A DNA stretch of 64,000 nt. Source: Candidatus Stackebrandtia excrementipullorum. GTDB taxonomy: Bacteria; Actinomycetota; Actinomycetes; Mycobacteriales; Micromonosporaceae. Location: assembly GCA_019113825.1 (NCBI GenBank), contig DXGR01000127.1, positions 1-64,000 on the forward strand, read 5' to 3'. The translations under genes and the position numbers were made by a program. Within the stretch, counting starts at the first letter, position 1; each line of letters begins with the position of its first letter. Below the pieces are notes generated by a model. The model had not been told where the DNA came from, did not search any database, and saw nothing but the letters and a program-made list of their open reading frames with translations. Positions 1 to 64,000 of this stretch are shown here, piece after piece.

Positions 1-1
1 C

Positions 2-559
2 GAACTCGTCGACACTCTCGGCAGCGTGGAACTGTGTATACCGTTCAACATGACGCTGGCCCATCCCAAAGGCACATACGTCGAAAAGGGTTGCCGCGAC
101 TACGACTCCACCGTCGCTCTAGGCGTCATGCGCGAACGCTACGCCTACGGCCCCGAAACACCAGGATGGACACCGGAATGGGGTGTGGGTGACTTCGGGC
201 GTCAAAAAATGCAACAACACTTCGTTAAACAACTACTGGCCAAGGCGAAACAACAGGGCTACATCAGCGACCCGACCAAAATCGGCGTCCTCATCGAAAC
301 CATCGGCGACCAGATCCTGGTCGACCTCGGCGGCCGAAGCGTCACCGAGTTCGCGCTGGCCCTGCGCGGCGTCAACCCCGGCGGGCTTTCCACCATTCGC
401 ATCCCGAGCGAACCGGCAGACATAAACGGAACCTCGTACGTCGTCACTCAGCCCGGCCCCCAGCAGGCCGCCGCCGGGTCTTTGTACACGGCATTGAGGA
501 CGGACAACCTGCAGGCATGGATCAGCAAACACCCCGACTGGGCAGACACGGGCGCATAA
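2..559 (+). CDS. LytR-CpsA-Psr (LCP) family protein, C-terminal part (5' end outside window)
   Basis: The reading frame is open from the first bases of the window, so this is the last 185 residues of a longer protein; the GTG at 26 is an internal Val codon in the stretch LVDTLGSVELCIP. That stretch, then GCRDYDSTVALGVMRERY and DFGRQKMQQHFVKQLL, match the second half of the LCP catalytic domain (Val-Cys-Pro strand, the Gly-Cys...Asp...ALxxxRxR helix, and the DxxRxxxQQ arginine motif that contacts the polyprenyl phosphate). LCP enzymes are membrane-anchored and transfer glycan polymers from undecaprenyl phosphate to peptidoglycan. The neighbouring WecB-type glycosyltransferase and GDP-fucose genes fit a surface-glycan role. 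The N-terminal membrane anchor cannot be seen here. Confidence 0.85.
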   Translation, partial: ELVDTLGSVELCIPFNMTLAHPKGTYVEKGCRDYDSTVALGVMRERYAYGPETPGWTPEWGVGDFGRQKMQQHFVKQLLAKAKQQGYISDPTKIGVLIETIGDQILVDLGGRSVTEFALALRGVNPGGLSTIRIPSEPADINGTSYVVTQPGPQQAAAGSLYTALRTDNLQAWISKHPDWADTGA

Positions 560-625
560 CGTGCACCCGCTACCACGGCCGTCGGGCCGATGTGGCCCAC
601 CAACGGCCCGGACCGAACGCGCCCC

Positions 626-730
626 GGGGGCCTCCAACCTCCGCCCCATAATTAGATCGTAATCGGCCCCGTACATACCGCGTCCACCTCTTTACTCGAA
701 GCCTGTGGACAACCGACCGAGGGTGGACAT
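626..730 (+). repeat. Dispersed intergenic element, copy A (22-nt box plus two DnaA-box-like 9-mers)
   Basis: Lies between two convergent genes. The 22-nt box at 626-647 reads GGGGGCCTCCAACCTCC then GCCCC and is identical to copies C (28622) and E (42109, minus strand). After 56 nt comes TGTGGACAA (704-712), the reverse complement of the actinobacterial DnaA box TTGTCCACA, and 18 nt further start-to-start comes the degenerate GGTGGACAT (722-730). The spacer holds TTAGATCGTA, which lines up with TGACCGTA of copies C and E. Confidence 0.7.
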
Positions 731-738
731 GATCGGGT

Positions 739-1713
739 CTACCGTGTCAACAGCACCTTCCCCACATGACCGCCCGCCTCCAACAGTTCGTGCGCGACGG
801 CCGCGTCCGACATCGGCATTCGCTTCGCGATCACCGGACGAACCAGGCCACGGGCCACGAACGGCCACACCTCGCGTGCCACCGCGTCGATGATCCGAAC
901 GCGGTCGCTCAGCACACGGCCTCGCAGCGCCGTGGCCGAGATCCTTCCCCGCTTGGCCAACAACGCTCCCAGATTCACCTCGGCTTTACGCCCGCCCTGC
1001 ATCCCGATGATGGCCAACCAGCCGTCCGGCGCCAAAGCGCGAATATTTCGCTCCAGATACGCCGCTCCCATGTTGTCGAGGATGACGTCCGCGCCACGTC
1101 CGTTCGTGAAGTCGCGTACCGCCGAAACGAAATCTTCGTCGCGGTAGTCGACGACCACGTCGGCGCCCAGACCTTCGAGCACATTTCGCAGTTCGGAACG
1201 AGCCGTCGCCACGACACGAGCATCCAACGCGGCCGCCATCTGAATGGCGGTGGTGCCGATGCCCCCGGCACCACCGTGGACCAGAAACGTGCGGCCACGA
1301 TCCAAGCCCGCGATGTCGAACACGTTCGACCACACCGTGGCGGCCGCCTCCGGCAGCCCCGCCGCATCCACAACGTCGATCCCACGGGGGATCGGCAACA
1401 CCAAGGAGGCATCCACCACGACCCGTTCGGCGTACCCCCCACCTGACAGAAGGGCGCAGACCTCGTCGCCCACCTGCCAGGCCGTCACATCCGACCCGAC
1501 GGCGGTGACGACACCCGAACATTCCAGCCCCAGAATCTCCGGTGCCCCGGGCGGAGGCGGATAATGCCCCTGCCGCTGCAGCAGATCAGCACGGTTGACC
1601 CCTGCCGCCGCCACCTCAATCAACACTTCACCCGGCCCCGGCACCACGTCCGGTACCTCGCGCCACTGCAACACCTGCGGTCCACCGAATTCGGTGATCT
1701 CCACTCCCAACAT
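739..1713 (-). CDS. NAD(P)H:quinone oxidoreductase, PIG3-type zinc-independent MDR family
   Basis: A 324-residue medium-chain dehydrogenase/reductase. The N-terminal catalytic half carries the QOR/PIG3 signature (AAGVNRADLLQRQGHYPPPPG, split around residues 36-56) and lacks the structural zinc cysteines of alcohol dehydrogenases. The Rossmann dinucleotide motif HGGAGGIGTTAIQ lies at about 146-158. The family transfers electrons from NADPH to quinones in the cytoplasm; the natural substrate is unknown. A -10 hexamer TAAGAT (1720-1725) sits 6 nt before the ATG, so the mRNA is probably leaderless. It is divergent from the WecB-type gene and has no obvious functional link to it. Confidence 0.9.
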   Translation of the reverse strand: MLGVEITEFGGPQVLQWREVPDVVPGPGEVLIEVAAAGVNRADLLQRQGHYPPPPGAPEILGLECSGVVTAVGSDVTAWQVGDEVCALLSGGGYAERVVVDASLVLPIPRGIDVVDAAGLPEAAATVWSNVFDIAGLDRGRTFLVHGGAGGIGTTAIQMAAALDARVVATARSELRNVLEGLGADVVVDYRDEDFVSAVRDFTNGRGADVILDNMGAAYLERNIRALAPDGWLAIIGMQGGRKAEVNLGALLAKRGRISATALRGRVLSDRVRIIDAVAREVWPFVARGLVRPVIAKRMPMSDAAVAHELLEAGGHVGKVLLTR

Positions 1714-1786
1714 CGCTCAATCTTAATTCGGGTATGTGCCCTCGCGATGAAACAAGGTTCTTGTGGCACCGGTATTCTCAGCTTCG

Positions 1787-2563
1787 ATGTCTGACCTTTC
1801 CCACACCCCAGGCCGGTTTCGTTGCTGCGGCGTCGTCATCGACGGCCACGCCCCGGACACCGCCACCGCGGCGCTGCTCGAGTCGCGCTACGGGACCCCT
1901 CGGGGCACGCACCTGTGTAATGCCTACACGCTTTCCCTCGCGCTGCGCGACGAGAAGTACCGGGCGATGCTCAACGAGGCCGACATCAACTTCTCCGACG
2001 GGCACTACCTGGCCAAGGTCGGCAAGAAACGCGGCCACGACGCCATGACCGAGCGGGTCTACGGGCCCGACCTCATGTACAACACGATGGACGCCGGTCG
2101 TGAACACGGACTCAAGCACTATCTGTACGGCGCATCACCTGAGACCGTCGCAAAATTGAAGACATCGTTGGAGGAAAAACTGCCCGGTGTCGACATCGTC
2201 GCCGCGGAGTCACCACCGTTTCGGGCCCTCACCACCGCCGAACTCGACGAGCTCGAGGACCGAGTCGCCGACGCCAAACCGGACCTGTTCTGGGTGGGGT
2301 TGGGGACCCCGAGACAGGACGAGTTCGTGGCTCTCCATACGAAACGGCTGCGCTGCACCCTTGTCCCGGTCGGCGCCGCATTCGATTTTTGGTCCGGGAA
2401 CAAACCGATGGCACCAAAGTTCGTGCAAAAGCACGGCCTGGAGTGGGCCTACCGTCTGGCGACCGAGCCGCGGCGGCTGTGGAAGCGGTATCTCATCGGC
2501 AACACCGCTTTCATTTACGGTGTCATCACCGATTCCCGCCGCAACAGGAAACTGGGGCCGTGA
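1787..2563 (+). CDS. WecB/TagA/CpsF family glycosyltransferase
   Basis: 258 residues when started at ATG 1787. An in-frame GTG at 1763 exists, but TATTCT at 1773-1778 followed by 8 nt and ATG fits a leaderless start. Family marks are the NFSDGHYLAK segment (catalytic Asp region), YGASPETV, VGLGTPRQDEF and the C-terminal basic region GLEWAYRLATEPRRLWKRYL, which in this family closes over the active site and docks to the membrane. These enzymes add N-acetylmannosamine-type sugars to undecaprenyl-linked intermediates for surface polymers. The LCP protein and GDP-fucose genes on either side support surface-glycan synthesis; the exact sugar is not predictable. Confidence 0.92.
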   Translation: MSDLSHTPGRFRCCGVVIDGHAPDTATAALLESRYGTPRGTHLCNAYTLSLALRDEKYRAMLNEADINFSDGHYLAKVGKKRGHDAMTERVYGPDLMYNTMDAGREHGLKHYLYGASPETVAKLKTSLEEKLPGVDIVAAESPPFRALTTAELDELEDRVADAKPDLFWVGLGTPRQDEFVALHTKRLRCTLVPVGAAFDFWSGNKPMAPKFVQKHGLEWAYRLATEPRRLWKRYLIGNTAFIYGVITDSRRNRKLGP

Positions 2564-2579
2564 CCACACCGTCGGCGCG

Positions 2580-3545
2580 TCAGCGTCGATACGAGTCCTC
2601 GTTGGCGAGGAACCAGTCGTAAACCCGTTGAATACCTTCGGCCAGATCGATCTTCGGTTCCCAGCCCAGCGCCCGTATCCGTGAAGAGTCCATCAGTTTG
2701 CTCTTCACTCCGTCGGGTTTCGAGAGATCGTGTGTGAAGGTGCCGTCGTAACCGATCACGTCGGCCATCATCGCCGCCAACTTGTTTATCTCGATGTCTT
2801 CGCCGGCACCGATGTTGATCGGTGCCGCACCATCGTAACGGCGCAGCAGGAACAACGCCGCGTCGGCAACGTCGTCGGCGTGGAGGAACTCCCGCAACGT
2901 CGTACCGGTCCCGTATATCAAGAAGCGCGGGTCGCCTGCCAGCTTCGCTTCATGCAGCCTGCGCATGATCATGGGAAACGCGTGCCCACCCGGTATGGAA
3001 AAGTTGTCCCCAAAGCCGTAAAGATTGCACGGCATCGCTGAAATGAACGAACAACCGAACTGTTGCCGCAACGCCTGCACATGCATAACACCGGTTATCT
3101 TCGCTATCGCATAACCGAAATTGGTCTGCTCCACCGGGCCCGTCATAAACGAATCCTCGGAAATGGGCTGCTGCGCATTCGTCGGGTATATACAACTCGA
3201 ACCCAAGAACAACGCGCGAGTAAGACCGAACTCTTTAGCGGCGTCCAGTATGTTGATCTGCATACGAATGTTGTCGGACAAAAAGTCCGCGGGAGCGGCG
3301 TCATTACCGTAAATCCCTCCCACTTTTGCCGCAGCATCGATCAAATAATCGGGCCGTTCCTGCGCGAAAAAATCAAAGGTCGCCTGACGGTCACGCAAGT
3401 CAAGCTCCGTACTGCGACGACCGATGAGATTACGGTACCCCTCCTCCTCAAAACGCCGCCAAATCGCCGACCCCACCATCCCCCGATGTCCGGCGATATA
3501 CACCTTGGCGTCCATCGGTATCTCGTGGCTGAAATCAGTCCGCAT
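2580..3545 (-). CDS. fcl: GDP-L-fucose synthase
   Basis: 321 residues, the usual length. An extended-SDR epimerase/reductase converting GDP-4-keto-6-deoxymannose to GDP-L-fucose with NADPH. Visible marks are the [10 protein letters not shown] nucleotide-binding loop, LGSSCIYP (catalytic Ser region), the YAIAK Tyr-x3-Lys catalytic pair, and [11 protein letters not shown]. The start at 3545 has a clear AGGAG ribosome site; the family-like Met 11 residues in (MDAKVYIAG) is an alternative. It is divergent from gmd, so the two steps of GDP-fucose synthesis share one 119-bp promoter region. Confidence 0.95.
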
Positions 3546-3664
3546 CGCTCACTCCTCTCCCTGGTTCGTCCGTGCAACCCTACCGGCCCACGACACCGGC
3601 GACCTCCACAACAAACACGTGTAGTCTCGACCGTCCGTGGTCACGAAAACGTAAAGGGATGAGG

Positions 3665-4693
3665 ATGTCACAACCCAGGCGCACCGCTTTGATCACTGGA
3701 ATCACCGGCCAGGACGGTTCCTACCTTGCCGAACTTCTCCTCTCGAAGGGCTACGAGGTTCACGGGATCATTCGACGTTCGTCGACCATTACGGGAAACA
3801 GTCGCCTCGACGGCATTTACCAGGCGCCCAACACCCCGGATCAAACATTGTTTCTCCATTACGGGGACATAACGGACGCCAGCATGTTGACCAACATCGT
3901 GCGCGACATCCAACCCGACGAGGTTTACAACCTCGCCGCCCAAAGCCATGTTCGGGTCAGTTTCGACATACCCGACTACACCGGCAACGTCGACGCCCTG
4001 GGAACAATCCGCCTGCTGGAAGCGCTGCGCGCCGCCGACTGCAACGCACGCTTCTACCAAGCCTCCTCCTCCGAACTTTACGGTTCCACCCCGCCGCCAC
4101 AGAACGAGGACACACGTTTCCACCCGCGCAGCCCGTACGCGGTCGCCAAGATTTACTCGTATTGGGCAGTGGTCAATTACCGGGAGGCTTACGGACTTCA
4201 CGCGTCGAACGGCATCCTGTTCAATCACGAAAGCCCTCGTCGCGGGGAAACCTTCGTCACCCGGAAGATCACTCGTGCGGTCGCCCGCATCGCCGCCGGC
4301 ATCCAAGACGTCGTCTACATGGGGAACCTAAACTCCATTCGCGACTGGGGATACGCTCCCGAGTACGTCGAAGGCATGTGGCGCATGCTCCAGCAGGACA
4401 CCCCCGACGACTATGTGTTGGCCACCGGCGAAGGATGCGTCATCCGCGACTTCGCGCAGGTGGCGTTCGCCCACGCGGGCCTGGACTGGGAAAAGCACGT
4501 CAAACACGACTCCAGGCACGAACGGCCATCTGAGGTGGACGCACTTATCGGCGACCCGTCCAAAGCGAAGAAACATCTTGGCTGGGAGGCCAAGACGCAT
4601 TGGCGTGAGCTGGCGGAACTCATGGTCGACGCGGACCGCCAATTGCTGGACGATCAGCTTTCCGGTCGCCTCGTCAAGGAAGAGCACGATTAA
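3665..4693 (+). CDS. gmd: GDP-mannose 4,6-dehydratase
   Basis: 342 residues from ATG 3665, chosen because AAGGG at 3654-3658 is 6 nt upstream; the ATG at 3659 would sit against that site. Extended SDR fold: [19 protein letters not shown] nucleotide loop near the N terminus, then SSSELYG and the catalytic YAVAK with Tyr and Lys, and the typical [19 protein letters not shown] segment. It makes GDP-4-keto-6-deoxy-D-mannose, the substrate of the divergent fcl product. Together they supply GDP-fucose, probably for the surface glycan handled by the nearby WecB-type and LCP enzymes (inference). Confidence 0.96.
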
Positions 4694-4703
4694 GGCAAGA
4701 GAA

Positions 4704-4736
4704 AGTCCCAGGCGATCGGTTGTTTCGCCTGGGACT
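4704..4736. terminator. Hairpin terminator shared by gmd and tRNA-Ser
   Basis: A 12-bp perfect stem (AGTCCCAGGCGA / TCGCCTGGGACT) with a 9-nt loop between the 3' ends of gmd (+) and the tRNA (-). T-rich sequence follows on the minus strand. Confidence 0.75.
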
Positions 4737-4749
4737 GGGGACTTCTTTG

Positions 4750-4838
4750 CGGAGGCGGTGGGATTCGAACCCACGAGACGTGTCGCCACGCCTGGCGGTT
4801 TTCAAGACCGCTGCACTAGTCCACTATGCGACGCCTCC
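4750..4838 (-). tRNA. tRNA-Ser (anticodon UGA)
   Basis: Read on the minus strand, the acceptor arm GGAGGCG pairs with CGCCTCC plus discriminator G. The anticodon stem-loop is GCGGTCTTGAAAACCGC with anticodon TGA. A long variable arm, as expected for tRNA-Ser, lies between the anticodon arm and the T arm (GTGGGTTCGAATCCCAC). No CCA is encoded. Confidence 0.95.
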
Positions 4839-4924
4839 CGGCGGTCGCCAACTTACCAAAACGTTCCACGAGCGAAACGCGCGCATTGTCGGGGTAGGGC
4901 CCGTTCGCGGTCTTGGGGTGTGAA

Positions 4925-5110
4925 TCACTCGTCTCGCTGCTCGTCGTCGGGCACTTCAATGGCCTGATCCACGACATCGGCCTCGCTTGCGTCACCACGA
5001 AGGATGGGGTCCGAGTCGACCGTGTCGTCACCTTCGTTGAACACCTCGGCTTCCTGATCGAGACGATCTTCGTCCGGTGCGTTCCAGTTTTCAGCTCGTT
5101 TATCCACCAC
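4925..5110 (-). CDS. Small acidic protein of unknown function
   Basis: 61 residues with many Asp and Glu and no membrane segment. The tail DPILRGDASEADVVDQAIEV resembles a short conserved pattern I associate with small actinobacterial proteins (D..EADxxxQ), but no function is known to me. The start is GTG 5110: TACCGT (5117-5122) lies 6 nt upstream, the leaderless pattern seen at other genes here; a second GTG follows at once. It lies between tRNA-Ser and the divergent fba gene. Confidence 0.6.
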   Translation of the reverse strand: MVDKRAENWNAPDEDRLDQEAEVFNEGDDTVDSDPILRGDASEADVVDQAIEVPDDEQRDE

Positions 5111-5228
5111 GTTTCGACGGTATCGGGTGAGCCGAGCGTCGGCAGGCTGTTCTGATGAAGCAGAATGCGAGGTGAGACAGCGCCGTCTTGCCGGGTTCGT
5201 CGAGCTGGTACGTAAGGAGCAGGAAAAA

Positions 5229-6251
5229 ATGCCTATCGCTACACCAGAGGTTTACGCCGGAATGTTGGACCGCGCCAAAGAGGGCGCGTTCGCGTATCCG
5301 GCCATCAACGTTTCGTCTTCTCAAACGCTCAACGCCGCGTTGGCCGGGTTCGCAGAGGCTGAAAGCGACGGCATCATCCAGGTTTCCACCGGCGGAAGCG
5401 AATACTTTTCGGGTCCGACCGTCAAGGACATGGTGACCGGGGCGACGGCGTTCGCCGCGTTCGCTCACGAGGTGGCCGCGAAGTACCCGGTCAACATCGC
5501 TCTGCACACCGACCACTGCCCGAAGAACAAGCTTGACGACTTCGTGCGTCCGCTGCTGGATATTTCGGCGCAACGTGTCAAGGCGGGTCAGAACCCGCTG
5601 TTCCAATCACACATGTGGGACGGCTCGGCGGTTCCGTTGAAGGAAAACCTTCTCATCGCCGAGGAACTGCTGGCCCAGGCGGTGGCCGCGAACATCATTC
5701 TCGAAATCGAGGTTGGTGTGGTCGGCGGCGAGGAGGACGGCGTCGTCGGTGCTATCGACGATAAGCTCTACACCACCGTCGAAGACGGTTTGGCCACGGC
5801 CGCAGCGTTGGGGGTTGGCGAAAAGGGCCGCTACATGACCGCGCTGACCTTCGGCAACGTGCACGGTGTCTACAAGCCGGGCAACGTGAAACTTCGTCCC
5901 GAGATTTTGAAGGACATCCAGAAGGCCGTTGGTGAGAAGTACGGCAAGAACAAGCCGTTCGACCTCGTCTTCCACGGTGGTTCCGGTTCGCTGCTCGAGG
6001 AGATCCGTGCGGCACTGGATTACGGTGTCATCAAGATGAACGTCGACACCGACACCCAGTACGCGTTTACTCGGCCCGCGGCAGCGCACATGTTCACCAA
6101 CTACGACGGTGTTTTGAAAATCGACGGCGAGGTCGGCAACAAGAAGACCTATGACCCGCGTGCGTGGGGCAAGGTCGCAGAAGCCGGCATGGCGCAGCGC
6201 ATCGTCAAGGCCTGCGAAGACCTGCGCTCGGTGGGGACCACCGCACGTTAA
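5229..6251 (+). CDS. fba: Class II fructose-bisphosphate aldolase
   Basis: 340 residues from ATG 5229, preceded by AAGGAG at 5214-5219. A zinc-dependent glycolytic and gluconeogenic enzyme that cleaves fructose-1,6-bisphosphate to DHAP and glyceraldehyde-3-phosphate. Motifs are LHTDHCPKNKLDDF (catalytic Asp and zinc His), EIEVGVVGGEEDGV, FGNVHGVYKPGNVKL (zinc His), FHGGSGS (phosphate and zinc His) and MNVDTDTQYAFTRP. This is the long class IIa form usual in actinobacteria. It stands alone and ends at a strong hairpin. Confidence 0.97.
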   Translation: MPIATPEVYAGMLDRAKEGAFAYPAINVSSSQTLNAALAGFAEAESDGIIQVSTGGSEYFSGPTVKDMVTGATAFAAFAHEVAAKYPVNIALHTDHCPKNKLDDFVRPLLDISAQRVKAGQNPLFQSHMWDGSAVPLKENLLIAEELLAQAVAANIILEIEVGVVGGEEDGVVGAIDDKLYTTVEDGLATAAALGVGEKGRYMTALTFGNVHGVYKPGNVKLRPEILKDIQKAVGEKYGKNKPFDLVFHGGSGSLLEEIRAALDYGVIKMNVDTDTQYAFTRPAAAHMFTNYDGVLKIDGEVGNKKTYDPRAWGKVAEAGMAQRIVKACEDLRSVGTTAR

Positions 6252-6265
6252 CGAGAAGACATCAC

Positions 6266-6297
6266 ACGGCCCGGCCATCGCGGTCGGGCCGTGTTTT
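6266..6297 (+). terminator. Intrinsic terminator after fba
   Basis: An 11-bp stem (ACGGCCCGGCC / GGTCGGGCCGT, one G-U pair) with a 5-nt loop, followed by GTTTT. Confidence 0.85.
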
Positions 6298-6735
6298 CCA
6301 TGGGTTCCGACACGCCGAAACATTTCACCGATGATTCCGCCGCGCCATGGCCAACGGGCCGATGAAGACCGCGGTCTGGCCGCAGACGGCGAGGCCGTGT
6401 CGTTATTTATGTGATCTTGCCCCTACTGCGATCCGGGATTCGTTCGGGGTTTTATATCGCTTTGGCTGTTATGTCGGTTGTCAACGGCGGCACGGTTAGC
6501 GTCCCCGAGCAGGGTGTCACCCCGCCGACCCTCACGGGGTTTTGACGGCGATCGGTACCCTTGAAACGGATCGATTGATCCACCAATGTGTCCTTACGAT
6601 CCGTCACGGTAACCGGTACGCACCGGGCGAGCTCTTGCTCACACATCGGCTGACCTGCGTCTTCGTCCGGTTGCGGACCGACGGAGGAGGGCACGGCCGT
6701 GTTACCCTTGACACAGCGAAAGGGGTTTCGATCCT
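6298..6735. other. Long gene-free region upstream of carD
   Basis: No convincing gene is seen here. It contains a possible promoter (TTGTCA near 6477 with TTAGCG about 17 nt downstream) and a weak hairpin followed by T's near 6524-6543 (ACCCCG / CGGGGT then TTT), which could bound a short transcript or leader. TTGACA lies just before the carD ribosome site. All of this is tentative. Confidence 0.35.
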
Positions 6736-7221
6736 ATGGGTTTTAGTGTCGGCGAGACCGTTGTTTACCCCCATCACGGGGCCGCACTCATCGAAGCAGT
6801 CAAGACTCGCAACATCGGAGGCGTGGAACGGGAATACCTCGTTCTACGTATCGAGCAGGACGACTTGACGATTCAAGTCCCGGCAACCAATGTTGAGATG
6901 GTAGGCGTCCGCGAAGCCGTGGGCACCGAGGGTCTGACCCAGGTTTTCGATGTGTTGCGTGCTCCGCACACAGAAGAACCGACCAACTGGTCTCGGAGAT
7001 TCAAGGCGAACCAGGAAAAGCTCGCGTCCGGTAATCCGTTCAAGGTGGCGGAAGTCGTACGGGACTTGTGGCGACGTGATCGCGAGCGCGGCCTGTCTGC
7101 GGGTGAGAAACGGATGCTCACCAAGGCTCGTGACATCCTGGCAGGCGAGCTGGCCTTGGCGGAATCCAGCACGAAGGATGACGCCGAATTGCTTCTGGAC
7201 AAGGTTCTCACCGAAGCGTAA
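6736..7221 (+). CDS. carD: CarD family RNA polymerase-binding transcription factor
   Basis: 161 residues. The N-terminal half ([22 protein letters not shown] and on to about residue 55) is the CarD/TRCF RNA-polymerase beta-binding domain. The C-terminal helical half ([39 protein letters not shown]) is the DNA-binding part containing the conserved Trp that wedges into the upstream edge of the transcription bubble. CarD stabilises open complexes, especially at rRNA promoters, and is essential in mycobacteria. AAGGGG lies about 10 nt before the ATG. IspF follows after a terminator, an arrangement common in actinobacteria. Confidence 0.95.
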
Positions 7222-7286
7222 TGCTTTTTCGAACGACCGTCGGCGATCTTTCGCCACGGTCGATGGTGTCCTGAGTTCGATGCATT

Positions 7287-7320
7287 GACGAGGAGCCCCC
7301 GTCACGGTGGGCTCCTCGTC
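7287..7320 (+). terminator. Hairpin terminator after carD
   Basis: A 12-bp perfect stem (GACGAGGAGCCC / GGGCTCCTCGTC) around a 10-nt loop; no long T-run follows. Confidence 0.75.
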
Positions 7321-7385
7321 ATGTTCCATACGGTCGCCGGGACGTGAGTCGTTCGGTTTACCGACCGCCGGTAGGCTGTCCGATC

Positions 7386-7859
7386 GTGACGATTCCTGAA
7401 GTCGGGGTGGGCACCGACGTCCACGCTTTCGATCCGACACGTCCCTGCTGGTTGGCGGGAATGCTGTGGGAGGACGCCCCCGGTTTGGCGGGACACTCCG
7501 ACGGCGATGTGGCATGCCACGCCGCCTGCGACGCTTTGCTATCGGCGGCCGGCCTGGGTGACCTCGGCGGAAACTTCGGTACATCACGACCCGAGTGGGC
7601 GAACGCCTCCGGTCTGGCGCTTCTGACCGAGACAGCTCGGCGTGTACGCGCAGCCGGATACGAGATCGGCAACGTCGCAGTACAGGTCATCGGTGAACGC
7701 CCGCGGCTCGGCAAACGACGGGGTGAGGCGGAGACACTGATGACCGAGACCCTCGGTGCGCGGGTCCGGTTGTCGGCCACGACAACGGACGGCCTGGGCT
7801 TCACCGGCCGTGGCGAAGGTATCGCGGCAACAGCGGTGGCACTGGTCTACCGGGGCTGA
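7386..7859 (+). CDS. ispF: 2-C-methyl-D-erythritol 2,4-cyclodiphosphate synthase
   Basis: 157 residues from GTG 7386. It catalyses the MEP-pathway step from CDP-ME-2-phosphate to ME-cyclodiphosphate. Seen: VGTDVHAF (metal Asp and His), [26 protein letters not shown] (third metal His, substrate loop), and the C-terminal [25 protein letters not shown] at 7372-7377 lies 8 nt before the GTG, so the mRNA is probably leaderless. The upstream enzyme gene ispD, often adjacent or fused, is not next to it in this window. Confidence 0.96.
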
Positions 7860-7934
7860 TCCGACAACCTTCCGAGGCCCACGTGGGTGTCCGACGGCCC
7901 CGACGTGTTGAAGCAGTCCCGTACCTCTGAGTCG

Positions 7935-8041
7935 GGGGGCCACCATCCTCCTCCCCGATGGTTGAAGCCTATCGTGAGCCGTTCGTGAGCCATCAAATCT
8001 TTTAACCCGCCTCCTGTGGAAAACCGCTTCGTCGTGGACAA
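7935..8041 (+). repeat. Dispersed intergenic element, copy B
   Basis: The box at 7935-7956 (GGGGGCCACCATCCTCC then TCCCC) is followed by GATGGTTGAAGCCTATCG, nearly identical to copy D at 34750. TGTGGAAAA (8015-8023, complement TTTTCCACA) starts 58 nt after the box and CGTGGACAA (8033-8041) 18 nt later. The second 9-mer is just upstream of the probable -10 of the TPR gene (TACCCT, 8074-8079). Confidence 0.65.
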
Positions 8042-8086
8042 CAGCACCACGATCTCGCCGAATGCGAGACGGTTACCCTTCATTGC

Positions 8087-9097
8087 GTGGACTCCTCCTA
8101 CAACATCGGTGACGCCGCAACCCACCTGGCCCGTGCCGAACTGTTGTTCGACCTCAACAGGTTCGATGAAGCACGAGAAGAACTCGGCGGTGCGTTGAGG
8201 AGCGACCCGGCGCACGTTCCGTCGCTGACGTTGCTGGCGATCCTCGAAATGCTGGTGGAGAACCACGACGAGGCTCTGACCGCGGCTACCGCCGCCTTGG
8301 CGGCCGAGCCCACCTATGAGCCGGCGCTTTTTGCTCGAGGACACGCTCTGGCGCTGTCCCGCAACACCGATCAGGCTTTGACCGCGGCCGAGGAGCTGCA
8401 GCAACGCAACCCGGATTCGTGGTGGCATCAGGTTCATTACGCCTTGATCGTGTCTCAGGCCCGCAACGGCCAAGATGCACTCGACGCGGCATGGGTGGCG
8501 GTCAAGCTCGCCCCGGAGGAAGCTCGAGCGCACTTGACCCTTGCCGTGGTCTCGGCCTATTTGGGTCTGGAGGAACTGTCCCAGCGGGCTGCGGCGGCCG
8601 CCGAACGCCTGAACCCCGAAGCCATGGCGCTGCTCGAGGGGGAAGCTGGACCGAACATGTTGCGGGGACGGCCCGACCGTCCTGCTTCGGCGGGGATGAT
8701 GGGTATGGAGTCCCCCGCCGAGGAGATGAGGCGTGCACCGATGTCGCAGACGGTGAGGCGTGTGCTCCGGCAGGGTGCCGCAGTCGCGATCCTGCCTCCT
8801 GTCGTCGTGGCGATGGTGGGAGCCGGATCGGATTACACGTCCGTAGTGGCGGTCATCGCGGCGATCGTGGCCGGTATCGCCATGGCGTTGATGTGGCGTC
8901 GTCTCCCCGAGCACGATCAAGAGGGTGTACGTGTCGAAGCGCGCCAAGATCGCGTCATCACGTTGGCACTGGGCGGTGCCGTAGTCGGCCCGGTCCTGGT
9001 CGCGTTGTTCGGGCTTGTCGGTAATCCGCTTTTGTTGGCGGTGTCCATCGCTGCGGGAATGGTCACACTGGGTATCTCACTCCTGTATCGCCATTAG
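8087..9097 (+). CDS. TPR-repeat membrane protein
   Basis: 336 residues. The first 175 or so form tetratricopeptide-like helical pairs (ARAELLFDLNRFDEAREELG, LLAILEMLVENHDEALTAAT, ALALSRNTDQALTAAEELQQ, ALIVSQARNGQDALDAAWVA, in order). A linker follows, then four hydrophobic segments between about 225 and 336 (AILPPVVVAMVGAG, SVVAVIAAIVAGIAMAL, TLALGGAVVGPVLVALFGLVG, LLAVSIAAGMVTLGISLL), so the TPR domain is probably cytoplasmic and tethered. TACCCT at 8074-8079 is 7 nt before GTG 8087, giving a leaderless start. No specific function is known; TPRs usually mediate protein contacts. Confidence 0.8.
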   Translation: MDSSYNIGDAATHLARAELLFDLNRFDEAREELGGALRSDPAHVPSLTLLAILEMLVENHDEALTAATAALAAEPTYEPALFARGHALALSRNTDQALTAAEELQQRNPDSWWHQVHYALIVSQARNGQDALDAAWVAVKLAPEEARAHLTLAVVSAYLGLEELSQRAAAAAERLNPEAMALLEGEAGPNMLRGRPDRPASAGMMGMESPAEEMRRAPMSQTVRRVLRQGAAVAILPPVVVAMVGAGSDYTSVVAVIAAIVAGIAMALMWRRLPEHDQEGVRVEARQDRVITLALGGAVVGPVLVALFGLVGNPLLLAVSIAAGMVTLGISLLYRH

Positions 9098-9117
9098 CCC
9101 GCAGCGAGGGCCGCATG

Positions 9118-9486
9118 TCACTCGACCAGTGAGCCACAAATGTCGGACAGGGTGCTGAACGAACTTTCTACGGCGGTCAGGTCCGTTTCGGCGGCAGCCG
9201 CCACATCGCCGTTGATGAGCGCGTTTGCCTGTTCTGCCTGATCCGCGTAATCAAGTGCCGCCTGCTTGAGTTCGGCATCGTCGATGGTTTCGGCCTCCGC
9301 ACGGAGTTTCTCGGTGCTGGTCGTCAGTGTTTCGGTGTCGTTGGTGACGTTGTTGGATACTTCGGTGACGACGGGTACCAGGCTTGCGCAATCGACGGCG
9401 TCGTTGACCTGTGAGCACGCGGTCATTGCGCCGGCGAGTGCGACGGTGGCGACGGCGGCGGTGATCCTTGCGATGGTTCGGGCCAC
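9118..9486 (-). CDS. Putative secreted lipoprotein, unknown function
   Basis: The start is set at GTG 9486 because AGGAG lies 8 nt upstream; a longer frame from 9522 has no such site and would bury the signal peptide. The 122-residue product begins with a basic n-region and hydrophobic core (RITAAVATVALAGAMTAC); the Cys could be lipidated, although Met at -3 is unusual for a lipobox. The mature part is helical and acidic with two further Cys. No family recognised. It is downstream of, and convergent with, the TPR gene. Confidence 0.6.
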   Translation of the reverse strand: MARTIARITAAVATVALAGAMTACSQVNDAVDCASLVPVVTEVSNNVTNDTETLTTSTEKLRAEAETIDDAELKQAALDYADQAEQANALINGDVAAAAETDLTAVESSFSTLSDICGSLVE

Positions 9487-9567
9487 GAATCGGCTCCTGG
9501 ATGAGATGGGGGCTGGTGACACCAGGATATCCGAGTCGGTTGAGCAGACCGGGTTTCGTTGCGGCCC

Positions 9568-10974
9568 TTACACGGCCATGTCGACAAACCTGGACAGGTG
9601 AAGCTGCGCGGCAACGGTGATCGTATCGGTGGCACCGTTTCGGTGTTTGGCAACGATGAAGTCCGCTTCACCGGCGCGGGGTGATTCCTTGTCGTAGTAG
9701 TCGTCCCGGTGGAGCAATATGACGACGTCGGCGTCCTGTTCAAGGCTGCCCGATTCACGCAGATCGGACAGTTGAGGTCGTTTATCGGTACGTTGTTCGG
9801 GTCCACGGTTAAGCTGCGCGACGGCGATAACCGGGCACTCGACCTCTTTGGCCAGCAGTTTCATACCACGGGATATCTCAGAGACTTCTTGTTGTCGGCT
9901 CTCGACGCGCTTGGGCGAGCTCATCAGCTGCAGATAGTCGACCACGATCAGTTTGAGATTGTGCCGTTGTTTAAGCCTGCGAGCTTTGGCGCGAATCTCC
10001 ATGAGTGTCATGGACGGCGTGTCGTCCACAAACAAGGGTGCTTCGGCGATTTCACCCATGCGACGGGCAAGTCTTGTCCAGTCGTCATCGGAGAGGTCAC
10101 CGGAGCGTAGGACGTGGAGCGGCACGCGGGTCTCTGCTGACAGGACGCGCATCACAATCTCCACTTTGCTCATTTCGAGGGAGAACATGGCGGCGGCCTG
10201 CTGATGGTGCAGAGAGGCATGGCGGATGAAGTCCATGGCGGCCGTCGATTTTCCTGCACCAGGTCGGCCTGCGACGATGATGAGCTGCCCCGGTTGAAGA
10301 CCGTTGAGCAAGCGGTCGAGGTCCGCGAAACCGGTGGGGACACCCGTCATAGCGCCGCCGGCCTCGCCGACGGCTTCGATCTCGTCGAGGGTGGGCTGAA
10401 GAAGCTCGGACAGTACCGAGAAGTCTTCACTGACTCGCCGCTCGGTGACGTCGTACACGGCTTGTTGTGCCATGTCGACAAGGTCGTCGATGTCCCGGCC
10501 GCCACCGGCGGCCGTGCCGTATCCGAGCTGCACGACTCGGGTGCCGGCCTCGATGAGGCGACGCAACACGGCTCGCTCGGAAACGATGCGGGCGTAATAC
10601 GACGCGTTGGCAGCTGTGGGGACCGATGAGATCAAAGTGTGAAGGTAGGGACCTCCGCCGATCTTGCCCAGGTCTCCGGCGTCGGCGAGTGCGGCGGCCA
10701 AGGTGATGGCGTCGGCAGGTTCCCCTCGCGCGTACTTGTCGCAGATCGCGTCGAAGATGATCGCGTGCGCTGGCTTGTAGAAATCCTCGGTGTTGAGGAT
10801 TTCTACAACGTCGGCGATGGCGTCTTTGCTGAGCAGCATCCCGCCGAGGGTGCACTGTTCTGCGAGGACGTCCTGCGGGGGAGTGCGTTCGAACTCAACG
10901 CTGGGTTCCGGAGGAAGAGGATCGTTGTCGTGCGAGGCGGACCGCTGCCTGGCATTGGTGGCATGATCGTCCAT
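9568..10974 (-). CDS. dnaB: Replicative DNA helicase DnaB
   Basis: 468 residues: primase-interacting N-terminal domain (PPQDVLAEQCTLGGMLLS onward), linker helix, then a RecA-like motor with Walker A GRPGAGKST at about 236-244, LFSLEMSKVEIVMRVLSAET, a Walker B segment (LKLIVVDYLQLM), and the DNA-binding and arginine-finger region QQEVSEISRGMKLLAKE. Hexameric 5'-3' helicase at the replication fork. No intein is present. It is usually the last gene of rpsF-ssb-rpsR-rplI-dnaB; here a divergent membrane-protein gene and a DnaA-box cluster separate it from rplI. Confidence 0.97.
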   Translation of the reverse strand: MDDHATNARQRSASHDNDPLPPEPSVEFERTPPQDVLAEQCTLGGMLLSKDAIADVVEILNTEDFYKPAHAIIFDAICDKYARGEPADAITLAAALADAGDLGKIGGGPYLHTLISSVPTAANASYYARIVSERAVLRRLIEAGTRVVQLGYGTAAGGGRDIDDLVDMAQQAVYDVTERRVSEDFSVLSELLQPTLDEIEAVGEAGGAMTGVPTGFADLDRLLNGLQPGQLIIVAGRPGAGKSTAAMDFIRHASLHHQQAAAMFSLEMSKVEIVMRVLSAETRVPLHVLRSGDLSDDDWTRLARRMGEIAEAPLFVDDTPSMTLMEIRAKARRLKQRHNLKLIVVDYLQLMSSPKRVESRQQEVSEISRGMKLLAKEVECPVIAVAQLNRGPEQRTDKRPQLSDLRESGSLEQDADVVILLHRDDYYDKESPRAGEADFIVAKHRNGATDTITVAAQLHLSRFVDMAV

Positions 10975-11079
10975 GGTGAGCCACCCCCGTCCTGCTTGAT
11001 GTTCCTACCAGCGGCCTCCGACAGAACCGACTCCCGAAGATCGACCTTAGAGTCACAGGGGCAAAGCAGCAAACCGGCC

Positions 11080-11220
11080 TGTGGATAACCATGTGGATAA
11101 CCTGTGGATAACCATGTGGATTCTGTGGATAACCATGTGGGCAAACTGTGGATGACGCAGGCAGTGCCCATTTTCTTTGGCCTGTGAACTGCTGTTCCTT
11201 TATCCACAGGCTGTGGATAA
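11080..11220. promoter_or_regulatory. Cluster of DnaA boxes upstream of dnaB
   Basis: Six perfect E. coli-type DnaA boxes (TTATCCACA or its complement TGTGGATAA) lie at 11080-11088, 11092-11100, 11103-11111, 11124-11132 (all reading TGTGGATAA on +), 11200-11208 (TTATCCACA on +) and 11212-11220 (TGTGGATAA). One- or two-mismatch variants fill the gaps: 11115-11123 (TGTGGATTC), 11136-11144 (TGTGGGCAA), 11147-11155 (TGTGGATGA); another TGTGGATGA is at 11300. The first seven are spaced 9-12 nt, about one helical turn. The cluster lies between divergent dnaB and a small membrane-protein gene. Confidence 0.85.
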
Positions 11221-11294
11221 AAGTTACTGGGCCGGTGTGTCGTCCAATGGCCCACTCAGGCGATAGCGTCGGTGCCCGGGAGGACACACACTGA

Positions 11295-11672
11295 ATGACT
11301 GTGGATGACGAGGCGGACAAGAGGCGTGAAGAGTCGGTGGATGCGACCGGTGAACGCGCATACGCACCGACCTTGATTACAACGGTCGCATGGTACGTGT
11401 TGCCTGCATTGGTCTACGTCGCATGGGTTTTCACCTTCAGCGGCAACACGTGCGATGGCGTTCCCTGCGGGCGACTGGAACAAGTCGCACGGGGCCTGTC
11501 CGCGACGCTTCAGTGGGCGTTTCCATCGCTGGCATTGAGCCTGTTGATTGCGGTACTGCTAAGGCTGCCCGCTGTCGGATGGCGGGCCGGCGCGAGCGGC
11601 ACGGCAGCGGCACTTCTCGGGGCCGGTTTGACGACCGCGATCCTACGCAGTGTCGGCTACGACATCGGTTGA
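11295..11672 (+). CDS. Small membrane protein of unknown function
   Basis: 125 residues: a charged N-terminal tail of about 25, then three hydrophobic segments (TTVAWYVLPALVYVAWVFTF, WAFPSLALSLLIAVLLRL, ASGTAAALLGAGLTTAIL). Two Cys in the first external loop (GNTCDGVPCGR) could form a disulfide. No family recognised. It is inserted against the transcription direction between rplI and dnaB, and its upstream region is the DnaA-box cluster. Confidence 0.65.
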   Translation: MTVDDEADKRREESVDATGERAYAPTLITTVAWYVLPALVYVAWVFTFSGNTCDGVPCGRLEQVARGLSATLQWAFPSLALSLLIAVLLRLPAVGWRAGASGTAAALLGAGLTTAILRSVGYDIG

Positions 11673-11679
11673 CCAGACG

Positions 11680-11716
11680 TGTGCAGCCCGCCCGGATGAA
11701 CCGGACGGGCTGCACA
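11680..11716. terminator. Bidirectional hairpin between the membrane-protein gene and rplI
   Basis: TGTGCAGCCCG pairs with CGGGCTGCACA (11 bp), with a second inner stem (CCGG/CCGG) in the loop. It separates two convergent genes. Confidence 0.75.
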
Positions 11717-11728
11717 GGTTGGCACGTC

Positions 11729-12181
11729 TTACTTCTTCGCCTCCACGACGTTCAGGTTGAACGTCGCGTGCACCTCGGGGTGCAGTTTGATGGCGATTTT
11801 GTACTGCCCGACGGCCTTGATGTGACCGGGCAGTTCAAGGCGACGGCGGTCCAGTTTCGGGCCGCCGGCGGCTTCCACCGCTTCCACGATCTCGGCCGGC
11901 GTGATCGAACCGAACAGGCGACCGCCCGTTCCGGTGCGAGCGCTGATGCGGACCTTGACCGCGTCCAGCTGCTCGCGGATCTCGCCTGCGTGCTCCGCGT
12001 CCCGGACGTCACGTGCCGAACGGGCACGCTTGATCGTCTGGACTTCCTTCTCGCCGCCCTTGGTCCAGGCGATGGCGAAGCCCTGCGGAAGGAGGTAGTT
12101 ACGGCCGTAGCCGTTCCTGACCTCGACGACGTCGCCGGGCGATCCGAGGCCGGACACTTCCTGAGTCAGGATGATCTTCAT
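11729..12181 (-). CDS. rplI: 50S ribosomal protein bL9
   Basis: 150 residues from ATG 12181, preceded by AAGGAGG. Begins MKIILTQEVSGLGSPGDVV, the bL9 N-terminal domain with the GDVVEVRNGYGRNYL 23S rRNA-binding signature, then the long connecting helix and C-terminal domain (GRLFGSITPAEIVEAV). It is the third gene after ssb and rpsR in this operon, transcribed from the rpsF side. Confidence 0.97.
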   Translation of the reverse strand: MKIILTQEVSGLGSPGDVVEVRNGYGRNYLLPQGFAIAWTKGGEKEVQTIKRARSARDVRDAEHAGEIREQLDAVKVRISARTGTGGRLFGSITPAEIVEAVEAAGGPKLDRRRLELPGHIKAVGQYKIAIKLHPEVHATFNLNVVEAKK

Positions 12182-12191
12182 GTCGGCCTCC

Positions 12192-12431
12192 TTATCGCGA
12201 CTGACTGGTGTAGGGCAGCAGCGCCATCTCACGAGCGTTCTTGACCGCTCGTGCAATCTGCCGCTGCTGTTGAGCCGTCACACCGGTGACCCGGCGGGCA
12301 CGGATCTTGCCACGGTCCGAGATGAACTTGCGCAGCAGCGCGGTGTCCTTGAAGTCGATGTAGGTGATCCCCTCTTTGTCGAGCGGATTCGACTTCTTCT
12401 TCGGCTTGCGAACGGGCGCAGCCTTTGCCAT
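12192..12431 (-). CDS. rpsR: 30S ribosomal protein bS18, zinc-free form
   Basis: 79 residues. The core [23 protein letters not shown] and the C-terminal [13 protein letters not shown] identify bS18. The zinc-binding form has a CxxC near residue 14 and a Cys plus His after the RRVTG motif; here these read KKKSNPLDK and [11 protein letters not shown], with no Cys or His. It sits in the housekeeping rpsF-ssb-rpsR-rplI operon, where I would expect the zinc form. Confidence 0.96.
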
Positions 12432-12501
12432 GTGTCTTGCCTTTCATACCGTCGTGGGGCGCCTTGCCGTGCAAAGCACCACACGTAAGAAGAGCGGGTT
12501 G

Positions 12502-12984
12502 TTAGAACGGTGGTTCGTCGTCGAAGCCGCCGCCGGACCGTCCGGACGGAGCCGGTGTGGCCGTCGCCCATGGGTCGTCGGATGGCGCGCTGCCGGAGCG
12601 TGCGCCGCCTCCTCCACCGCGCGACACCTTCTGCACCTTGGCGGTGGCGTATCGCAGCGACGGACCGATCTCGTCGGCTTCGAGTTCAAATACGGTGCGC
12701 TTTTCACCTTCGCGGGTCTCGAAAGAGCGCTGACGCAGCCGCCCCTGGACGATGACCCGACTGCCGCGAGACAAGGTCTCCGCGACGTTCTCGGCGAGGT
12801 TGCGCCAGGCGTTACAGCTGAGGAACATCGCCTCACCGTCACGCCATTCACCGGACGCCCGATCGAACGTCCTTGGAGTCGATGCGACCCGGAATTTCGC
12901 CACCGCCGCTCCAGACGGCGTGTAACGCAATTCGGGGTCCTCGGTCAGGTTGCCGACGACGGTGATGACAGTTTCGCCTGCCAT
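12502..12984 (-). CDS. ssb: Single-stranded DNA-binding protein
   Basis: 160 residues: OB-fold of about 110 residues ([47 protein letters not shown]), a Gly/Ser-rich flexible linker, and the acidic tip DDEPPF that recruits replication and repair partners. AGAAGGAGA precedes the ATG. Cotranscribed with rpsF and rpsR. Confidence 0.97.
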
Positions 12985-13029
12985 GACCTCTCCTTCTGCC
13001 TTCGGAACCGGTTTATGGCCGGTTGTTCG

Positions 13030-13320
13030 TTATCGCAGTTCGGGACGCAGGACCTTGGTACGCATGATCGACTCGTTCAACCGCATCTGGCGTTCGAGTT
13101 CCGCGACGGCCACCGGCTCCGACTGGATGTCAATGACGGCGTAGATGCCTTCGCTCTTCTTGTTGATCTCGTAGGAAAGGCGACGACGTCCCCAAACGTC
13201 GAGTTTCTCCACAGATCCACCCGAATCACGGATGACCTTGAGGAACCCCTCCAAGGACGGGGTGACCTGACGCTCTTCCAGGTCAGGATCAATGATCACC
13301 ATTACTTCGTAATGACGCAA
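13030..13320 (-). CDS. rpsF: 30S ribosomal protein bS6
   Basis: 96 residues if started at TTG 13320, giving (M)[15 protein letters not shown], the normal bS6 N terminus. The AGGAGG at 13332-13337 fits this start with an 11-nt spacer and overlaps the alternative GTG at 13332. Core motifs [20 protein letters not shown] are present. First gene of the rpsF-ssb-rpsR-rplI operon; the promoter should lie in 13340-13480. Confidence 0.95.
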
Positions 13321-13485
13321 GACTCTGTCCACCTCCTGTGGTCTCGTCGGCCGCGGTCGTTCCGCGGCAGGAGGGTCTTACGGTGCCCACCGTATGGGCA
13401 GGCAACCGGGTAAGACTACCTGGTCGCCCCCGAACTTTCTTACCTGGTCAGGCTAGGTGGTCCGTATGACATTTTGCTGAAATAG

Positions 13486-13522
13486 AAGAGGCGGAACGCA
13501 TGGTGAAAGCGTTCCGCCTCTT
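13486..13522 (-). terminator. Terminator after the first chaplin-like gene
   Basis: A perfect 14-bp stem (AAGAGGCGGAACGC / GCGTTCCGCCTCTT) with a 9-nt loop, followed on the minus strand by CTATTTC. Confidence 0.85.
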
Positions 13523-13545
13523 GATGCCCGTTGGGCCGTAATTTG

Positions 13546-14391
13546 TTACTGGTTCATCGAAGCCCAGGATCCACCGGAGCTGCCGGCACCGGAAACACCC
13601 GCGATCGCGATGGCGTTGCCGCTGACGTCGACGGGGACCTGAACCGGAATGTTGAGCTGGGTTCCGTTGAGGATGCCGTTGTTGGCAATGCTCATCAGGT
13701 CGGTTCCGTGTTCGGTCATGGCTTCCGGCTGCGCCGCGTCGGCACCCGACTGGTCGGCCATTGCCATGGCGTCTGCGGGTGTGGTCGGCACGCTGCTGTT
13801 GTTGGCAACACCGGTGCTGGCGATGCCGTCCAGCGGCAGCTGGTTGGTCAGACCGCCCACAACGTCTCCACCGGGCAGCTGGCCGGTGGCCTGGCCGGCC
13901 AACTGGGTGACGGCGTCCGTACCGGGCAGGGCGCCGATCTCTTCGACGGGCGCGGACTCGGTCTTGGTGTGGTGGTGGTGACCGCTCGGGCTTATGTCGG
14001 CGGCGGCGCCACCGTCACAGCCAGCCCCCGCGGCGCCCAGGATGGCGATCGCGTTGCCGCAGATGTTGATCGGCACCTGGATGGGCGCGTGCACCTGGTT
14101 GCCGTTACCGATTCCCTGGTTCCCTACGGAGGTCATGTCGGTCGACATTCCGGTGTTGGAGGCGACGGCGCCACCGTCGCAGCCGGCCCCGGCCACTCCG
14201 AGAACCGCGATCGAGTTTCCACAGAAGTTGATCGGCACCTGGATGGGAGCCTGAACCTGGTTGCCGTTGGCGATGCCGTTGTTTCCGGCCGTCGTCATGT
14301 CGGCAGCGGAGGCGGTGCCTCCGGCGAACAGAAGAAGTCCGGCTGCGATGGCGCCGGTCTGGACGGTGCGGCGAGCCCATGTCTTGGTCAT
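13546..14391 (-). CDS. Secreted chaplin-like protein with three chaplin domains
   Basis: 281 residues with a signal peptide (basic start, AIAAGLLLFAGGTASAA, cleavage near residue 30). Three repeats of a chaplin-like module follow: G.QGI.NGNQ..AP.QVPI..CGN.IA..G.AGAGC. Repeats 1 and 2 have the paired Cys of chaplins (CGN and AGC). The third, at the C terminus, reads VDVSGNAIAIAGVSGAGSSG, with Ser replacing both Cys. A His-rich and Pro/Gly-rich linker of about 100 residues separates repeats 2 and 3. No sortase LPxTG/LAxTG signal and no C-terminal membrane anchor are present. Chaplins form amyloid surface films that let aerial hyphae leave water; that role here is inferred. Confidence 0.85.
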   Translation of the reverse strand: MTKTWARRTVQTGAIAAGLLLFAGGTASAADMTTAGNNGIANGNQVQAPIQVPINFCGNSIAVLGVAGAGCDGGAVASNTGMSTDMTSVGNQGIGNGNQVHAPIQVPINICGNAIAILGAAGAGCDGGAAADISPSGHHHHTKTESAPVEEIGALPGTDAVTQLAGQATGQLPGGDVVGGLTNQLPLDGIASTGVANNSSVPTTPADAMAMADQSGADAAQPEAMTEHGTDLMSIANNGILNGTQLNIPVQVPVDVSGNAIAIAGVSGAGSSGGSWASMNQ

Positions 14392-14441
14392 TGTGTCTAC
14401 CTTCCTCAGTTTCTTGGGAACCGTGTGTTCTTCATCTGTGG

Positions 14442-14472
14442 GGCGGCGGGACGATATGGCCGTCCCGCCGCC
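14442..14472 (-). terminator. Terminator after the second chaplin-like gene
   Basis: A perfect 12-bp GC-rich stem (GGCGGCGGGACG / CGTCCCGCCGCC) about 50 nt past the stop codon, with a 7-nt loop. Confidence 0.8.
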
Positions 14473-14520
14473 GTGCCACGCCGTGGATGAAGCTGTCGGC
14501 TATGGGTTAAGAAGGGCCGA

Positions 14521-15366
14521 TTACCAGGACGGGCCCAGGTCGGCGTCAGCGCCACCGGTGCTTCCGGCGCCGGCGACACCGGCCACGCCCACGGCGTTGC
14601 CGCTGATGTCGATCGGTGCCTGGATCGGCAGGAAGACCTGGTTGCCGTTGGCGATGCCGTTGTTTCCGGCCGTCGTCATGTCGGGTGCGTAGTGGTGGCC
14701 CAGGTCGGCGGAGGATCCGCCGTCGCAGCCCGCTCCGGTGACACCGATCACAGAGATCGCGTTGCCGCAGGCGCTGATCGGTGCCTGAACGGCCGAGATC
14801 AGCTGGTTGCCGTTGGCGATGCCGTTGTTGTCCGCCGACAGCGCTGTGTGCTTCGCGACCGGCGCGACGACCGTCTCCTCGGCTTCGGTTGCGCCGTCCT
14901 CAGTGGGCATGATGGCGCTCTCGGTCTTCGACTTCGAGCCGTGTCCGCTCTTGCGGATGTCGGCGTCGGCACCGCCGTCGCAGCCGGCGCCGGCGACACC
15001 GATCAGGGCGCCGACGGCGTTGCCGCAGACGTCGACCGGGACCTGCACGGGGGCCTGAACCTGGTTGCCGTTGGCGATGCCGTTGTTCCCGGCCGTCGTC
15101 ATGTCGCCCAGGCCGCCATTGCTGATGTCGGCCGACGATCCACCGTCGCAGCCGGCGCCGGCGACACCCACGAGAGCGCCGACGGCGTTGCCGCAGACGT
15201 CAACCGGGACCTGCACGGGGGCCACGACTTGGTTGCCGTTGGCGACACCCTGGTTGCCGACGCTGGTGACGTCGGGAGCGGCCTGTGCGGCGCCGCCTGC
15301 CATGAGAACAGCCCCGGCTGCCATCGCACCGACGATCGACGCGTTACGCAGAATGCGTTTGGACAT
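14521..15366 (-). CDS. Secreted chaplin-like protein with four chaplin domains
   Basis: 281 residues, by coincidence the same length as its downstream paralogue. Signal peptide (ASIVGAMAAGAVLMAGGAAQA, split by cleavage near 29), then chaplin modules starting near 32, 85, 180 and 230. Modules 1-3 each have the CGN...GC Cys pair; module 4 reads IDISGNAVGVAGVAGAGSTG, again with Ser at both Cys positions. A charged linker (KSGHGSKSKTESAIMPTEDG) splits modules 2 and 3. No sortase motif. The tandem, same-strand arrangement with separate terminators suggests duplication of one ancestral gene. Confidence 0.85.
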   Translation of the reverse strand: MSKRILRNASIVGAMAAGAVLMAGGAAQAAPDVTSVGNQGVANGNQVVAPVQVPVDVCGNAVGALVGVAGAGCDGGSSADISNGGLGDMTTAGNNGIANGNQVQAPVQVPVDVCGNAVGALIGVAGAGCDGGADADIRKSGHGSKSKTESAIMPTEDGATEAEETVVAPVAKHTALSADNNGIANGNQLISAVQAPISACGNAISVIGVTGAGCDGGSSADLGHHYAPDMTTAGNNGIANGNQVFLPIQAPIDISGNAVGVAGVAGAGSTGGADADLGPSW

Positions 15367-15648
15367 GAGTAGTTGTTGCCTCTCTAGTTACTTGGACTTG
15401 CTGGCGTGACACTCATTACGACCACTATGGATTAAGGTCGGCTTTGTGTCGTTTTGTCAGGTTCTCCTGGCTGGCTGCCGCAAGTGAACCACATGAAACT
15501 GTCTGATATGGTCAGTCCGAGAGGAGTCGTCAGGCTTGGCACGCGCCGTGCTGAGCGCGGTCGGGTAACCGCCGAAAGCCTGGACGAGCTACTGCTCGGG
15601 CCCGCTTGTCGCACTGGACGCGCGACGCGGACAGCTGGCGATTACCGA

Positions 15649-16713
15649 CTAATCAGGAGAGACGGCCGGGTCTTCCACGTGGTCGGGAAGCTGCCCGAAG
15701 GCTGCCGTCAACGGTGTAACGCGTGACACCTGTGCGTTACGGTCAGCGTGGTCGGACGCGCACCGTCCTGCCGCACTGTCATATGGGGAACAACCACCGA
15801 ACAAACCTCCGGATGGCACGCCCCCCGTGGCGGTTATCCCTGGATCTGGATACCGCACGGTCCGGATCGGTTCCGGCGAATCGAGGCGCCCCCCGGCGCC
15901 CTTGATCCATTCCGGCCGTTCCGGACGTTCGCTCTCAGCCACATGGTGCTGTTCAGCGGAAGCAACACCTTCATAGCTGCGAACGATCGAATCACGGACA
16001 ACATCGACCCGCCTTGACGGACCCTCGCCGACGACCACCGGAGCCGACATCGGCGACCCGGCGACAGCCGAGGGGGATACATGAGGCAACAGCATGCCGC
16101 CCACCTGTCCTGCCATGGAAACGGCGGGACGAGTCAGCATGCCCCACGCCGAGAGCGGTTTCACTGCGGAGTTCGACCGCCCATTGGTCGAACCGACCGC
16201 CGCCATCGGCGTCGTGATCGTGCTCGCCACCTCGACCAACGAATCCGTGACCGGTCGGGTCACGTTTAGCACCGCGCCCAACGACCGGGCGGCGGTCACA
16301 TCGGTAGACGAGATTGGTGAGGCGTTGTCCGTGTCGTTTGTGGTTGCATCGGCGACTCCGACCACGGTTTGGTTCGCCTGGGTGACGTCTTCGTCCAAAG
16401 GCGTGTCGAACAATGCGCCCGGCACGTCGAGTATCGATGCTGCGACCGACTCCGGTTGGTTTACCGGGGCCGACGCGGCCTGCTCCGGCGCCGCGGCCAC
16501 GGCATCGACGAGCAACGTGGACACGGGAGCAAGGTCGGAAACACCTTCATGGTCCAGCGTGGAACCAATTGCGGAGTCCGCCTGCGCGTCGGCGACGCCG
16601 GCCAGCCAGACGACTCCCGTGACTCCGGCAAACATCGCTGCGCGAAAAACCCAGGCAGCCCGTGACCCGGCCACGCGACAGCTGTCGCGTCCCCACCGGT
16701 CCAGCAGCTTCAC
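15649..16713 (-). CDS. Large secreted protein of unknown function next to chaplins
   Basis: 354 residues from GTG 16713, with GGAGG 4-5 nt upstream. A signal peptide is clear (FRAAMFAGVTGVVWLAGVADA, cleavage near 44). The mature protein is rich in Ala, Ser, Val, Thr and Pro, of low complexity, with two Cys only near the C terminus (GGCSPYDSAAGRCAS). No known domain is visible. Its position beside two chaplin-like genes on the same strand suggests a cell-surface role (inference). Confidence 0.6.
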   Translation of the reverse strand: MKLLDRWGRDSCRVAGSRAAWVFRAAMFAGVTGVVWLAGVADAQADSAIGSTLDHEGVSDLAPVSTLLVDAVAAAPEQAASAPVNQPESVAASILDVPGALFDTPLDEDVTQANQTVVGVADATTNDTDNASPISSTDVTAARSLGAVLNVTRPVTDSLVEVASTITTPMAAVGSTNGRSNSAVKPLSAWGMLTRPAVSMAGQVGGMLLPHVSPSAVAGSPMSAPVVVGEGPSRRVDVVRDSIVRSYEGVASAEQHHVAESERPERPEWIKGAGGRLDSPEPIRTVRYPDPGITATGGVPSGGLFGGCSPYDSAAGRCASDHADRNAQVSRVTPLTAAFGQLPDHVEDPAVSPD

Positions 16714-16918
16714 GGTTCCTCCACGAAGTGACGAATGGTCGAGTCATGGGAGTCGCGTTGACGGCAAATGACCGAAACGGTCGATTCGTCGCGTTCGCGG
16801 CAACCATCCAACACAACGCATAGGTTATGGCCCGGTTACGGGATGAGTGGGAAAATTTAGTAACCGGGCCGTCACTCTCACGCCTTCAGGGAGGTTGAGC
16901 AGCCAAGATTCCGATAGG

Positions 16919-17869
16919 TCAATCCTTGATATCCGGCTTGGGAGTCAGGCGCGTGCGGGGCCCCGCACGCAAAACACCGCTGGGCAACTCTCTCCCCACA
17001 AGAGACTCCGCCAGTTCGGCCACTTCGATCAACGCGTCCAGGTCGACGCCGGTCTCCACACCCATGTCGTGAAGCATGTGCACCAACTCCTCAGTGGCGA
17101 GGTTTCCGCTGGCTCCGGGCGCGTACGGGCAGCCTCCCAGTCCGCCGACGCTCGCGTCGAACTCGACGACGCCGTAGTCCATCGCCGTCAACACGTTCGC
17201 CAACGCGGTGCCGCGGGTGTTGTGGAAGTGCAACAGCAACGGCACGTCCGGGTGCGCCGACCGCACCAGGTCCAGCAGCTCGGCGACGCGACGCGGTGTG
17301 GCCATGCCGGTGGTGTCCCCGAAGGCGATTCGGTGGGCTCCGTCGGTGATCACTCGGTCCACGATCGACGCCACACGCTCCGCTGCGACGTCCCCTTCGT
17401 AGGGACACCCGAATGCGGTGGCCACGATGACCTCAATGGTGGGACCACGATCTCCGAGTGCGGCGATGAGTTCGGCTATGCCGTCGAGGGACTCGTCGGT
17501 GCTGCGCTTGATGTTGTTGAGATTGTGGGTGTCGGAAGCGGAGACGACCACTTCGACGTGGTCGAACCCGGCGTCGAGTGCGCGCTGCGCTCCTTTGAGA
17601 TTGGGGGCGAGCGCCGAGTACTGAACTTCCGGTGACCTGGTGACAGCACGCCATACCTCGTCGGCGTCGGCCATCTGGGGTATCGCCTTGGGGTGCACGA
17701 AACTCACCGCTTCGATGCGGCGAAGGCCGGTGCCGGACAAGGCGTCGATAAGACGAACCTTATCTTCCGGGGGGATGGGGTTCTCGCTTTGCAGCCCGTC
17801 GCGTGGCCCGACTTCACGGATCGAGACCCGGTCGGGCAGGGCGGCCGCACGCGTGGGCCAGGTGTTCAT
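16919..17869 (-). CDS. mvaB: Hydroxymethylglutaryl-CoA lyase
   Basis: 316 residues, TIM-barrel HMGL-like family. Visible: SIREVGPRDGLQSE (metal and catalytic Arg-Asp), FVHPKAIPQMADA, FGDTTGMATPRRV, HFHNTRGTALAN (metal His pair) and the signature FDASVGGLGGCPYAPGASGN with the active-site Cys. It cleaves HMG-CoA to acetoacetate and acetyl-CoA, the last step of leucine breakdown. Its start overlaps the end of the upstream biotin carboxylase by 4 nt (17866-17869), so the two are translationally coupled. Confidence 0.94.
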   Translation of the reverse strand: MNTWPTRAAALPDRVSIREVGPRDGLQSENPIPPEDKVRLIDALSGTGLRRIEAVSFVHPKAIPQMADADEVWRAVTRSPEVQYSALAPNLKGAQRALDAGFDHVEVVVSASDTHNLNNIKRSTDESLDGIAELIAALGDRGPTIEVIVATAFGCPYEGDVAAERVASIVDRVITDGAHRIAFGDTTGMATPRRVAELLDLVRSAHPDVPLLLHFHNTRGTALANVLTAMDYGVVEFDASVGGLGGCPYAPGASGNLATEELVHMLHDMGVETGVDLDALIEVAELAESLVGRELPSGVLRAGPRTRLTPKPDIKD

Positions 17870-19194
17870 CGCATCCTCCCCACGATGCCGGTGTCATAGG
17901 AACCGGACACAAACTCGGGGTTGGCCAGCAGTTCGGTGTGGAAGGCGAGGTTCGACTTGGGACCGGTGATGTCGAACGCGGCCGCCGCGTCCGCAGCGCG
18001 GCGAATCGCCTCGGTGCGGGTGGGGGCGTGAACGATGACCTTGGCCATGAGGGAGTCGTAGTGACGGGGAACTTCGTTACCTTCCCGGTAACCGGCGTCG
18101 ACGCGTACACCGTCACCGGACGGGGCGTGCCAACCGGTGATGAGGCCCGGCCCGGGAAGGAATCGCTTGGGGTCCTCGGCGTTGACACGGAGTTCGATGG
18201 CGTGTCCCGACGGTTCGGACGGTACTTCTATCATTTCACCCGCCGCGATGCGCAGCTGCGCCTCAACCAGGTCGATACCGAGGACCGCCTCGGTGATGGG
18301 GTGTTCGACCTGAAGTCTCGTGTTCATTTCCAGGAAGTAGAAACGACCGGTGACGGCGTCGTATAGATATTCAACCGTGCCCGCGCCACGGTAGTCGACG
18401 GCTTCACCAGCGCGGCGAGATGCGGCCAGGATGTCGGCTCGCTGTTCGGGGGTCAACGCCGGCGAAGGAGTCTCCTCGACGAGTTTCTGGTGACGGCGTT
18501 GTACCGAGCATTCCCGTTCCCCCAGCGCCAGTACGGTGCCGTCGGGGAGACCGAGTATTTGGACCTCAATGTGTCGGATGGACGGGAAGTAGCGTTCGAT
18601 GAGGACGTCGGGTGAGCCGAACAAGCGCTCGGCAAAACCGCTGATTCGAGTGGTCTGCTCGGTCAGTGCCGCGGCGTCCTCGGCCACGGCCATGCCCATT
18701 CCGCCGCCGCCGGCTGCGGCCTTGACCATGACGGGGTATCCGATCTGCTCGGCTGCCGCCAGCGCGGCGTCGGCGTCTATTACCGGATCGGAGGCACCGG
18801 GGGCGACAGGTACGTCGTGACGTGCCATGAGGTTACGCGCGTTGATCTTGTCACCCATGGCGTCGATGGCTTGGGGGGACGGCCCCACCCACACCATGCC
18901 GGCTTCTGTGACGGCGGTGGCGAAGTCGGCCTTCTCGGACAAGAAGCCGTATCCGGGGTGAACGGCCTGCGCATTGGTGCGCTTGGCCGCCGCCAGGATC
19001 GCCTCGGTGTTGAGATAGGAGGCCGCCGGTTCGGGGGCTCCCAGGTCGATGGCCTCGTCGGCTTCGATGACGTGTGGCAGGTTGGCGTCGATATCGGAGT
19101 AGACGGCTATGGTGCGGATGCCCATGCGTCGGGCGGTGGCGATAACGCGTCGGGCGATTTCGCCTCGGTTCGCGATCAGCAGACTGTCGAACAT
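17866..19194 (-). CDS. Biotin carboxylase subunit of an acyl-CoA carboxylase (no BCCP domain)
   Basis: 442 residues: ATP-grasp biotin carboxylase with LIANRGEIARRVI at the N terminus, HPGYGFLSEKADFA, the glycine-rich MVKAAAGGGGMGM, the RDCSVQRR-like stretch ECSVQRRHQKLVEE, and EMNTRLQVEHPITE. The protein stops at the end of the BC domain (PKSNLAFHTELLANPEF...). Actinobacterial leucine-pathway alpha subunits are usually about 650 residues with a C-terminal biotinyl domain (MKM), absent here, and no carboxyltransferase gene is adjacent. TATGCT (19201-19206) lies 6 nt before ATG 19194 (leaderless), with the TetR operator directly upstream. Confidence 0.92.
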   Translation of the reverse strand: MFDSLLIANRGEIARRVIATARRMGIRTIAVYSDIDANLPHVIEADEAIDLGAPEPAASYLNTEAILAAAKRTNAQAVHPGYGFLSEKADFATAVTEAGMVWVGPSPQAIDAMGDKINARNLMARHDVPVAPGASDPVIDADAALAAAEQIGYPVMVKAAAGGGGMGMAVAEDAAALTEQTTRISGFAERLFGSPDVLIERYFPSIRHIEVQILGLPDGTVLALGERECSVQRRHQKLVEETPSPALTPEQRADILAASRRAGEAVDYRGAGTVEYLYDAVTGRFYFLEMNTRLQVEHPITEAVLGIDLVEAQLRIAAGEMIEVPSEPSGHAIELRVNAEDPKRFLPGPGLITGWHAPSGDGVRVDAGYREGNEVPRHYDSLMAKVIVHAPTRTEAIRRAADAAAAFDITGPKSNLAFHTELLANPEFVSGSYDTGIVGRMR

Positions 19195-19210
19195 GGTTCG
19201 AGCATATCCC

Positions 19211-19234
19211 CAACCTGAACGATCGTTCAGGTTG
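19211..19234. promoter_or_regulatory. Perfect 24-bp palindrome, probable TetR operator
   Basis: CAA-CCTGAACGATCGTTCAGG-TTG is fully symmetric. It begins 5 nt upstream of the probable -10 (TATGCT, 19201-19206) of the biotin carboxylase gene and overlaps the stop codon of the TetR gene, so a bound repressor would block RNA polymerase. The GAACGATCGTTC core is typical of TetR operators for acyl-CoA metabolism. Confidence 0.85.
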
Positions 19235-19829
19235 ACCGGTGGTGGTACTCGGGATCGAGCGCCCCCAGAGCGGCGTGAGTCAGCAGGTCGGCCACGTGTT
19301 CACGCTCGGCCGGAGTCTCCCTACCCAAGAACGGAGTGGAATTCATGAGCCCGAACGCCGCGTGCGCAAGAACGCGAGCGGCCTCGGTGGTCAATTCGGG
19401 CCGCAGTTCCCGCAACACGTTCACCCACTCTTCCACGTAGGCACGCTGAAGCCGACGAATTTGACGGCGTGGCTCGTCCGGAAGCCGATCGAGTTCGTGC
19501 AGCTGGACGGCGATGACAGCCGGCGAGGTCAAGGCGAATTCGACATGAAACGCGACAAGCGCGTGCAGTGCCGCGCGAGGGTCGCCGACGTGCCGTGCCG
19601 CGTGTTCACGGCCACCGTCGAGGAGACGTTGACTAACCGGCGTCAACGCCTCGGCCAACATGGCCTCCTTGCCCCCTTTGAAGTGGTGATACAGGGCCGG
19701 CCCGGTGATGTGCGCACGGGCACCGATGTCGTCCATGGATACGCCGTGATATCCGCGAGCTGCGAAAAGTTCAACGGCAAGATCCAAGATCTCTTCACGG
19801 CGGCTTCGGCGGACAAGGTTGGGGTTCAC
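19227..19829 (-). CDS. TetR family transcriptional regulator
   Basis: 200 residues from GTG 19829: TAATGT (19837-19842) is 7 nt upstream, giving a leaderless start. The open frame extends to 20132, but that extension overlaps another gene and lacks protein-like character. The N-terminal helix-turn-helix is REEILDLAVELFAARGYHGV...IGARAHITGPALYHHFKG; the C-terminal ligand domain is helical. It is located directly upstream of the biotin carboxylase/HMG-CoA lyase pair, and its stop codon lies in the 24-bp operator, so it probably represses that pair and responds to an acyl-CoA (inference). Confidence 0.88.
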   Translation of the reverse strand: MNPNLVRRSRREEILDLAVELFAARGYHGVSMDDIGARAHITGPALYHHFKGGKEAMLAEALTPVSQRLLDGGREHAARHVGDPRAALHALVAFHVEFALTSPAVIAVQLHELDRLPDEPRRQIRRLQRAYVEEWVNVLRELRPELTTEAARVLAHAAFGLMNSTPFLGRETPAEREHVADLLTHAALGALDPEYHHRST

Positions 19830-19897
19830 CCGATCAACATTAGCCAAAACACCAGGATGCTTCGTGCCGCGCCCGGCCGCCCGCATCGTGGGCGGTG

Positions 19898-20233
19898 TCA
19901 GGCCGGCTCTGTTTGAGCAGCGCGACGGATGCGCGGTCGCGGCCGCTCCTCCAGCGTTTCCTCCCATGTCGGTTCGATCGGCGCACGGTCGGCGTTGTCC
20001 CGAGAGCTGTTGATGATGTCGTTGGCTATTTCCCAGGCGTCGCATGGCCAGGCGATCTGACATACGACGCAGTCGACGCCGAGCAGGTCGTCGGGTAGGT
20101 GGCGACGCCACTGCGCGGCGGCCAGCTGCCACCCGGTGAGTTCGTCAACCCCCTTCGGCGGCTCGTCCGGCGGTGGGTTCTGCCGGGTGTATGCGCTGCG
20201 TATGCGTGGCTGTTCTGTCCGTGTCAGCTGCAT
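19898..20233 (-). CDS. Conserved small protein with Cys motif, unknown function
   Basis: 111 residues. A GGAGGGG site lies about 10 nt before the ATG. The centre holds LLGVDCVVCQIAWPCDAWEIAND, with three Cys (CxxC plus WPCD); this looks like a conserved actinobacterial pattern and could bind a metal, but I know no function. Flanks are basic and Pro-rich and there is no membrane segment. It ends just upstream of the TetR gene and probably has its own promoter. Confidence 0.65.
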   Translation of the reverse strand: MQLTRTEQPRIRSAYTRQNPPPDEPPKGVDELTGWQLAAAQWRRHLPDDLLGVDCVVCQIAWPCDAWEIANDIINSSRDNADRAPIEPTWEETLEERPRPRIRRAAQTEPA

Positions 20234-20687
20234 GGAAAATCGACCCCTCCGTCCTAGGTAACGCGGAATCGGTCCTCAGGAAACGGTTATGAAATGCCGA
20301 CTACCGCGGACTAAGGCATCCCGCCTTTGCACCCGACGCAATCTGATGTCATAATGATGTCATGACTTACATCAAAGCGACAGTTATGCGCATCAATCAT
20401 CGCAGCTTTCGACGTCGCGGCATCACAGGGCGCGGCCACATCTCCCACCGATTGGCCACCGAACGTCAACTCGGGCTCGATCTTGCAGCCGCGCAACGTG
20501 CAGCCATGCGGTAAAACACCTGCACATCGCACAAATCGTCGGGCGATGAAAATATCGACCGCCCGGCCACATCGTCGATGCTTCCATGACGTCATAACGG
20601 TGCACTTGATTCGTAAACGCGCGACACCGGCGCAACTCAGCGGGATTTGCCGACCGTCTATCCGTCTCACCGGGCAAGATCGACCAG
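20234..20687. other. Sparse region with one possible small gene
   Basis: Contains the candidate 50-aa ORF at 20362-20514 and, just before it, two copies of TGATGTCA (20344-20351 and 20355-20362) flanking a TATAAT-like CATAAT. Otherwise no gene or structure is evident. Confidence 0.35.
20362..20514 (+). CDS. Possible 50-aa basic peptide
   Basis: The ATG at 20362 opens a 50-codon frame rich in Arg and His (segment RRRGITGRGHISHRLATER). A CATAAT hexamer lies a few nt upstream, compatible with a leaderless transcript. No homologue is recognised and no ribosome site is present, so the call is weak. Confidence 0.25.
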   Translation: MTYIKATVMRINHRSFRRRGITGRGHISHRLATERQLGLDLAAAQRAAMR

Positions 20688-21452
20688 GTGGGCTGGTTCG
20701 AACAACGCATCGTCGAAACCGGACGGCTGCCGCTGTTTTGTTTCTTTATCGCCATGGTTCTGGCGTTCGGACTCATCAGGGTCTCGGTCCGTCTCATCCG
20801 TGCCCAAGTCACATGGTGGCCCGGCAATGTCACACCCGGTGGTCTACACATCCACCACGTCGTGTTCGGCGTCGTATTCATGCTCGTCGGAGGCGTTGCG
20901 AGTCTCGCAATCCCCCCCGACCTTGTGGGAGCAAGATCGGTCGCCGCGGTCGTGTTCGGCGTGGGTGCAGCCCTCGTCCTCGACGAGTTCGCACTCATAC
21001 TCCACTTGAAAGACGTCTACTGGACGGAAACGGGCCGTACGTCGATCGACGCCGTATTCGTGGCGATCGCGTTGTCGGGCCTGTTGGTGATCGGCGTACG
21101 TCCCATCGGGGTCGAGGACTTCGCCACCTTCGAGTCCGATCCGCTCGTGCCACACCCGTTCTGGTGGGGCTTGACGTTCACCGTCATCAACCTTGGGTTG
21201 GCGGTCGTTACTTTGTTGAAAGGCAAGATCTGGTCAGGTCTACTCGGGCTCTTCCTGTGGCCTCTCATCTATGTCGGAGCCATCCGACTGGCCCGGCCCG
21301 GATCACCGTGGGCACGCTGGCGTTACCGCCCTGAGAAACGTCGTGGCCAGCGAAAACTGGCTCGTGCGACATGGCGTGAAATCCGTATTCGCCATCCGAT
21401 CATTCGCGGAAAGATCTGGTTCCAAGAGTTGATCGCCGGACGACACACCTGA
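20688..21452 (+). CDS. Polytopic membrane protein of unknown function
   Basis: 254 residues, about six hydrophobic segments (RLPLFCFFIAMVLAFGLIRV, HHVVFGVVFMLVGGVASLAI, SVAAVVFGVGAALVLDEFAL, AVFVAIALSGLLVIGV, FTVINLGLAVVTLL, LLGLFLWPLIYVGAI). A GGLHIHHVVFG motif in the first third and LDEFALILHLKDVYW give several conserved His, Asp and Glu that could bind a metal. The C-terminal 50 residues are strongly basic. GTG start at 20688 with a weak ribosome site. No function known to me. Confidence 0.7.
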   Translation: MGWFEQRIVETGRLPLFCFFIAMVLAFGLIRVSVRLIRAQVTWWPGNVTPGGLHIHHVVFGVVFMLVGGVASLAIPPDLVGARSVAAVVFGVGAALVLDEFALILHLKDVYWTETGRTSIDAVFVAIALSGLLVIGVRPIGVEDFATFESDPLVPHPFWWGLTFTVINLGLAVVTLLKGKIWSGLLGLFLWPLIYVGAIRLARPGSPWARWRYRPEKRRGQRKLARATWREIRIRHPIIRGKIWFQELIAGRHT

Positions 21453-21620
21453 AAATACGGTCATGCGGCATCACCCGAACGGGCAAGCAAGATGACGCAA
21501 GGTTCACGTTGGATCTTGGCCTTAGGATTCGGCATCCCGGCCCCCTGCTCTCCTACCCACCGCCACTCGTGCCGTGCCGCGTACCACCGGTGCACTGCCG
21601 TTGGCGCGAAAGAGGTTGCC

Positions 21621-22148
21621 ATGGCTAAGACATTTCACGACCTGTTCGAAAAAATGACCGTGAGCGTGACGTCACCGGATCGAACCGTTTCAGCGACCTA
21701 CACCGGGAGAAACGGCCTACGCATCGCCTTCAGGCCCGGCGCCCTCGACCGTCACGATGAAACGTCTCTGGCCGTCCAGATCGAACATGCGCTTACCGGG
21801 GTCAACGCCGGCTACGGCAACGGTCTGGAACACATCCGGAGAGAACGCGGCATACCACCATCGCCCACCCGGCTTCGCGACACCAACCTGTCACGCAACC
21901 GCCACAAGTTCGAACAGGCGGCCTACGACCTCAAGGCTTACGCGACCTCTCCAATGGGCTTCGTCAAAGTACGTATCGCCTCCAACCACCAGGTCAGCGT
22001 GCGAATCCAGCCAGGCGCACTGCAACGGATGGAGATGTCCGAAGAACGCCTGGCCACGGAACTCAACACGGCGTTGAGTGAAGCCGGGCGCGCCTACGGC
22101 ACCAAACGACGGCAGCTGCGCGACGCAATCCATGCCGAACTGAACTAG
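21621..22148 (+). CDS. Tandem YbaB/EspL-like protein of a type VII secretion locus
   Basis: 175 residues from ATG 21621 (GAAAGAGG upstream). Two copies of a beta-beta-alpha unit are visible: VTSPDRTVSATYTGRNGLRI...FRPGAL followed by a helix (about 10-75), and TSPMGFVKVRIASNHQVSVR...QPGAL followed by a helix (about 112-170). The pattern resembles YbaB/EbfC-like proteins found beside WXG100 genes (EspL type); the assignment is by pattern only. It is first of three closely spaced genes whose other members look like WXG-type secretion proteins. Confidence 0.55.
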   Translation: MAKTFHDLFEKMTVSVTSPDRTVSATYTGRNGLRIAFRPGALDRHDETSLAVQIEHALTGVNAGYGNGLEHIRRERGIPPSPTRLRDTNLSRNRHKFEQAAYDLKAYATSPMGFVKVRIASNHQVSVRIQPGALQRMEMSEERLATELNTALSEAGRAYGTKRRQLRDAIHAELN

Positions 22149-22163
22149 CGAAGGACAACCGAC

Positions 22164-22547
22164 ATGGAATACAGAGGTAACGACGTCCACGCCGACATGG
22201 ACATCCTGTGGCAGGCCGGACAAACCCACTTCCCGAACACGGCCATCTCCTATTCGGAGGCGGCGAGCACCCTGAACAGCGTCAGCGGTTCTTCCGGGTC
22301 CGGCGTCATGAACCAATGGCACAACGTCAAGGACTATTTGCAGCAACGTGTGGCACGTTCTGCCGAAGCCCTGGAGGACACCGGCACCGCACTGCGTCAA
22401 GTGGCCATCGACCTGGCCGAGACCGACGGCGAGGCGGCCACCGCATTGAACGCCTCCATGGAGGAGTACGGAGAGGAGCCCGCCGAGGTACCCGACGCTC
22501 CCCTTCCCGAAAACATCCAGGGCCCCACCGAGGGCAGCTGGGACTAA
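22164..22547 (+). CDS. WXG100-like / ESX-associated helical protein
   Basis: 127 residues, 15 nt after the previous stop. Predicted two-helix hairpin with SSGSGVMNQWHNVKDYLQQR at the turn, helices of about 35 residues on each side, and an acidic Pro-rich tail (EEPAEVPDAPLPENIQGP). The size and position beside a larger WxG-containing protein suggest a small partner or substrate of type VII secretion. A canonical W-x-G is not present. Confidence 0.55.
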   Translation: MEYRGNDVHADMDILWQAGQTHFPNTAISYSEAASTLNSVSGSSGSGVMNQWHNVKDYLQQRVARSAEALEDTGTALRQVAIDLAETDGEAATALNASMEEYGEEPAEVPDAPLPENIQGPTEGSWD

Positions 22548-22573
22548 CCGGCGACAAAATACAAGGGAAAGAA

Positions 22574-23440
22574 ATGACTACTGTTTACGGCCCCGTCATG
22601 CCGGGCTTCTCACTCAAGCCGAAAGCCCGGTATGTAGCCGAACTGGCGTCGATAGCCGGGATGCACGAGAACGGCATGGGCCCGACCGAAGACCCTCTTG
22701 TCGCAGGACCGGAACGCCATTCCGACATGGTCGCAACCGTCCACTCTCTGACGTCCACGCCATTTGGCCCGTGCGACGACGCCATGGCCGCCGTCGCCCC
22801 ACTGCGGCCCGGTGTCGCCGGGAACAATTTCCAGGTCTTCAAGTCCGACATGGAGTTCATCACCGACGAGATGGACAAGGATTCGTGGGGCGGCGCCGCC
22901 GCAGTCGACTTTCGGCGCTTCACCACCAAGTTCGACGACATCGCCGACAACCAGGCCGCAATGGCCGATGAACTGTACGTCGCCGCCGACGGGTACCGAA
23001 CCGGGCTACAAGAGGTGTGGAACGTCACCGACGAAGCCTTGGACAAGACGATCGAGGCCCTCAACGCCGTCATCGCGGATTCGGAGGCGGCAAGCAAGAC
23101 CCTGGGGATCAGCGTCGTCAAGGTGGTCATCGGTGTGGCCAGCACGATCGCCTCCGGCGGTACTGCCGTTGCCTTGGGTTTCGCCGCCTTGAACACCTCC
23201 ATCGCCACCGCCGAAGCGGTGTCGGCGTCGATCGGAGGCCGCAAGGTGGAGGACATTATGTCCAATCTAGACCTTGCATTGTCGAAAATCTCCACAGAGC
23301 TGGAGACGGTGGAGGAACACCTCATCGAAGTACTGAGCAAGGATTACGAACTGATCTCGCAAGGGGAGAACCGCCCCACACAGGTACCCGATGCGACCAT
23401 GCCCGTATTCGAGTTGCCGCGGCCTCAACTGGCCGACTGA
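22574..23440 (+). CDS. Putative type VII secretion substrate with WxG-type helical domain
   Basis: 288 residues from ATG 22574 (AAGGGAAAG upstream). The segment DMDKDSWGGAAAVDFRRFTT (about 100-120, W-G-G turn followed by A..F) matches the WXG100 hairpin signature embedded in a longer helical protein. The middle has a hydrophobic stretch (VVIGVASTIASGGTAVALGF, about 185-205) and the C-terminal third is predicted coiled coil. No enzyme domain and no ESX core genes (EccC, EccD) nearby, so this is an orphan set of three. Export by a distant ESX system is inference. Confidence 0.6.
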   Translation: MTTVYGPVMPGFSLKPKARYVAELASIAGMHENGMGPTEDPLVAGPERHSDMVATVHSLTSTPFGPCDDAMAAVAPLRPGVAGNNFQVFKSDMEFITDEMDKDSWGGAAAVDFRRFTTKFDDIADNQAAMADELYVAADGYRTGLQEVWNVTDEALDKTIEALNAVIADSEAASKTLGISVVKVVIGVASTIASGGTAVALGFAALNTSIATAEAVSASIGGRKVEDIMSNLDLALSKISTELETVEEHLIEVLSKDYELISQGENRPTQVPDATMPVFELPRPQLAD

Positions 23441-23507
23441 GTTCAGCGACCACGTATCAGCGGAGAAGGACCTGTCACATTGACCGACGGGGCCTTCTCC
23501 GCTAGCG

Positions 23508-23523
23508 TTGGGAACGCTCCCAA
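23508..23523. promoter_or_regulatory. CebR-like LacI operator upstream of the GH1 gene
   Basis: TTGGGAACGCTCCCAA is a near-palindrome (two mismatched central positions) almost identical to the CebR box TGGGAGCGCTCCCA known from Streptomyces sugar regulons. The LacI-type gene at 25264 is the likely ligand-sensing regulator. Confidence 0.8.
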
Positions 23524-23735
23524 TCCGAGTGTGGGGCGTAGATCGGACATGTACACGGCACACCGCGCGGCTTCTGAGTAACACCCCGACCCACTACGAC
23601 GATCGCCTGCCTGTGCGCCCCGGTCGCGCCACGCCTCGTCGGAAGACAACCCACTCGTCGTGTCCGTGGCCGACCACCGACACGGCATTCGACCGTCCGC
23701 ACAACGGGCGGTACCACGGAAGGTGCGGTGCAGAC

Positions 23736-25142
23736 ATGACCGAAAGCGACACCGGTGTCCATCGATCGGAGATGTTTCCGACCGATTTCGTCTGGGGTGC
23801 GGCGACGTCGGCGTACCAAATCGAGGGTGCCGTCCAAGAGGACGGACGGGGGGCATCCATATGGGACACCTTTGCCCACACACCCGGCAAAATCGCCGAT
23901 GGCACCAACGGCGACACTGCGACGGACTCGTATCACAGGTGGAACCAGGACATCGAGATCATGAAACGGATCGGTCTGCAGGCCTATCGGTTCTCGGTAT
24001 CGTGGCCGAGGGTCCAGCCCAACGGCTCCGAGCTCAACCCGGCGGGTCTCGACCACTACTCCAGACTCGTCGACGGGCTCCTCGAATCCGGAATCCAACC
24101 GTGGCTCACCCTCTACCACTGGGACCTCCCGCAGGCGTTGGAGGACGCCGGTGGATGGCCGGAGCGCGACACCGCCCATCGGTTCGCCGACTTCGCTGCC
24201 CACGTCTGCGATCGCCTCGGCGACCGTGTCAAGAACTGGATCACCGTCAACGAGCCCTGGTGCACCGCGTTTCTCGGATACGCCTCCGGCGAACATGCAC
24301 CCGGCCGCCGCGAACCCGCCGCGTCGATAGCCGCCGCCCACCACCTCATGCTGGCGCACGGTCTCGCGACTTCAGCCCTTCGCACACGTTCGGACGGCAA
24401 CATCGGCGTCGGGTTGAACTTTTACCCCGTATACCCGGCCTCCGGATCGGCAGGCGACGCCGACGCCGTACGGCGCATCGACGGCGTACAGAACCGCCTG
24501 TTCGCCGACGCGATTTTTCGTGGCGGCTACCCCGCCGACGTCTTGGCCGACCTGGCCGAAGTCACCGATCTCGATATGATTCGCGACTCCGATGCCCCGA
24601 TCATCGGTGCACCGATCGACATGTTGTGCGTCAACTATTACAGCCGGTTCACGGTAACCGCCGACAACACCGGGACCGGATCGGCTTCCGCAGCGCCCAC
24701 CGACGTCGGATCGGCTTGGCCGGGCAACGATCACATCTCCTTTGTCGCCAACGGTCTCCCCCAAACAGGCATGGGGTGGGAGATCGACCCCGGCGGACTG
24801 CGCGACATGTTGATACGCCTGTCACGAGACTATCCCGGGGTCCCACTGGTCGTGACCGAGAACGGATCGGCCTTCGAGGACACCCTCGTGGATGGTCGGG
24901 TGGCCGATGACAAACGGGTTTCCTACCTGCGTGATCACGTCGACGCGATGTCTCAGGCCCTGGCCGCGGACGTGCCGTTGACGGGATACTTCGCCTGGTC
25001 ACTGTTGGATAATTTTGAGTGGGCGTGGGGGTACAACAAGCGGTTCGGCATCGTCTACGTCGACTTCGAAAACCAACGCCGCATCATAAAGGACAGCGGC
25101 CTCTGGTACGCCGACCTCATCGCGGGCCGCGCCATGTCGTGA
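23736..25142 (+). CDS. GH1 family beta-glucosidase
   Basis: 468 residues from ATG 23736; the frame is open further upstream but that part is not protein-like and contains the operator. GH1 signatures: FVWGAATSAYQIEGA at the N terminus, TVNEPWCT (acid/base Glu), INMLCVNYYSRF-like substrate loop, VTENGSAF (nucleophile Glu) and WSLLDNFEWAWGYNKRFGI at the C terminus. It hydrolyses beta-glucosides such as cellobiose and has no signal peptide, so it acts in the cytoplasm on imported sugar. No transporter is adjacent. Controlled by the CebR-like box upstream and the LacI gene downstream. Confidence 0.95.
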   Translation: MTESDTGVHRSEMFPTDFVWGAATSAYQIEGAVQEDGRGASIWDTFAHTPGKIADGTNGDTATDSYHRWNQDIEIMKRIGLQAYRFSVSWPRVQPNGSELNPAGLDHYSRLVDGLLESGIQPWLTLYHWDLPQALEDAGGWPERDTAHRFADFAAHVCDRLGDRVKNWITVNEPWCTAFLGYASGEHAPGRREPAASIAAAHHLMLAHGLATSALRTRSDGNIGVGLNFYPVYPASGSAGDADAVRRIDGVQNRLFADAIFRGGYPADVLADLAEVTDLDMIRDSDAPIIGAPIDMLCVNYYSRFTVTADNTGTGSASAAPTDVGSAWPGNDHISFVANGLPQTGMGWEIDPGGLRDMLIRLSRDYPGVPLVVTENGSAFEDTLVDGRVADDKRVSYLRDHVDAMSQALAADVPLTGYFAWSLLDNFEWAWGYNKRFGIVYVDFENQRRIIKDSGLWYADLIAGRAMS

Positions 25143-25263
25143 CCGACCCGCCGGTCGTCCTCGGCGGTTCCACTCCGCCACTTGGCTGTCTTCCTGTTCG
25201 GCCACACCGATACCGTCGACCCACACGTCCGACGCACGGGCGTCCCGCCCAGGAAGGCAGCCC

Positions 25264-26280
25264 ATGAAGTCCACCGCCGTCCCTACGCTGGACATGGTCG
25301 CCGCACGCGCAGGCGTCGGCCGGGGCACCGTGTCACGGGTCGTCAACAGATCCGCGCACGTCAGCGAACGCACCCGACAGCTCGTCAATCAGGCCATAGC
25401 CGAACTCGGCTACATTCCCAACCAGGCGGCCCGCACATTGGTCACCCGGCGCACAGACACGGTCGCTCTCGTCATCTCCGAATCCGCGGAACGGTTGTGG
25501 GGTGAACCGTACTTCGCCGGAGTGATCCGGGGTATCTCCCGCGAGCTGGACGCATCCGGGCTCCGGCTGATGTTGACGATGGCATCCACCAGAACCGATC
25601 GCGAAAACCTTGAGCCGTATCTACTCGGAAAACATGTCGACGGTGCCCTGTTGATGTCACTGCACGGTGACGACTGCATGCCGGCCCGACTTCAGGGCTC
25701 CGGGCTCCCGGTCGTGCTGTGCGGCGCACCTGCGGGTGCCCTGGAGGTTCCCTACGTCGACAGCGACAACTTCGACGGCGCCCGGCAGGCGATACAGCAT
25801 CTCATCGACAACGGCCGCCGTCGCATCGCCACCGTCTGCGGCCCTCAAGACATGGCCGCAGGCCGTGACAGGTTGCGCGGGTACCGGGAGACGTTGCGCG
25901 AGGCCGGATACGACGAGGACCCCACGTTGGTCGCCGACGGGGACTTCTCCGAGGCCGGCGGGCTGACGGCGATGCGACGCCTCCTCGAAACCACGCCCGA
26001 TCTGGACGCCGTGTTCGCCGCTTCGGACCCGATGGCGTTCGGAGCCCTACGCGCGCTTCGGGAACACGGAAGGACGGTCCCTGACGACGTCGCGGTCATC
26101 GGATTCGACGATTCGACGCTCGCAGCCCATACCGATCCTCCGCTGTCGACGGTCCACCAGCCGGTCGAAACCATGGGGGAGGAAATGGCACGGCGGCTGG
26201 TGGCCCTCATACGCGGTGAGGAAACAGGACCTTCGAGAACGATCCTCCCCACACGACTTGTACTGCGCCACTCGGCGTAG
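25264..26280 (+). CDS. LacI family transcriptional regulator (CebR-like)
   Basis: 338 residues, AGGAAGG before the ATG. HTH at the N terminus (TLDMVAARAGVGRGTVSRVVN), hinge helix NQAARTLVTRRT, then a periplasmic-binding-protein-like sensor domain with the VIGFDDSTLAAHTDPPLSTV and LPTRLVLR ends typical of LacI/GalR proteins. Placed 121 nt after the GH1 gene on the same strand. It most likely represses that gene through the TTGGGAACGCTCCCAA box and releases it in the presence of cellobiose or a related glucoside (inference). Confidence 0.9.
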   Translation: MKSTAVPTLDMVAARAGVGRGTVSRVVNRSAHVSERTRQLVNQAIAELGYIPNQAARTLVTRRTDTVALVISESAERLWGEPYFAGVIRGISRELDASGLRLMLTMASTRTDRENLEPYLLGKHVDGALLMSLHGDDCMPARLQGSGLPVVLCGAPAGALEVPYVDSDNFDGARQAIQHLIDNGRRRIATVCGPQDMAAGRDRLRGYRETLREAGYDEDPTLVADGDFSEAGGLTAMRRLLETTPDLDAVFAASDPMAFGALRALREHGRTVPDDVAVIGFDDSTLAAHTDPPLSTVHQPVETMGEEMARRLVALIRGEETGPSRTILPTRLVLRHSA

Positions 26281-26287
26281 ACACCTG

Positions 26288-26325
26288 GACGAGTCCCACA
26301 CACCGTAGGGTGGGACGGACTCGTC
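26288..26325 (+). terminator. Possible hairpin terminator after the LacI gene
   Basis: GTCCCAC (26293-26299) pairs with GTGGGAC (26310-26316); flanking GACGAG and CTCGTC can extend the stem. No T-run. Confidence 0.45.
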
Positions 26326-26398
26326 GAAAGCGAGTACGCTACCGGCGAGTAATATATTGGTTCACCGCTCACGCAAGCCCGAGCAAAGGAGCGCCGAC

Positions 26399-28585
26399 AT
26401 GGGTGCAGTGCAGATCGTCGCCAGTATCCTGGCGGTCACGTTCACCATCGTGGCCATCGCGCTACTGGTTCGTACCGGCCTGCGCATGCTCGCCACGATA
26501 CGGCTCGGAGCCGACGACCCCAGCCGCAGCAACGAGCCCCGAAAACGGCTCGTCACCATGCTGCGCGAAACCGTCGGACACACCAAGATGCTCAAGTGGA
26601 CATTGGTCGGTGCCGCGCACTGGCTGGTGTTCGTGGCATTCCTCGGCCTCTTCCCCATCCTCGTTGAAGCCTATTTCGAGGTCTTCGACCCCCGTGCCGG
26701 CCTCCCAATCATCGGCCACTGGTCGGTGTGGCTGGTGGTCAGCGAGATCATCAGCATCACCGGAATCGTCGGTATCATCGCCCTCTTCATCGTGCGGATG
26801 CTGAACCAGCCGAAAAACAACCCGGCGCCCGTATTGCCCGAAGGCACTCAGAAATCCGAAGCGCCCTCACGCACCAGCACATCCCGCTTCGAACGCTCCA
26901 CACAGTGGCAGGCGTTCTACATCGAGGCGACCATCCTCGCGATCCTGCTGTGCGGACTCACCCTGCGGGCTCTGAAAATCAGCGCCGACACACTCGACGC
27001 ACCTGTATGGACCTCCCCGGTCGCTCACGCGATGGCATCGATGTTCACCGGCCTGTCAACCGACGCCGCACTGACAACGATCACCATCGTCGCCCTGGTC
27101 AAGATCGCCATCTCGTGGACGTTCTTCCTCATCCTCGCCCTGAACATCACGATGGGGATCGGATGGCACCGCATCACGGCGTTCTTCAACATCTACTTCA
27201 AACGCAACGCCGACGGCGCCCACGCCCTCGGATCGGTCAAACCGATCCTTGTCAACGGTGAACCCATCGACTTCGAAAAAGCCGACCCCGAGACCGATCC
27301 GTTCGGTGCCGGGCAGGTGGAACACTTCACCTGGAAGGGTCTGCTCGACTTCACCACCTGTACCGAATGCGGCCGTTGCCAATCACAGTGCCCGGCCTGG
27401 AACACCGACAAACCCCTGTCACCGAAACTTCTGGTGATGGACCTCCGCGACCATCTCTACGCCAAGGCCCCCTACCTCATGGCGGGTGGAGGTAAAGACG
27501 CACTCGGCGAAGAAAAAGCCACCGAGGAGCAACTGGCGGGTGTCCCCGTCGACGCCCTGGCCGAAGCGTCCAAGACCCTCGTCGGCGACGTCATCGACCC
27601 CGACGTCCTCTGGTCGTGCACAACCTGCGGCGCATGCGTGGAGCAATGCCCGGTGGACATCGAGCACGTCGACCACATCGTCGACATGCGTCGCCACCAG
27701 GTCATGATCGAATCCGACTTTCCCGCCGAAGCGCAGACACTCATGCGCAACCTCGAAACCAAGGGAAACCCGTGGGGCGCCAACCCCAACACGCGCCTCG
27801 ACTGGACCAAGGGCCTCGACTTCGAAGTACCGACCGTCGACAAGGCCGGCACCGAATGGGAATACCTCTTCTGGGTCGGCTGCGCCGGCGCCTTCGACGA
27901 CAAGGCGGTCAAAACCACTCAGGCCGTCGCCACCTTGATGCACGAGGCGGGCGTCAAGTTCGCCGTACTGGGCACCGGTGAAACCTGCACGGGCGACCCC
28001 GCCCGCCGCGCGGGTAACGAGTTCCTGTTCGCGATGTTGGCGGAGCAGAACGTGGAGACCCTCAACGAGACCGGCGCCACCAAGATCGTCGCCACCTGCC
28101 CACACTGCCTCAACACGCTCGGCAACGAATACGGAGAGCTGGGCGGCCACTACGAAGTCGTGCACCACACCCAACTACTCGCCTCGCTGGTGGCGGACGG
28201 CAAACTCACACCGGTCAACAAGATGGATGGTGGCCTCACCTACCACGACCCCTGCTACCTGGGACGACACAACCGCATCTTCACGCCGCCGCGTGAGGTC
28301 CTCGGCAGCGTCGCCACCGATGGGCTGACCGAAATGCCGCGTACGGCCGAGCGGTCGTTCTGCTGTGGCGCCGGCGGCGCACGCATGTGGATGGAAGAGA
28401 AGCTCGGCACGCGCGTCAACGTCAACCGCAGCCAGGAAGCGGTCGACACCGGCGCCAAGACCGTAGCGGTGGGCTGCCCGTTCTGTTCGACCATGATCAC
28501 CGACGGCGTCAACGCCATCGGCAGCGGCGAGAACGTCGAAGTCGTCGACGTTGCTCAAGTTCTGCTGCGCAGCGTCAAAAAATAG
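26399..28585 (+). CDS. Membrane-bound Fe-S oxidoreductase with CCG domains (Rv0338c-like)
   Basis: 728 residues from ATG 26399 (AAAGGAG upstream). The N-terminal third has about five membrane helices (IVASILAVTFTIVAIALLV, LVGAAHWLVFVAFLGLFPIL, WSVWLVVSEIISITGIVGII and others), like a quinone-linked gamma subunit. Then two 4Fe-4S motifs, CTECGRCQSQCP (near 320) and CTTCGACVEQCP (near 405), and two Cys-rich CCG domains (GCAGAFDDKAVKT and CCGAGGARMWMEE), as in heterodisulfide reductase HdrD-type proteins. This matches the conserved actinobacterial reductase that is essential in M. tuberculosis. Electron donor and acceptor are not known. Stands alone. Confidence 0.9.
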   Translation: MGAVQIVASILAVTFTIVAIALLVRTGLRMLATIRLGADDPSRSNEPRKRLVTMLRETVGHTKMLKWTLVGAAHWLVFVAFLGLFPILVEAYFEVFDPRAGLPIIGHWSVWLVVSEIISITGIVGIIALFIVRMLNQPKNNPAPVLPEGTQKSEAPSRTSTSRFERSTQWQAFYIEATILAILLCGLTLRALKISADTLDAPVWTSPVAHAMASMFTGLSTDAALTTITIVALVKIAISWTFFLILALNITMGIGWHRITAFFNIYFKRNADGAHALGSVKPILVNGEPIDFEKADPETDPFGAGQVEHFTWKGLLDFTTCTECGRCQSQCPAWNTDKPLSPKLLVMDLRDHLYAKAPYLMAGGGKDALGEEKATEEQLAGVPVDALAEASKTLVGDVIDPDVLWSCTTCGACVEQCPVDIEHVDHIVDMRRHQVMIESDFPAEAQTLMRNLETKGNPWGANPNTRLDWTKGLDFEVPTVDKAGTEWEYLFWVGCAGAFDDKAVKTTQAVATLMHEAGVKFAVLGTGETCTGDPARRAGNEFLFAMLAEQNVETLNETGATKIVATCPHCLNTLGNEYGELGGHYEVVHHTQLLASLVADGKLTPVNKMDGGLTYHDPCYLGRHNRIFTPPREVLGSVATDGLTEMPRTAERSFCCGAGGARMWMEEKLGTRVNVNRSQEAVDTGAKTVAVGCPFCSTMITDGVNAIGSGENVEVVDVAQVLLRSVKK

Positions 28586-28602
28586 TCACACCGGTCAGCA
28601 GT

Positions 28603-28725
28603 GAGGCCCCCACGAACCTTCGGGGGCCTCCAACCTCCGCCCCTACTTTTGACCGTACCGGGTTCATCCTGAAGGCAGCCTTAAGCCGTCTACAGGGCTG
28701 TGGACAACCGTTCGTCGGTGGAAAC
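28603..28725 (+). repeat. Dispersed intergenic element, copy C, with hairpin
   Basis: Between convergent genes. The box at 28622-28643 is identical to copies A and E. GAGGCCCCC (28603-28611) pairs with the start of the box, GGGGGCCTC (28622-28630), giving a 9-bp hairpin that may end the Fe-S reductase transcript. TGACCGTACCGGGTT and CCTGAAG in the spacer match copy E. TGTGGACAA is at 28699-28707 and the degenerate GGTGGAAAC 18 nt later (28717-28725). Confidence 0.7.
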
Positions 28726-28752
28726 ATTCCTGTGGGTGGCGCATCAACCGAC

Positions 28753-29280
28753 TCATTTCTGCTCGCTTGAGTCGGTCTCGGACATCACAACCGTGATGTC
28801 ACCGCTGGTAAGAGTGAGCGTCTCTCCGTCGAGGACGTAAGAGGGCTGTGATTCGAGAAGGTCTCCCACCCACTGTTCCCGATCCATGACGACACCTTCA
28901 CACGCCATGTAGGTCTTGACGACCGGACCGGTGACGAGGGTTCCGTCCACCACGTCGACGTCGGCGCCCATCTGGTTACAGAAGGCATACGCACCGAGTG
29001 AACCTTCGGCGAAGCTCACGGTGAACTCGACACCGCTCATCAGTGTCTCGGCCTCGGCCGTTCCGGTGACCTCCTGCGCGACGAACACGCGCCCCCACAG
29101 GTCGGCAGGAGTGGACTCGGGTTGTTCTTCTTCCATGGTTTCCTCACTGTGGGCCGCTGGTGTGCACGACAAGGAGGCTGCGGCTCCCCTGGAACCACAC
29201 GGTTCATCGGAACCCGCGCAGGCGCCGAATATGAAGGGAAGGGTCACCGCGCCGATCATCATGAGGCGTTTCATGACCAT
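28753..29280 (-). CDS. META-domain (HslJ-like) lipoprotein
   Basis: 175 residues if started at ATG 29280 (MVMKRLMM); the lipobox FGAC lies near residue 21. After a Ser/Glu/Pro-rich linker a META domain follows: LWGRVFVAQEVTG..., VEFTVSFAEGSLGAYAFCN, MACEGVVMDREQWVGDLL, SYVLDGETLTL. META proteins are outer-surface lipoproteins of unclear function, sometimes linked to stress. The start lies inside the end of the upstream MarR gene (77-nt overlap), suggesting coupled translation; the start choice is uncertain as no clear ribosome site is visible. Confidence 0.75.
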   Translation of the reverse strand: MVMKRLMMIGAVTLPFIFGACAGSDEPCGSRGAAASLSCTPAAHSEETMEEEQPESTPADLWGRVFVAQEVTGTAEAETLMSGVEFTVSFAEGSLGAYAFCNQMGADVDVVDGTLVTGPVVKTYMACEGVVMDREQWVGDLLESQPSYVLDGETLTLTSGDITVVMSETDSSEQK

Positions 29281-29761
29281 GGGACGCGGTCGCGGTGACA
29301 CCGGTTCCGTCGGCCTCAACATTGAGCCGTCCCGTGTGGTCGCGCAGAACGGTGGTTGCTCGACTCAGGAAGTCAAGCACGGCGGCAAGCTGGTCGAGGG
29401 TGTAACCGCCGGAGACTTCGGCCATGTCGGCGCCCAAGCGGCGGAAGATACCGCTCAGCTCGCAACGCTCACCACCGTCTGCGGCGATGATCACCCGACG
29501 TCGGTCCGCCGGGTCACCGGTCCGAGTGACATGTCCGGCGTCGACCAGTCGGTCAACGAGTCCGGTCACGGCACTCGGCTTCATGTCGAGTCGACACGCC
29601 AACTGTGTGGCGGACAACGGTCCTTCTCGAAGGATGACCCCGAGCGCCCTGTGGTCGATGGCCGTGAGACCGAGACGTTGAGCTACGGCATCGTGAAACA
29701 GCACAACAGCCGTACTGAACTCCTGTCCCAGTTCGGCGACACCAGTCGTTTTCTTCTCCAT
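29204..29761 (-). CDS. MarR family transcriptional regulator
   Basis: 185 residues. Winged-helix domain: AIDHRALGVILREGPLSATQLA, the recognition helix region MKPSAVTGLVDRLVDAGHV, and the wing RTGDPADRRRVIIAADGG. Both flanks are helical dimerisation segments. The last 40 residues (after TVLRDHTGR) look less conserved and overlap the start of the META lipoprotein gene. It may regulate itself and that lipoprotein. No good ribosome site directly precedes ATG 29761. Confidence 0.85.
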   Translation of the reverse strand: MEKKTTGVAELGQEFSTAVVLFHDAVAQRLGLTAIDHRALGVILREGPLSATQLACRLDMKPSAVTGLVDRLVDAGHVTRTGDPADRRRVIIAADGGERCELSGIFRRLGADMAEVSGGYTLDQLAAVLDFLSRATTVLRDHTGRLNVEADGTGVTATASHGHETPHDDRRGDPSLHIRRLRGFR

Positions 29762-29912
29762 TGTTGCATTTTGCCGAATCCTCCCGATAGTGGAAGTTAT
29801 AGGTGGGTTTCGGTATGAAATCGACGCCTTCGCGGTCCCATCTCACTGGTGGGCGTCTCCGTGCACCGCGTTCCTTGCGCTACCGTCGACTCGCCGCCAC
29901 CGGGCCGGTTTC

Positions 29913-31043
29913 TTACGCTCCCGGATACCGTTCCTGCCACTGCGGGATGCCCCTGGCCAGGCTGGGGCCGTCCCGAACCGCCAAGGCGAAGTCGTCGAAC
30001 AATGCTCCCATGACATCCCGGTTTTCCAGCCGCACCAACCAGTCGGAGGGGATCGATTCGACGCCCCGCCACGCACCCATCAGGTTCCCGCACACTGCGC
30101 CGGTGGAGTCGGAGTCGCCGGAGTGGTTGACCGCCAGAAGAAGTGCTCGCCGCATCATCCCCATGCCCGGCCCGTCTCCGGCGTTCAGCGCGCAGTAGAC
30201 GGCGATGGCCAGAGCCTCCTCGGCAACCCAGCCTCCCCCGAGCTTCTCAACCTTTTCGGGTGTGGCGGCCCCTTGATCCGCCAACAAGACTGCATCGGAC
30301 AACGCACGGCTTGTTTCGGTGTGCCCCGGGTACGCCGACAGGAGCTCGATGGTCAATTCGGTCGCCTTACGAAGTTCGATCCCTCTGCTCAGATGGTGGA
30401 CGAGGGCTGCTGTCGCACCCGCGGCGAGGTATCCGGTCGGGTGGCCGTGGGTGTACTGTGCGCAACGGGCGGATAGGTCGAAGGCCGCGGGTGCATCGGT
30501 GGCGAACAGACCGAAGGGAGCCGAACGCATGACGGTCCCGCAGCCCTTCGAGTCCGGGTTGACCGTTCCCGGTACGCCCCAGTCGGAGAACCCGCCGAGG
30601 CGTGATTCGAGACCGCTGAGGCAAGCCTCGCCGGGGGCGCGTCGGTGATACAACCACCGGTGCCCCATCAACCACCCCGTGCGGTGGTCGCCGGCGGGAA
30701 CCTGCGCGGGGTCGGAAAACTGCTGGGTGTCGTACCAACGTTGTAGTGCCCTCAACACGGCACGCTCGGCACTGCCGGCGGTTTTTCCGGGTACACGCAC
30801 CCCGTATCGGATCAGGCCCTCCACGGTGAACATCGTCATCTGGGTGTCGTCGGTGATCAAAGCGGTGCCGCCGGGGCCTTCGCAGAGAAGGTCACCGATC
30901 CCGGTATCACCGTATTGACGGCGGAGCCCGAACAAAGTGGAGAACTCAATCGGTCCACCCAACGCGTCTCCGACCGCTCCCGCCCACAGGCAACCCGTTA
31001 TGCGACTTGTGAAGACGGCGGCTTCGGCATCAGTGTGATCCAT
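29913..31043 (-). CDS. ADP-ribosylglycohydrolase family protein (DraG-like)
   Basis: 376 residues, all helical. Family metal-binding motifs: AGAVGDALGGPIEF near the N terminus, TDDTQMTMFTVEG (Mg-binding Asp pair) and NHSGDSDSTGAVCGNLMGA (second Mg-binding motif) near the C terminus. Such enzymes remove ADP-ribose from arginine or hydrolyse related ADP-ribosyl compounds. The start lies 5 nt after the stop of the DedA gene, so both are probably one transcript. No ADP-ribosyltransferase is seen in the window. Confidence 0.9.
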   Translation of the reverse strand: MDHTDAEAAVFTSRITGCLWAGAVGDALGGPIEFSTLFGLRRQYGDTGIGDLLCEGPGGTALITDDTQMTMFTVEGLIRYGVRVPGKTAGSAERAVLRALQRWYDTQQFSDPAQVPAGDHRTGWLMGHRWLYHRRAPGEACLSGLESRLGGFSDWGVPGTVNPDSKGCGTVMRSAPFGLFATDAPAAFDLSARCAQYTHGHPTGYLAAGATAALVHHLSRGIELRKATELTIELLSAYPGHTETSRALSDAVLLADQGAATPEKVEKLGGGWVAEEALAIAVYCALNAGDGPGMGMMRRALLLAVNHSGDSDSTGAVCGNLMGAWRGVESIPSDWLVRLENRDVMGALFDDFALAVRDGPSLARGIPQWQERYPGA

Positions 31044-31048
31044 ACCCT

Positions 31049-31690
31049 TTACTTTGCCGTATGCCCGTATTCGGTTGGTTCACGTGTCCTGTCCCCAGAT
31101 ACCTGCGCCACGATGGTCTCGGCTGAGGCGCTTCGGCGAAACCAGAGGCCTAGCAACAGAACACACACGATCGATACCGCGGCGGCCAGCCAGCCGGTGT
31201 CGAAGATCTGCGCGTTGACGTAGCCGATGGTGACGGTGTACGTCGCCCAGCAGGAGGCCGCCAGGCCCGACCACGCTACGAAGCGGTGCAGTGGGACCGT
31301 TCGGGTTCTTCCCGCGGCGTTTGTGACGATGCATCGTCCGGCGGGAACGAAGCGGGCCACCAGGACGGTGTGGGCACCACGTTGTTCGAGTAGAGCACGG
31401 AGACCGTCGTCGACGCGTCGCACGCGTGGCAGCGCCGCCAGCATACGGCTCAGGCGTCGGTTGGTGGCGCGGGCAAGGATGAACGCGAGGAGGTCACCGA
31501 CCAGCGACGACGCCGCCGCACACAACAACAACGGGTAGACGGGTGTTTCGTGGGTGGCGGCGTACGCGGTGGCCACGATGAGCGTCGTACCGCTGGGTAG
31601 GATCGGAACGTAGACGTCGGTGAGGATGAGGGCGACGAGCACGGCATACAGCCACGGGGAGGCGACGACCTGTTCGATGTCGATCATCAT
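31049..31690 (-). CDS. DedA family membrane protein
   Basis: 213 residues from ATG 31690 (GAGGAGG upstream). VTT/DedA fold: first helix with DVYVPILPSGTTLIVATAY, LVGDLLAFILARATNRR (the conserved G-D-x-x-x-Y/F region), and the signature VLVARFVPAGRCIVTNAAG (R-F-x-P-x-x-R). DedA proteins act in the membrane, several as undecaprenyl-phosphate or phospholipid translocases. Followed closely by the DraG-like gene. Confidence 0.9.
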   Translation of the reverse strand: MMIDIEQVVASPWLYAVLVALILTDVYVPILPSGTTLIVATAYAATHETPVYPLLLCAAASSLVGDLLAFILARATNRRLSRMLAALPRVRRVDDGLRALLEQRGAHTVLVARFVPAGRCIVTNAAGRTRTVPLHRFVAWSGLAASCWATYTVTIGYVNAQIFDTGWLAAAVSIVCVLLLGLWFRRSASAETIVAQVSGDRTREPTEYGHTAK

Positions 31691-31742
31691 GGCGCCTCCT
31701 CGATTGAGGGTTAGCCTGCCATGCGCTCTGGCCTGCTGTGTT

Positions 31743-32159
31743 TCAGGTGACGAGCAGCCCGACACCAAGGCTTACCACGCCTGCGGCAAGGCTCAGGGCC
31801 CCGATCCACACCAACCAGATCAGTCGGTTCGGTTTGGTCACGTTTCTGCCCGCCGTGGAGAGGAAGAAACCGGCCGACATCAATATCGCCGCGAGGGGAA
31901 CGCCTACACGGGCGATCATGCCGACGAAGCCGTCGAGGGTTGTAGCGTCGGCGAGTATCTGACACACCAAACCGAAAACGACCAGGACACCGGCGTGGGC
32001 GTGACCTGCACGGGCGAAGTTCTGTTGGAGCGGCGTCATGGGTACAGCGCCGCGCACCACTCTGGTAAGGAACCATCCTCCGAACTCGATCGTGACGATG
32101 GACAGGAGCAGGATGCCGGCGATGCTACGCCCGGCTTCGCTGAGTTCGACGGTGGCCAT
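31743..32159 (-). CDS. Four-helix membrane protein of unknown function
   Basis: 138 residues, about four transmembrane segments (SIAGILLLSIVTIEFGGWFL, HAGVLVVFGLVCQILAD, IARVGVPLAAILMSAGFFL, IWLVWIGALSLAAGVVSLGV). The FARAGHAHAGVLVVFG stretch with two His in the second helix looks conserved. GGGAG precedes the ATG. Just upstream are paired GATA/TATC palindromes that overlap its probable -10. It is 52 nt upstream of dedA on the same strand, so the three genes may form one operon. Confidence 0.65.
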   Translation of the reverse strand: MATVELSEAGRSIAGILLLSIVTIEFGGWFLTRVVRGAVPMTPLQQNFARAGHAHAGVLVVFGLVCQILADATTLDGFVGMIARVGVPLAAILMSAGFFLSTAGRNVTKPNRLIWLVWIGALSLAAGVVSLGVGLLVT

Positions 32160-32173
32160 GGGTCCACTCCCAC

Positions 32174-32208
32174 TAGATAGAGATATTATCCGATAGTATC
32201 ACTATCTA
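32174..32208. promoter_or_regulatory. AT-rich inverted repeats overlapping a promoter
   Basis: GATAGT-ATC-ACTATC (32192-32206) is a perfect inverted repeat, nested in an outer pair TAGATAG (32174-32180) / CTATCTA (32202-32208). On the minus strand GATAAT lies between them and can serve as the -10 for the membrane-protein gene. The region is strikingly AT-rich. Probably an operator; the regulator is unknown. Confidence 0.6.
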
Positions 32209-32231
32209 ATGTTTGTGACGCGAAAATCGCA

Positions 32232-33872
32232 TCAACCGGCGGCGCCGCGACCCGCCTCACGTCCCGAAAAGATGCATCCACCCAAAAATGTTCCCTCAAG
32301 CGATCGATAGCCGTGCATACCGCCACCACCAAATCCGGCGACCTCACCGGCGGCGAACAGCCCCTGAACCTTCTCTCCGTCGGCTCTCACCACGTTGCCT
32401 GCAAGGTCCGTCTGAAGACCTCCCAACGTCTTACGGGTCAAAAGGTTCAACCGGACGGCGATCATCGGACCCGCCTTCGGATCCAACAATCGATGCGGTG
32501 TCGCTACCCGGATCAGCTTGTCGCCGCGGTAGTTGCGTGCGCCTCGAATCGCTGTAACCTGCAGGTCCTTGGTGAATGTGTTGAGAATTTCGCGATCGCG
32601 AGCGCGAACGGTCCGCAAAATCTCGGCGACGTCCAGCCGCGGCCCGTCACCGATCAGGTTCATCCCCTCCACAAGCTCCTCGATCGTATCGGCGACGACG
32701 AAGTCCTCGCCGTACTGTTTGAACGCCTCGACCGGCGGCGTCGCTCCCGGCAACGCCCGTTTCAGAACCTGCTTGATGCTTTTTCCGGTCAAATCGGGGT
32801 TCTGTTCCGAACCCGACAGCGCAAACTCCTTCTCGATGATCTTCTGAGTGAGAACGAACCACGTGTACTCGTAACCCGACTTCGCGATGTGTTCCAAAGT
32901 CCCCAACGTGTCGAAACCGGGGAACAACGGCACGGGCAGTCGCTTACCCGTGGCGTCAAGCCACAGCGACGACGGGCCCGGCAGAATACGGATGCCGTGA
33001 TCACGCCAGATCGGGTCCCAGTTCTTGATTCCCTCGGTGTAATGCCACATGCGGTCGCGGTTGACGATGTTCCCGCCCGCGGTCTCGGCGATCCCCAACA
33101 TCCGACCGTCGACGTGCTCGGGGACACCCGCGAGCATGCGGCGCGGCGGTTTCCCCAAACGGGCCGGCCAGTTCTTCCGCACCAGTTCAAGATTTCCCCC
33201 GATGCCGCCACTGGTGACCACAACCGCCCCGGCGGAAAACGAGAAGTCCGAAACCACGTCACGAGACGATGCACAGCCCCGTTCGACATCACTGTCGGCC
33301 AGGACCGACCCGACGACACCCGTCACCGCACCCGACGTCACCGTCAACTCGTCGACTCGGTGACGAAACGCCAACCTGACCTGTCCACTATCGACGGCCG
33401 ACCGTATTCGACTTTCGAACGCCGCGACCAACGCCGGCCCCGTACCCCACACGATATGAAAACGAGGCACCGAGTTGCCGTGACCGTCGGCCAGGTAACC
33501 ACCGCGTTCCGCCCATCCGACGACGGGAAAGAACCGTACCCCCCGTTCTCGGAGCCAGGAACGCTTCTCCCCCGCGGCGAAGTTCACGTACGCCTCGGCC
33601 CACCGACGCGCCCAAACGTCCTGCTCCCGGTCAAACCCCGCCGTCCCCCACCAATCCTGCATGGCCAGCTGGAGAGAATCGCGCACGCCCATGCGCCGTT
33701 GCTCCGGGGTGTCAACGAGGAACAACCCCCCAAACGACCAGAACGCCTGTCCGCCAAGCGACTGTTCGGGTTCCTGGTCCAACAGAACGACCCGTTTCCC
33801 GGCGTCGACAAGTTCGGCGGTGGCTACGAGCCCGGCCAGGCCGGCTCCGACCACGATCACATCGGCGTCCAT
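32232..33872 (-). CDS. FAD-binding dehydrogenase (KstD/fumarate reductase-like)
   Basis: 546 residues from ATG 33872 (GGAGAGG upstream); the frame is open further but that part is not conserved. N-terminal FAD-binding [20 protein letters not shown] with [25 protein letters not shown], the [19 protein letters not shown] segment, and the C-terminal [20 protein letters not shown]. This is the flavoprotein family of 3-ketosteroid delta-1-dehydrogenase-like enzymes (COG3573). Substrate unknown; the family also includes non-steroid enzymes. Monocistronic. Confidence 0.88.
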
Positions 33873-34108
33873 TGCCCGGTCCTCTCCAGTTTGGTGATGT
33901 CCTGGCAGGTTTACCACACTTCCACCCCACTCCACGGGTCCACGTACATCGAACCTTGTCGTTTCCCGCCGCCACGCCGTGTTGTGCGCTGGCTCACGCT
34001 GAGCCATGCCGGATGCCGATTCGGGCACCTTCATTGGCCGAAGCATGCGATGAACCCGTAAGCTCTCATCGGCCCACAACGGGCCGAAAGTTGATACAGG
34101 AGTACCAA

Positions 34109-34312
34109 ATGGCAACAGGCACCGTGAAGTGGTTCAACGCGGACAAGGGCTTCGGGTTCATTCAGCAGGACGACGGCGGAGCGGACGTGTTCGTGCACTT
34201 CTCCGCCATCGCCATGGACGGCTACCGCACGCTGGATGAGAACCAGAAGGTCGAATACGACGTCGAGCAGGGCACCAAGGGCCCGCAGGCCGCGAACGTC
34301 CGTGCTGCGTAA
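34109..34312 (+). CDS. cspA: Cold-shock protein
   Basis: 67 residues from ATG 34109 (ACAGGAG upstream). Single CSD OB-fold with RNP1 KGFGFIQQ and RNP2 VFVHFSAI, starting [16 protein letters not shown]. An RNA chaperone binding single-stranded nucleic acid. A 236-bp upstream region suggests a long leader, common for csp genes, and a strong terminator follows. Confidence 0.96.
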
Positions 34313-34327
34313 GAAGTAATCCGACCT

Positions 34328-34370
34328 CGCTGGTCCGTCCCATGCCGGACGACCAGCGGGGCATCTTTTT
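34328..34370 (+). terminator. Intrinsic terminator after cspA
   Basis: CGCTGGTC (34328-34335) pairs with GACCAGCG (34351-34358), with inner pairing in the loop, followed by ATCTTTTT. A second hairpin (GGTGGCCG...CGGCCACC) lies near 34386-34422. Confidence 0.85.
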
Positions 34371-34839
34371 GTCTTCACCCACACCGGTGGCCGCCGACCA
34401 GGTGGGGCGTCGACGGCCACCGTTCTACAACCGAACGGCTACATCTCCGCTCGGAAGAGTCCTCTGATCACCCCGCCCAAGGTCAGATGATCGGCATCGT
34501 GATTCCTTCCATACGCTGCGCCGCATGGGATTACCCGCTGAGTCCATACACGAAACGTTCGACTCTCAGGCCATCTCGGACACTCTGTTTCATACGGCTG
34601 TGCGTGGCCACCTGAAAAGGCCGGAACCCAGGGTGGAGAGGCCTCATCATCCCCTCGCGGTCGGTTGTTCACACTCCCGACAGTTATGCACATGACCAAG
34701 AAAACAGGCTTGACCGGTCACGCCTCGCACTCGATAGGCTGAAGCCATCGGGGAGGAGGATGGCGGCCCCCAAGGCGTTTCCAAGAAGGTCGCCTCACCG
34801 GCGCGGTGATCTATGACGGCACCGTACGGCCTGGTGCCC
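34371..34839. other. Gene-free region between cspA and the alpha/beta hydrolase
   Basis: Contains the second hairpin near 34386-34422 and repeat copy D (34665-34771). An 86-codon open frame on the minus strand (34439-34699) overlaps the DnaA-box-like 9-mers and shows no protein-like features; it is not called. Confidence 0.5.
34665..34771 (-). repeat. Dispersed intergenic element, copy D
   Basis: The minus-strand box (34750-34771) reads GGGGGCCGCCATCCTCC then TCCCC and continues GATGGCTTCAGCCTATCG, matching copy B in about 36 of 40 positions. TTATGCACA (34684-34692, a consensus TTATNCACA DnaA box) follows after 57 nt, and TTGTTCACA (34665-34673) 19 nt further. Confidence 0.65.
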
Positions 34840-35550
34840 TCACGCAGTCTTGTCGAAGGCGAACTCACGGATGAGGTTCGTAAACTGTTTGGGGCGCTGT
34901 AGATTCCACAGGTGCTCGCCACCGGGAATGATCTTTTTAGTCGCTTTTGGAATTTTATCGACCAGAACGTCTACGGACGCCCTGTTCAACCGGTCGTTCT
35001 CTCCGCAGCAGATCAAAGTCGGCACGGTGAGCCGCCCCAGGCGTTCACCGATGTCGTCGGAACGTATCGCGTCCAGTGCGTCCAATTGCGTGCGTTTACC
35101 GGCTTGCACGATGTCGACGATGAAGGCATCGCGGTCCTGGGTGCGGTATGGGTCCGCCATTCGCGCCGAGGCCACGGCCAGGGCACGCAACGGGGTCAGG
35201 GTTGTGACCGTTCTCTGCCGTTTCAAAGCCTTGACGGGCAGCCCGACCATGGCTCCCGAGACGAGCAGGCCCGTGATCCTCGCGGGTGCCGCCAACGCCA
35301 CGTGTAGCGCCACCGACGCGCCCAGAGAAACACCGATCAGATGTACAGGCCCCGATGCGTTGATACGAATGGCTTTCAAGACCTGTTCCCGGGCGGCTTC
35401 CATGGTGAAACGTGTCCGGTTCAGTCCGTGACCGGGAAGGTCGGGCGCCACGATTTCACAGTCGGCGGCAAGTTCCTCCACCTGTGGATCCCACATTCGG
35501 TGGCTGCCACCCATGCCGTGCAGCAGGACGATCGTCGGTCTGTCACCCAT
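34840..35550 (-). CDS. Alpha/beta hydrolase
   Basis: 236 residues from ATG 35550. TACGAT (35558-35563) lies 7 nt upstream, a leaderless start; the frame extends further upstream without conservation. Fold marks: TIVLLHGMGGSHRMWD (oxyanion HG), nucleophile elbow IGVSLGAS, acid strand region TLICCGENDRLN and the catalytic His in IPGGEHLWNL. A serine hydrolase of unknown substrate. Downstream of pheA on the same strand, with its own promoter. Confidence 0.9.
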   Translation of the reverse strand: MGDRPTIVLLHGMGGSHRMWDPQVEELAADCEIVAPDLPGHGLNRTRFTMEAAREQVLKAIRINASGPVHLIGVSLGASVALHVALAAPARITGLLVSGAMVGLPVKALKRQRTVTTLTPLRALAVASARMADPYRTQDRDAFIVDIVQAGKRTQLDALDAIRSDDIGERLGRLTVPTLICCGENDRLNRASVDVLVDKIPKATKKIIPGGEHLWNLQRPKQFTNLIREFAFDKTA

Positions 35551-35618
35551 ACGCTGAATCGTACGACGCCGCCGCACTCGAGCTCGGCTCGGTGACGCGG
35601 CACGGGCGACGTCCCGCG

Positions 35619-36548
35619 TCAGCCTCCGCTGGTACGTAGGCGGGCCAGCCATGCTGCGGCGTCGGCGAAGTCGCGGTCGGCCAGACCTCGGGGTGGTGGG
35701 ATCGGACCGTCGCCACCGTCACGCGGGTAGGAGCCCAGGTACTGCACCTGTGCACACACTCGTTTAAGCCCGGTCAGGGCTTCGCCGACTCGCTCGTCCG
35801 CAATGTGCCCGGTGCAGTCCAGGTAGAAGGCGTATCTTCCCAATCGTTCGCCGGTCGGGCGTGATTCGATACGCGTCAGATTGACGCCGCGCACCGACAG
35901 TTCGCTGAGGACCGTCAACAGCGCGCCGACTTCGTCGTGTGCTATGTAGACGACCAGCGAGGTGACGTCGTTGCCCGACGGAGGTGCCGGCGGTAGGGGC
36001 CGCGACACGAGAGCGAACCGAGTTTGAGCTCCAGGGTTGTCCGCGATATCGGATTCCACAACGGTGAGACCGTTGTGTTCGGCTGCCAACGGTGCGCATA
36101 CACAGGCGTCGGCTTTACCGTTCGACACCGCTTCGGCGGCGGCTGCCGTGGACAGTGTCTCCACCGTCGTAACAGCCGGATACTTCATCCGCAGAAATCT
36201 ACGGACCTGAGCCAGCGCGTGCGGATGCGACGCAATGGTGGCCACCTCGCCTCCGGTGACACCCGCAAGAACGAATTCCACCGGCAGCACCACTTCGGCG
36301 GTGATCACGAGCGGTTCCCCGGACACGAGCGAGTCCAGTGTCACCGCCACCGAACCCTCGATCGAATTCTCGATGGGGACCAGCGCCGCATCGGCGTCAC
36401 CGCCACGGACGGCTTCCAAGGCTTCGGGCACGTTCCGCATCGGGATGCGGTTGCCACGTTGGGCTGCGGGAAGCGTAAGCAATGCGGCTTCGGTGAAGGT
36501 ACCGGCGGGCCCGAGATAAGCGAACCTTGATGGTGGGACTCCAGGCAT
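35619..36548 (-). CDS. pheA: Prephenate dehydratase
   Basis: 309 residues: periplasmic-binding-like catalytic domain (RFAYLGPAGTFTEAALLTL, VPIENSIEGSVAVTLD, SNGKADACVCAPLAA, DIADNPGAQTRFALVSR with the catalytic Thr-Arg-Phe) and a C-terminal ACT domain for phenylalanine feedback (HDEVGALLTVLSELSVRGVN, RIESRPTGERLGRYAFYLD). Converts prephenate to phenylpyruvate. TAGCCT (36556-36561) is 7 nt before ATG 36548, so the mRNA is probably leaderless. Confidence 0.96.
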   Translation of the reverse strand: MPGVPPSRFAYLGPAGTFTEAALLTLPAAQRGNRIPMRNVPEALEAVRGGDADAALVPIENSIEGSVAVTLDSLVSGEPLVITAEVVLPVEFVLAGVTGGEVATIASHPHALAQVRRFLRMKYPAVTTVETLSTAAAAEAVSNGKADACVCAPLAAEHNGLTVVESDIADNPGAQTRFALVSRPLPPAPPSGNDVTSLVVYIAHDEVGALLTVLSELSVRGVNLTRIESRPTGERLGRYAFYLDCTGHIADERVGEALTGLKRVCAQVQYLGSYPRDGGDGPIPPPRGLADRDFADAAAWLARLRTSGG

Positions 36549-36593
36549 GGCTAACAGGCTAGACCCTGCGGTGACACATGACGCCGTGCGGCG

Positions 36594-37016
36594 TTACAAC
36601 CGCCGCGGTCGGCGCGCGAGCCCGCCTTGACACCATTCTTTGTAATCGAACAGGTCCGGATCCGAAATGAGTGCCTTGGTGTTGTGAACCCACAACGAGA
36701 CCCAGGCATCACCGTACTTGTCTGCTCGATCCAGTAGCTTGCGAAGCTTCCGTTTCGGGTGGGCGCGGAAACCGGTCCGTACGGCGTCGGCTGCGTACAG
36801 GTAAAGACAGTGCAACGCGAACGTGCGCTTGGGGCACATCGGGTCGGCTGCAAGCTCGACCAGCGTCGGCATCAACGGGTCGTCCGCCAAGAGAAGATCC
36901 CATTGTGCGGACGTCTGTGGGGGGCCCGCGGTGGGGTCGTTCGCCCACGCGCGCAGCTCCGCGGGTGTCGGATTGACCGCGCTGGCGAAGCCGGCGAACA
37001 CCACTGGCTCGTGCAT
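36594..37016 (-). CDS. Conserved protein of unknown function near purL
   Basis: 140 residues from ATG 37016, chosen because GGAGGG lies about 8 nt upstream; a longer frame starts at 37103. Begins MHEPVVFAGFASAVNPTPAE and contains LAADPMCPKRTFALHCLYLYAAD and a basic patch (RAHPKRKLRKLLDRADKYGD). It looks like a soluble helical actinobacterial protein; I do not recognise a domain. It follows purL on the same strand after 153 nt. Confidence 0.65.
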   Translation of the reverse strand: MHEPVVFAGFASAVNPTPAELRAWANDPTAGPPQTSAQWDLLLADDPLMPTLVELAADPMCPKRTFALHCLYLYAADAVRTGFRAHPKRKLRKLLDRADKYGDAWVSLWVHNTKALISDPDLFDYKEWCQGGLARRPRRL

Positions 37017-37169
37017 GCGGCAACCCTCCACGTCGACACCGTTTGCGTCAACATAATCGGGTTGGCCATCCACCGCTACCACGGGAGCCGGAACGTCACC
37101 CAACCGATACGCGGCCTCGGACGATCACCTGGCCGTGTCCAACCACAATCGGCGAGATCTTCTGGCCGG

Positions 37170-39482
37170 TCAGGCGACGGTTGGCGCCGGGTGTCCGAAC
37201 CTGTTCGGGATGGTCGACTCCGAGGCGTGTCTCAATTCCGCCAGCGGGACCGAGAACAGTCCGTCCACATCCAGTCCGTCGTACTCGGTGTCGACGATGC
37301 CCAACGGCACCCAGTCGACGCCGTGTTCTTCGCACAGCGCCCGCACGGCTGCCTCGTGCCCCTTGGGAACGGTGATGACCGCTCTGGCCGTGGACTCGCT
37401 GAACAAGGCCACGAAGGGCTCCAGGTCGTCGGGCAACCGCACATGGGCGCCGACACCGTGACGCAGCACGGATTCGACCAACGTCTGAGCCAGACCACCG
37501 TCGGAGACGTCGTGAGCGGCCGACACGTGTTCGAATTCGGCTGCTCGACGTATCACCAGCGCGAGTGCCTGTTCAGCGGCGAGGTCGACGGCCGGGGGCG
37601 TTCCTCCCAGGTGACGGTGTTCGTGCCACGCCCATTCGGATCCGGACAGTTCGGTTTCAGTGGTGCCCAACATGATGATGCGGTCGCCGTCGCCGACGAA
37701 GCCCATCGGTATACGGCGGGCGACGTCGTCCAGGACACCGAGCACACCGACAACCGGGGTCGGGTGAATCGCGATAAGTCCCGTCTGGTTGTAGAAACTG
37801 ACGTTTCCTCCGGTGACGGGCAGTTCGAGCTCGGCGGAGCCGTCGGCGAGACCGCGAACGGTTTCGGCGAAGCTCCACATGACCTCGGGGTCTTCGGGCG
37901 ACCCGAAGTTGAGGCAGTTGGTGAGGGCGATCGGCGTCGCACCGGTGACCGCGACGTTGCGGAACGCCTCGGCCAGGGCCAAGCGGGCGCCCTGGTACGG
38001 GTCGAGCCTGCTGTAGCGGCCGTTGCCGTCGGTGCTGATCGCGATGCCGAGCCCACTGTCTTCCGACAGCCGAATGATCCCGGCGTCGTCGGGTTGCGCC
38101 AGAACCGTGTTACCCCGCACGTAGCGGTCATACTGCTCGGTGATCCAGGTCTTGGATGCGAGGTTGGGGGATGCCACCATTCGCAGTAGCGTCGCCCGTA
38201 GTTCGTCGTGTTCGGACGGGCGCGAGAGGGTCTCGGCTCGGTCGACGACGATCAGGTCGCGGTCGGCGGGGACACGCATGGGACGGTGATAGACCGGTCC
38301 CTCGTCGGCGAGGCTCTCGGGTGGGCAGTCGACAACGGTGGCGCCGTGCCAGTCGATGATCAGACGGCCGCCCGATTCAGCGGTCGCGGCCGTTACCTCA
38401 CCGATGGCGGTGGCCAGAACGCCCCATTTCCGCGCCACCTTCAAAACTTCATCCAGTTTGGGTGGTTCGACGATGAGAAGCATGCGTTCCTGCGACTCAC
38501 TGGCCAGGATTTCGTGGGGATGCATCGAAGCTTCCCGCAACGGCACTTTTTCAAGATCGACGTGCATGCCGAGTCCGGCTGCGGCGGCGGTCTCGGACAA
38601 GGCGCAGGTCAGGCCCGCTCCACCCAGGTCCTGGATACCGGAGACCAGACCGGCGTCAAACATTTCCAAACAGGATTCGATGAGCAGTTTTTCGATGAAG
38701 GGGTCACCGACCTGGACGCTCGGTCGAGCCGCCTCGGCGTCGTCCCCGAACGTCGCCGACGCGAGCACCGAAACTCCGCCGATACCGTCGCGCCCGGTTT
38801 TAGCTCCCAAAAGGACTACTACATTGCCGACGCCGGACGCGGCCATGTTCTGTAGACGGCTGACCGGCAGAACACCCACACACAGTGCGTTCACCAGGGG
38901 GTTTCCCTGGTAGCAGGGGTCGAAAACGACCTCTCCGCCGATGTTGGGAAGACCGAGGCTGTTGCCGTACCGCGAGATCCCCTCGACGACTCCGGGCAGT
39001 ACCCGGGCGGTGTCGGGATGGTCGATGTCGCCGAATCTCAACGGGTCCATGACCGCGATCGGTCGTGCACCCATCGCCAGGATGTCTCGAACGATCCCGC
39101 CAATGCCGGTGGCCGCACCTTGGTGTGGCTCGATGAAACTCGGGTGGTTGTGGCTTTCCACCTTGAAGCTGACGGCGATGTCGTCGGCGACCTGCACGAC
39201 TCCGGCGTTCTGGCCGATGCCGGCCAGGAGCCGGTCGCTCTGTGGGCTTTTCTCGGCGAAATGTTTAAAGTGCACACGGCTCGATTTGTAGGAGCAGTGT
39301 TCACTCCACATGATCGAGTACATCGCGAGCTCGGCCTGTGTCGGACGACGTCCCAGAATCTTGCGAATCCGGTCGTACTCGTCTTCGAGCAGGCCAAGGT
39401 CGGCATAGGGCTGCGCCTCGTCCGGCGTCGCGTGTGCACGGCCTACGGTGTCGACGACACCGGTTTTTTCTTTGGAGTTCAT
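37170..39482 (-). CDS. purL: Phosphoribosylformylglycinamidine synthase subunit PurL
   Basis: 770 residues, the small PurL that works with PurS and PurQ. It uses ATP and ammonia from PurQ to convert FGAR to FGAM. Motifs: [12 protein letters not shown] near the N terminus, [51 protein letters not shown], and in the C half [11 protein letters not shown] and [13 protein letters not shown]. Its ATG overlaps the purQ stop (39479-39482), so translation is coupled. Confidence 0.97.
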
Positions 39483-40159
39483 ACGGTCGCCCCCAGATGC
39501 GCCAGAACGGACGCGAATACGCCCAGGCCGTCGGTGGACGGCCCGGTCAAGGCCTCAACGGCGTGCTCGGGGTGAGGCATCATCCCGACCACGTTTCCGG
39601 CTGCGTTGGTGATGGCGGCGATGTCTCGCTGTGAACCGTTGGGGTTGCCGCCGATGTACCTGGCAACCACTCGTCCTTCGCCTTCCAACGCGTCAAGGGT
39701 CGCCCGGTCCGCTACGTAGCAGCCTTCCCCATTCTTCACGGGCACGACGACGCGGGCGCCCTCACCGAAGGAACGTGTCCAGGCGGTGTCTGCGTTGACG
39801 ATTTCCAACCACTGGTCGCGGTTACGGAAATGCAGTTCCCGGTTGCGGGTCAACGCACCCGGCAGCAAATGCGATTCACACAGGATCTGGAAACCGTTAC
39901 AAATGCCCAGAACCGGAAGACCGGCGTCAGCGGCGTCCACGATCGTCTCCATAACGGCCGAGAACCGTGCGATCGCGCCGCACCGGAGATAATCACCGTA
40001 GGAGAAACCCCCCGGGAGGATGACCGCGTCGACTCCCCTCAACGCCGTGTCGTCATGCCACAGTGACACCGGAGTGGCTCCGGCGAGCCTGACGGCTCGG
40101 GCGGCGTCGACGTCGTCCAGGGAACCCGGGAACGTCACCACACCGATGCGCGGGCTCAT
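39479..40159 (-). CDS. purQ: Phosphoribosylformylglycinamidine synthase subunit PurQ
   Basis: 226 residues, class I glutamine amidotransferase. Nucleophile in [13 protein letters not shown] (Cys), substrate motif [15 protein letters not shown] at about 50-65, and the His-x-Glu of [11 protein letters not shown] near the C terminus. It supplies ammonia to PurL. Overlaps purS by 4 nt upstream and purL by 4 nt downstream. Confidence 0.97.
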
Positions 40160-40422
40160 CCGGCCGACTCCGATGTTTCGGGAAGCCGGACGGTGAAGTC
40201 TTCGATGACCGGGTTGGCCAACAGTTTGTCGGCGATGTCGGCGGCTTGTTCCCGCATCGCGGCTTCGTCGGTACCTTCGGCGAATTCCAGTTCGATGCGT
40301 TTGCCGATCCGCACGGACGACACCGCACCGACCCCGAGACGAGGCAGCGCGTTCACCACTGCTTCACCTTGAGGGTCCAGAATTTCCGGCTTGAGCATGA
40401 CGTCGACGACGACGCGCGCCAC
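40156..40422 (-). CDS. purS: Phosphoribosylformylglycinamidine synthase subunit PurS
   Basis: 88 residues, first gene of purSQL; GTG start with AGGAG upstream. [20 protein letters not shown] and [11 protein letters not shown] are the ferredoxin-like fold of PurS, which bridges PurL and PurQ. The promoter must lie in the 118 nt between it and purB. Confidence 0.95.
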
Positions 40423-40540
40423 GGCCCGCTCCTGTCGCTAGATGAAATTTCCCGAACATAAGAATATGCGCAGTTGACGTGTTCGCCCATCCGACCCCGG
40501 CATCATGGCGTGCGTCTCAATGAAGCCGGACCACGGGGCG

Positions 40541-41968
40541 CTACAGGATGGCCGCGGGATCGTATGCCGCCGCCTCCGGATGCACTGCGATTACTTCGTT
40601 CACGCGCGCCACCACTGTTTCGACCTGTGCGGCGGCTGCACCGGTGAAGCTCAGCGGCACGTCGATCAACCGCCCAAGCGTGTTGCGATCCAGACCGAGT
40701 CGCGCGTCGGTGGCGAGGCGATCCAGCAGGTCGTTGTCGGTGGTGCCCTGTTCACGCATCGACAGGGCTACCGCGACGGCGTGTTCCTTGATCGCCTCGT
40801 GGGCGGTTTCTCTGCCGACTCCGGCGCGCACCGCGGCCAAAAGAATCTTGGTGGTCGCCAAGAACGGCAGGTACCGGTCCATTTCACGGGCAATGACAGC
40901 CGGGTAGGCACCGAACTCGGACAGGACCGTCAAAAACGTCTGGTAGAGGCCGTCGGCGGTGAAGAACGCGTCGGGGAGGGCGACTCGCCGTACCACCGAA
41001 CACGAGACGTCGCCTTCGTTCCATTGACTGCCGGCCAGTTCCGCGGTCATGGAGGCGTATCCGCGAAGCAACACCATCATGCCGTTGACGCGTTCGGTGG
41101 ATCGGGTGTTCATCTTGTGCGGCATCGCGGAAGAGCCGACCTGTCCGGCTTGGAAACCTTCGGTGGCGAGTTCGGCCCCGGCCATCAACCTGATGGTCGT
41201 CGACAATGACGATGGCGCCGCGGCTGCTTGCACGAGTGCCGAAACGACGTCGTAGTCCAGAGACCGCGGGTATACCTGGCCGACGCTGTCGAGAGTCCGT
41301 GAGAACCCCAGGTGTGTCGCGACACGCTGTTCGAGCTCGGCCAGTTTGGTCGCGTCGCCGTCGAAGAGGTCCAGCTGGTCGGCGGAGGTCCCGACAGGTC
41401 CCTTGATGCCGCGAAGCGGATAGTGTTCCAGTAGCCGGTTCACCCGCCCGTAGGCGTCCAGCAGCTCTTCCGCGGCGGTCGCGAACCGTTTTCCCAGTGT
41501 GGTGGCCTGTGCCGGAACGTTGTGGGACCGTCCCGTCATGGGGAGCGCGTTGTGCAGGACGGCGAGCTGCCCGAGCCTTGCCAATGCTGCGACCATGCGA
41601 TCGCGGACGAGAACAAGTGCATCCTTGATCTGCAGTTGCTCGACGTTCTCGGTGAGGTCACGACTGGTCATGCCCTTGTGGATGTGTTCGTGGCCGGCGA
41701 TGGCACTGAACTCTTCGATGCGGGCCTTGACGTCGTGGCGGGTGATCTTTTCTCGTTCGGCGATGGAGACCAGGTCGACGTTGTCGAGGACTCGCTCGTA
41801 GTCGTCGACAACCCCGTCGGGCACAGCCACGCCCAGATCGGACTGCGCTTTCAAGACCGCCACCCACAGGCGCCGTTCGGCACGGACCTTGGCGACGGGT
41901 TCCCAGAGTGCGATCATTTCGGCCGAGGCGTAGCGCGAAGCCAGAACGTTGGGTATCACGCGGCCCAT
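40541..41968 (-). CDS. purB: Adenylosuccinate lyase
   Basis: 475 residues, fumarase/aspartase superfamily. Signature loop VGSSAMPHKMNTRSTERV with the catalytic Ser, and early residues NVLASRYASAEMIALW. It acts twice: SAICAR to AICAR and adenylosuccinate to AMP. Same strand and directly upstream of purSQL. Repeat copy E lies upstream of its start. Confidence 0.96.
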   Translation of the reverse strand: MGRVIPNVLASRYASAEMIALWEPVAKVRAERRLWVAVLKAQSDLGVAVPDGVVDDYERVLDNVDLVSIAEREKITRHDVKARIEEFSAIAGHEHIHKGMTSRDLTENVEQLQIKDALVLVRDRMVAALARLGQLAVLHNALPMTGRSHNVPAQATTLGKRFATAAEELLDAYGRVNRLLEHYPLRGIKGPVGTSADQLDLFDGDATKLAELEQRVATHLGFSRTLDSVGQVYPRSLDYDVVSALVQAAAAPSSLSTTIRLMAGAELATEGFQAGQVGSSAMPHKMNTRSTERVNGMMVLLRGYASMTAELAGSQWNEGDVSCSVVRRVALPDAFFTADGLYQTFLTVLSEFGAYPAVIAREMDRYLPFLATTKILLAAVRAGVGRETAHEAIKEHAVAVALSMREQGTTDNDLLDRLATDARLGLDRNTLGRLIDVPLSFTGAAAAQVETVVARVNEVIAVHPEAAAYDPAAIL

Positions 41969-42016
41969 TGTTCCTCAGTCGGCCGGGTCACATCGACGGA
42001 CGCAGCGTCTCGCGGG

Positions 42017-42130
42017 TTTTCCACAGGCGCGACTTGTCCACAGCCTGAACGACGACCCGACCTCCACTTCAGCAAGGCTTCAGGAAAACCCGGCTACGGT
42101 CACAGTATGGGGCGGAGGTTGGAGGCCCCC
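42017..42130 (-). repeat. Dispersed intergenic element, copy E
   Basis: Box on the minus strand (42109-42130) identical to copies A and C. The spacer TGTGACCGTAGCCGGGTTTT and CCTGAAG parallel copy C. TTGTCCACA (42034-42042) follows after 66 nt and TTTTCCACA (42017-42025) 17 nt later, both good DnaA boxes. The element lies in the divergent region between purB and the Hsp70-like gene, the only divergent copy. Confidence 0.7.
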
Positions 42131-42317
42131 GCGAGTACCTTCCCTGCGCAAGGCGCATACCGTTCGCGATGGGACGGTATTCTCAAGCCTGTGCCCCCTT
42201 ACCCCACTTTGGTCGATGCCGTGTGTTTCGACGGCGTCGACCGCGATGTTTTCGCCAGGCAGTTCGCGTGTTCGGCGTCGTGTCGTGCGCGCCTGACACG
42301 TGAAGCACGGTAGAGCC

Positions 42318-45062
42318 GTGGAGACTCCCGTTTTTCTTGCCGTCGATCTGGGAACAACGCACACGGTCGCGGTCATCGGTCGGGGTGATCAGCGTCCTCG
42401 CCCTCTTGTTTTCGGTGATTCACCGTTGCTGCCGTCGGGTGTGTTCCTGGATCGTGAGGGTGTCTTCCACACCGGTCACGATGCGACGCGACTGTCGCGG
42501 ACGGAACCGGACCGGTATGAGCCGTACCCGAAACGACGTGTCGACGACGGCACTGTGCTGTTGGGTGATCGTGACCTTCCGGTGGCGGATCTTTTCGCTG
42601 CGATATTGCGGCGTATTTCGTTGGAGGTCGCCGGTTCGGGCATGAGCCCGAAAAACGTGATCTTGACGCATCCGGCGGATTGGGGTCCGGTACGGCGCGG
42701 GATTTTGGCTCAGGCGGCGACACAGGCCGGGTTCGACGACTTTCGGTTTGTGGCCGAGCCGGTTGCCGCTGCCGCCTATTGCACTCGGGAGTTGGACCGC
42801 GGTATTCCGGAACAGGGCAGTGTGGCCGTCTTCGACTTCGGCGGTGGCACGTTCGACGTGGCGGTGGTGCGGCGCGAGGAGGAGGGCTGGCGGACCACGG
42901 CGATGGGGGGTCTGAACGATCTGGGCGGTCTCGACGTCGACAACACTCTGGTCGATCACCTGGGTGAGCTTGTCTCCGACCGTGATGTGGCCTTGTGGCA
43001 CCGGATCGGTCACCCCGAGACCGCGCTGGATCGCCGGGATCGTCACATGTTCTGGTCGGAGGTGCGAGCCGGGAAGGAAATGTTGTCGCGGTCGTCGACG
43101 GCTCCCGTCGGGTTGCCGGGTGACGACATGGCGAGTGTCCATCTGACGCGTGACGAGTTGACGCGGTTGGCCTCTCCGTTGATCGACCGGGCGGTTGGTG
43201 AGACCCGTCGGACGTTGGAGCGCGCGGGGGTTGAGCCGTCGAGTCTGACGGTTTTGCTGTTGGTGGGTGGCTCGAGCCGTATGCCACAGGTGGCTTCCGC
43301 CTTGCACAGCGAGTTGGGTGTTGCGCCTTTCGTGCCGGAGCAGCCGGAACTTCCGGTGGCTTTTGGAGCGCTGGTCTATGCGATGTCGGGTGCCGATGAG
43401 CACCCTGTCGGGCCTGCACCGATGTCCGGTTCACCGGTTTTCGGTTCGCCCGTGTCCGGTTCACCCGTGATGGGGGATGCACCGGCCTTCGAGCCTCCCG
43501 TGTCGGCCGCACCGTCGTCGTTTTCGGGTACCGCGTACCCGGACGAAGGTTTTCGTGATCGAACGGCTTTTTTCGACCCGCCTGAACCGGACGTGGTGAC
43601 TCCCACGGCTGTGACGAAGCGTCGGTCCCGTTTTGCGATACCGGCGGCGGTGGTGTTGGCGTTGCTTTTTCTCATCGCTGTGGTGGAGGGGGTGAAACTG
43701 ATTCCCGACGGCGGGTTCAACGGTGTCGTCAACGAACTGGGCGGCGACGATGCCGACGGTGACGTTGCCGCGGAAGCGGCCGGTTTGCCGTCCCTGTTCG
43801 ATGTCGAGCTTTCCGGTGGCGGGGCGGCCGCGATCGCGGCTTCGTCTGATGCGGTGATCGTCGGTGACGTGACCGGTGGCTCCACCGAGATTTCGGCGTT
43901 CTCGTCATTGGACGGGGAGCGGTTGTGGAGCGGTTCCTATGAGCTGGAACCGACCGATCTGGCCTTCGTCGTGGTCGGAGATCTACTTCTTGTCGATGCG
44001 ACGTCGTCGGCGACCGATGCCGGCGAGGACATGCGCGCCGTCGTGTCGCTCGCCGATGGAGAAATGTTGTGGAAGCACGAGTGGCGGGATCGGCTGGACA
44101 TCGCGGTCTACGGAACGGAGGTGGTGGTCGAGCAGAAGGACGGCATTTACGACAACCGGGTCCTGCGTGTCGATTTGCTGACCGGGGACGAGGTCTGGGA
44201 GGAGCCGGGGCCCGACGGTTTGTGGATTCTGGAGACGCGCGTGCGGGCTTCCGCGCATTGGGACGACGGTGAGGCGGGCGACGAAACCGGTTCGCTGTGG
44301 CCGAATTCCCAGTCGTTGTACGACAACCTGGTGGCCGGGCCGGAGGTTGTCGATCTGGACCCGAGTAGCGGCCAGGGTCGGGTTCGCGACGCGGGTACCG
44401 GTGAGGTCCTATCGAGCGGTTCACTGCCGTTGAACGCGACGCAGTGGACGGTTTTCGAAGGTTTCGCGGTGGGTCGGTTGTCGGATGACGAATCACCGGG
44501 GCGGGCGGTGCTTGCCGCATACGGGTTGACGGATCTGAAGAAGGAGTGGGAGATCCCGTTCAACGCCGGTGACCGGATTGAACAGGTGAAGCCGTGTGGG
44601 CCGCAACTGGTGTGCGCGGCGATCGACACCCCCGGTGACGACAACGGGTATCGCACGATCGCGGTGAACATCGAAACCGGTGAAGAGGCGTGGTCGCTAC
44701 TCGTTGATTGGTCCACGTCGGACAGTTGGTACAGCACCGCCGACGGCCTCGTGTTCGGTAACCAGGTTTTTAACACGGTCGAGTACGCGCAGCTGTTGGA
44801 CTTCGAGGGCCAACCGGTTAGGGCCTCCGGTGCTTCCGATTACGTGAGTTCGGTGCGTGACGGGTACGCCGTGTTTCACACGACCTCCAACGACGGTTCA
44901 CTGGTGCACGAGGTCGTCGTGGTCGACACCGCGACGGGAGAGGCTACGGGGCCACAGGGTGTCGGGGATACGCGTCCGGAGCATACGGTCGTGACCGGGG
45001 ACGTCGTGGTGGTACTCGTGGACGCGACGAAGGTTTCCGTGTTCGGTGTGGCGCCGGTGTGA
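42318..45062 (+). CDS. Hsp70-like ATPase fused through a membrane helix to a PQQ-type beta-propeller
   Basis: About 914 residues. Residues 1-370 are an actin/Hsp70-fold ATPase: VFLAVDLGTTHTVAVIG (phosphate 1), FDFGGGTFDVAVVR (phosphate 2), LLLVGGSSRMPQVASAL (adenosine). There is no canonical DnaK substrate-binding domain. A Pro/Ser/Gly linker with a GSPV repeat leads to one membrane helix (FAIPAAVVLALLFLIAVVEG, about 440-460). The remaining 450 residues form an outer domain with repeats like LDGERLWSGSYEL, LADGEMLWKHEW, LTGDEVWEE, IETGEEAWSLLV, the Trp-docking pattern of PQQ-like propellers. The start is uncertain: GTG 42318 fits the family best, GTG 42300 is possible. Confidence 0.85.
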   Translation: METPVFLAVDLGTTHTVAVIGRGDQRPRPLVFGDSPLLPSGVFLDREGVFHTGHDATRLSRTEPDRYEPYPKRRVDDGTVLLGDRDLPVADLFAAILRRISLEVAGSGMSPKNVILTHPADWGPVRRGILAQAATQAGFDDFRFVAEPVAAAAYCTRELDRGIPEQGSVAVFDFGGGTFDVAVVRREEEGWRTTAMGGLNDLGGLDVDNTLVDHLGELVSDRDVALWHRIGHPETALDRRDRHMFWSEVRAGKEMLSRSSTAPVGLPGDDMASVHLTRDELTRLASPLIDRAVGETRRTLERAGVEPSSLTVLLLVGGSSRMPQVASALHSELGVAPFVPEQPELPVAFGALVYAMSGADEHPVGPAPMSGSPVFGSPVSGSPVMGDAPAFEPPVSAAPSSFSGTAYPDEGFRDRTAFFDPPEPDVVTPTAVTKRRSRFAIPAAVVLALLFLIAVVEGVKLIPDGGFNGVVNELGGDDADGDVAAEAAGLPSLFDVELSGGGAAAIAASSDAVIVGDVTGGSTEISAFSSLDGERLWSGSYELEPTDLAFVVVGDLLLVDATSSATDAGEDMRAVVSLADGEMLWKHEWRDRLDIAVYGTEVVVEQKDGIYDNRVLRVDLLTGDEVWEEPGPDGLWILETRVRASAHWDDGEAGDETGSLWPNSQSLYDNLVAGPEVVDLDPSSGQGRVRDAGTGEVLSSGSLPLNATQWTVFEGFAVGRLSDDESPGRAVLAAYGLTDLKKEWEIPFNAGDRIEQVKPCGPQLVCAAIDTPGDDNGYRTIAVNIETGEEAWSLLVDWSTSDSWYSTADGLVFGNQVFNTVEYAQLLDFEGQPVRASGASDYVSSVRDGYAVFHTTSNDGSLVHEVVVVDTATGEATGPQGVGDTRPEHTVVTGDVVVVLVDATKVSVFGVAPV

Positions 45063-45141
45063 GTCGTTCGGCGCTGATCGGGTGACCTACAACGCGGCAG
45101 CGTGTGACTTTTCCGCATCGACACCGGGCCAGACCGCAAAA

Positions 45142-45178
45142 AACGCCGGAGACCTCGAACATCGAAGTCTCCGGCGTT
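45142..45178 (-). terminator. Terminator of tRNA-Ser(GGA)
   Basis: A perfect 12-bp stem (AACGCCGGAGAC / GTCTCCGGCGTT) with a 13-nt loop; on the minus strand it is followed by a TTTTTT run. Confidence 0.9.
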
Positions 45179-45187
45179 ACCGCGTGG

Positions 45188-45272
45188 CGGAGGATAGGGG
45201 ATTCGAACCCCTGAGGGCGTTAACCCAACCCGCTTTCCAAGCGAGCGCCATAGGCCACTAGGCGAATCCTCC
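45188..45272 (-). tRNA. tRNA-Ser (anticodon GGA)
   Basis: On the minus strand the acceptor arm GGAGGAT pairs with ATCCTCC plus discriminator G. The anticodon loop is CTTGGAAAG (anticodon GGA), a long variable arm follows, and the T arm is AGGGGTTCGAATCCCCT. No encoded CCA. Confidence 0.95.
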
Positions 45273-45381
45273 GCGAAGGACAATACGCGATCGCGTGACG
45301 TGAACTCCACCGGGTAACGGCCTCCGGGGGCGTCGGCGGGCGTAAGCTGCCTGCAACCTGGTGCCGTCTCGAGGAGATGTC

Positions 45382-45648
45382 GTGTTCTTGGTGGAACTGA
45401 GGTTCGGACCCGAACCGGAGCGTTTGGCGCTCCGACCTGCGCACCGGGGCCTTTTGACCAGGTGGTACGCCGATGGTCTCGTCCAGGCTGCCGGCCCGTT
45501 CGACGACGGGTCGGGTTCGCTTGTGTTGTTCACGGTTGACGACGAGCAACGGTTGGACGAGTTGTTGAAGAAAGACCCCTACTATTCGGCGCCGGGTGTC
45601 ACCGTGGTCCGCAAGCAGCGTTGGAGTCCGCTCCCGCTGGCCGAGTAA
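45382..45648 (+). CDS. YciI-like protein
   Basis: 88 residues from GTG 45382, with GAGGAG 5 nt upstream; a longer frame starts at 45361 over the ribosome site. Ferredoxin-like YCII fold: FLVELRFGPEP, RPAHRGLLTRWYADG (conserved His), QAAGPFDDGSGSLVLF, LLKKDPYYSAPGV. The family includes small dimeric proteins with possible ligand or peroxide-related roles. Function unknown. Confidence 0.8.
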   Translation: MFLVELRFGPEPERLALRPAHRGLLTRWYADGLVQAAGPFDDGSGSLVLFTVDDEQRLDELLKKDPYYSAPGVTVVRKQRWSPLPLAE

Positions 45649-45775
45649 GCACGAAGCGACGTCATACACCGACTGTTTGCTTACTTGATTTCCCCGACGT
45701 GAATATTCCTCACTTCCATATCTGCGGCACAAACGGGCGCATACTGAGGGATATCAGCCAACGGGGTGAAACATT

Positions 45776-46135
45776 ATGTCCAGTCAGTACGGTCGGGAGT
45801 ATTCCCAACAACCGGGTTACAGCCAAACGGCCTGGTCCTCGCCAACCTCACCGGCGCCTGCGCAGACGGAGACGAGACTACAGAACGGGATCGGAACCGC
45901 CGCGCTCGTCCTCGGGATCGTCGGACTCGTCTTCAGCATCGTGTTGTTTGTCGTCAACGTGTTCTCACTGATCGTTTCGATTCCCGCCGTGGTTCTCGGC
46001 GCCGTCGGTGTCGCCAAGGCCGCCAACGGTTCGGCGACCAACCGCGGAGCGGCCATCACCGGTCTGGTATGCGGGATCGTGGCGATAGTCCTGGTGATTC
46101 TCATGAACACGTTGTTGGTCGCCATCTTCGGTTGA
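45776..46135 (+). CDS. DUF4190-type small membrane protein
   Basis: 119 residues. A Gln/Ser/Tyr/Pro-rich N-terminal cytoplasmic tail of about 35 residues, then two long hydrophobic segments (GTAALVLGIVGLVFSIVLFV with IVSIPAVVLGAVGVAKAANG, and AAITGLVCGIVAIVLVILMN) with the G-x-x-x-G spacing typical of DUF4190. GGGGTGAAACATT precedes the ATG. Function unknown; such proteins are frequent in actinobacteria. Confidence 0.8.
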   Translation: MSSQYGREYSQQPGYSQTAWSSPTSPAPAQTETRLQNGIGTAALVLGIVGLVFSIVLFVVNVFSLIVSIPAVVLGAVGVAKAANGSATNRGAAITGLVCGIVAIVLVILMNTLLVAIFG

Positions 46136-46235
46136 CGACGCCGAGCACGTGCCTCTCCACGGCGCGGGGCGTGTGCTGCGTGAGCAGCTCACGCAGGGTG
46201 ACGACGGTCCGGCCGACCACGTTAGGGTTGGCCGG

Positions 46236-46997
46236 ATGCGAGCGCGGGGTGTGATTACGCGCGGCACGACCTTCACCAATCGGCTGCGAAGACTGGACCG
46301 CTGGTTGAGTCTGCCGCCGATCGGCAGTCCGCTGGTGGTGGACCTGGGCTACGGCGCTTATCCGACAACGACCGTGGAGTGGCACAGGCACCTTCGGCGC
46401 CGATGTCGACACGTCAGGTTGGTCGGGTTGGAAATCGACCCTGGCAGGGTCGCGGCCGCCCAGTCGTTCGCCGTGCCGGGAACGCTTGAGTTCCGATCCG
46501 GCGGGTTTGAACTTGCGGGTTTGCGGCCCGGTCTTGTGCGTGCGATGAACGTGCTGCGTCAGTACGACGAGAGCGACGTGGCGTCGGCGTGGCGGATGCT
46601 CGCGAAAAATCTTGCGTCCGGCGGCCGGTTCGTCGACGGAACCAGTGACGAGTTGGGTCGCGTGGCCGCCTGGGTTGTGCACGACTCGATCGCGCCGGTC
46701 ACGTTGACACTGGCCACAGACTTGTCCACCATGGATGACCCGGCGGTGCTGGCGGAGCGACTCCCGAAGGCGCTCATTCATCGCAATGTTCCGGGGGAGG
46801 CGGTGCATTCGCTCCTCACGTCGTTGCGAGAAACCTGGGCCCGTACCGCCGTCTACAGTACGTTCGGTCCCCGCGACCGCTGGCGCCGCAGCCTGGAGGC
46901 GCTACGAGACGCGGGGTGGCCTGTGCTCGAGACCCCGAATCGGCGCCGTGACGGGACGATCACCGTCCCGTGGCGATCGGTCGCACCGTCACCATGA
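46236..46997 (+). CDS. SAM-dependent methyltransferase-like protein
   Basis: 253 residues from ATG 46236. TAGGGT (46223-46228) lies 7 nt upstream, indicating a leaderless mRNA. A Rossmann-type motif I VVDLGYGAYPTTTVEWH and acidic VRLVGLEIDPGRVAAAQ point to a class I methyltransferase, but the motif is unusual (GYGAYP rather than GxGxG). A second block GLVRAMNVLRQYDESDV fits the post-I region. Substrate unknown. Its end overlaps the convergent cysteine dioxygenase gene by 9 nt. Confidence 0.75.
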   Translation: MRARGVITRGTTFTNRLRRLDRWLSLPPIGSPLVVDLGYGAYPTTTVEWHRHLRRRCRHVRLVGLEIDPGRVAAAQSFAVPGTLEFRSGGFELAGLRPGLVRAMNVLRQYDESDVASAWRMLAKNLASGGRFVDGTSDELGRVAAWVVHDSIAPVTLTLATDLSTMDDPAVLAERLPKALIHRNVPGEAVHSLLTSLRETWARTAVYSTFGPRDRWRRSLEALRDAGWPVLETPNRRRDGTITVPWRSVAPSP

Positions 46998-47471
46998 ACC
47001 GCCTGCGCGCACCATCGAGGACAGCCAGAGACCGGATTCGTCGAACAGGTAACGCCGCATGATCGCCAGCCGCGGCGCGTAAACGTGCACGCTGACGGCG
47101 GGGACGTCGGTGTGGTTCACGACGGCGTGCACCGCGGTGACATCGACGGTCGCGGCGGTTCCGGCCGGGACGGTTTCGCTTCGCAGCCGAGGCGGCTCCC
47201 CCGGTTGAACGGTGTACTGCGTCAGTTCACCCTGGGCCACCGCGAAACCGGCGGGGCTCGGTGTCGACAGGCCGCCGTGGTCGTGCAGGTCGGTCCCCTG
47301 ACCGGGCAACCAGCCGAGAAGCCATACCTCGAAGTCGTCGGTGACTTCGATGCGCTTGGCCGATCGTGACTTCGGTGTGAACCAGGCGCGCACCGGTTGA
47401 GCCGTCGCGAGGTGAAGTGCCCGGGCGGCGAGGTCGGAGGAGATGGACGCAAACGGCGTGGTGGTGTTCAC
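46989..47471 (-). CDS. cdo: Cysteine dioxygenase
   Basis: 160 residues from GTG 47471 (AAGG about 9 nt upstream); longer frames exist but overlap leader structures. Cupin motif 1 WLPGQGTDLHDHGG...GFAVAQGELTQY with the iron His-x-His, and motif 2 with VHAVVNHTDVPAVSVHVYAP supplying the third His. It oxidises cysteine to cysteine sulfinic acid. A 15-codon leader ORF with two Cys codons lies upstream, so expression probably senses Cys-tRNA or cysteine levels. Confidence 0.88.
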   Translation of the reverse strand: MNTTTPFASISSDLAARALHLATAQPVRAWFTPKSRSAKRIEVTDDFEVWLLGWLPGQGTDLHDHGGLSTPSPAGFAVAQGELTQYTVQPGEPPRLRSETVPAGTAATVDVTAVHAVVNHTDVPAVSVHVYAPRLAIMRRYLFDESGLWLSSMVRAGGSW

Positions 47472-47535
47472 GGATGGATGCCTTAGGCGTGATGCCCGGA
47501 CTGTCGGGCGCATGGGCGGGGACGGCGATGTCGGT

Positions 47536-47583
47536 TTAGCGACAACAGCCGTACAGAGTAGAAAACGCCCAGTTGAAGTCCAT
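47536..47583 (-). CDS. Cys-Cys leader peptide upstream of cysteine dioxygenase
   Basis: ATG 47583 opens MDFNWAFSTLYGCCR and stops at TAA (47536-47538), with two tandem TGT Cys codons two codons before the stop. TACAGT (47592-47597) is 8 nt before the ATG, so the transcript starts at or near the ATG. Downstream GCCCG (47494-47498 complement) and CGGGC (47505-47509) form a hairpin between leader and cdo. The arrangement matches Cys-rich leader ORFs that control sulfur genes in mycobacteria. Confidence 0.7.
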   Translation of the reverse strand: MDFNWAFSTLYGCCR

Positions 47584-47785
47584 CGTTTCGCACTGTACCG
47601 CAAGAACGGGTTGCCGCGGTGAAGCGTCGCACCCGGTGTCCGTCGTGTCGCATTCCCACGGCGCGAAGGTAACGGTTACAGAACCGGGCCTAAACGATTA
47701 CAGCACCCATGGGCTAATCTCGCCGATGGCCCACTTCGTGGGTCTGCCACAGTGATACCCGCGGGGGAGCAGAGGAGCATTGCTC

Positions 47786-48766
47786 GTGACCGCTAACCGA
47801 TTCGGTAGCAGGCGTTCAAGGGCGTTCGGTGTTGCCCTGGTCAGTGCGGTAACGGCGCTGACGATGGCGGTTCCGGCCATGGCCGACCCCATCGGAGACA
47901 TCGAAGGGGAGATCGAAGCCCAAGCAGCGGATCTCGAAGTCGTCATCGAGGAGTACAACGCGGTGGCGGAGGAACTTACCGACACCAAGGACCAGATCGC
48001 CGACTTGGAGGCGAAGCTCAAGCCGTATGAGGAAGAGCTGGAGCAGCTGTACGACCTGACCGAGCACATCGCGTTGTCGGCTTACCAGAATCAGGGCTTG
48101 ACCGGGACGTTCGCTCTGTTGGACGCCGGTTCACCGGAGATCTTCAGTGAACGGATCACGGCACTCAACGCGACGACCGCCAGCGATTCACGATTGATCG
48201 CCGAGATCAACGAGGCGAAGGCGGAGTTCGAGGACGAGGCGAAGGTTCTGGACGATTTGCGGAAGACGCAGGCGTCTCAAGAGCAGTACCTTGAGGACCA
48301 GAAGACCACCATCGAGGACGCCATCGAGCGGCTGCAGGCCGACCGTAAGGACGCGTATCGCGATGAGGCGGCCGCTCGTGGAGAGTCCATCGAATACATT
48401 CCCGATTACGTGCCCGGTGATCGCGGGGTCGTGGTTCGGCAGGCCATGGCTCAGTTGGGCAAACCGTATATCTGGGCGGCCTCGGGTCCGGACGCCTACG
48501 ACTGTTCCGGGCTCATCCTTGACGCGTACAACCAGATCGGTATCGGTTTGCCGCATAATGCTGCACAGCAGTACAACATGTCGGTTCGTATCAGTCGTGA
48601 CGCGCTGCAGCCGGGCGACCTGGTGTTTTACAACGGTTTGGCCCACGTGGCCATGTACATCGGAGACGGTTACGTGATTCACGCGCCGACGACCGGGGAC
48701 GTCGTGAAGATCGCCACGATCGACGGCGCCGCCACTCCGTACTACGGCGCAGGTCGTTTCCTGTAA
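47786..48766 (+). CDS. NlpC/P60 peptidoglycan hydrolase (RipA-like)
   Basis: 326 residues from GTG 47786 (GAGGAG 8 nt upstream). Signal peptide with AFGVALVSAVTALTMAVPAMA, cleavage near 35. A coiled-coil domain of about 150 residues follows (DLEVVIEEYNAVAEELTDTK and similar), then the C-terminal NlpC/P60 domain from about 215: AYDCSGLILDAY (catalytic Cys), GLAHVAMYIGDG (His) and VIHAPTTG. It cleaves stem-peptide bonds in peptidoglycan during division or growth. The upstream region has GTAACGGTTAC (47669-47679), a possible operator. Confidence 0.92.
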   Translation: MTANRFGSRRSRAFGVALVSAVTALTMAVPAMADPIGDIEGEIEAQAADLEVVIEEYNAVAEELTDTKDQIADLEAKLKPYEEELEQLYDLTEHIALSAYQNQGLTGTFALLDAGSPEIFSERITALNATTASDSRLIAEINEAKAEFEDEAKVLDDLRKTQASQEQYLEDQKTTIEDAIERLQADRKDAYRDEAAARGESIEYIPDYVPGDRGVVVRQAMAQLGKPYIWAASGPDAYDCSGLILDAYNQIGIGLPHNAAQQYNMSVRISRDALQPGDLVFYNGLAHVAMYIGDGYVIHAPTTGDVVKIATIDGAATPYYGAGRFL

Positions 48767-48781
48767 CGACCGGATGTCTTC

Positions 48782-48809
48782 AAGGGCCCGCGAGTTTTCG
48801 CGGGCCCTT
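48782..48809. terminator. Bidirectional terminator
   Basis: A perfect 12-bp stem (AAGGGCCCGCGA / TCGCGGGCCCTT) with a 4-nt loop between the NlpC gene and the convergent methyltransferase; T's follow on the plus strand. Confidence 0.9.
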
Positions 48810-48816
48810 TGTCGTG

Positions 48817-49568
48817 TCAATCGATCGTTCCGAGGGTGAGATACGCGAAACCAAGGAGGTCGCGGGTTCCTTCAAGCCATTGTCTGCGGTGATTGACGTG
48901 GCGTCGGCGAATATCGGCGGCTGCGTCGCTGTCGCCGTGCTCGAGGAGCCAGTGGGCGTCGTCCGCCAGGTGACCCGACTCCAGGTGTTCCCATTCCTCC
49001 CGGTTGACGGTTTCGATCCACAACGGTTGGTAGCCGGCGTCGACGGTCTGTGTCACGAGGCCGTTGAGGTCGGTGTGTTCGTCGGCGGATGCGTCCGGCC
49101 ACAGTCGCCCCAGGTCGGTCGCGGTGGGCGGCCGCTCCCAGAAACAGTCGGCGTAGACGAGGCGACCGCCCGGGTTGACAAGGTTTTTGAGTTCCTCCAG
49201 TGCGGTGGGAATGTCCCCGAATGCGTGTGAGGAACCGATGCACAGGACGACGTCGGCGGGTGTTCTCTGTTCGGCGCCGGGCCCGTGCACCAGGGTCACG
49301 CGGTCGGACAGACCGCGTTCGAGCGCGTTGCGGCGGCGCGTTCGATGTCGGGGCGATTGGTGTCGACGCCGATCGCGGTGGCGGCGGGACAGGCTGCCGC
49401 CAGCTGCAACATGAGTTCTCCCCATCCGCATCCGATGTCGAGGATCGTTTCGGGTTCGGTGGCGGCGACTCGTTTGACGATCTGGTCGGCACGTGTTTGC
49501 GCGAGCGGTGACGCGAACCGCAGGTATGTCCCGTAGCCGGGTGGCGAGATCTCGTTCGTCGAGAACAA
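48817..49568 (-). pseudogene. SAM-dependent methyltransferase interrupted by a frameshift
   Basis: Two overlapping minus-strand frames encode halves of one methyltransferase. The N-terminal half (TTG 49568 to stop near 49296) holds ILDIGCGWGELMLQLAAACP (motif I) and GVDTNRPDIERAAA; the C-terminal half continues from NALERGLSDRVTLVHGPGAE through VVLCIGSSHAFGD and NPGGRLVYADCFWERPP to the stop at 48817. Joining them at 49328-49329 needs one extra A in a GCAAC tract (GCAAAC would restore the frame). Either a genuine inactivated gene or a single-base sequencing error. Confidence 0.75.
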
Positions 49569-49727
49569 CTGTGGTGGGAGTCATGCCCGGTGGCAACCGA
49601 TTTTTCGATGTTCCAGCCGCCGTCGGCCCGATCGGTGTGCGACTGCGGCGGCGCGGGCGGCAGCCGTCTTACTTGGTCGTAGCCTAATCCGGCTGCGTTG
49701 TAACCCTTGCCGTGCAAGGATCTACCG

Positions 49728-50129
49728 ATGCTCCAACTGACCGATTTCATCATCGACTGTCCGGATCCGATGGCGTTGGCGGCGTTCTACGCGAAGGTGA
49801 CGAAACGCGAGGTCAAGCCGGATAGCAACGACCATTGGGCCGGCATCGGGTTTGGCGAAGTCGAGCTGGCGTTCCAGCGGGTTGGCGACTATCGTCCACC
49901 GAATTGGCCCGACGATGAACATCCCAAGCAGTTCCATCTTGATTTCGAGGTGGACGAGTTCGAGCCCGAACGGAATCGAATCGTCGAACTCGGCGCGACG
50001 TGGCGGAAAGACTTCATCAACGAGGAGGGCTTCGGCTGGCAGATCTATACAGATCCGATCGGGCACCCTTTCTGTCTGTGCCGCAACAAGCGGGTCACGT
50101 GGAGGAACGGCCGGGTGGAGTGGCCGTAG
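49728..50129 (+). CDS. Glyoxalase/bleomycin-resistance-like (VOC) protein
   Basis: 133 residues from ATG 49728 (AAGGA 7 nt upstream). VOC fold: LTDFIIDCPDPMALAAFYAK, WAGIGFGEVELAFQRV, FHLDFEVDEF (metal-type His), GFGWQIYTDPIGHPFCL. Such proteins bind small ligands or act as metal-dependent enzymes; the exact role is unknown. The C terminus ends in a short basic stretch (RNKRVTWRNGR). Confidence 0.85.
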   Translation: MLQLTDFIIDCPDPMALAAFYAKVTKREVKPDSNDHWAGIGFGEVELAFQRVGDYRPPNWPDDEHPKQFHLDFEVDEFEPERNRIVELGATWRKDFINEEGFGWQIYTDPIGHPFCLCRNKRVTWRNGRVEWP

Positions 50130-50192
50130 GAAGCCGCCGTTGAACCCGCGTTTCGGTGTTGCCGGTGCCGGTGATGCCGCCTGGTGACGACT

Positions 50193-51221
50193 TCAGGCCT
50201 GTGATGCCAATAGGGCCGAGTACACGGTGAGGCCGGGCCCGAATGCGGAGGCCACAAGGTTGCGGGGCTCCCGTCGGGCGAGCTCGCGAATGACGAGCAG
50301 GATGGTGGCCGATGAACAGTTCCCGTGTCGACGTAGGACGTCTCGTGACACGTCGAGTTCGTCGGCGGGCAGGTCCAGGCTTTTCTGCGCCACGTCGAGA
50401 ATGGCGCGCCCGCCCGGGTGAACGGCCCAGGCGTCGATGTCGCCGAGCGCGCGTCCGTGTGGTTGCAACAGGGATTCGACGGCGGTCGGGAGGTTACGCC
50501 CCAGCACTTTCGGTACCTGGGCCGACAGGCCCATGCGGAAGCCCCGGTCGGTGACACGCCAGCTCATGTGGTCGGCGTGCGCGGTGTCGGTGCGTGATGT
50601 GACGTCGACGAGCGCGAGCCCTTTACCGTCGGGTACGAGGACGATCGCGGCGGCGGCGTCGGAGAAGAGCGCGTGTGCGACGGTCTGTTCGGCGTCCAAG
50701 GGGCCCGGTGCAAGGTGGAGACTGGTCAGTTCGACGCACAGAAGCGCCGCGGGACGCCGTCGGACGCGCACGTGATTGGCCACGGTAGACAAAGCGGGTA
50801 TCGCGGCATAGCACCCCATGTGCCCGATGAAGACCCGCTGTGTCTCCGGGGAGACGTTCAAACGGTCCGCAAGACGAATGTCGAGGCCGGGGGTCGCATA
50901 ACCGGTGCAGGAGACGACGGTCAACAGGTCAAGGTCGTCGGCGTCGACCACGGCCTCCGCCATTGCGTCTCGCAGTGCACGTTCTCCCAGTTGCACGGAC
51001 GGGTTCTCATACCGTTCCAGGCGTTGGGCGGTGCTCCAACTCGACACGTCCTCGTGACGCGGATCGACGACACCGTGGCGAGTGTCGACTCCGGCGTTTC
51101 GGAAGATACGTTCCGAACGGGCCGAGCCGTCGGTGTGTCCGGCGAAGAAGTCACGCCACAGGCCGTCCTGGTCCATGGTGTCTGGTACGGCCACGCCGTA
51201 TCCGGCAATAACGGGTGTCAT
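50193..51221 (-). CDS. Type III polyketide synthase
   Basis: 342 residues from ATG 51221 (GGGAGG 6 nt upstream; an ATG also at 51224). Thiolase-fold catalytic triad is complete: Cys in FIGHMGCYAAIPAL (about 143), His in AWAVHPGGRAIL (about 275), Asn in RRHGNCSSATILL (about 308); the AFGPGLT loop near the C terminus is the family signature. Homodimeric enzymes that extend acyl-CoA starters with malonyl-CoA to give alkylresorcinols, pyrones or quinone precursors. It lies with a UbiG-like methyltransferase and a UbiA prenyltransferase. Confidence 0.93.
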   Translation of the reverse strand: MTPVIAGYGVAVPDTMDQDGLWRDFFAGHTDGSARSERIFRNAGVDTRHGVVDPRHEDVSSWSTAQRLERYENPSVQLGERALRDAMAEAVVDADDLDLLTVVSCTGYATPGLDIRLADRLNVSPETQRVFIGHMGCYAAIPALSTVANHVRVRRRPAALLCVELTSLHLAPGPLDAEQTVAHALFSDAAAAIVLVPDGKGLALVDVTSRTDTAHADHMSWRVTDRGFRMGLSAQVPKVLGRNLPTAVESLLQPHGRALGDIDAWAVHPGGRAILDVAQKSLDLPADELDVSRDVLRRHGNCSSATILLVIRELARREPRNLVASAFGPGLTVYSALLASQA

Positions 51222-51320
51222 CATGGCCCTCCCATTGACCCCGGTGCCGTCTCCCATCGCTAACGCGCTGTGACGGCACCAGTGGTCACCATACCGAGCA
51301 TGTGACCTGACCTGAAGGGA

Positions 51321-52013
51321 TCAGGGTGAAATCTTTTTTCCGGTACCGGCATAAAGGATCAGTGTGGAGCGGGTACGGACCATCGGCACTGCGCCGGTCC
51401 TTCTTCGCAGCCGGCGCAGCATGGGGATGACCGCCGGGCGGATCCCCCACAGTGCAAGGTCGACACCGTGTTCGGCGGCTGCGTGGCGTAGCGCCCGAGG
51501 CGGAACGAACAGGCGTGGGTCGTGGATTCCCGGTGGTGGGCCTCCGGGGATACGTTCGGCCAGATGTACCGCCACCAATGTCGCCAGTGGATTTTTCGCG
51601 AGCGTGTCGACGATGAGTGTTCCGCCCGGTTTCAGGATTCTGCAGGCTTCGGCGACAACGGCGCGCCAATCGGGAACGTGTTCGAGTATTTCTCCGGCTA
51701 TCACGACGTCGGCGCATCGGTCGGCGAGTGGAAGTCGTGCGGCGTCGGCGCATGCGGTCAGAAGACCGTGTTCTGCGGCGACCTGTGCGTTGAGGGGGCG
51801 AAGGTCGAGACCGATGTGGTGATAGCCGTCCACGTGCATCGCGTTGAGACCGCCGCCGCATCCGATGTCGACGAGAACGGCGTCGTGGGTGGGAGGAGGC
51901 ACCAGTTCACACCTGGCTTCGGCGAGCCAGTGCAACATGGCGAACATGCCGTCGGGTTCCCACCATTGGTCGACGAGCCGGTCGTACTGACGTGGATCGT
52001 TACGCCTCAACAC
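51321..52013 (-). CDS. UbiG-like class I methyltransferase in the PKS cluster
   Basis: 230 residues. DPRQYDRLVDQWWEPDGMFA is the UbiG/COQ3-type N terminus; motif I is VLVDIGCGGGLNAMH, followed by HIGLDLRPLNAQVA, and post-I motif VVIAGEILEHVPDWRAVV. Such enzymes O-methylate hydroxyls of quinone or phenolic rings. It starts divergently from the UbiA gene and runs towards the type III PKS, so the three probably act on one aromatic polyketide. Confidence 0.88.
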   Translation of the reverse strand: MLRRNDPRQYDRLVDQWWEPDGMFAMLHWLAEARCELVPPPTHDAVLVDIGCGGGLNAMHVDGYHHIGLDLRPLNAQVAAEHGLLTACADAARLPLADRCADVVIAGEILEHVPDWRAVVAEACRILKPGGTLIVDTLAKNPLATLVAVHLAERIPGGPPPGIHDPRLFVPPRALRHAAAEHGVDLALWGIRPAVIPMLRRLRRRTGAVPMVRTRSTLILYAGTGKKISP

Positions 52014-52047
52014 GTGTCCAATTTGCCACAGATTTTACGGATAGGCT

Positions 52048-52827
52048 ATGACCGTGAGCCTTACGGCATATCTTCGAGCATGCCATTGTGGACCAACCGT
52101 GACCGTCACGGTCGTCGGTACCGCCCTTGCGGTCGGATCCGGACGACCATGGCCCCAGGTCGTACTCGTTGCCGTCGCCGTTTTCGCAGGGCAGCTGTCC
52201 ATCGGCTGGAGCAACGACTGGATCGACGCAGCCCGAGACAAGGCCGCCGGACGCGTCGATAAACCGATACCGGCCGGCGAAGCCGGACGTCGCGGCGTCG
52301 GAGTGGCCGCGGTGGTCGCACTGGCGGCCGCCGTTCTGCTGTCCGTCGTCGCCACGTCCACCGGTTGGGCTCACATCGTCGCAGTCGCCGCCGGCTGGTG
52401 GTACAACGTGCACGCCAAGCGGACCGTGCTCTCGCCGTTGCCGTTCGCGCTCGCGTTCGGACTGCTGGTCGTGTTCGCCACCGTTTCACCCTCGTGGCAG
52501 ATGGTGGCCGCAGGCGCACTGTTGGGTGTGTCCGCGCACATCACCAACGTGTTGCCCGACCTCGCCGACGATGCCGCCACCGGTGTCCATGGGTTCCCAC
52601 ACCGTCTCGGCGTCCGCGGTGCCACCGCGACGGCACTGGCGTGTTTGGCCGCGGCCACCGGCCTCCTGTTGACGGTGTTCGAACACCGTCCTTACCTTGT
52701 CGGCGCCCTGGCCGTCGTGGGATTGATCTCGGCGGCGCTATCGTCCCGAAGGCGCCTGTTTCTGTTCGTGCAGCTTGCGGCGCTGGTCAATGTCGCCGTG
52801 TTGCTGTGGACGACGTCGACAACGTGA
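52048..52827 (+). CDS. UbiA family prenyltransferase
   Basis: 259 residues with about eight membrane segments. First Asp-rich motif NDWIDAARDKAAGRVDKP (N-D-x-x-D-x-x-x-D, near 56-64) binds Mg-diphosphate; second motif DLADDAATG near 172. It transfers a prenyl chain to an aromatic ring. A -10 TAGGCT abuts ATG 52048; GTG 52054 lies 6 nt after it and may be the true leaderless start. Divergent from the methyltransferase, next to the type III PKS, so prenylation of the PKS product is likely (inference). Confidence 0.9.
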   Translation: MTVSLTAYLRACHCGPTVTVTVVGTALAVGSGRPWPQVVLVAVAVFAGQLSIGWSNDWIDAARDKAAGRVDKPIPAGEAGRRGVGVAAVVALAAAVLLSVVATSTGWAHIVAVAAGWWYNVHAKRTVLSPLPFALAFGLLVVFATVSPSWQMVAAGALLGVSAHITNVLPDLADDAATGVHGFPHRLGVRGATATALACLAAATGLLLTVFEHRPYLVGALAVVGLISAALSSRRRLFLFVQLAALVNVAVLLWTTSTT

Positions 52828-52920
52828 CGCACGCGGAGAAACTGCGGGTCGGGCACACCGACGGAATGTCGAAGATCTAGTCTGTGGGGCGCATGCCCGA
52901 TTGACGAGAGGACAGGTCTG

Positions 52921-53628
52921 GTGTCGAGCGTGAAGGCGAAAAACCTGAAGACCCGCGCACTTCTTGGCGCAGCGGTGGCGGCGACGTTCGCCCTGTCGGC
53001 GTGCAGCGTCGGCCAGGTCACCCAGACCGATCAGAAGGTCCCCGCGGTACCAGGCACCAACGCCGAGGTCGTCAACGAAGCCGTGGGCGCCCAAATCGAC
53101 CTGCGGGACATGCTGGTCGCCTACAACGGCATCGAGGGTTACGACCAGGGCGCGGACGCCGCGCTGCAGATCCGCTTGTTCAACTCCGGTGATGTCGACG
53201 ACAAGCTGACCGCCGTGACTGCGGAGGGCGTCGCGCAGTCCGTGATCGTGGTCGACGAGACGGTGACCGTCCCGACCGAGGACCCGACGCAGACCGAGGA
53301 CCCGACGGCCGATCCCGATCAGGAACCCGACGGCGAAGAGACTCCGGCAACCGATCCGACGCAGGATCCGGAGCCGACGCAGGATCCGCAGCCGACACCG
53401 ATCGAGTTCGAACTGCCGATGAACGGCTACCAGATTCTGACTCCTGCCGAAGGCGTCTACCTTCAGCTGGTCGGTTTGGTCGAGCCGCTCAACACCGGTT
53501 CGGTCATCGAGGTCACGTTCCACTTCGAAGTCGCCGGGCAGATAACCGTGGCGATTCCCATGGCGTTGCCCACCAGCACCGACCTTCCCGACCGTGAGAC
53601 CGCACACTTCGACGACGAAGGGCACTGA
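52921..53628 (+). CDS. Lipoprotein with acidic Pro/Thr linker
   Basis: 235 residues from GTG 52921 (AGGACAGG upstream). Signal peptide with lipobox LSAC at about 28. Two beta-rich halves (IDLRDMLVAYNGIEGY...ALQIRLFNSGDVDD and FELPMNGYQILTPAEGVYLQL...VEVTFHFEVAGQI) are joined by a low-complexity stretch of PTEDP/TQDPEP repeats. The halves resemble copper-chaperone-like (PCuAC) or immunoglobulin-like folds by strand pattern only. Similar lipoproteins precede radA in other actinobacteria to my recollection; function unknown. Confidence 0.7.
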   Translation: MSSVKAKNLKTRALLGAAVAATFALSACSVGQVTQTDQKVPAVPGTNAEVVNEAVGAQIDLRDMLVAYNGIEGYDQGADAALQIRLFNSGDVDDKLTAVTAEGVAQSVIVVDETVTVPTEDPTQTEDPTADPDQEPDGEETPATDPTQDPEPTQDPQPTPIEFELPMNGYQILTPAEGVYLQLVGLVEPLNTGSVIEVTFHFEVAGQITVAIPMALPTSTDLPDRETAHFDDEGH

Positions 53629-53680
53629 TCCGAGTCGGGCGACCGGAGAGGACGTCACAGCCGTCGCGTAGCGTTTGCGC

Positions 53681-55072
53681 ATGGCCAGACCCAAGACCGT
53701 TTACACGTGTTCGTCCTGCGGACATTCCGTACCGAAATGGTTCGGCCGCTGCCCCGACTGTGGGGAGTGGAACACGATGGAGGAGTCGGTCTCCGCTCCG
53801 GTGGCCGGTCCCGCTCGACGTGCGTCGACCGCCCGGCCCAGCGTCGCGGCACGCTCGATAGGGCAGATCAGCGCCAAACAGGCCGAAGCCAAACCCACCG
53901 GAGTTGCCGAATTCGACCGTGTGCTCGGCGGAGGGCTGGTGCCGGGCGCGGTCGTGTTGATGGCCGGTGAACCCGGCGTCGGCAAGTCGACACTGTTGCT
54001 TGACGTCGCCCATCGGTTCGCGGCGTTGGGTAACGGAAAGGTGTTGGTCGCCACCGGCGAGGAGTCGGCGTCCCAGGTGAGGTTGCGCGCCGACCGGATC
54101 GGTGCTTTGCACGACGATCTGATGTTGGCCGCCGAGACCCGGCTGTCGGCGGTTCTGGGACACCTGGACGATGTCAAGCCCGGTCTGCTGATACTGGATT
54201 CGGTGCAGACGGTGGCCGCCGACGAGGTCGACGGGGTCCCGGGGGGTGTTACTCAGGTCAGGTCCGTCGCTGCAGGGCTTATCACGGTGGCGAAGGAGCG
54301 CGGCATTACGTGTGTCCTCGTCGGACATGTCACCAAGGACGGCAACATCGCGGGCCCTCGAGTGTTGGAGCATCTCGTGGACACGGTCCTGCACTTTGAG
54401 GGCGACCGTCACTCGAGCCTGCGCCTGTTGCGGGGGGTGAAGAACCGCTTCGGCCCGGCCGACGAGGTCGGTTGTTTCGAGATGACCGAGTCCGGCATCG
54501 TCGGGCTCAGTGATCCGGCGGGCCTTTTCCTTGCCGAAAGCGGTGAGGAGCCGGTGCCGGGCACCTGCGTAACCGTGACCATGGAGGGGCGCCGCGCGAT
54601 GCTCGTGGAGGTGCAGGCTCTGGTCGGTGGCAGCGCCAAGGACGGGACTATTCCACGTCGCACGGTGTCGGGTTTGGATTCGGCACGTCTGAACATGGGT
54701 TTGGCCGTACTCGATCGACGCGGTGGCGTGCGTTGTCTGGACCGTGAGGTGTATGCGGCGACCGTGGGAGGTATCCGAGTCACCGAACCGGCCGCGGACC
54801 TTGCGGTGGCGTTGGCCGTGGCGTCGTCGGTGTCTTCGGCACCGGTGTCGGCCGACATCGTCGCGATCGGAGAAGTGGGGTTGACGGGAGCGGTTCGTCG
54901 GGTTTCGGGTGTGCCTCGGCGATTGGCGGAGGCTCGCCGGCTGGGCTTCAAACATGCGCTCGTTCCGGCGGGTTGCGCCGTCGACGCACCCAAGTCGATG
55001 ACCGTTACCGAAGTTTCGAACGTTGGAGAGGCGTTGCGTGTCGCGTCGCAACGTTGGGCGTCGAGAGGTTAA
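53681..55072 (+). CDS. radA: DNA repair protein RadA
   Basis: 463 residues from ATG 53681; TAGCGT (53669-53674) lies 6 nt upstream (leaderless). N-terminal zinc finger C10-x2-C13 and C24-x2-C27, RecA-like ATPase with Walker A GEPGVGKST (near 97), the RadA-specific KNRFG motif (near 254), and a C-terminal Lon-protease-like domain (ADLAVALAVASSVSSAPV, GEVGLTGAVRRV). A branch-migration helicase in recombination repair. In many actinobacteria disA follows; here a convergent small gene follows instead. Confidence 0.95.
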   Translation: MARPKTVYTCSSCGHSVPKWFGRCPDCGEWNTMEESVSAPVAGPARRASTARPSVAARSIGQISAKQAEAKPTGVAEFDRVLGGGLVPGAVVLMAGEPGVGKSTLLLDVAHRFAALGNGKVLVATGEESASQVRLRADRIGALHDDLMLAAETRLSAVLGHLDDVKPGLLILDSVQTVAADEVDGVPGGVTQVRSVAAGLITVAKERGITCVLVGHVTKDGNIAGPRVLEHLVDTVLHFEGDRHSSLRLLRGVKNRFGPADEVGCFEMTESGIVGLSDPAGLFLAESGEEPVPGTCVTVTMEGRRAMLVEVQALVGGSAKDGTIPRRTVSGLDSARLNMGLAVLDRRGGVRCLDREVYAATVGGIRVTEPAADLAVALAVASSVSSAPVSADIVAIGEVGLTGAVRRVSGVPRRLAEARRLGFKHALVPAGCAVDAPKSMTVTEVSNVGEALRVASQRWASRG

Positions 55073-55138
55073 CGACGCAGCGCAGATTTGCGACGAGCGG
55101 ATTGGTGAAGGGCCACCCCGTTGTGGCCCGCGGGTGAG

Positions 55139-55330
55139 TTACCGCCGTTGCGCTGTTTCGACGGCGACGGGCGACAGCCGGTCGGCCAGGCCACGCAACC
55201 TGTTGGCCGCTGCGCGCCGCACCGGGCCGGAGTGGCGCTGCGGCTGGGCGACGACCGGGGCGTCCGGAAGGGCCGAGTTCGCGTACCGACGCACCATGTC
55301 GCCACCGATCATGTTGGCGATGGGATCCAT
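55139..55330 (-). CDS. 63-aa protein coupled to a LacI-type gene
   Basis: MDPIANMIGGDMVRRYANSA begins a 63-residue basic protein. An unusually strong AAGGAGGTGA ribosome site lies 4 nt before the ATG and contains the stop codon of the upstream LacI gene (55334-55336), so translation is coupled. It has helices but no signal or membrane segment. No homologue recognised. The ribosome site makes it much more credible than a random frame. Confidence 0.65.
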   Translation of the reverse strand: MDPIANMIGGDMVRRYANSALPDAPVVAQPQRHSGPVRRAAANRLRGLADRLSPVAVETAQRR

Positions 55331-55333
55331 CGT

Positions 55334-56395
55334 TCACCTCCTTTTCGTGGGCGATCCGGTCGAGGACCGGATGACGAGTTCGGTGGGAAGAAGAACGTGA
55401 CGGTCGGCGGGATCGGGCGGCGGGTCGAGCAACAGTTCGGCCGCGATCACGCCTCTGTCGACGGCCGGTTGGCGGATCGTGCTCAGGCCATAGGCCGAGG
55501 CTTCGGGTATGTCGTCGAAGCCGGTGACCGAAACGTCGACCCCGGGACGTAGCCGACGGTCGTTCATCGCGTCGATCACGCCGAGAGCGATGACGTCGGT
55601 GCAGGCGATGATCGCGCTCGGGCGCGCGGTCCGATCGAGCAACTGCGACGCGGCCGTCCGTCCGGCGTCACGGCTGTTGGCCGAGGCATTGAGCACCGTC
55701 ACCGTGGACCAGTCGACTCCGGCGCCCACAACGGCGTCGCGTATGCCCAGAAGCCTCTGCCGCGCTTCGTAAGCGGGTACGGCGTCGATGTCGGTGACCT
55801 CGGTGGGTCGGTCGTTTCCGGGGGCGTCGAAGACGCTGACGACGGCAACGTCACGGTGTCCCCACTGCATGAGGTGCTCGGCGACGGTGCGGCAGGCCGC
55901 CCGGTCGTCGACCCCTACGCCCGCTTGATCGGCCTGGGGCCGGTACTCGGTGGTCACGATGGGCAATCCGAGGGTGGCGAGGACGCTGCGGGACCGATGC
56001 CATTCGGGAACGTTGTAGACGCAGAAGCCGTCGACGACGGCGTGGCGGACTTTGCGTTCGGCCGATTCGGCGTCGTCGTGGGAGAGCGGCAACAGCAACA
56101 GTCCGGTGTCGTGACGTTCGGCCGATTCAGCCAAGCCCCGCAGAAACTGCACGGCGTAGGGGTCGACAAACGCGTAGGACAGGTTGGCGGTGAAGAGAAC
56201 ACCGACGGCTCCGGCCCGTCCCTTACGGAGCGAGCGTGCGGCCGCGTGTGGGCCGGGGTAACCGAGCTCCGCTGCAGTGGCGAGGATGCGTTCTCGCAAC
56301 GGAGTCGACAGTTGGTCCGGTCGACTGTAGGCGTTGGAGACGGTGCTCCGTGACACGCCGACCGCGTCGGCCACTGTCTGAAGTGTCGCCTTCAT
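55334..56395 (-). CDS. LacI family transcriptional regulator
   Basis: 353 residues: HTH ATLQTVADAVGVSRSTVSNAYS, hinge HAAARSLRKGRAG, and a sugar-binding-type sensor domain with VTGFDDIPEASAYGLSTI and LLPTELVIRSST at the end. Two 14-bp palindromes CTGTATCGATACAG lie just upstream, so it probably controls itself together with the coupled 63-aa ORF. No sugar gene is adjacent, so the effector is unknown. Confidence 0.9.
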   Translation of the reverse strand: MKATLQTVADAVGVSRSTVSNAYSRPDQLSTPLRERILATAAELGYPGPHAAARSLRKGRAGAVGVLFTANLSYAFVDPYAVQFLRGLAESAERHDTGLLLLPLSHDDAESAERKVRHAVVDGFCVYNVPEWHRSRSVLATLGLPIVTTEYRPQADQAGVGVDDRAACRTVAEHLMQWGHRDVAVVSVFDAPGNDRPTEVTDIDAVPAYEARQRLLGIRDAVVGAGVDWSTVTVLNASANSRDAGRTAASQLLDRTARPSAIIACTDVIALGVIDAMNDRRLRPGVDVSVTGFDDIPEASAYGLSTIRQPAVDRGVIAAELLLDPPPDPADRHVLLPTELVIRSSTGSPTKRR

Positions 56396-56406
56396 CGCGT
56401 CCTTTT

Positions 56407-56440
56407 CTGTATCGATACAGAGGTCTCTGTATCGATACAG
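56407..56440. promoter_or_regulatory. Paired LacI operators upstream of the LacI gene
   Basis: CTGTATCGATACAG occurs twice as perfect 14-bp palindromes (56407-56420 and 56427-56440), 20 bp centre to centre, nearly two helical turns on the same face. Position 12 nt upstream of the start codon of the LacI gene suggests autorepression. Confidence 0.85.
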
Positions 56441-56574
56441 TACCTCCGTCCGGTTCTCGACGGCAACACCGTGACACCTCTAGGCGCTGTTCGTTACACC
56501 ACAGAGGCCCGGGTCATCAACTGCGCTTCGATCATCGCCGTGCCGCGTTGGCCGTGCTGGCTACCCTGACAGGC

Positions 56575-57333
56575 ATGGTCATCACATCCGCAGGCTCCAC
56601 GCAGCCCCGGCCGCGAGCCCTCACCAGTGGTTTCGGCGTCGTCATCGCCGCGGCGGTCGCGGCGGTCATCGCCACCGTTCTGTGGATCCTGATGTACCAG
56701 CACCTCGCGCCCAATTCCGGGCGGGCTCTATCTCAAAGCGCAAGGGCTTCTCTGGGCACCTTGGACGGTCTTGCTTATATCACCATCGGACTGTCACTGC
56801 TTTTGGCCATCGGGCTGGCAGCCGGCGCGGTGACCATGTGGTACGGGAGCAACGTCGGCCGTATTCTCGTTTGGGTGTTCGGTGGTGTGTCGATCGCGTG
56901 GCATCTGTGCTGCGGTTCCTACAACCTGCTGTTCAGCAGTGCCATCTCCGCGGCCGGCCAATACATGTCGAACGAACAGCGCCTCACGATGTGGTTGATG
57001 AACGCGGCCTTCATCGCCGGTTTCGTCACCGCGATCCTGTGCATCGTCGGCATCATCCTGATCGCTCAGCCCTCGGTGAACATCTATTTCCGCAAACTTT
57101 CGGGCAAGCCGATGCCCCGTCCCGGCTCAAGCCGTCACCACTCGGTCCCCGGCCCCTACGAACCCTTCGGCGCAGCGCCCGCACCGCCGACACACTGGCC
57201 CTATACCGGCGACAACACGATCCCGAGACAGTCCTCCTCGGACGGCCTGACACGTCCTCTCGGCGACGACACGATGTGGCGAAAGCCGGCCTCAAGCGAC
57301 GGCGACGAACAACCGTTCGAACCTCCACGCTGA
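56575..57333 (+). CDS. Membrane protein with Pro-rich C-terminal tail
   Basis: 252 residues from ATG 56575; TACCCT (56562-56567) is 7 nt upstream (leaderless). Four membrane segments: FGVVIAAAVAAVIATVLWIL, LAYITIGLSLLLAIGLAAGA, ILVWVFGGVSIAWHLCCGSY, AAFIAGFVTAILCIVGIILI. The cytoplasmic tail of about 75 residues is rich in Pro, Ser and charged residues. Function unknown. Confidence 0.7.
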   Translation: MVITSAGSTQPRPRALTSGFGVVIAAAVAAVIATVLWILMYQHLAPNSGRALSQSARASLGTLDGLAYITIGLSLLLAIGLAAGAVTMWYGSNVGRILVWVFGGVSIAWHLCCGSYNLLFSSAISAAGQYMSNEQRLTMWLMNAAFIAGFVTAILCIVGIILIAQPSVNIYFRKLSGKPMPRPGSSRHHSVPGPYEPFGAAPAPPTHWPYTGDNTIPRQSSSDGLTRPLGDDTMWRKPASSDGDEQPFEPPR

Positions 57334-57375
57334 ATCAGCGTGTCAAGCCGTGTCGATCCTCACCCGACTTCGGTG

Positions 57376-57719
57376 TCATCGATGTTCTCGATGTTCGAGA
57401 CACCGTCCACTGCTCAAGACGCCCCGTATGGCCCCGTACACCTGGGCCGCGATCGCTTCCGCCCGCTGCCGAAAACGATTCCGCTGCGGCTCCAGGTCGT
57501 CGGAGCATACGGACATGAGCCCGGTCTGCTGACCGCGTCGACGTCGTCGGCGTCCTCGAGGCCGAACGAGAAGGATCCGATCACCGGTTCGCAACGGATG
57601 ACGGTGCTCTGAGGAGAGGAGAAGAACCGCCGGTTCACCGTCGCATTTCAGGGTCGAGCGTCGAAGTCGATCACCGCAGAGGCGTCGTCGACGACCAACC
57701 GGGCGCCCATGTTCGTCAT
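57376..57719 (-). pseudogene. Possible decayed gene
   Basis: The 490 bp between the membrane protein and the TMEM165 gene hold no complete gene, but minus-strand stretches look protein-like in different frames: MTNMGARLVVDDASAVIDFD from 57719 ends in a stop, then RFFSSPQSTVIRCEPVIGSF continues in a second frame, and EPQRNRFRQRAEAIAAQVYG in a third near 57430. This is the pattern of a frameshifted relic. It is a weak call based on amino-acid composition only. Confidence 0.25.
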
Positions 57720-57824
57720 GTGGATCCGAGCAATGCGTCGATGGTGCCGACCGAATCAACACGTCAACCGGGGGCGAATGTTCGTTCTGCGCCTGCCGTT
57801 CCCACCCGGCGTCGCTCGAACCGG

Positions 57825-58409
57825 TCAGCCGGAGATCAGTTCGACGACGGCAACCACCGCGAACCCGGCGAACAGAACGGCGGCCCCACGCTGAATCCAC
57901 GGCAGGCGCACGTGACGCACCAATACACGCCCGACGGCCACCGCAATCGAGGCCACGGTGATGAGGCCGAGCGCCGCACCGAGAAAAACCAACACCGGCG
58001 TGCCGTAATTGGCCGAGAGCGCGGCCGTCGCCAACTGGGAGGCATCGCCCCACTCGGCCACGAACAGGACGCCAAAGGAGGTGAACGCGACGGGCCAGAA
58101 ACCCTGGACCTTGCGTTCGGCGACGGTTTCCTCGTCGTCGTCGGACAGGCTCTCCCTGAACATCAGTACGGATCCGAGCGCGAACAGGACCGCGACGGCG
58201 GTTAGCACGACCCAATCGGGTAGCAGTCCGAGTACACCGCCCGCCGCAACCGCGATCGCGGATTGGATGACGAACGCGAGGCTGACGCCCACCAGGACGG
58301 GGAACCAACGGTATCGGCTGGACAACACCAGCGTCGCCATCATGGTCTTGTCCGGAAGTTCGGCGACGAAGATCAAACCGAAGGTGGCCAGCAACGGCAC
58401 GATGTTCAT
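57825..58409 (-). CDS. TMEM165/GDT1 family transporter
   Basis: 194 residues, two repeats of three helices each with the family motif E-x-G/P-D-K/S-T/Q: AELPDKTMMATLVL near the N terminus and AEWGDASQLATAAL in the middle. The family exports Mn2+ or exchanges Ca2+/H+. A cytoplasmic acidic loop (SLSDDDEETVAERK) separates the halves. I looked for a yybP-ykoY Mn riboswitch upstream and did not recognise one. Confidence 0.92.
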   Translation of the reverse strand: MNIVPLLATFGLIFVAELPDKTMMATLVLSSRYRWFPVLVGVSLAFVIQSAIAVAAGGVLGLLPDWVVLTAVAVLFALGSVLMFRESLSDDDEETVAERKVQGFWPVAFTSFGVLFVAEWGDASQLATAALSANYGTPVLVFLGAALGLITVASIAVAVGRVLVRHVRLPWIQRGAAVLFAGFAVVAVVELISG

Positions 58410-58636
58410 GTGACCTGCCCGGTGGAGAGGGTATGCACGATCAGCCTTTCGCCGGTGAACGGTCCCGAGAAAGACCGCGTCGGAGGAGATCTCCGATGGA
58501 CAGGTTAACGCCCGTGACCACTGTGACCGGGAATACCGAAGCGCCCCCGAGAGCGTGGAACGGTGGTCCCGCTGTGGAATTGAGGACGTAATTCGACGCT
58601 TGACGCCTTACGATGAGGCGGAACGGGGGAAATGCG

Positions 58637-58984
58637 TTGAATGTCGTAATAATCGTGGTGTCGTTGTTGCTGGCGGTCGTCTTTCTGGCCACCGGCCTGT
58701 CCAAGGCCGCCGGCGGCAACGTCGCCAACAAACAGGCCACTCGTCTTGGTATCCCGATGAATGCTTATCGCGGCATCGGTTTCGCCGAGATCGCCGCCGC
58801 CGTCGGGCTGGTATTGGGCCTGTGGTGGCGTCCGGTGGGCATCGTTGCGGCCGCGGTGCTGGTGGCGATCACGGTGGGAGCAACCGTCGTTCACCGCAGG
58901 ATCGGGGATCCACCCAAGGCGTCGATTCCAGTGCTCATACTCGGTGTGCTCGCGTTGCTCGACTTCATCCTTCTCGTCTCGTGA
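58637..58984 (+). CDS. DoxX-like membrane protein
   Basis: 115 residues from TTG 58637, preceded by GGGGGA 6 nt upstream and giving (M)NVVIIVVSLLLAVVFLATG, the normal DoxX-type start; ATG 58613 is the alternative. Four helices with LSKAAGG after the first and FAEIAAAVGLVLGLWWRPVG. DoxX-like proteins have been linked to oxidative and thiol stress in mycobacteria; specific function here is unknown. Confidence 0.85.
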   Translation: MNVVIIVVSLLLAVVFLATGLSKAAGGNVANKQATRLGIPMNAYRGIGFAEIAAAVGLVLGLWWRPVGIVAAAVLVAITVGATVVHRRIGDPPKASIPVLILGVLALLDFILLVS

Positions 58985-59052
58985 GCACTCGAAAATCTGT
59001 TCGAAAATGTCGTACCCGGCCCGTAATGTGCACGGTGACCGAGGAGGACAAC

Positions 59053-59178
59053 ATGGCCAAGTACATCGGACGTCATCGACGCACCCGGCCACAGCAGCCC
59101 GCCGGTGTAACCGACATCGACGAGAAGTCGACGTGTCCTGAAAACAAGCAACGGCAACCGGTTCTAGCCGGGCGGTGA
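59053..59178 (+). CDS. Possible 41-aa basic protein
   Basis: MAKYIGRHRRTRPQQPAGVT begins a 41-residue hydrophilic frame. A perfect GAGGAGG sits 7 nt before the ATG and a 12-bp hairpin terminator follows 6 nt after the stop, both supporting a real gene. A single Cys is present. No homologue recognised. Confidence 0.5.
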   Translation: MAKYIGRHRRTRPQQPAGVTDIDEKSTCPENKQRQPVLAGR

Positions 59179-59183
59179 TCGCA

Positions 59184-59225
59184 TGCCGCCGCCTGAGGGA
59201 TCGGGGCGGATCACAGGCGGCGGCA
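59184..59225 (+). terminator. Hairpin terminator
   Basis: A perfect 12-bp stem TGCCGCCGCCTG / CAGGCGGCGGCA around an 18-nt loop, directly after the 41-aa ORF. Confidence 0.7.
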
Positions 59226-59313
59226 CGACCCGCTACTGTCGGCTCACCGACACGTCATGTAACGGTCAGCCTGCGTTAATGTGCAGTTTGGTTCGCTGGT
59301 TATGCTTCGCCGC

Positions 59314-60045
59314 ATGGTGGCACCGATGATTGTCGCGCATCGCGGCGCGAACGTCGCTCTACCCGAGCAAAGCCTCGCGGCCTATGTCCGTGCCATCGAG
59401 CTTGGTGCCGATGCCATCGAATGCGATGTCCGGCTCACGAGGGACGGTCACCTCGTGTGCCATCACGATCGCACCGTCAACCGCACCAGTAACGGTACGG
59501 GCGCGATCTCGGACCTGACTCTGGCCGAGCTGCAGAAACTCGACTTCTCCGGTACGGCCGCTCGGAACGAGAAGCATCAGATCGTCACGTTGACGCAGCT
59601 CTTGCGCCTCGTGGACGAAGCTCCGCGACCTGTGCGTGTCCTGGTGGAGACAAAACATCCGTCCCGCTATGGGGCTCGTGTCGAGCTTGCCCTTCACCAG
59701 GCTCTCGCCTCGTACCCCCAGATGGACGTAACCGTCATGTCGTTCGCACGCGCCGCCGTCAACCGGTACCGCGCGATCGATGCGGCAATGCCGTTGGTGT
59801 GGCTGTTTCACCATCAGATCGGCGCCATCCCGCAGGCCGCTCGGACAATCGGCCCGAAACTTTCCTTCGCCAAGGCGAAACCCGAGGCCATCAGAAGCGC
59901 CATCGAAGAGGGCCGACGAGTTTTCGTATGGACTGTCAACACCCCTGCCGATGTCGAGTTCGTGGCATCACTGGGTGCCTCCGCAATCATTACCGACGAC
60001 CCGGCTATGGCATTGACCACACTTGGGCGACCCGTAAACGCATAA
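59314..60045 (+). CDS. Glycerophosphodiester phosphodiesterase
   Basis: 243 residues from ATG 59314; TATGCT (59301-59306) is 7 nt upstream (leaderless). TIM-barrel GDPD motifs: IVAHRGANVALPEQSLAAY (catalytic His and Arg), GADAIECDVRLTRDGHLVCHHD (metal Glu, Asp and second His), LVETKHP, and C-terminal VFVWTVNTPADVEF and AIITDDPAM. Hydrolyses glycerophosphodiesters to glycerol-3-phosphate. No signal peptide, so cytoplasmic. Confidence 0.93.
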   Translation: MVAPMIVAHRGANVALPEQSLAAYVRAIELGADAIECDVRLTRDGHLVCHHDRTVNRTSNGTGAISDLTLAELQKLDFSGTAARNEKHQIVTLTQLLRLVDEAPRPVRVLVETKHPSRYGARVELALHQALASYPQMDVTVMSFARAAVNRYRAIDAAMPLVWLFHHQIGAIPQAARTIGPKLSFAKAKPEAIRSAIEEGRRVFVWTVNTPADVEFVASLGASAIITDDPAMALTTLGRPVNA

Positions 60046-60297
60046 AGTGTGCGCATGACAACCCAGGGTTGCCGACCGGTGGCGGTTCCGGGCAAAAGGC
60101 CCATAACCACCCCATATTCAGACGACATGGGTATCACCCGGGCGACTGACGGGCGTGCCGTTTTGGCGCAGTAGCGGTATCTTCTAGACGAACCCACCGG
60201 CTGTTCGGTGGAAGAACCCGCAAGGTTCCCACCGGTTGCCCAATGAACCAGCCCCCTGGTTTCACAGCCCGACGACGTCGCGTTTGGAGGACAGCGG

Positions 60298-60723
60298 ATG
60301 CGGATGGTGGTGAACAGCCCCACCTCATGGCAGACCAGAGTGCCTCACCATGCTCGTAGTGCAGCCACGATTCGGCGATGGCTCGCCGAGGTACTAAGCT
60401 CCCTCGCCACTGCGCACCTGGCCGATCTTCACGCCATCGCCACGGAACTAATTTGCAACGCCGTACGCCACGCCACTCCCCTGCCCGACGGCGAACTGTC
60501 GGTCAGCTGCCGCTACGAGGACGGCGAACTTGAATTCGCGGTGACCGACGGCGGCAGCGCGTCATTGCCCAAACTTCGCACCCTTGACACCGGCGCACCC
60601 GACGGCCGCGGCCTGTTGATCGTGAGTGCGCTCGCCAACGCCTGGGGCGTGGAGGACGAACCAATCGGCCGTACGGTATGGGCCCGGCTGACACCCGGCA
60701 GGCAACAAGTTGTCCACCCGTAG
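60298..60723 (+). CDS. RsbW/SpoIIAB-like ATP-binding anti-sigma kinase-type protein
   Basis: 141 residues, GGAGGACAGC before the ATG. GHKL ATPase fold: ATELICNAVRHATP (N box), LEFAVTDGGSASLP (G1-type) and DGRGLLIVSALANAWGVE (G2). Such single-domain proteins in actinobacteria act as anti-sigma factors or regulatory Ser kinases and often control sporulation or stress. No cognate sigma or anti-anti-sigma gene is adjacent. The DUF5926 gene starts 9 nt after its stop. Confidence 0.85.
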   Translation: MRMVVNSPTSWQTRVPHHARSAATIRRWLAEVLSSLATAHLADLHAIATELICNAVRHATPLPDGELSVSCRYEDGELEFAVTDGGSASLPKLRTLDTGAPDGRGLLIVSALANAWGVEDEPIGRTVWARLTPGRQQVVHP

Positions 60724-60732
60724 GCTCTTGCT

Positions 60733-61617
60733 GTGAGTAAGCGACGCAAACACGGCGCCAAGAGCGCCACAACGCGCAAGCAGAAGATCCGTGACGTGTT
60801 CGTCGCCCGGCCGTTCGAGGGCCTGGCCGGCGAAGGAGACTGGATCGCCATGCGTGAACTGCTTCCGGCCGCGACCGCGCCGTTGAAGCTCAAGCCCGAG
60901 TACACCGACCAGGTCGGCGACCGAAAACTGATCGTGACCACGGTCCTTCCGTTGGCGTGGCCCGCCATGAGTCGCGCCGACAACACCGTATTCGTCGCGA
61001 TGCAACGCCAGTTCCAGTCAGGTGACGTCAGCCGCGACATCGCGGCCTCGCTGTTGGCGGCGTTGGCGGCCGAACCGGGCCACCCGGTCGCGGTTCCCGC
61101 GAGGCCGGGCGTGGGACCACGTCTGCAGGATCTGTTGGCCAACGACGAACTCGACGTCACGTTGCACGAAAACTTCGACTACTGGCTCAGCGACGACACC
61201 GACGCCGGCGACCCGCAGATCGCGGCGAGTATGGAACGTGCCAACGCGTCGGTGTATCCGACGACGGCTCTGGCGACCGCCGACGGTGCCTACTGGTGCT
61301 CGACGCCGGATCAGACACACGTACGTATCGTGCTACCCGAGGACGAAGATTCCGCCCTGGACGGCCTCGCCCGTCTGCGCGCCGCCGATGAGCTCAAACT
61401 CACCGAGGAATCGAAATTCGCGGGGATGTTCCGAGCGCACGGTCTGCTGGTTCCCGTGTGGGACCTCCCTCGGGAAGCCACTGCGGAGGACTGCGAAGCA
61501 CCCGTGTCGGAGTTCATGAAGCGTTACGCCACGGCCCTCACCGAGTCCGAACCGTTGAACAGCACCCAGCGCCGCTCCCGCGACGGGCTCGTCGGACGAC
61601 AACTGACTTTGCGCTAG
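60733..61617 (+). CDS. DUF5926-like conserved actinobacterial protein
   Basis: 294 residues from GTG 60733; TAGGCT (60721-60726), overlapping the previous stop codon, is 6 nt upstream, so it probably has its own leaderless transcript. Basic N terminus (SKRRKHGAKSATTRKQKIRD), then VARPFEGLAGEGDWIAMREL, DRKLIVTTVLPLAWPAMSR, and an acidic middle. I recall this layout as DUF5926; no enzymatic motif is obvious and function is unknown. Confidence 0.75.
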   Translation: MSKRRKHGAKSATTRKQKIRDVFVARPFEGLAGEGDWIAMRELLPAATAPLKLKPEYTDQVGDRKLIVTTVLPLAWPAMSRADNTVFVAMQRQFQSGDVSRDIAASLLAALAAEPGHPVAVPARPGVGPRLQDLLANDELDVTLHENFDYWLSDDTDAGDPQIAASMERANASVYPTTALATADGAYWCSTPDQTHVRIVLPEDEDSALDGLARLRAADELKLTEESKFAGMFRAHGLLVPVWDLPREATAEDCEAPVSEFMKRYATALTESEPLNSTQRRSRDGLVGRQLTLR

Positions 61618-61644
61618 ACACGACCACAAAGGCGTAAGGACACC

Positions 61645-62910
61645 ATGGACCGGTTGCGGCGTGAACCGCTGTATCTCGATCTGGCCCTGTACGGGTTGGC
61701 CGCGTTGTTCGCGGTCTACACAGCCGTCACCACGACACTTCCCGTGCACGGTTTTTGGGGCATGATCGTCCTCGGAGGCTACGTCCCGGCGGCTCTCCTG
61801 ACGATCATGTTCCTCACTCAACCGGCGGTCGCGGTCACCAACCGGTTGGTTGTCGCGATCGGATGTGGCGTCGCGGTCACCGCTTTCCCACTGGTTGCGC
61901 AGGTGATTGACCGTGCTCACGGCGTCGCAGGCCGTGCCCAGGAGGAAGTCATCGTGATCGAGGCTTCCGGTATACGACTGTGGGAAAGCGGTAGCCCATA
62001 CCTGACGTCTCAACAGATAGCGGCGGAACCGGACCCGTTGCTGATCTACAACCCGTACCAGCCCGGCATGTCGCTGTTCGGTCTGCCCAGGGCGTGGTTC
62101 GGCGAGCATTGGTTCACCGATGCCCGTATCTACTTCGCCATCGTCACGCTGGTCGCCGTGTGGGCGGCGGTGCGGCTGCTCGCTGCGCGGCAGGTGACGA
62201 AGTCGGCCACGATTCGTGGTATTCAAGCGTTCTTCGTCCTGCCGATTTCTGCATTGACGTTGGCGACCGGCGGAAACGACCTCCCCGTGGTGTCGTTGTG
62301 CGTCCTGGGGTTGGTGGCCTTCGCCGTGGACCGGCCGAAAGTCGCAGGTCTTGCGGTGGGCATGGCAGCCGCCTTGAAGCTGTTCGCTTGGCCGGTCCTC
62401 ATCGTGGTATTCGTTCTGGCTTGGCGTAAAGGCGTGGCCTCGCGTTTCGCGCCGGCCGCCGTGGGGCTGCCACTGCTGACCCTCGTGCCGTTCCTGATAA
62501 CAGGGGCCGGCGCCTTCTACGACAACGTCTTCGCGTACCCGATGGGACAAGGGGTCATTCAGTCCACAGCCGCGTCTCCGCTCCCCGGTTATCTTCTGGC
62601 GGCAAACGTTCCGGGGGGAGTCGCCATTACGCTTGCTCTCCTGGGGCTCGTGGGCGCCGGATTCGCGCTGTACCTGTGGCGTCGGCCTGTCCAACACGCG
62701 TATACGGCTGCCGCCATATGTGCCACCGGTTTGGGTATGGCCATGTGCCTCATGCCGTCGAGCCGGTTCGGTTATCTGCTGTACCCGGCCGTGTTCGGGG
62801 TCTGGTGGTGGATTCTTCGAGACGTGGAGGAGCCCCGTTCCCCATGGGCCGTGGGCGCTCGGCGTGGCGATAACGGTTCAACAGCCATGGTGGGGACCGA
62901 CTCCACTTGA
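61645..62910 (+). CDS. Polytopic GT-C type glycosyltransferase-like membrane protein
   Basis: 421 residues, about ten membrane segments. The first extracytoplasmic loop contains VIVIEASGIRLWESGSPYLT and LLIYNPYQPGMSLFGLPR, placing acidic residues near the membrane as in GT-C (DUF2029/GT87) mannosyltransferases that use polyprenyl-linked sugars. AAALKLFAWPVLIVVF and FGYLLYPAVFGVWWWIL are typical later segments. AAGGAC lies before the ATG. Probably adds sugars to lipids or wall polymers (inference). Confidence 0.75.
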   Translation: MDRLRREPLYLDLALYGLAALFAVYTAVTTTLPVHGFWGMIVLGGYVPAALLTIMFLTQPAVAVTNRLVVAIGCGVAVTAFPLVAQVIDRAHGVAGRAQEEVIVIEASGIRLWESGSPYLTSQQIAAEPDPLLIYNPYQPGMSLFGLPRAWFGEHWFTDARIYFAIVTLVAVWAAVRLLAARQVTKSATIRGIQAFFVLPISALTLATGGNDLPVVSLCVLGLVAFAVDRPKVAGLAVGMAAALKLFAWPVLIVVFVLAWRKGVASRFAPAAVGLPLLTLVPFLITGAGAFYDNVFAYPMGQGVIQSTAASPLPGYLLAANVPGGVAITLALLGLVGAGFALYLWRRPVQHAYTAAAICATGLGMAMCLMPSSRFGYLLYPAVFGVWWWILRDVEEPRSPWAVGARRGDNGSTAMVGTDST

Positions 62911-62945
62911 GCACTGGGCTTCTTTTACAGGTACCGTTTATGGGT

Positions 62946-63299
62946 ATGGAGATGACCTGTCCCAAGTGTCACGCCAAAATGCGTCAGTTCGAACGTAACG
63001 GCGTCACGATCGACCAGTGCACGGAATGCCGCGGAATCTTTCTCGACCGGGGTGAGCTCGAACACCTCATCGACGCAGACGCGAAGTTCAACGCCGGTAA
63101 TCCGCCACCCGCTGCGGCCGCAGCCGGGCCGCCGCCCACGCAGTCGGCGCCCCCTCCGGTGGCTCCGGCTCCGGGGCATTATCCGCCGCCGGCGTCCCCG
63201 TACGGACACGGGCAGCCGTACTACAAGCACAGTTACGGGCACGGTTACGGGTACAAGCGGAAGCGCCGCAAAAGCTTTTTTGAGGAACTGTTCGACTAA
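62946..63299 (+). CDS. Zinc-ribbon (zf-TFIIB type) protein
   Basis: 117 residues from ATG 62946; TACCGT (62932-62937) lies 8 nt upstream, and ATG 62940 or 62952 are alternatives. EMTCPKCHAKMRQFERNGV then IDQCTECRGIFLDRGELEHL gives two CxxC pairs forming a zinc ribbon. A Pro/Ala-rich linker and a Tyr/Gly/His-rich stretch (YYKHSYGHGYGYKRKRRKS) follow, then FFEELFD. Family function is unknown; the C-terminal tail is typical. Confidence 0.85.
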   Translation: MEMTCPKCHAKMRQFERNGVTIDQCTECRGIFLDRGELEHLIDADAKFNAGNPPPAAAAAGPPPTQSAPPPVAPAPGHYPPPASPYGHGQPYYKHSYGHGYGYKRKRRKSFFEELFD

Positions 63300-63335
63300 A
63301 CGGTCGTCGGCCGCGCGTATCAACGCCCGGTTTGC

Positions 63336-63370
63336 AATAAGGGGCACCGCTTCAGGCGGTGCCCCTTATT
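63336..63370. terminator. Bidirectional terminator between convergent genes
   Basis: A perfect 15-bp stem (AATAAGGGGCACCGC / GCGGTGCCCCTTATT) with a 5-nt loop TTCAG, A/T-rich at both ends. Confidence 0.92.
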
Positions 63371-63373
63371 GTG

Positions 63374-64000
63374 TCAACGCAACGGCGGCCGGTTCCATGT
63401 CCACACGTAACCGGCGTCCTCACTCGCGACGGCCCCATCGCAAAGCTCAAGCGGACGGAACGTGTCGATCATGACAGCCAGTTCGTCGAAGTAGTCCACA
63501 CCGATCGCGCGTTCGGGTGCACCGGGCTGCGGGCCGTGGGTGAACCCGGACGGGTGCAGCGATATCGAACCCTGTTCGATACCCGATCCCTTGCGCGCTT
63601 CATAGTTCCCACCGGTGTAGAACATGACCTCGTCGGAATCGACGTTGTGGTGGTTGTAGGGAACCGGAATGGCGTCGGGGTGGTAGTCGACCTTTCGGGG
63701 AACGAACGAGCAGATGACGAAGTTCGGCCCTTCGAAGGTTTGGTGCACCGGCGGCGGCTGATGGATACGACCGGTGATCGGTTCGAAGTCGTGAATCGAC
63801 AGAACCCACGGGTAGAAGTGGCCGTCCCAACCGACGACGTCGAACGGGTGCTGCGCGTACGTGAACTTCGTCCACACCGTCTTGGACCCTCGACCGCGGT
63901 GTTGCACGTATACGTCGACGTCCTCACCGTCCATCAGCAGCGGCGCCTCCGGGCCGCGAATATCACGTTCGCAGTACGGGGAGTGTTCCAGGAACTGGCC
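63374..64000 (-). CDS. hmgA: Homogentisate 1,2-dioxygenase, C-terminal part (5' end outside window)
   Basis: The frame is open to the window edge (reads GQFLEHSPYCERDIRGP upstream of Met 63934), giving 208 residues of a protein normally near 400. HmgA cupin core: YAQHPFDVVGWDGHFYPWVL, VHQTFEGPNFVICSFVPRK, the iron-ligand block YNHHNVDSDEVMFYTGG (His and Glu) and HPSGFTHGPQPG (His). It opens the homogentisate ring in tyrosine and phenylalanine breakdown, using Fe2+ and O2. No partner genes (fahA, maiA) are visible in this window. Confidence 0.94.
   Translation of the reverse strand, partial: GQFLEHSPYCERDIRGPEAPLLMDGEDVDVYVQHRGRGSKTVWTKFTYAQHPFDVVGWDGHFYPWVLSIHDFEPITGRIHQPPPVHQTFEGPNFVICSFVPRKVDYHPDAIPVPYNHHNVDSDEVMFYTGGNYEARKGSGIEQGSISLHPSGFTHGPQPGAPERAIGVDYFDELAVMIDTFRPLELCDGAVASEDAGYVWTWNRPPLR

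Follow-up and report, generated by a model that had tools for sequence, protein, structure and literature searches.

The window analyzed here, a stretch of 64,000 nucleotides, carries five dispersed copies of an element that the first-pass annotation described as a 22-nt G/C box paired with two DnaA-box-like 9-mers, and that it proposed to be a family of DnaA-binding elements. This raises the question of what such an element does. All five boxes were found at the described positions, as were the two box subtypes and the single internal orientation shared by the copies. A search of the window at up to three mismatches detected only these five boxes, while shuffled sequences led us to expect 0.01 matches. 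Single 9-mers at one mismatch are common (29 in the window as compared to 13.4 expected); thus, the weight rests on their fixed placement rather than on their presence.

Layout of the five copies

Read in the direction originally chosen, the element made no sense, while the opposite strand did. On that G-rich strand, the layout is TANNNT, followed by 7-10 nt and then by GGGG[N]GGAGG[NN]GG[N]GG[N]CCC. The 9-mers were recovered where they had been described, and their sequences are given below as they read on this strand.

Copy A lies on the minus strand and has its predicted RNA head, a type I box (GGGGCGGAGGTTGGAGGCCCCC), at 626..647, with the predicted +1 at 647. Its -10 hexamer TACGAT is at 656..661, with GGGG 8 nt further on; a proximal DnaA-type box TTGTCCACA lies at 704..712 (start at -65) and a weak distal 9-mer ATGTCCACC, which has more than one mismatch and stays outside the DnaA-box count, at 722..730. 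Copy B, also on the minus strand, has a type II head at 7935..7956 (GGGGAGGAGGATGGTGGCCCCC, predicted +1 at 7956), the hexamer TAGGCT at 7966..7971 with GGGG 9 nt further on, a proximal DnaA-type box TTTTCCACA at 8015..8023 (start at -67), and a distal one, TTGTCCACG, at 8033..8041 (start at -85). The third minus-strand copy, C, combines a type I head at 28622..28643 (predicted +1 at 28643) with the hexamer TACGGT at 28652..28657, 8 nt from GGGG. Between this hexamer and the proximal DnaA-type box TTGTCCACA at 28699..28707 (start at -64) are two CTTNAG repeats spaced by 11 bp (28669..28685; -31 and -42), a response-regulator-like site to which a protein would bind. The weak distal 9-mer of copy C, GTTTCCACC at 28717..28725, is likewise outside the DnaA-box count.

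The remaining two copies are on the plus strand. Copy D has a distal DnaA-like box TTGTTCACA at 34665..34673 (start at -85), a proximal one, TTATGCACA, at 34684..34692 (start at -66), the hexamer TAGGCT at 34735..34740 with GGGG 9 nt further on, and a type II head at 34750..34771 (predicted +1 at 34750). In copy E, the distal DnaA-type box TTTTCCACA is at 42017..42025 (start at -92), and the proximal one, TTGTCCACA, at 42034..42042 starts at -75, which is 11 bp beyond the usual position and outside the counted range. Two CTTCAG repeats with 11-bp spacing (42067..42083; -42 and -31), the hexamer TACGGT at 42095..42100 with GGGG 8 nt further on, and a type I head at 42109..42130 (predicted +1 at 42109) complete this copy. 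The proposal of two DnaA boxes per copy thus held for three of the five copies at no more than one mismatch to TTNTCCACA; it failed for copies A and C, whose distal 9-mers are ATGTCCACC and GTTTCCACC.

Copy E is located upstream of an Hsp70-like gene, and, by eye, a further copy (L004) lies upstream of an ABC-transporter-like reading frame. Because these two adjoin downstream genes, not every copy need be stand-alone. Comparison of the window with the Rfam 15 covariance models at the gathering threshold returned two tRNA matches only, and 18 element loci searched down to an E value of 5 matched only mir-3130, at one place on both strands (E 1.2 and 4.4).

Distribution and upstream signals

Further copies were found in the source genome, in the genus, and in nine Bacteroidota genomes. 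The source genome has 13 exact boxes, or 14 with a relaxed linker, of which six lie on a 94-kb contig that also carries dnaA at 86 kb. The maximum per genome, 62 copies, was found in one species of the genus Stackebrandtia (G001), and one box type has expanded to 44 copies within a single species. In five genus genomes searched at up to two mismatches, we found 65 places and used 64; the omitted one (G004:5905643) was taken as a chance match and, when fetched afterwards, had no -10. Copies identical over -20..+25 were merged in Bacteroidota (35 to 32 distinct copies), and the 44 type IV copies were reduced to 41 by merging those with the same sequence from -15 to +30. One G001 copy without a -10 (L148) was excluded from the mismatch, stem-pairing/shuffled-loop, and DnaA-spacing counts, while types III and V are outside the -10, DnaA-box, mismatch, stem-pairing/shuffled-loop, Bacteroidota-signature, and DnaA-spacing counts. 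Among 395 genomes of other actinobacteria, the relaxed pattern gave 27 matches in 24 genomes as compared to 57 for the reversed control, and a -10 was present in 0 of the 19 matches whose upstream sequence was inspected.

We found TANNNT 7-10 nt 5' of GGGG in 63 of 64 type I/II copies of the genus, as compared to a frequency of 1.3% at other places in this upstream DNA, and also in all 41 distinct type IV copies. In Bacteroidota, 23 of the 32 distinct copies carry A at -11 together with TT at -8/-7 (background 3.9%), and this signature is missing from the other nine. A study on M. tuberculosis (PMC3898074) places the center of TANNNT 7-12 bp 5' of mapped starts, and the flavobacterial -7 box TAnnTTTG spans -12 to -5 (PMC9723704). 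Thus, two promoter codes both place +1 on the box. This suggests that the first G of the box would be the transcription start and that a small RNA is likely to have the 22-nt box as its 5' end.

DnaA-type boxes are present in 83 of 101 genus copies, a count that excludes three type IV copies whose upstream sequence is incomplete and that hence have no DnaA box. In 78 of the 83, the box starts between -70 and -58; the other five, including copy E of the window, have no DnaA box in this range. The box start lies 49-51 bp 5' of the -10 in 77 of the 78 (exactly 50 bp in 54), and neighboring DnaA-type boxes are spaced by 18 bp in 31 of 40 cases. The majority of the 62 copies in G001 have two. Among the 18 genus copies without DnaA boxes, 13 have 11-bp TTNAG-type repeats, so that the genus uses two interchangeable modules, either alone or both together. 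None of the 32 distinct Bacteroidota copies has a DnaA box; they carry other upstream repeats, mostly pairs of TAAACGTTTA. DnaA and an OmpR/PhoB-type regulator may bind to these modules and activate transcription.

The idea of a DnaA-binding family is therefore supported in part. DnaA-type boxes are rigidly placed in one orientation and occur at least once in 83 of 101 genus copies, which makes the suggested coupling of DnaA to gene expression plausible. A role for them as the family core, however, finds no support, since they are absent from 18 of 101 genus copies and from all distinct Bacteroidota copies, while the box is constant and the -10 near-universal in the genus. In the source genome, copies without the 9-mers are not as common as copies with them, since all 14 have at least one DnaA-type box and eight have two; in one relative (G004), where 8 of 12 copies have none, they are.

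The predicted 22-nt head and the sequence beyond it

Over 95 boxes, we counted one mismatch at the 12 G positions as compared to 41 at seven other fixed positions. Types found later have the linkers TC, AGT, AAC, and CA with intact G tracts, and the four GG tracts are retained in all linker types, although the searches favor G. As the boxes were gathered with patterns and a profile that favor the G positions, the total divergence is bounded. Four C are available to pair with GGGG in 134 of 136 copies; in the other two, its partners would be three C and one U. ViennaRNA predicted a G-quadruplex of two layers that rests on a short GC stem; the quadruplex was predicted in six of six heads tried and a four-pair stem in five. 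As compared to shuffled loops, the predicted fold was better for type I (0.022) and type II (0.016), while the result for type IV was weak (0.116). Linker positions 11 and 15 covary strongly when all copies are counted (76 of 95, with shuffles reaching at most 60) but weakly among distinct boxes (11 of 22, 0.058), and we therefore gave this no weight.

Conservation in Bacteroidota reaches +25 (A in 28 of 32 copies), so that the head may be longer than 22 nt. Beyond about +26, there seems to be little or no conservation. Visual comparison at four orthologous pairs (L001/L116, L003/L021, L008/L115, and L013/L117) showed different sequences downstream of the head; we therefore dropped a guide-RNA reading, in which a conserved handle would precede a variable spacer. 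Among 30 Bacteroidota copies, one has a terminator after the head (0.2 expected), and there is no conserved terminator that would set the length of the RNA. We also rejected antisense targeting by the core: at one mismatch, the core and its reversed control matched non-element sequence about equally often in three genus genomes (G000, G003, and G004). Two Bacteroidota genomes showed a slight excess over this control (about 6 as compared to 2, and 4 as compared to 1).

Possible functions of the element

Our preferred explanation, which we hold tentatively, is that the element represents a new promoter family, under the control of DnaA or of a regulator, whose RNA would begin with a G-quadruplex head of inferred function. 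Each copy would be a stand-alone promoter, in which an upstream control module is followed by a -10 at a near-fixed distance and then by the 22-nt box. With its predicted fold, a two-layer G-quadruplex above a GGGG:CCCC stem, the head would be the working part of the RNA. Made from many copies, the short RNAs may carry this head in trans, with bodies that matter little, and the heads would sponge one partner, either a protein or a ligand. DnaA activity and a signaling pathway would thereby set the free level of the partner.

CsrB and RsmX-Y-Z are sponge RNAs with regulated promoters and a repeated G-rich hairpin motif, which sequester CsrA. The element would resemble them in its regulated promoters, its recurring G-rich motif, and the sequestration of a partner; it differs in having one head per RNA and no conserved terminator. 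A search of 16 genomes for CsrA gave 0 hits, while the positive controls E. coli, B. subtilis, and T. maritima were detected, and a reading as a CsrA sponge was therefore rejected. Mango, Spinach, and sc1 are quadruplex-on-duplex RNAs that are either selected or eukaryotic; the element shares with them a quadruplex on a short stem, in its case as the predicted 5' end of a natural bacterial RNA.

A rather unlikely alternative is that the element acts in cis. Transcription through the G-rich start would form an R-loop that frees the G strand, and a DNA quadruplex would then recruit replication, recombination, or chromosome-organizing proteins, as proposed for pilE of Neisseria gonorrhoeae. The pilE G4-associated small RNA (PMC3547852) begins within the G-quadruplex-forming sequence and changes further downstream are immaterial, which is similar to what we predict for the element. 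An RNA body that does not matter also fits a cis-acting element. The pilE sequence is, according to the same account, a single locus serving pilin recombination, while the element has up to 62 dispersed copies, belongs to two other phyla, and has a predicted RNA; it also differs in its DnaA or regulator modules and in its tracts of two G, for which a GGGG:CCCC stem is predicted as the base.

The constant G tracts with partly variable linkers are consistent with action in cis, as is chromosomal position. Eight of the 14 loci of the source genome align with an element locus of a sister species despite diverged flanks. Mapped relative to dnaA, copies are closer to it than random in G003 (P 0.00016) and G004 (P 0.018), and contig C1 of G001, which lacks dnaA, holds 4 of 62 copies as compared to 23 expected; this claim rests on these three genomes, as the source-genome contig P, from which the finding was chosen, is biased. 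Orientation relative to the replication fork, however, follows no rule (9 of 19 and 12 of 16). Among the 25 commonest neighbor families listed, there is no recurrent family comparable to silent cassettes: none exceeds 3 of 87 proteins in Bacteroidota or 6 of 78 in S. albiflava, where common GNAT acetyltransferases ranked first (author-chosen sets of 87 of 107 and 78 of 84 ORFs). In types I and II, A8 and T12 are near-constant and, together with the C tail, nearly as strict as the G tracts, which argues against a bare DNA quadruplex, as it would not need them. A bare quadruplex at the head of an RNA would likewise have no need of A8 and T12.

That the copies are DnaA titration or reactivating sites, at which the box would be an accessory site for a protein, is improbable. 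Dispersed DnaA-box clusters outside oriC are known from datA and DARS, which the element resembles in its DnaA-type boxes outside oriC and its bias toward dnaA, and the high copy number in G001, mostly with two boxes, would suit titration. In contrast to datA and DARS, some copies of the element have other repeats in place of the DnaA-type boxes while the 22-nt box is kept, and where these boxes are present they keep a set distance to the -10, for which pure titration gives no reason. The titration proposed in the first-pass annotation was thus supported only in part. The dnaA and nrdAB promoters are controlled by DnaA through upstream DnaA boxes, and the element similarly has DnaA-type boxes 5' of a predicted promoter. 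It differs from them in its predicted product, a non-coding head, and in its many copies with one geometry.

We consider it quite improbable that the box is a double-stranded DNA operator or roadblock, such as a terminator or insulator of a gene ending beside it, with the -10-like hexamer as part of the protein site. The gene after the head points toward it in 17 of 21 Bacteroidota copies with a called gene, but only in 36 of 62 in the genus, where gene calls are rough. By inspection, an inverted repeat GCCA(T)...(A)TGGC flanks the head in several type II/IV copies; it is missing in type I, the commonest among the 95 boxes. Moreover, one DNA-binding protein would not explain two phylum-specific promoter codes before the box. 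Last, a recently mobile repeat, such as a MITE, REP, or other transposon end, is highly improbable, as the dispersal of the copies, the amplification of one type to 44, and the absence of the element from any aligning sister-species locus for 6 of the 14 source-genome copies are set against the eight recurring positions, 0 box matches in two exact scans of viral contigs, and no transposase among the 25 commonest neighbor families listed per phylum.

It is possible, if somewhat doubtful, that the promoters and their G-quadruplex-headed RNAs constitute an undescribed bacterial RNA class. Its members would carry a natural two-layer G-quadruplex on a four-pair stem, with near letter-identical 5' ends in Actinomycetota and Bacteroidota, behind lineage-specific control, which in Stackebrandtia would be DnaA itself, with up to some 60 non-coding promoters forming a regulon that is biased to the origin. 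If so, DnaA would serve a large non-coding regulon as its transcription factor, and the signaling of the initiator to the rest of the cell would become directly testable. A natural, conserved RNA quadruplex head with recognizable promoters in two distant phyla would also offer a handle on its partner.

Occurrence of the element in two phyla

The five boxes that the first-pass annotation had claimed for the window were all recovered with their coordinates correct, as were the 9-mers beside them; 0.01 boxes would be expected by chance. The 4.17-Mb source genome, to whose contig C114 the window belongs, carries 13 exact boxes, or 14 with a relaxed linker. With the relaxed pattern, the genomes of the genus had 14, 62, 1, 17, and 11 copies, respectively (G000 to G004; G000 is the source genome, and G001 is taken as S. 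albiflava DSM 45044 because its box coordinates equal those of G070, the genome to which the named locus L036 belongs). Seven family genomes had none, and reversed controls gave no match in any of the twelve. A sequence profile run with strict filters on 121 family genomes likewise found matches with E < 0.001 exclusively in the genus.

The element is shared by two phyla. When named genomes were scanned for exact matches to the type I/II box (types are variants of the box), 44 stretches were returned. S. albiflava accounted for 17 of them and nine Bacteroidota genomes for 21 (Flavobacteriia, Cryomorphaceae, Phaeocystidibacter luteus, and a Chitinophaga-named MAG, among others); the other 6 were single matches elsewhere, which by inspection had no upstream signals. 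It is rare in the genome samples drawn, being present in 2 of 395 from the phylum of a Bacteroidota centre genome and 2 of 299 from one order, the centre genome included in both counts. In the window's phylum, the relaxed pattern matched 25 of 396 genomes; with G000 left aside, there were 27 matches versus 57 for the reversed control (manual count), and none of 19 loci inspected outside G000 had an upstream −10. Two scans of viral contigs gave no match. Among the matches listed in searches of the open-licence literature (box letters, DnaA with small RNA, and RNA quadruplex sRNAs), no paper on such an element came up.

Predicted promoter signals and putative control modules upstream of the box

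The geometry of the element is nearly fixed and its build is modular. In the GGGG...CCC orientation, the box stands behind a −10: TANNNT lies 7 to 10 nt before the first G in 63 of 64 genus copies (the exception being L148, from S. albiflava), as compared to a rate of 1.3% elsewhere in the same upstream DNA. The motif was also found in all 41 distinct type IV copies of S. albiflava, in six type III copies, and in one type V copy. In M. tuberculosis, TANNNT is centred 7 to 12 bp upstream of mapped starts (excerpt of PMC3898074). The Bacteroidota copies carry instead A−11 with TT−8/−7 (23 of 32 distinct copies; background, 3.9%), which coincides with the flavobacterial −7 box TAnnTTTG spanning −12 to −5 (excerpt of PMC9723704). 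Thus, two promoter codes both place the predicted +1 at the first G. Their agreement is the strongest single argument for the prediction that the box forms the 5′ end of an RNA; promoter activity of the element is likewise a prediction.

Farther upstream, DnaA-type boxes (TTNTCCACA with at most one mismatch) usually start at −82 and −64 in a single orientation; in 64 copies, we found three opposite-strand matches upstream and four matches in the 100 nt downstream. We considered 101 copies that have a −10 and whose upstream DNA is uncut; 83 of them contain at least one such box. In 78, a box starts within −70 to −58, and in 77 of these the start lies 49 to 51 bp before the −10. Of the 83, 46 also have a −35–like CTGGAC/CTCGAC located 18 to 20 bp ahead of the −10. 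In M. tuberculosis and S. coelicolor, the high-affinity DnaA box is TTGTCCACA (excerpt of PMC4285127). Within the set of 64 copies, DnaA-type boxes are missing from 0 of 14 copies in G000, 4 of 19 in G001 (including L148), 1 of 1 in G002, 6 of 18 in G003, and 8 of 12 in G004. At least three TTNAG-type repeats occur in 13 of the 18 copies that, among the 101, have no DnaA boxes, and many copies contain both modules. CTTNAG-like words start mainly at −31, −42, −52, and −62, the spacing of OmpR/PhoB-type sites. None of the 32 Bacteroidota copies has DnaA-like boxes; most have TAAACGTTTA pairs. We infer that DnaA and a response regulator bind at the element.

The head and its predicted quadruplex

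The G tracts are constant: over 95 boxes, one mismatch fell on the 12 G positions versus 41 on the 7 other fixed positions. Profile and relaxed searches revealed heads with other linkers, namely GGAGG-TC-GGTGG, GGAGG-AAC-GGAGG, GGAGG-CA-GGAGG, and GGAGG-AGT-GGCGG, the last accounting for 44 of the 62 S. albiflava copies. The tail offers GGGG four pairs in all 136 copies examined, with four C in 134 and three C plus one U in 2. When quadruplexes are allowed, ViennaRNA predicts a two-layer quadruplex inside a four-pair stem for types I, II, IIb, IV, and V; type III folds in a different register with a two-pair stem. Energies were predicted at −13.7 to −18.6 kcal/mol with the quadruplex and −2.9 to −9.9 without. 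Shuffled loops equalled the real fold energy at frequencies of 0.022 (type I), 0.016 (type II), and 0.116 (type IV). The hairpin without quadruplex was no better than shuffles. The quadruplex is a prediction from these folds.

Past the box, genus copies lack a strong preference over +23 to +26, whereas 25 of 32 Bacteroidota copies have G at +23 and 28 of 32 have A at +25; no common sequence was seen by eye farther on. Two Bacteroidota MAGs, G061 and G064, have type-specific GCAAG or GGAGTT-like letters after the head (e.g., loci L050, L051, L073, L137, and L141), possibly a longer RNA head. By eye, the start is spanned by an inverted repeat in the type II copies L002, L005, L006, L009, L011, and L020 (GCCAT...ATGGC, with a compensated change to ACCAT...ATGGT in L009); no such repeat was seen in type I. 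S. albiflava has amplified type IV heads (AGTGGCGG) at 44 places (e.g., L229 to L239), nearly identical from the −10 through the head end and divergent upstream; 37 of 38 uncut distinct type IV copies carry two or more DnaA-type boxes.

Genomic setting and proposed mode of action

Copies recur at certain positions and are biased toward dnaA. The mean distance to dnaA was 708 kb versus 1416 kb expected in G003 (P = 0.00016) and 1085 kb versus 1710 kb in G004 (P = 0.018), and the S. albiflava contig C1, which lacks dnaA and represents 38% of the genome, holds 4 of 62 copies. Eight of the 14 G000 loci can be aligned with an element-bearing locus in a sister species, and box type can differ between aligned loci. 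One of them, L004, aligns with sister-species loci L118, L132, and L112; by eye, its element directly precedes a sense-oriented reading frame that resembles an ABC transporter, and the three orthologues have an open frame across the element too.

Two other DnaA-box clusters lie on the contig. Six exact TTATCCACA boxes (window 11080-11220; five on the minus strand, one on the plus) sit immediately upstream of the gene for a DnaB-type helicase (9568-10974, minus strand), about 75 kb from dnaA, and may represent a second site of DnaA binding or serve dnaB autoregulation. A dense cluster of DnaA-type boxes outside the window (C114 87314-87657, within locus L150, G000:C114:80001-94169) directly past the dnaA match is likely oriC.

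Among the 25 commonest neighbour families listed per phylum, none stands out. Where a gene was called beyond the head, it is oriented toward the head in 17 of 21 Bacteroidota copies; in the genus, rough gene calls put this at only 36 of 62 copies. In the window, copy E faces a gene start, that of a 920-aa Hsp70-like protein directly downstream (42300-45062). The main rival explanation is action in cis, by analogy with gonococcal pilE, where the sRNA start lies inside the G4 sequence and downstream changes were without effect (excerpt of PMC3547852). In the present element, the start on the G-box is predicted from sequence. In our preferred reading, the head would act in trans, as a sponge.
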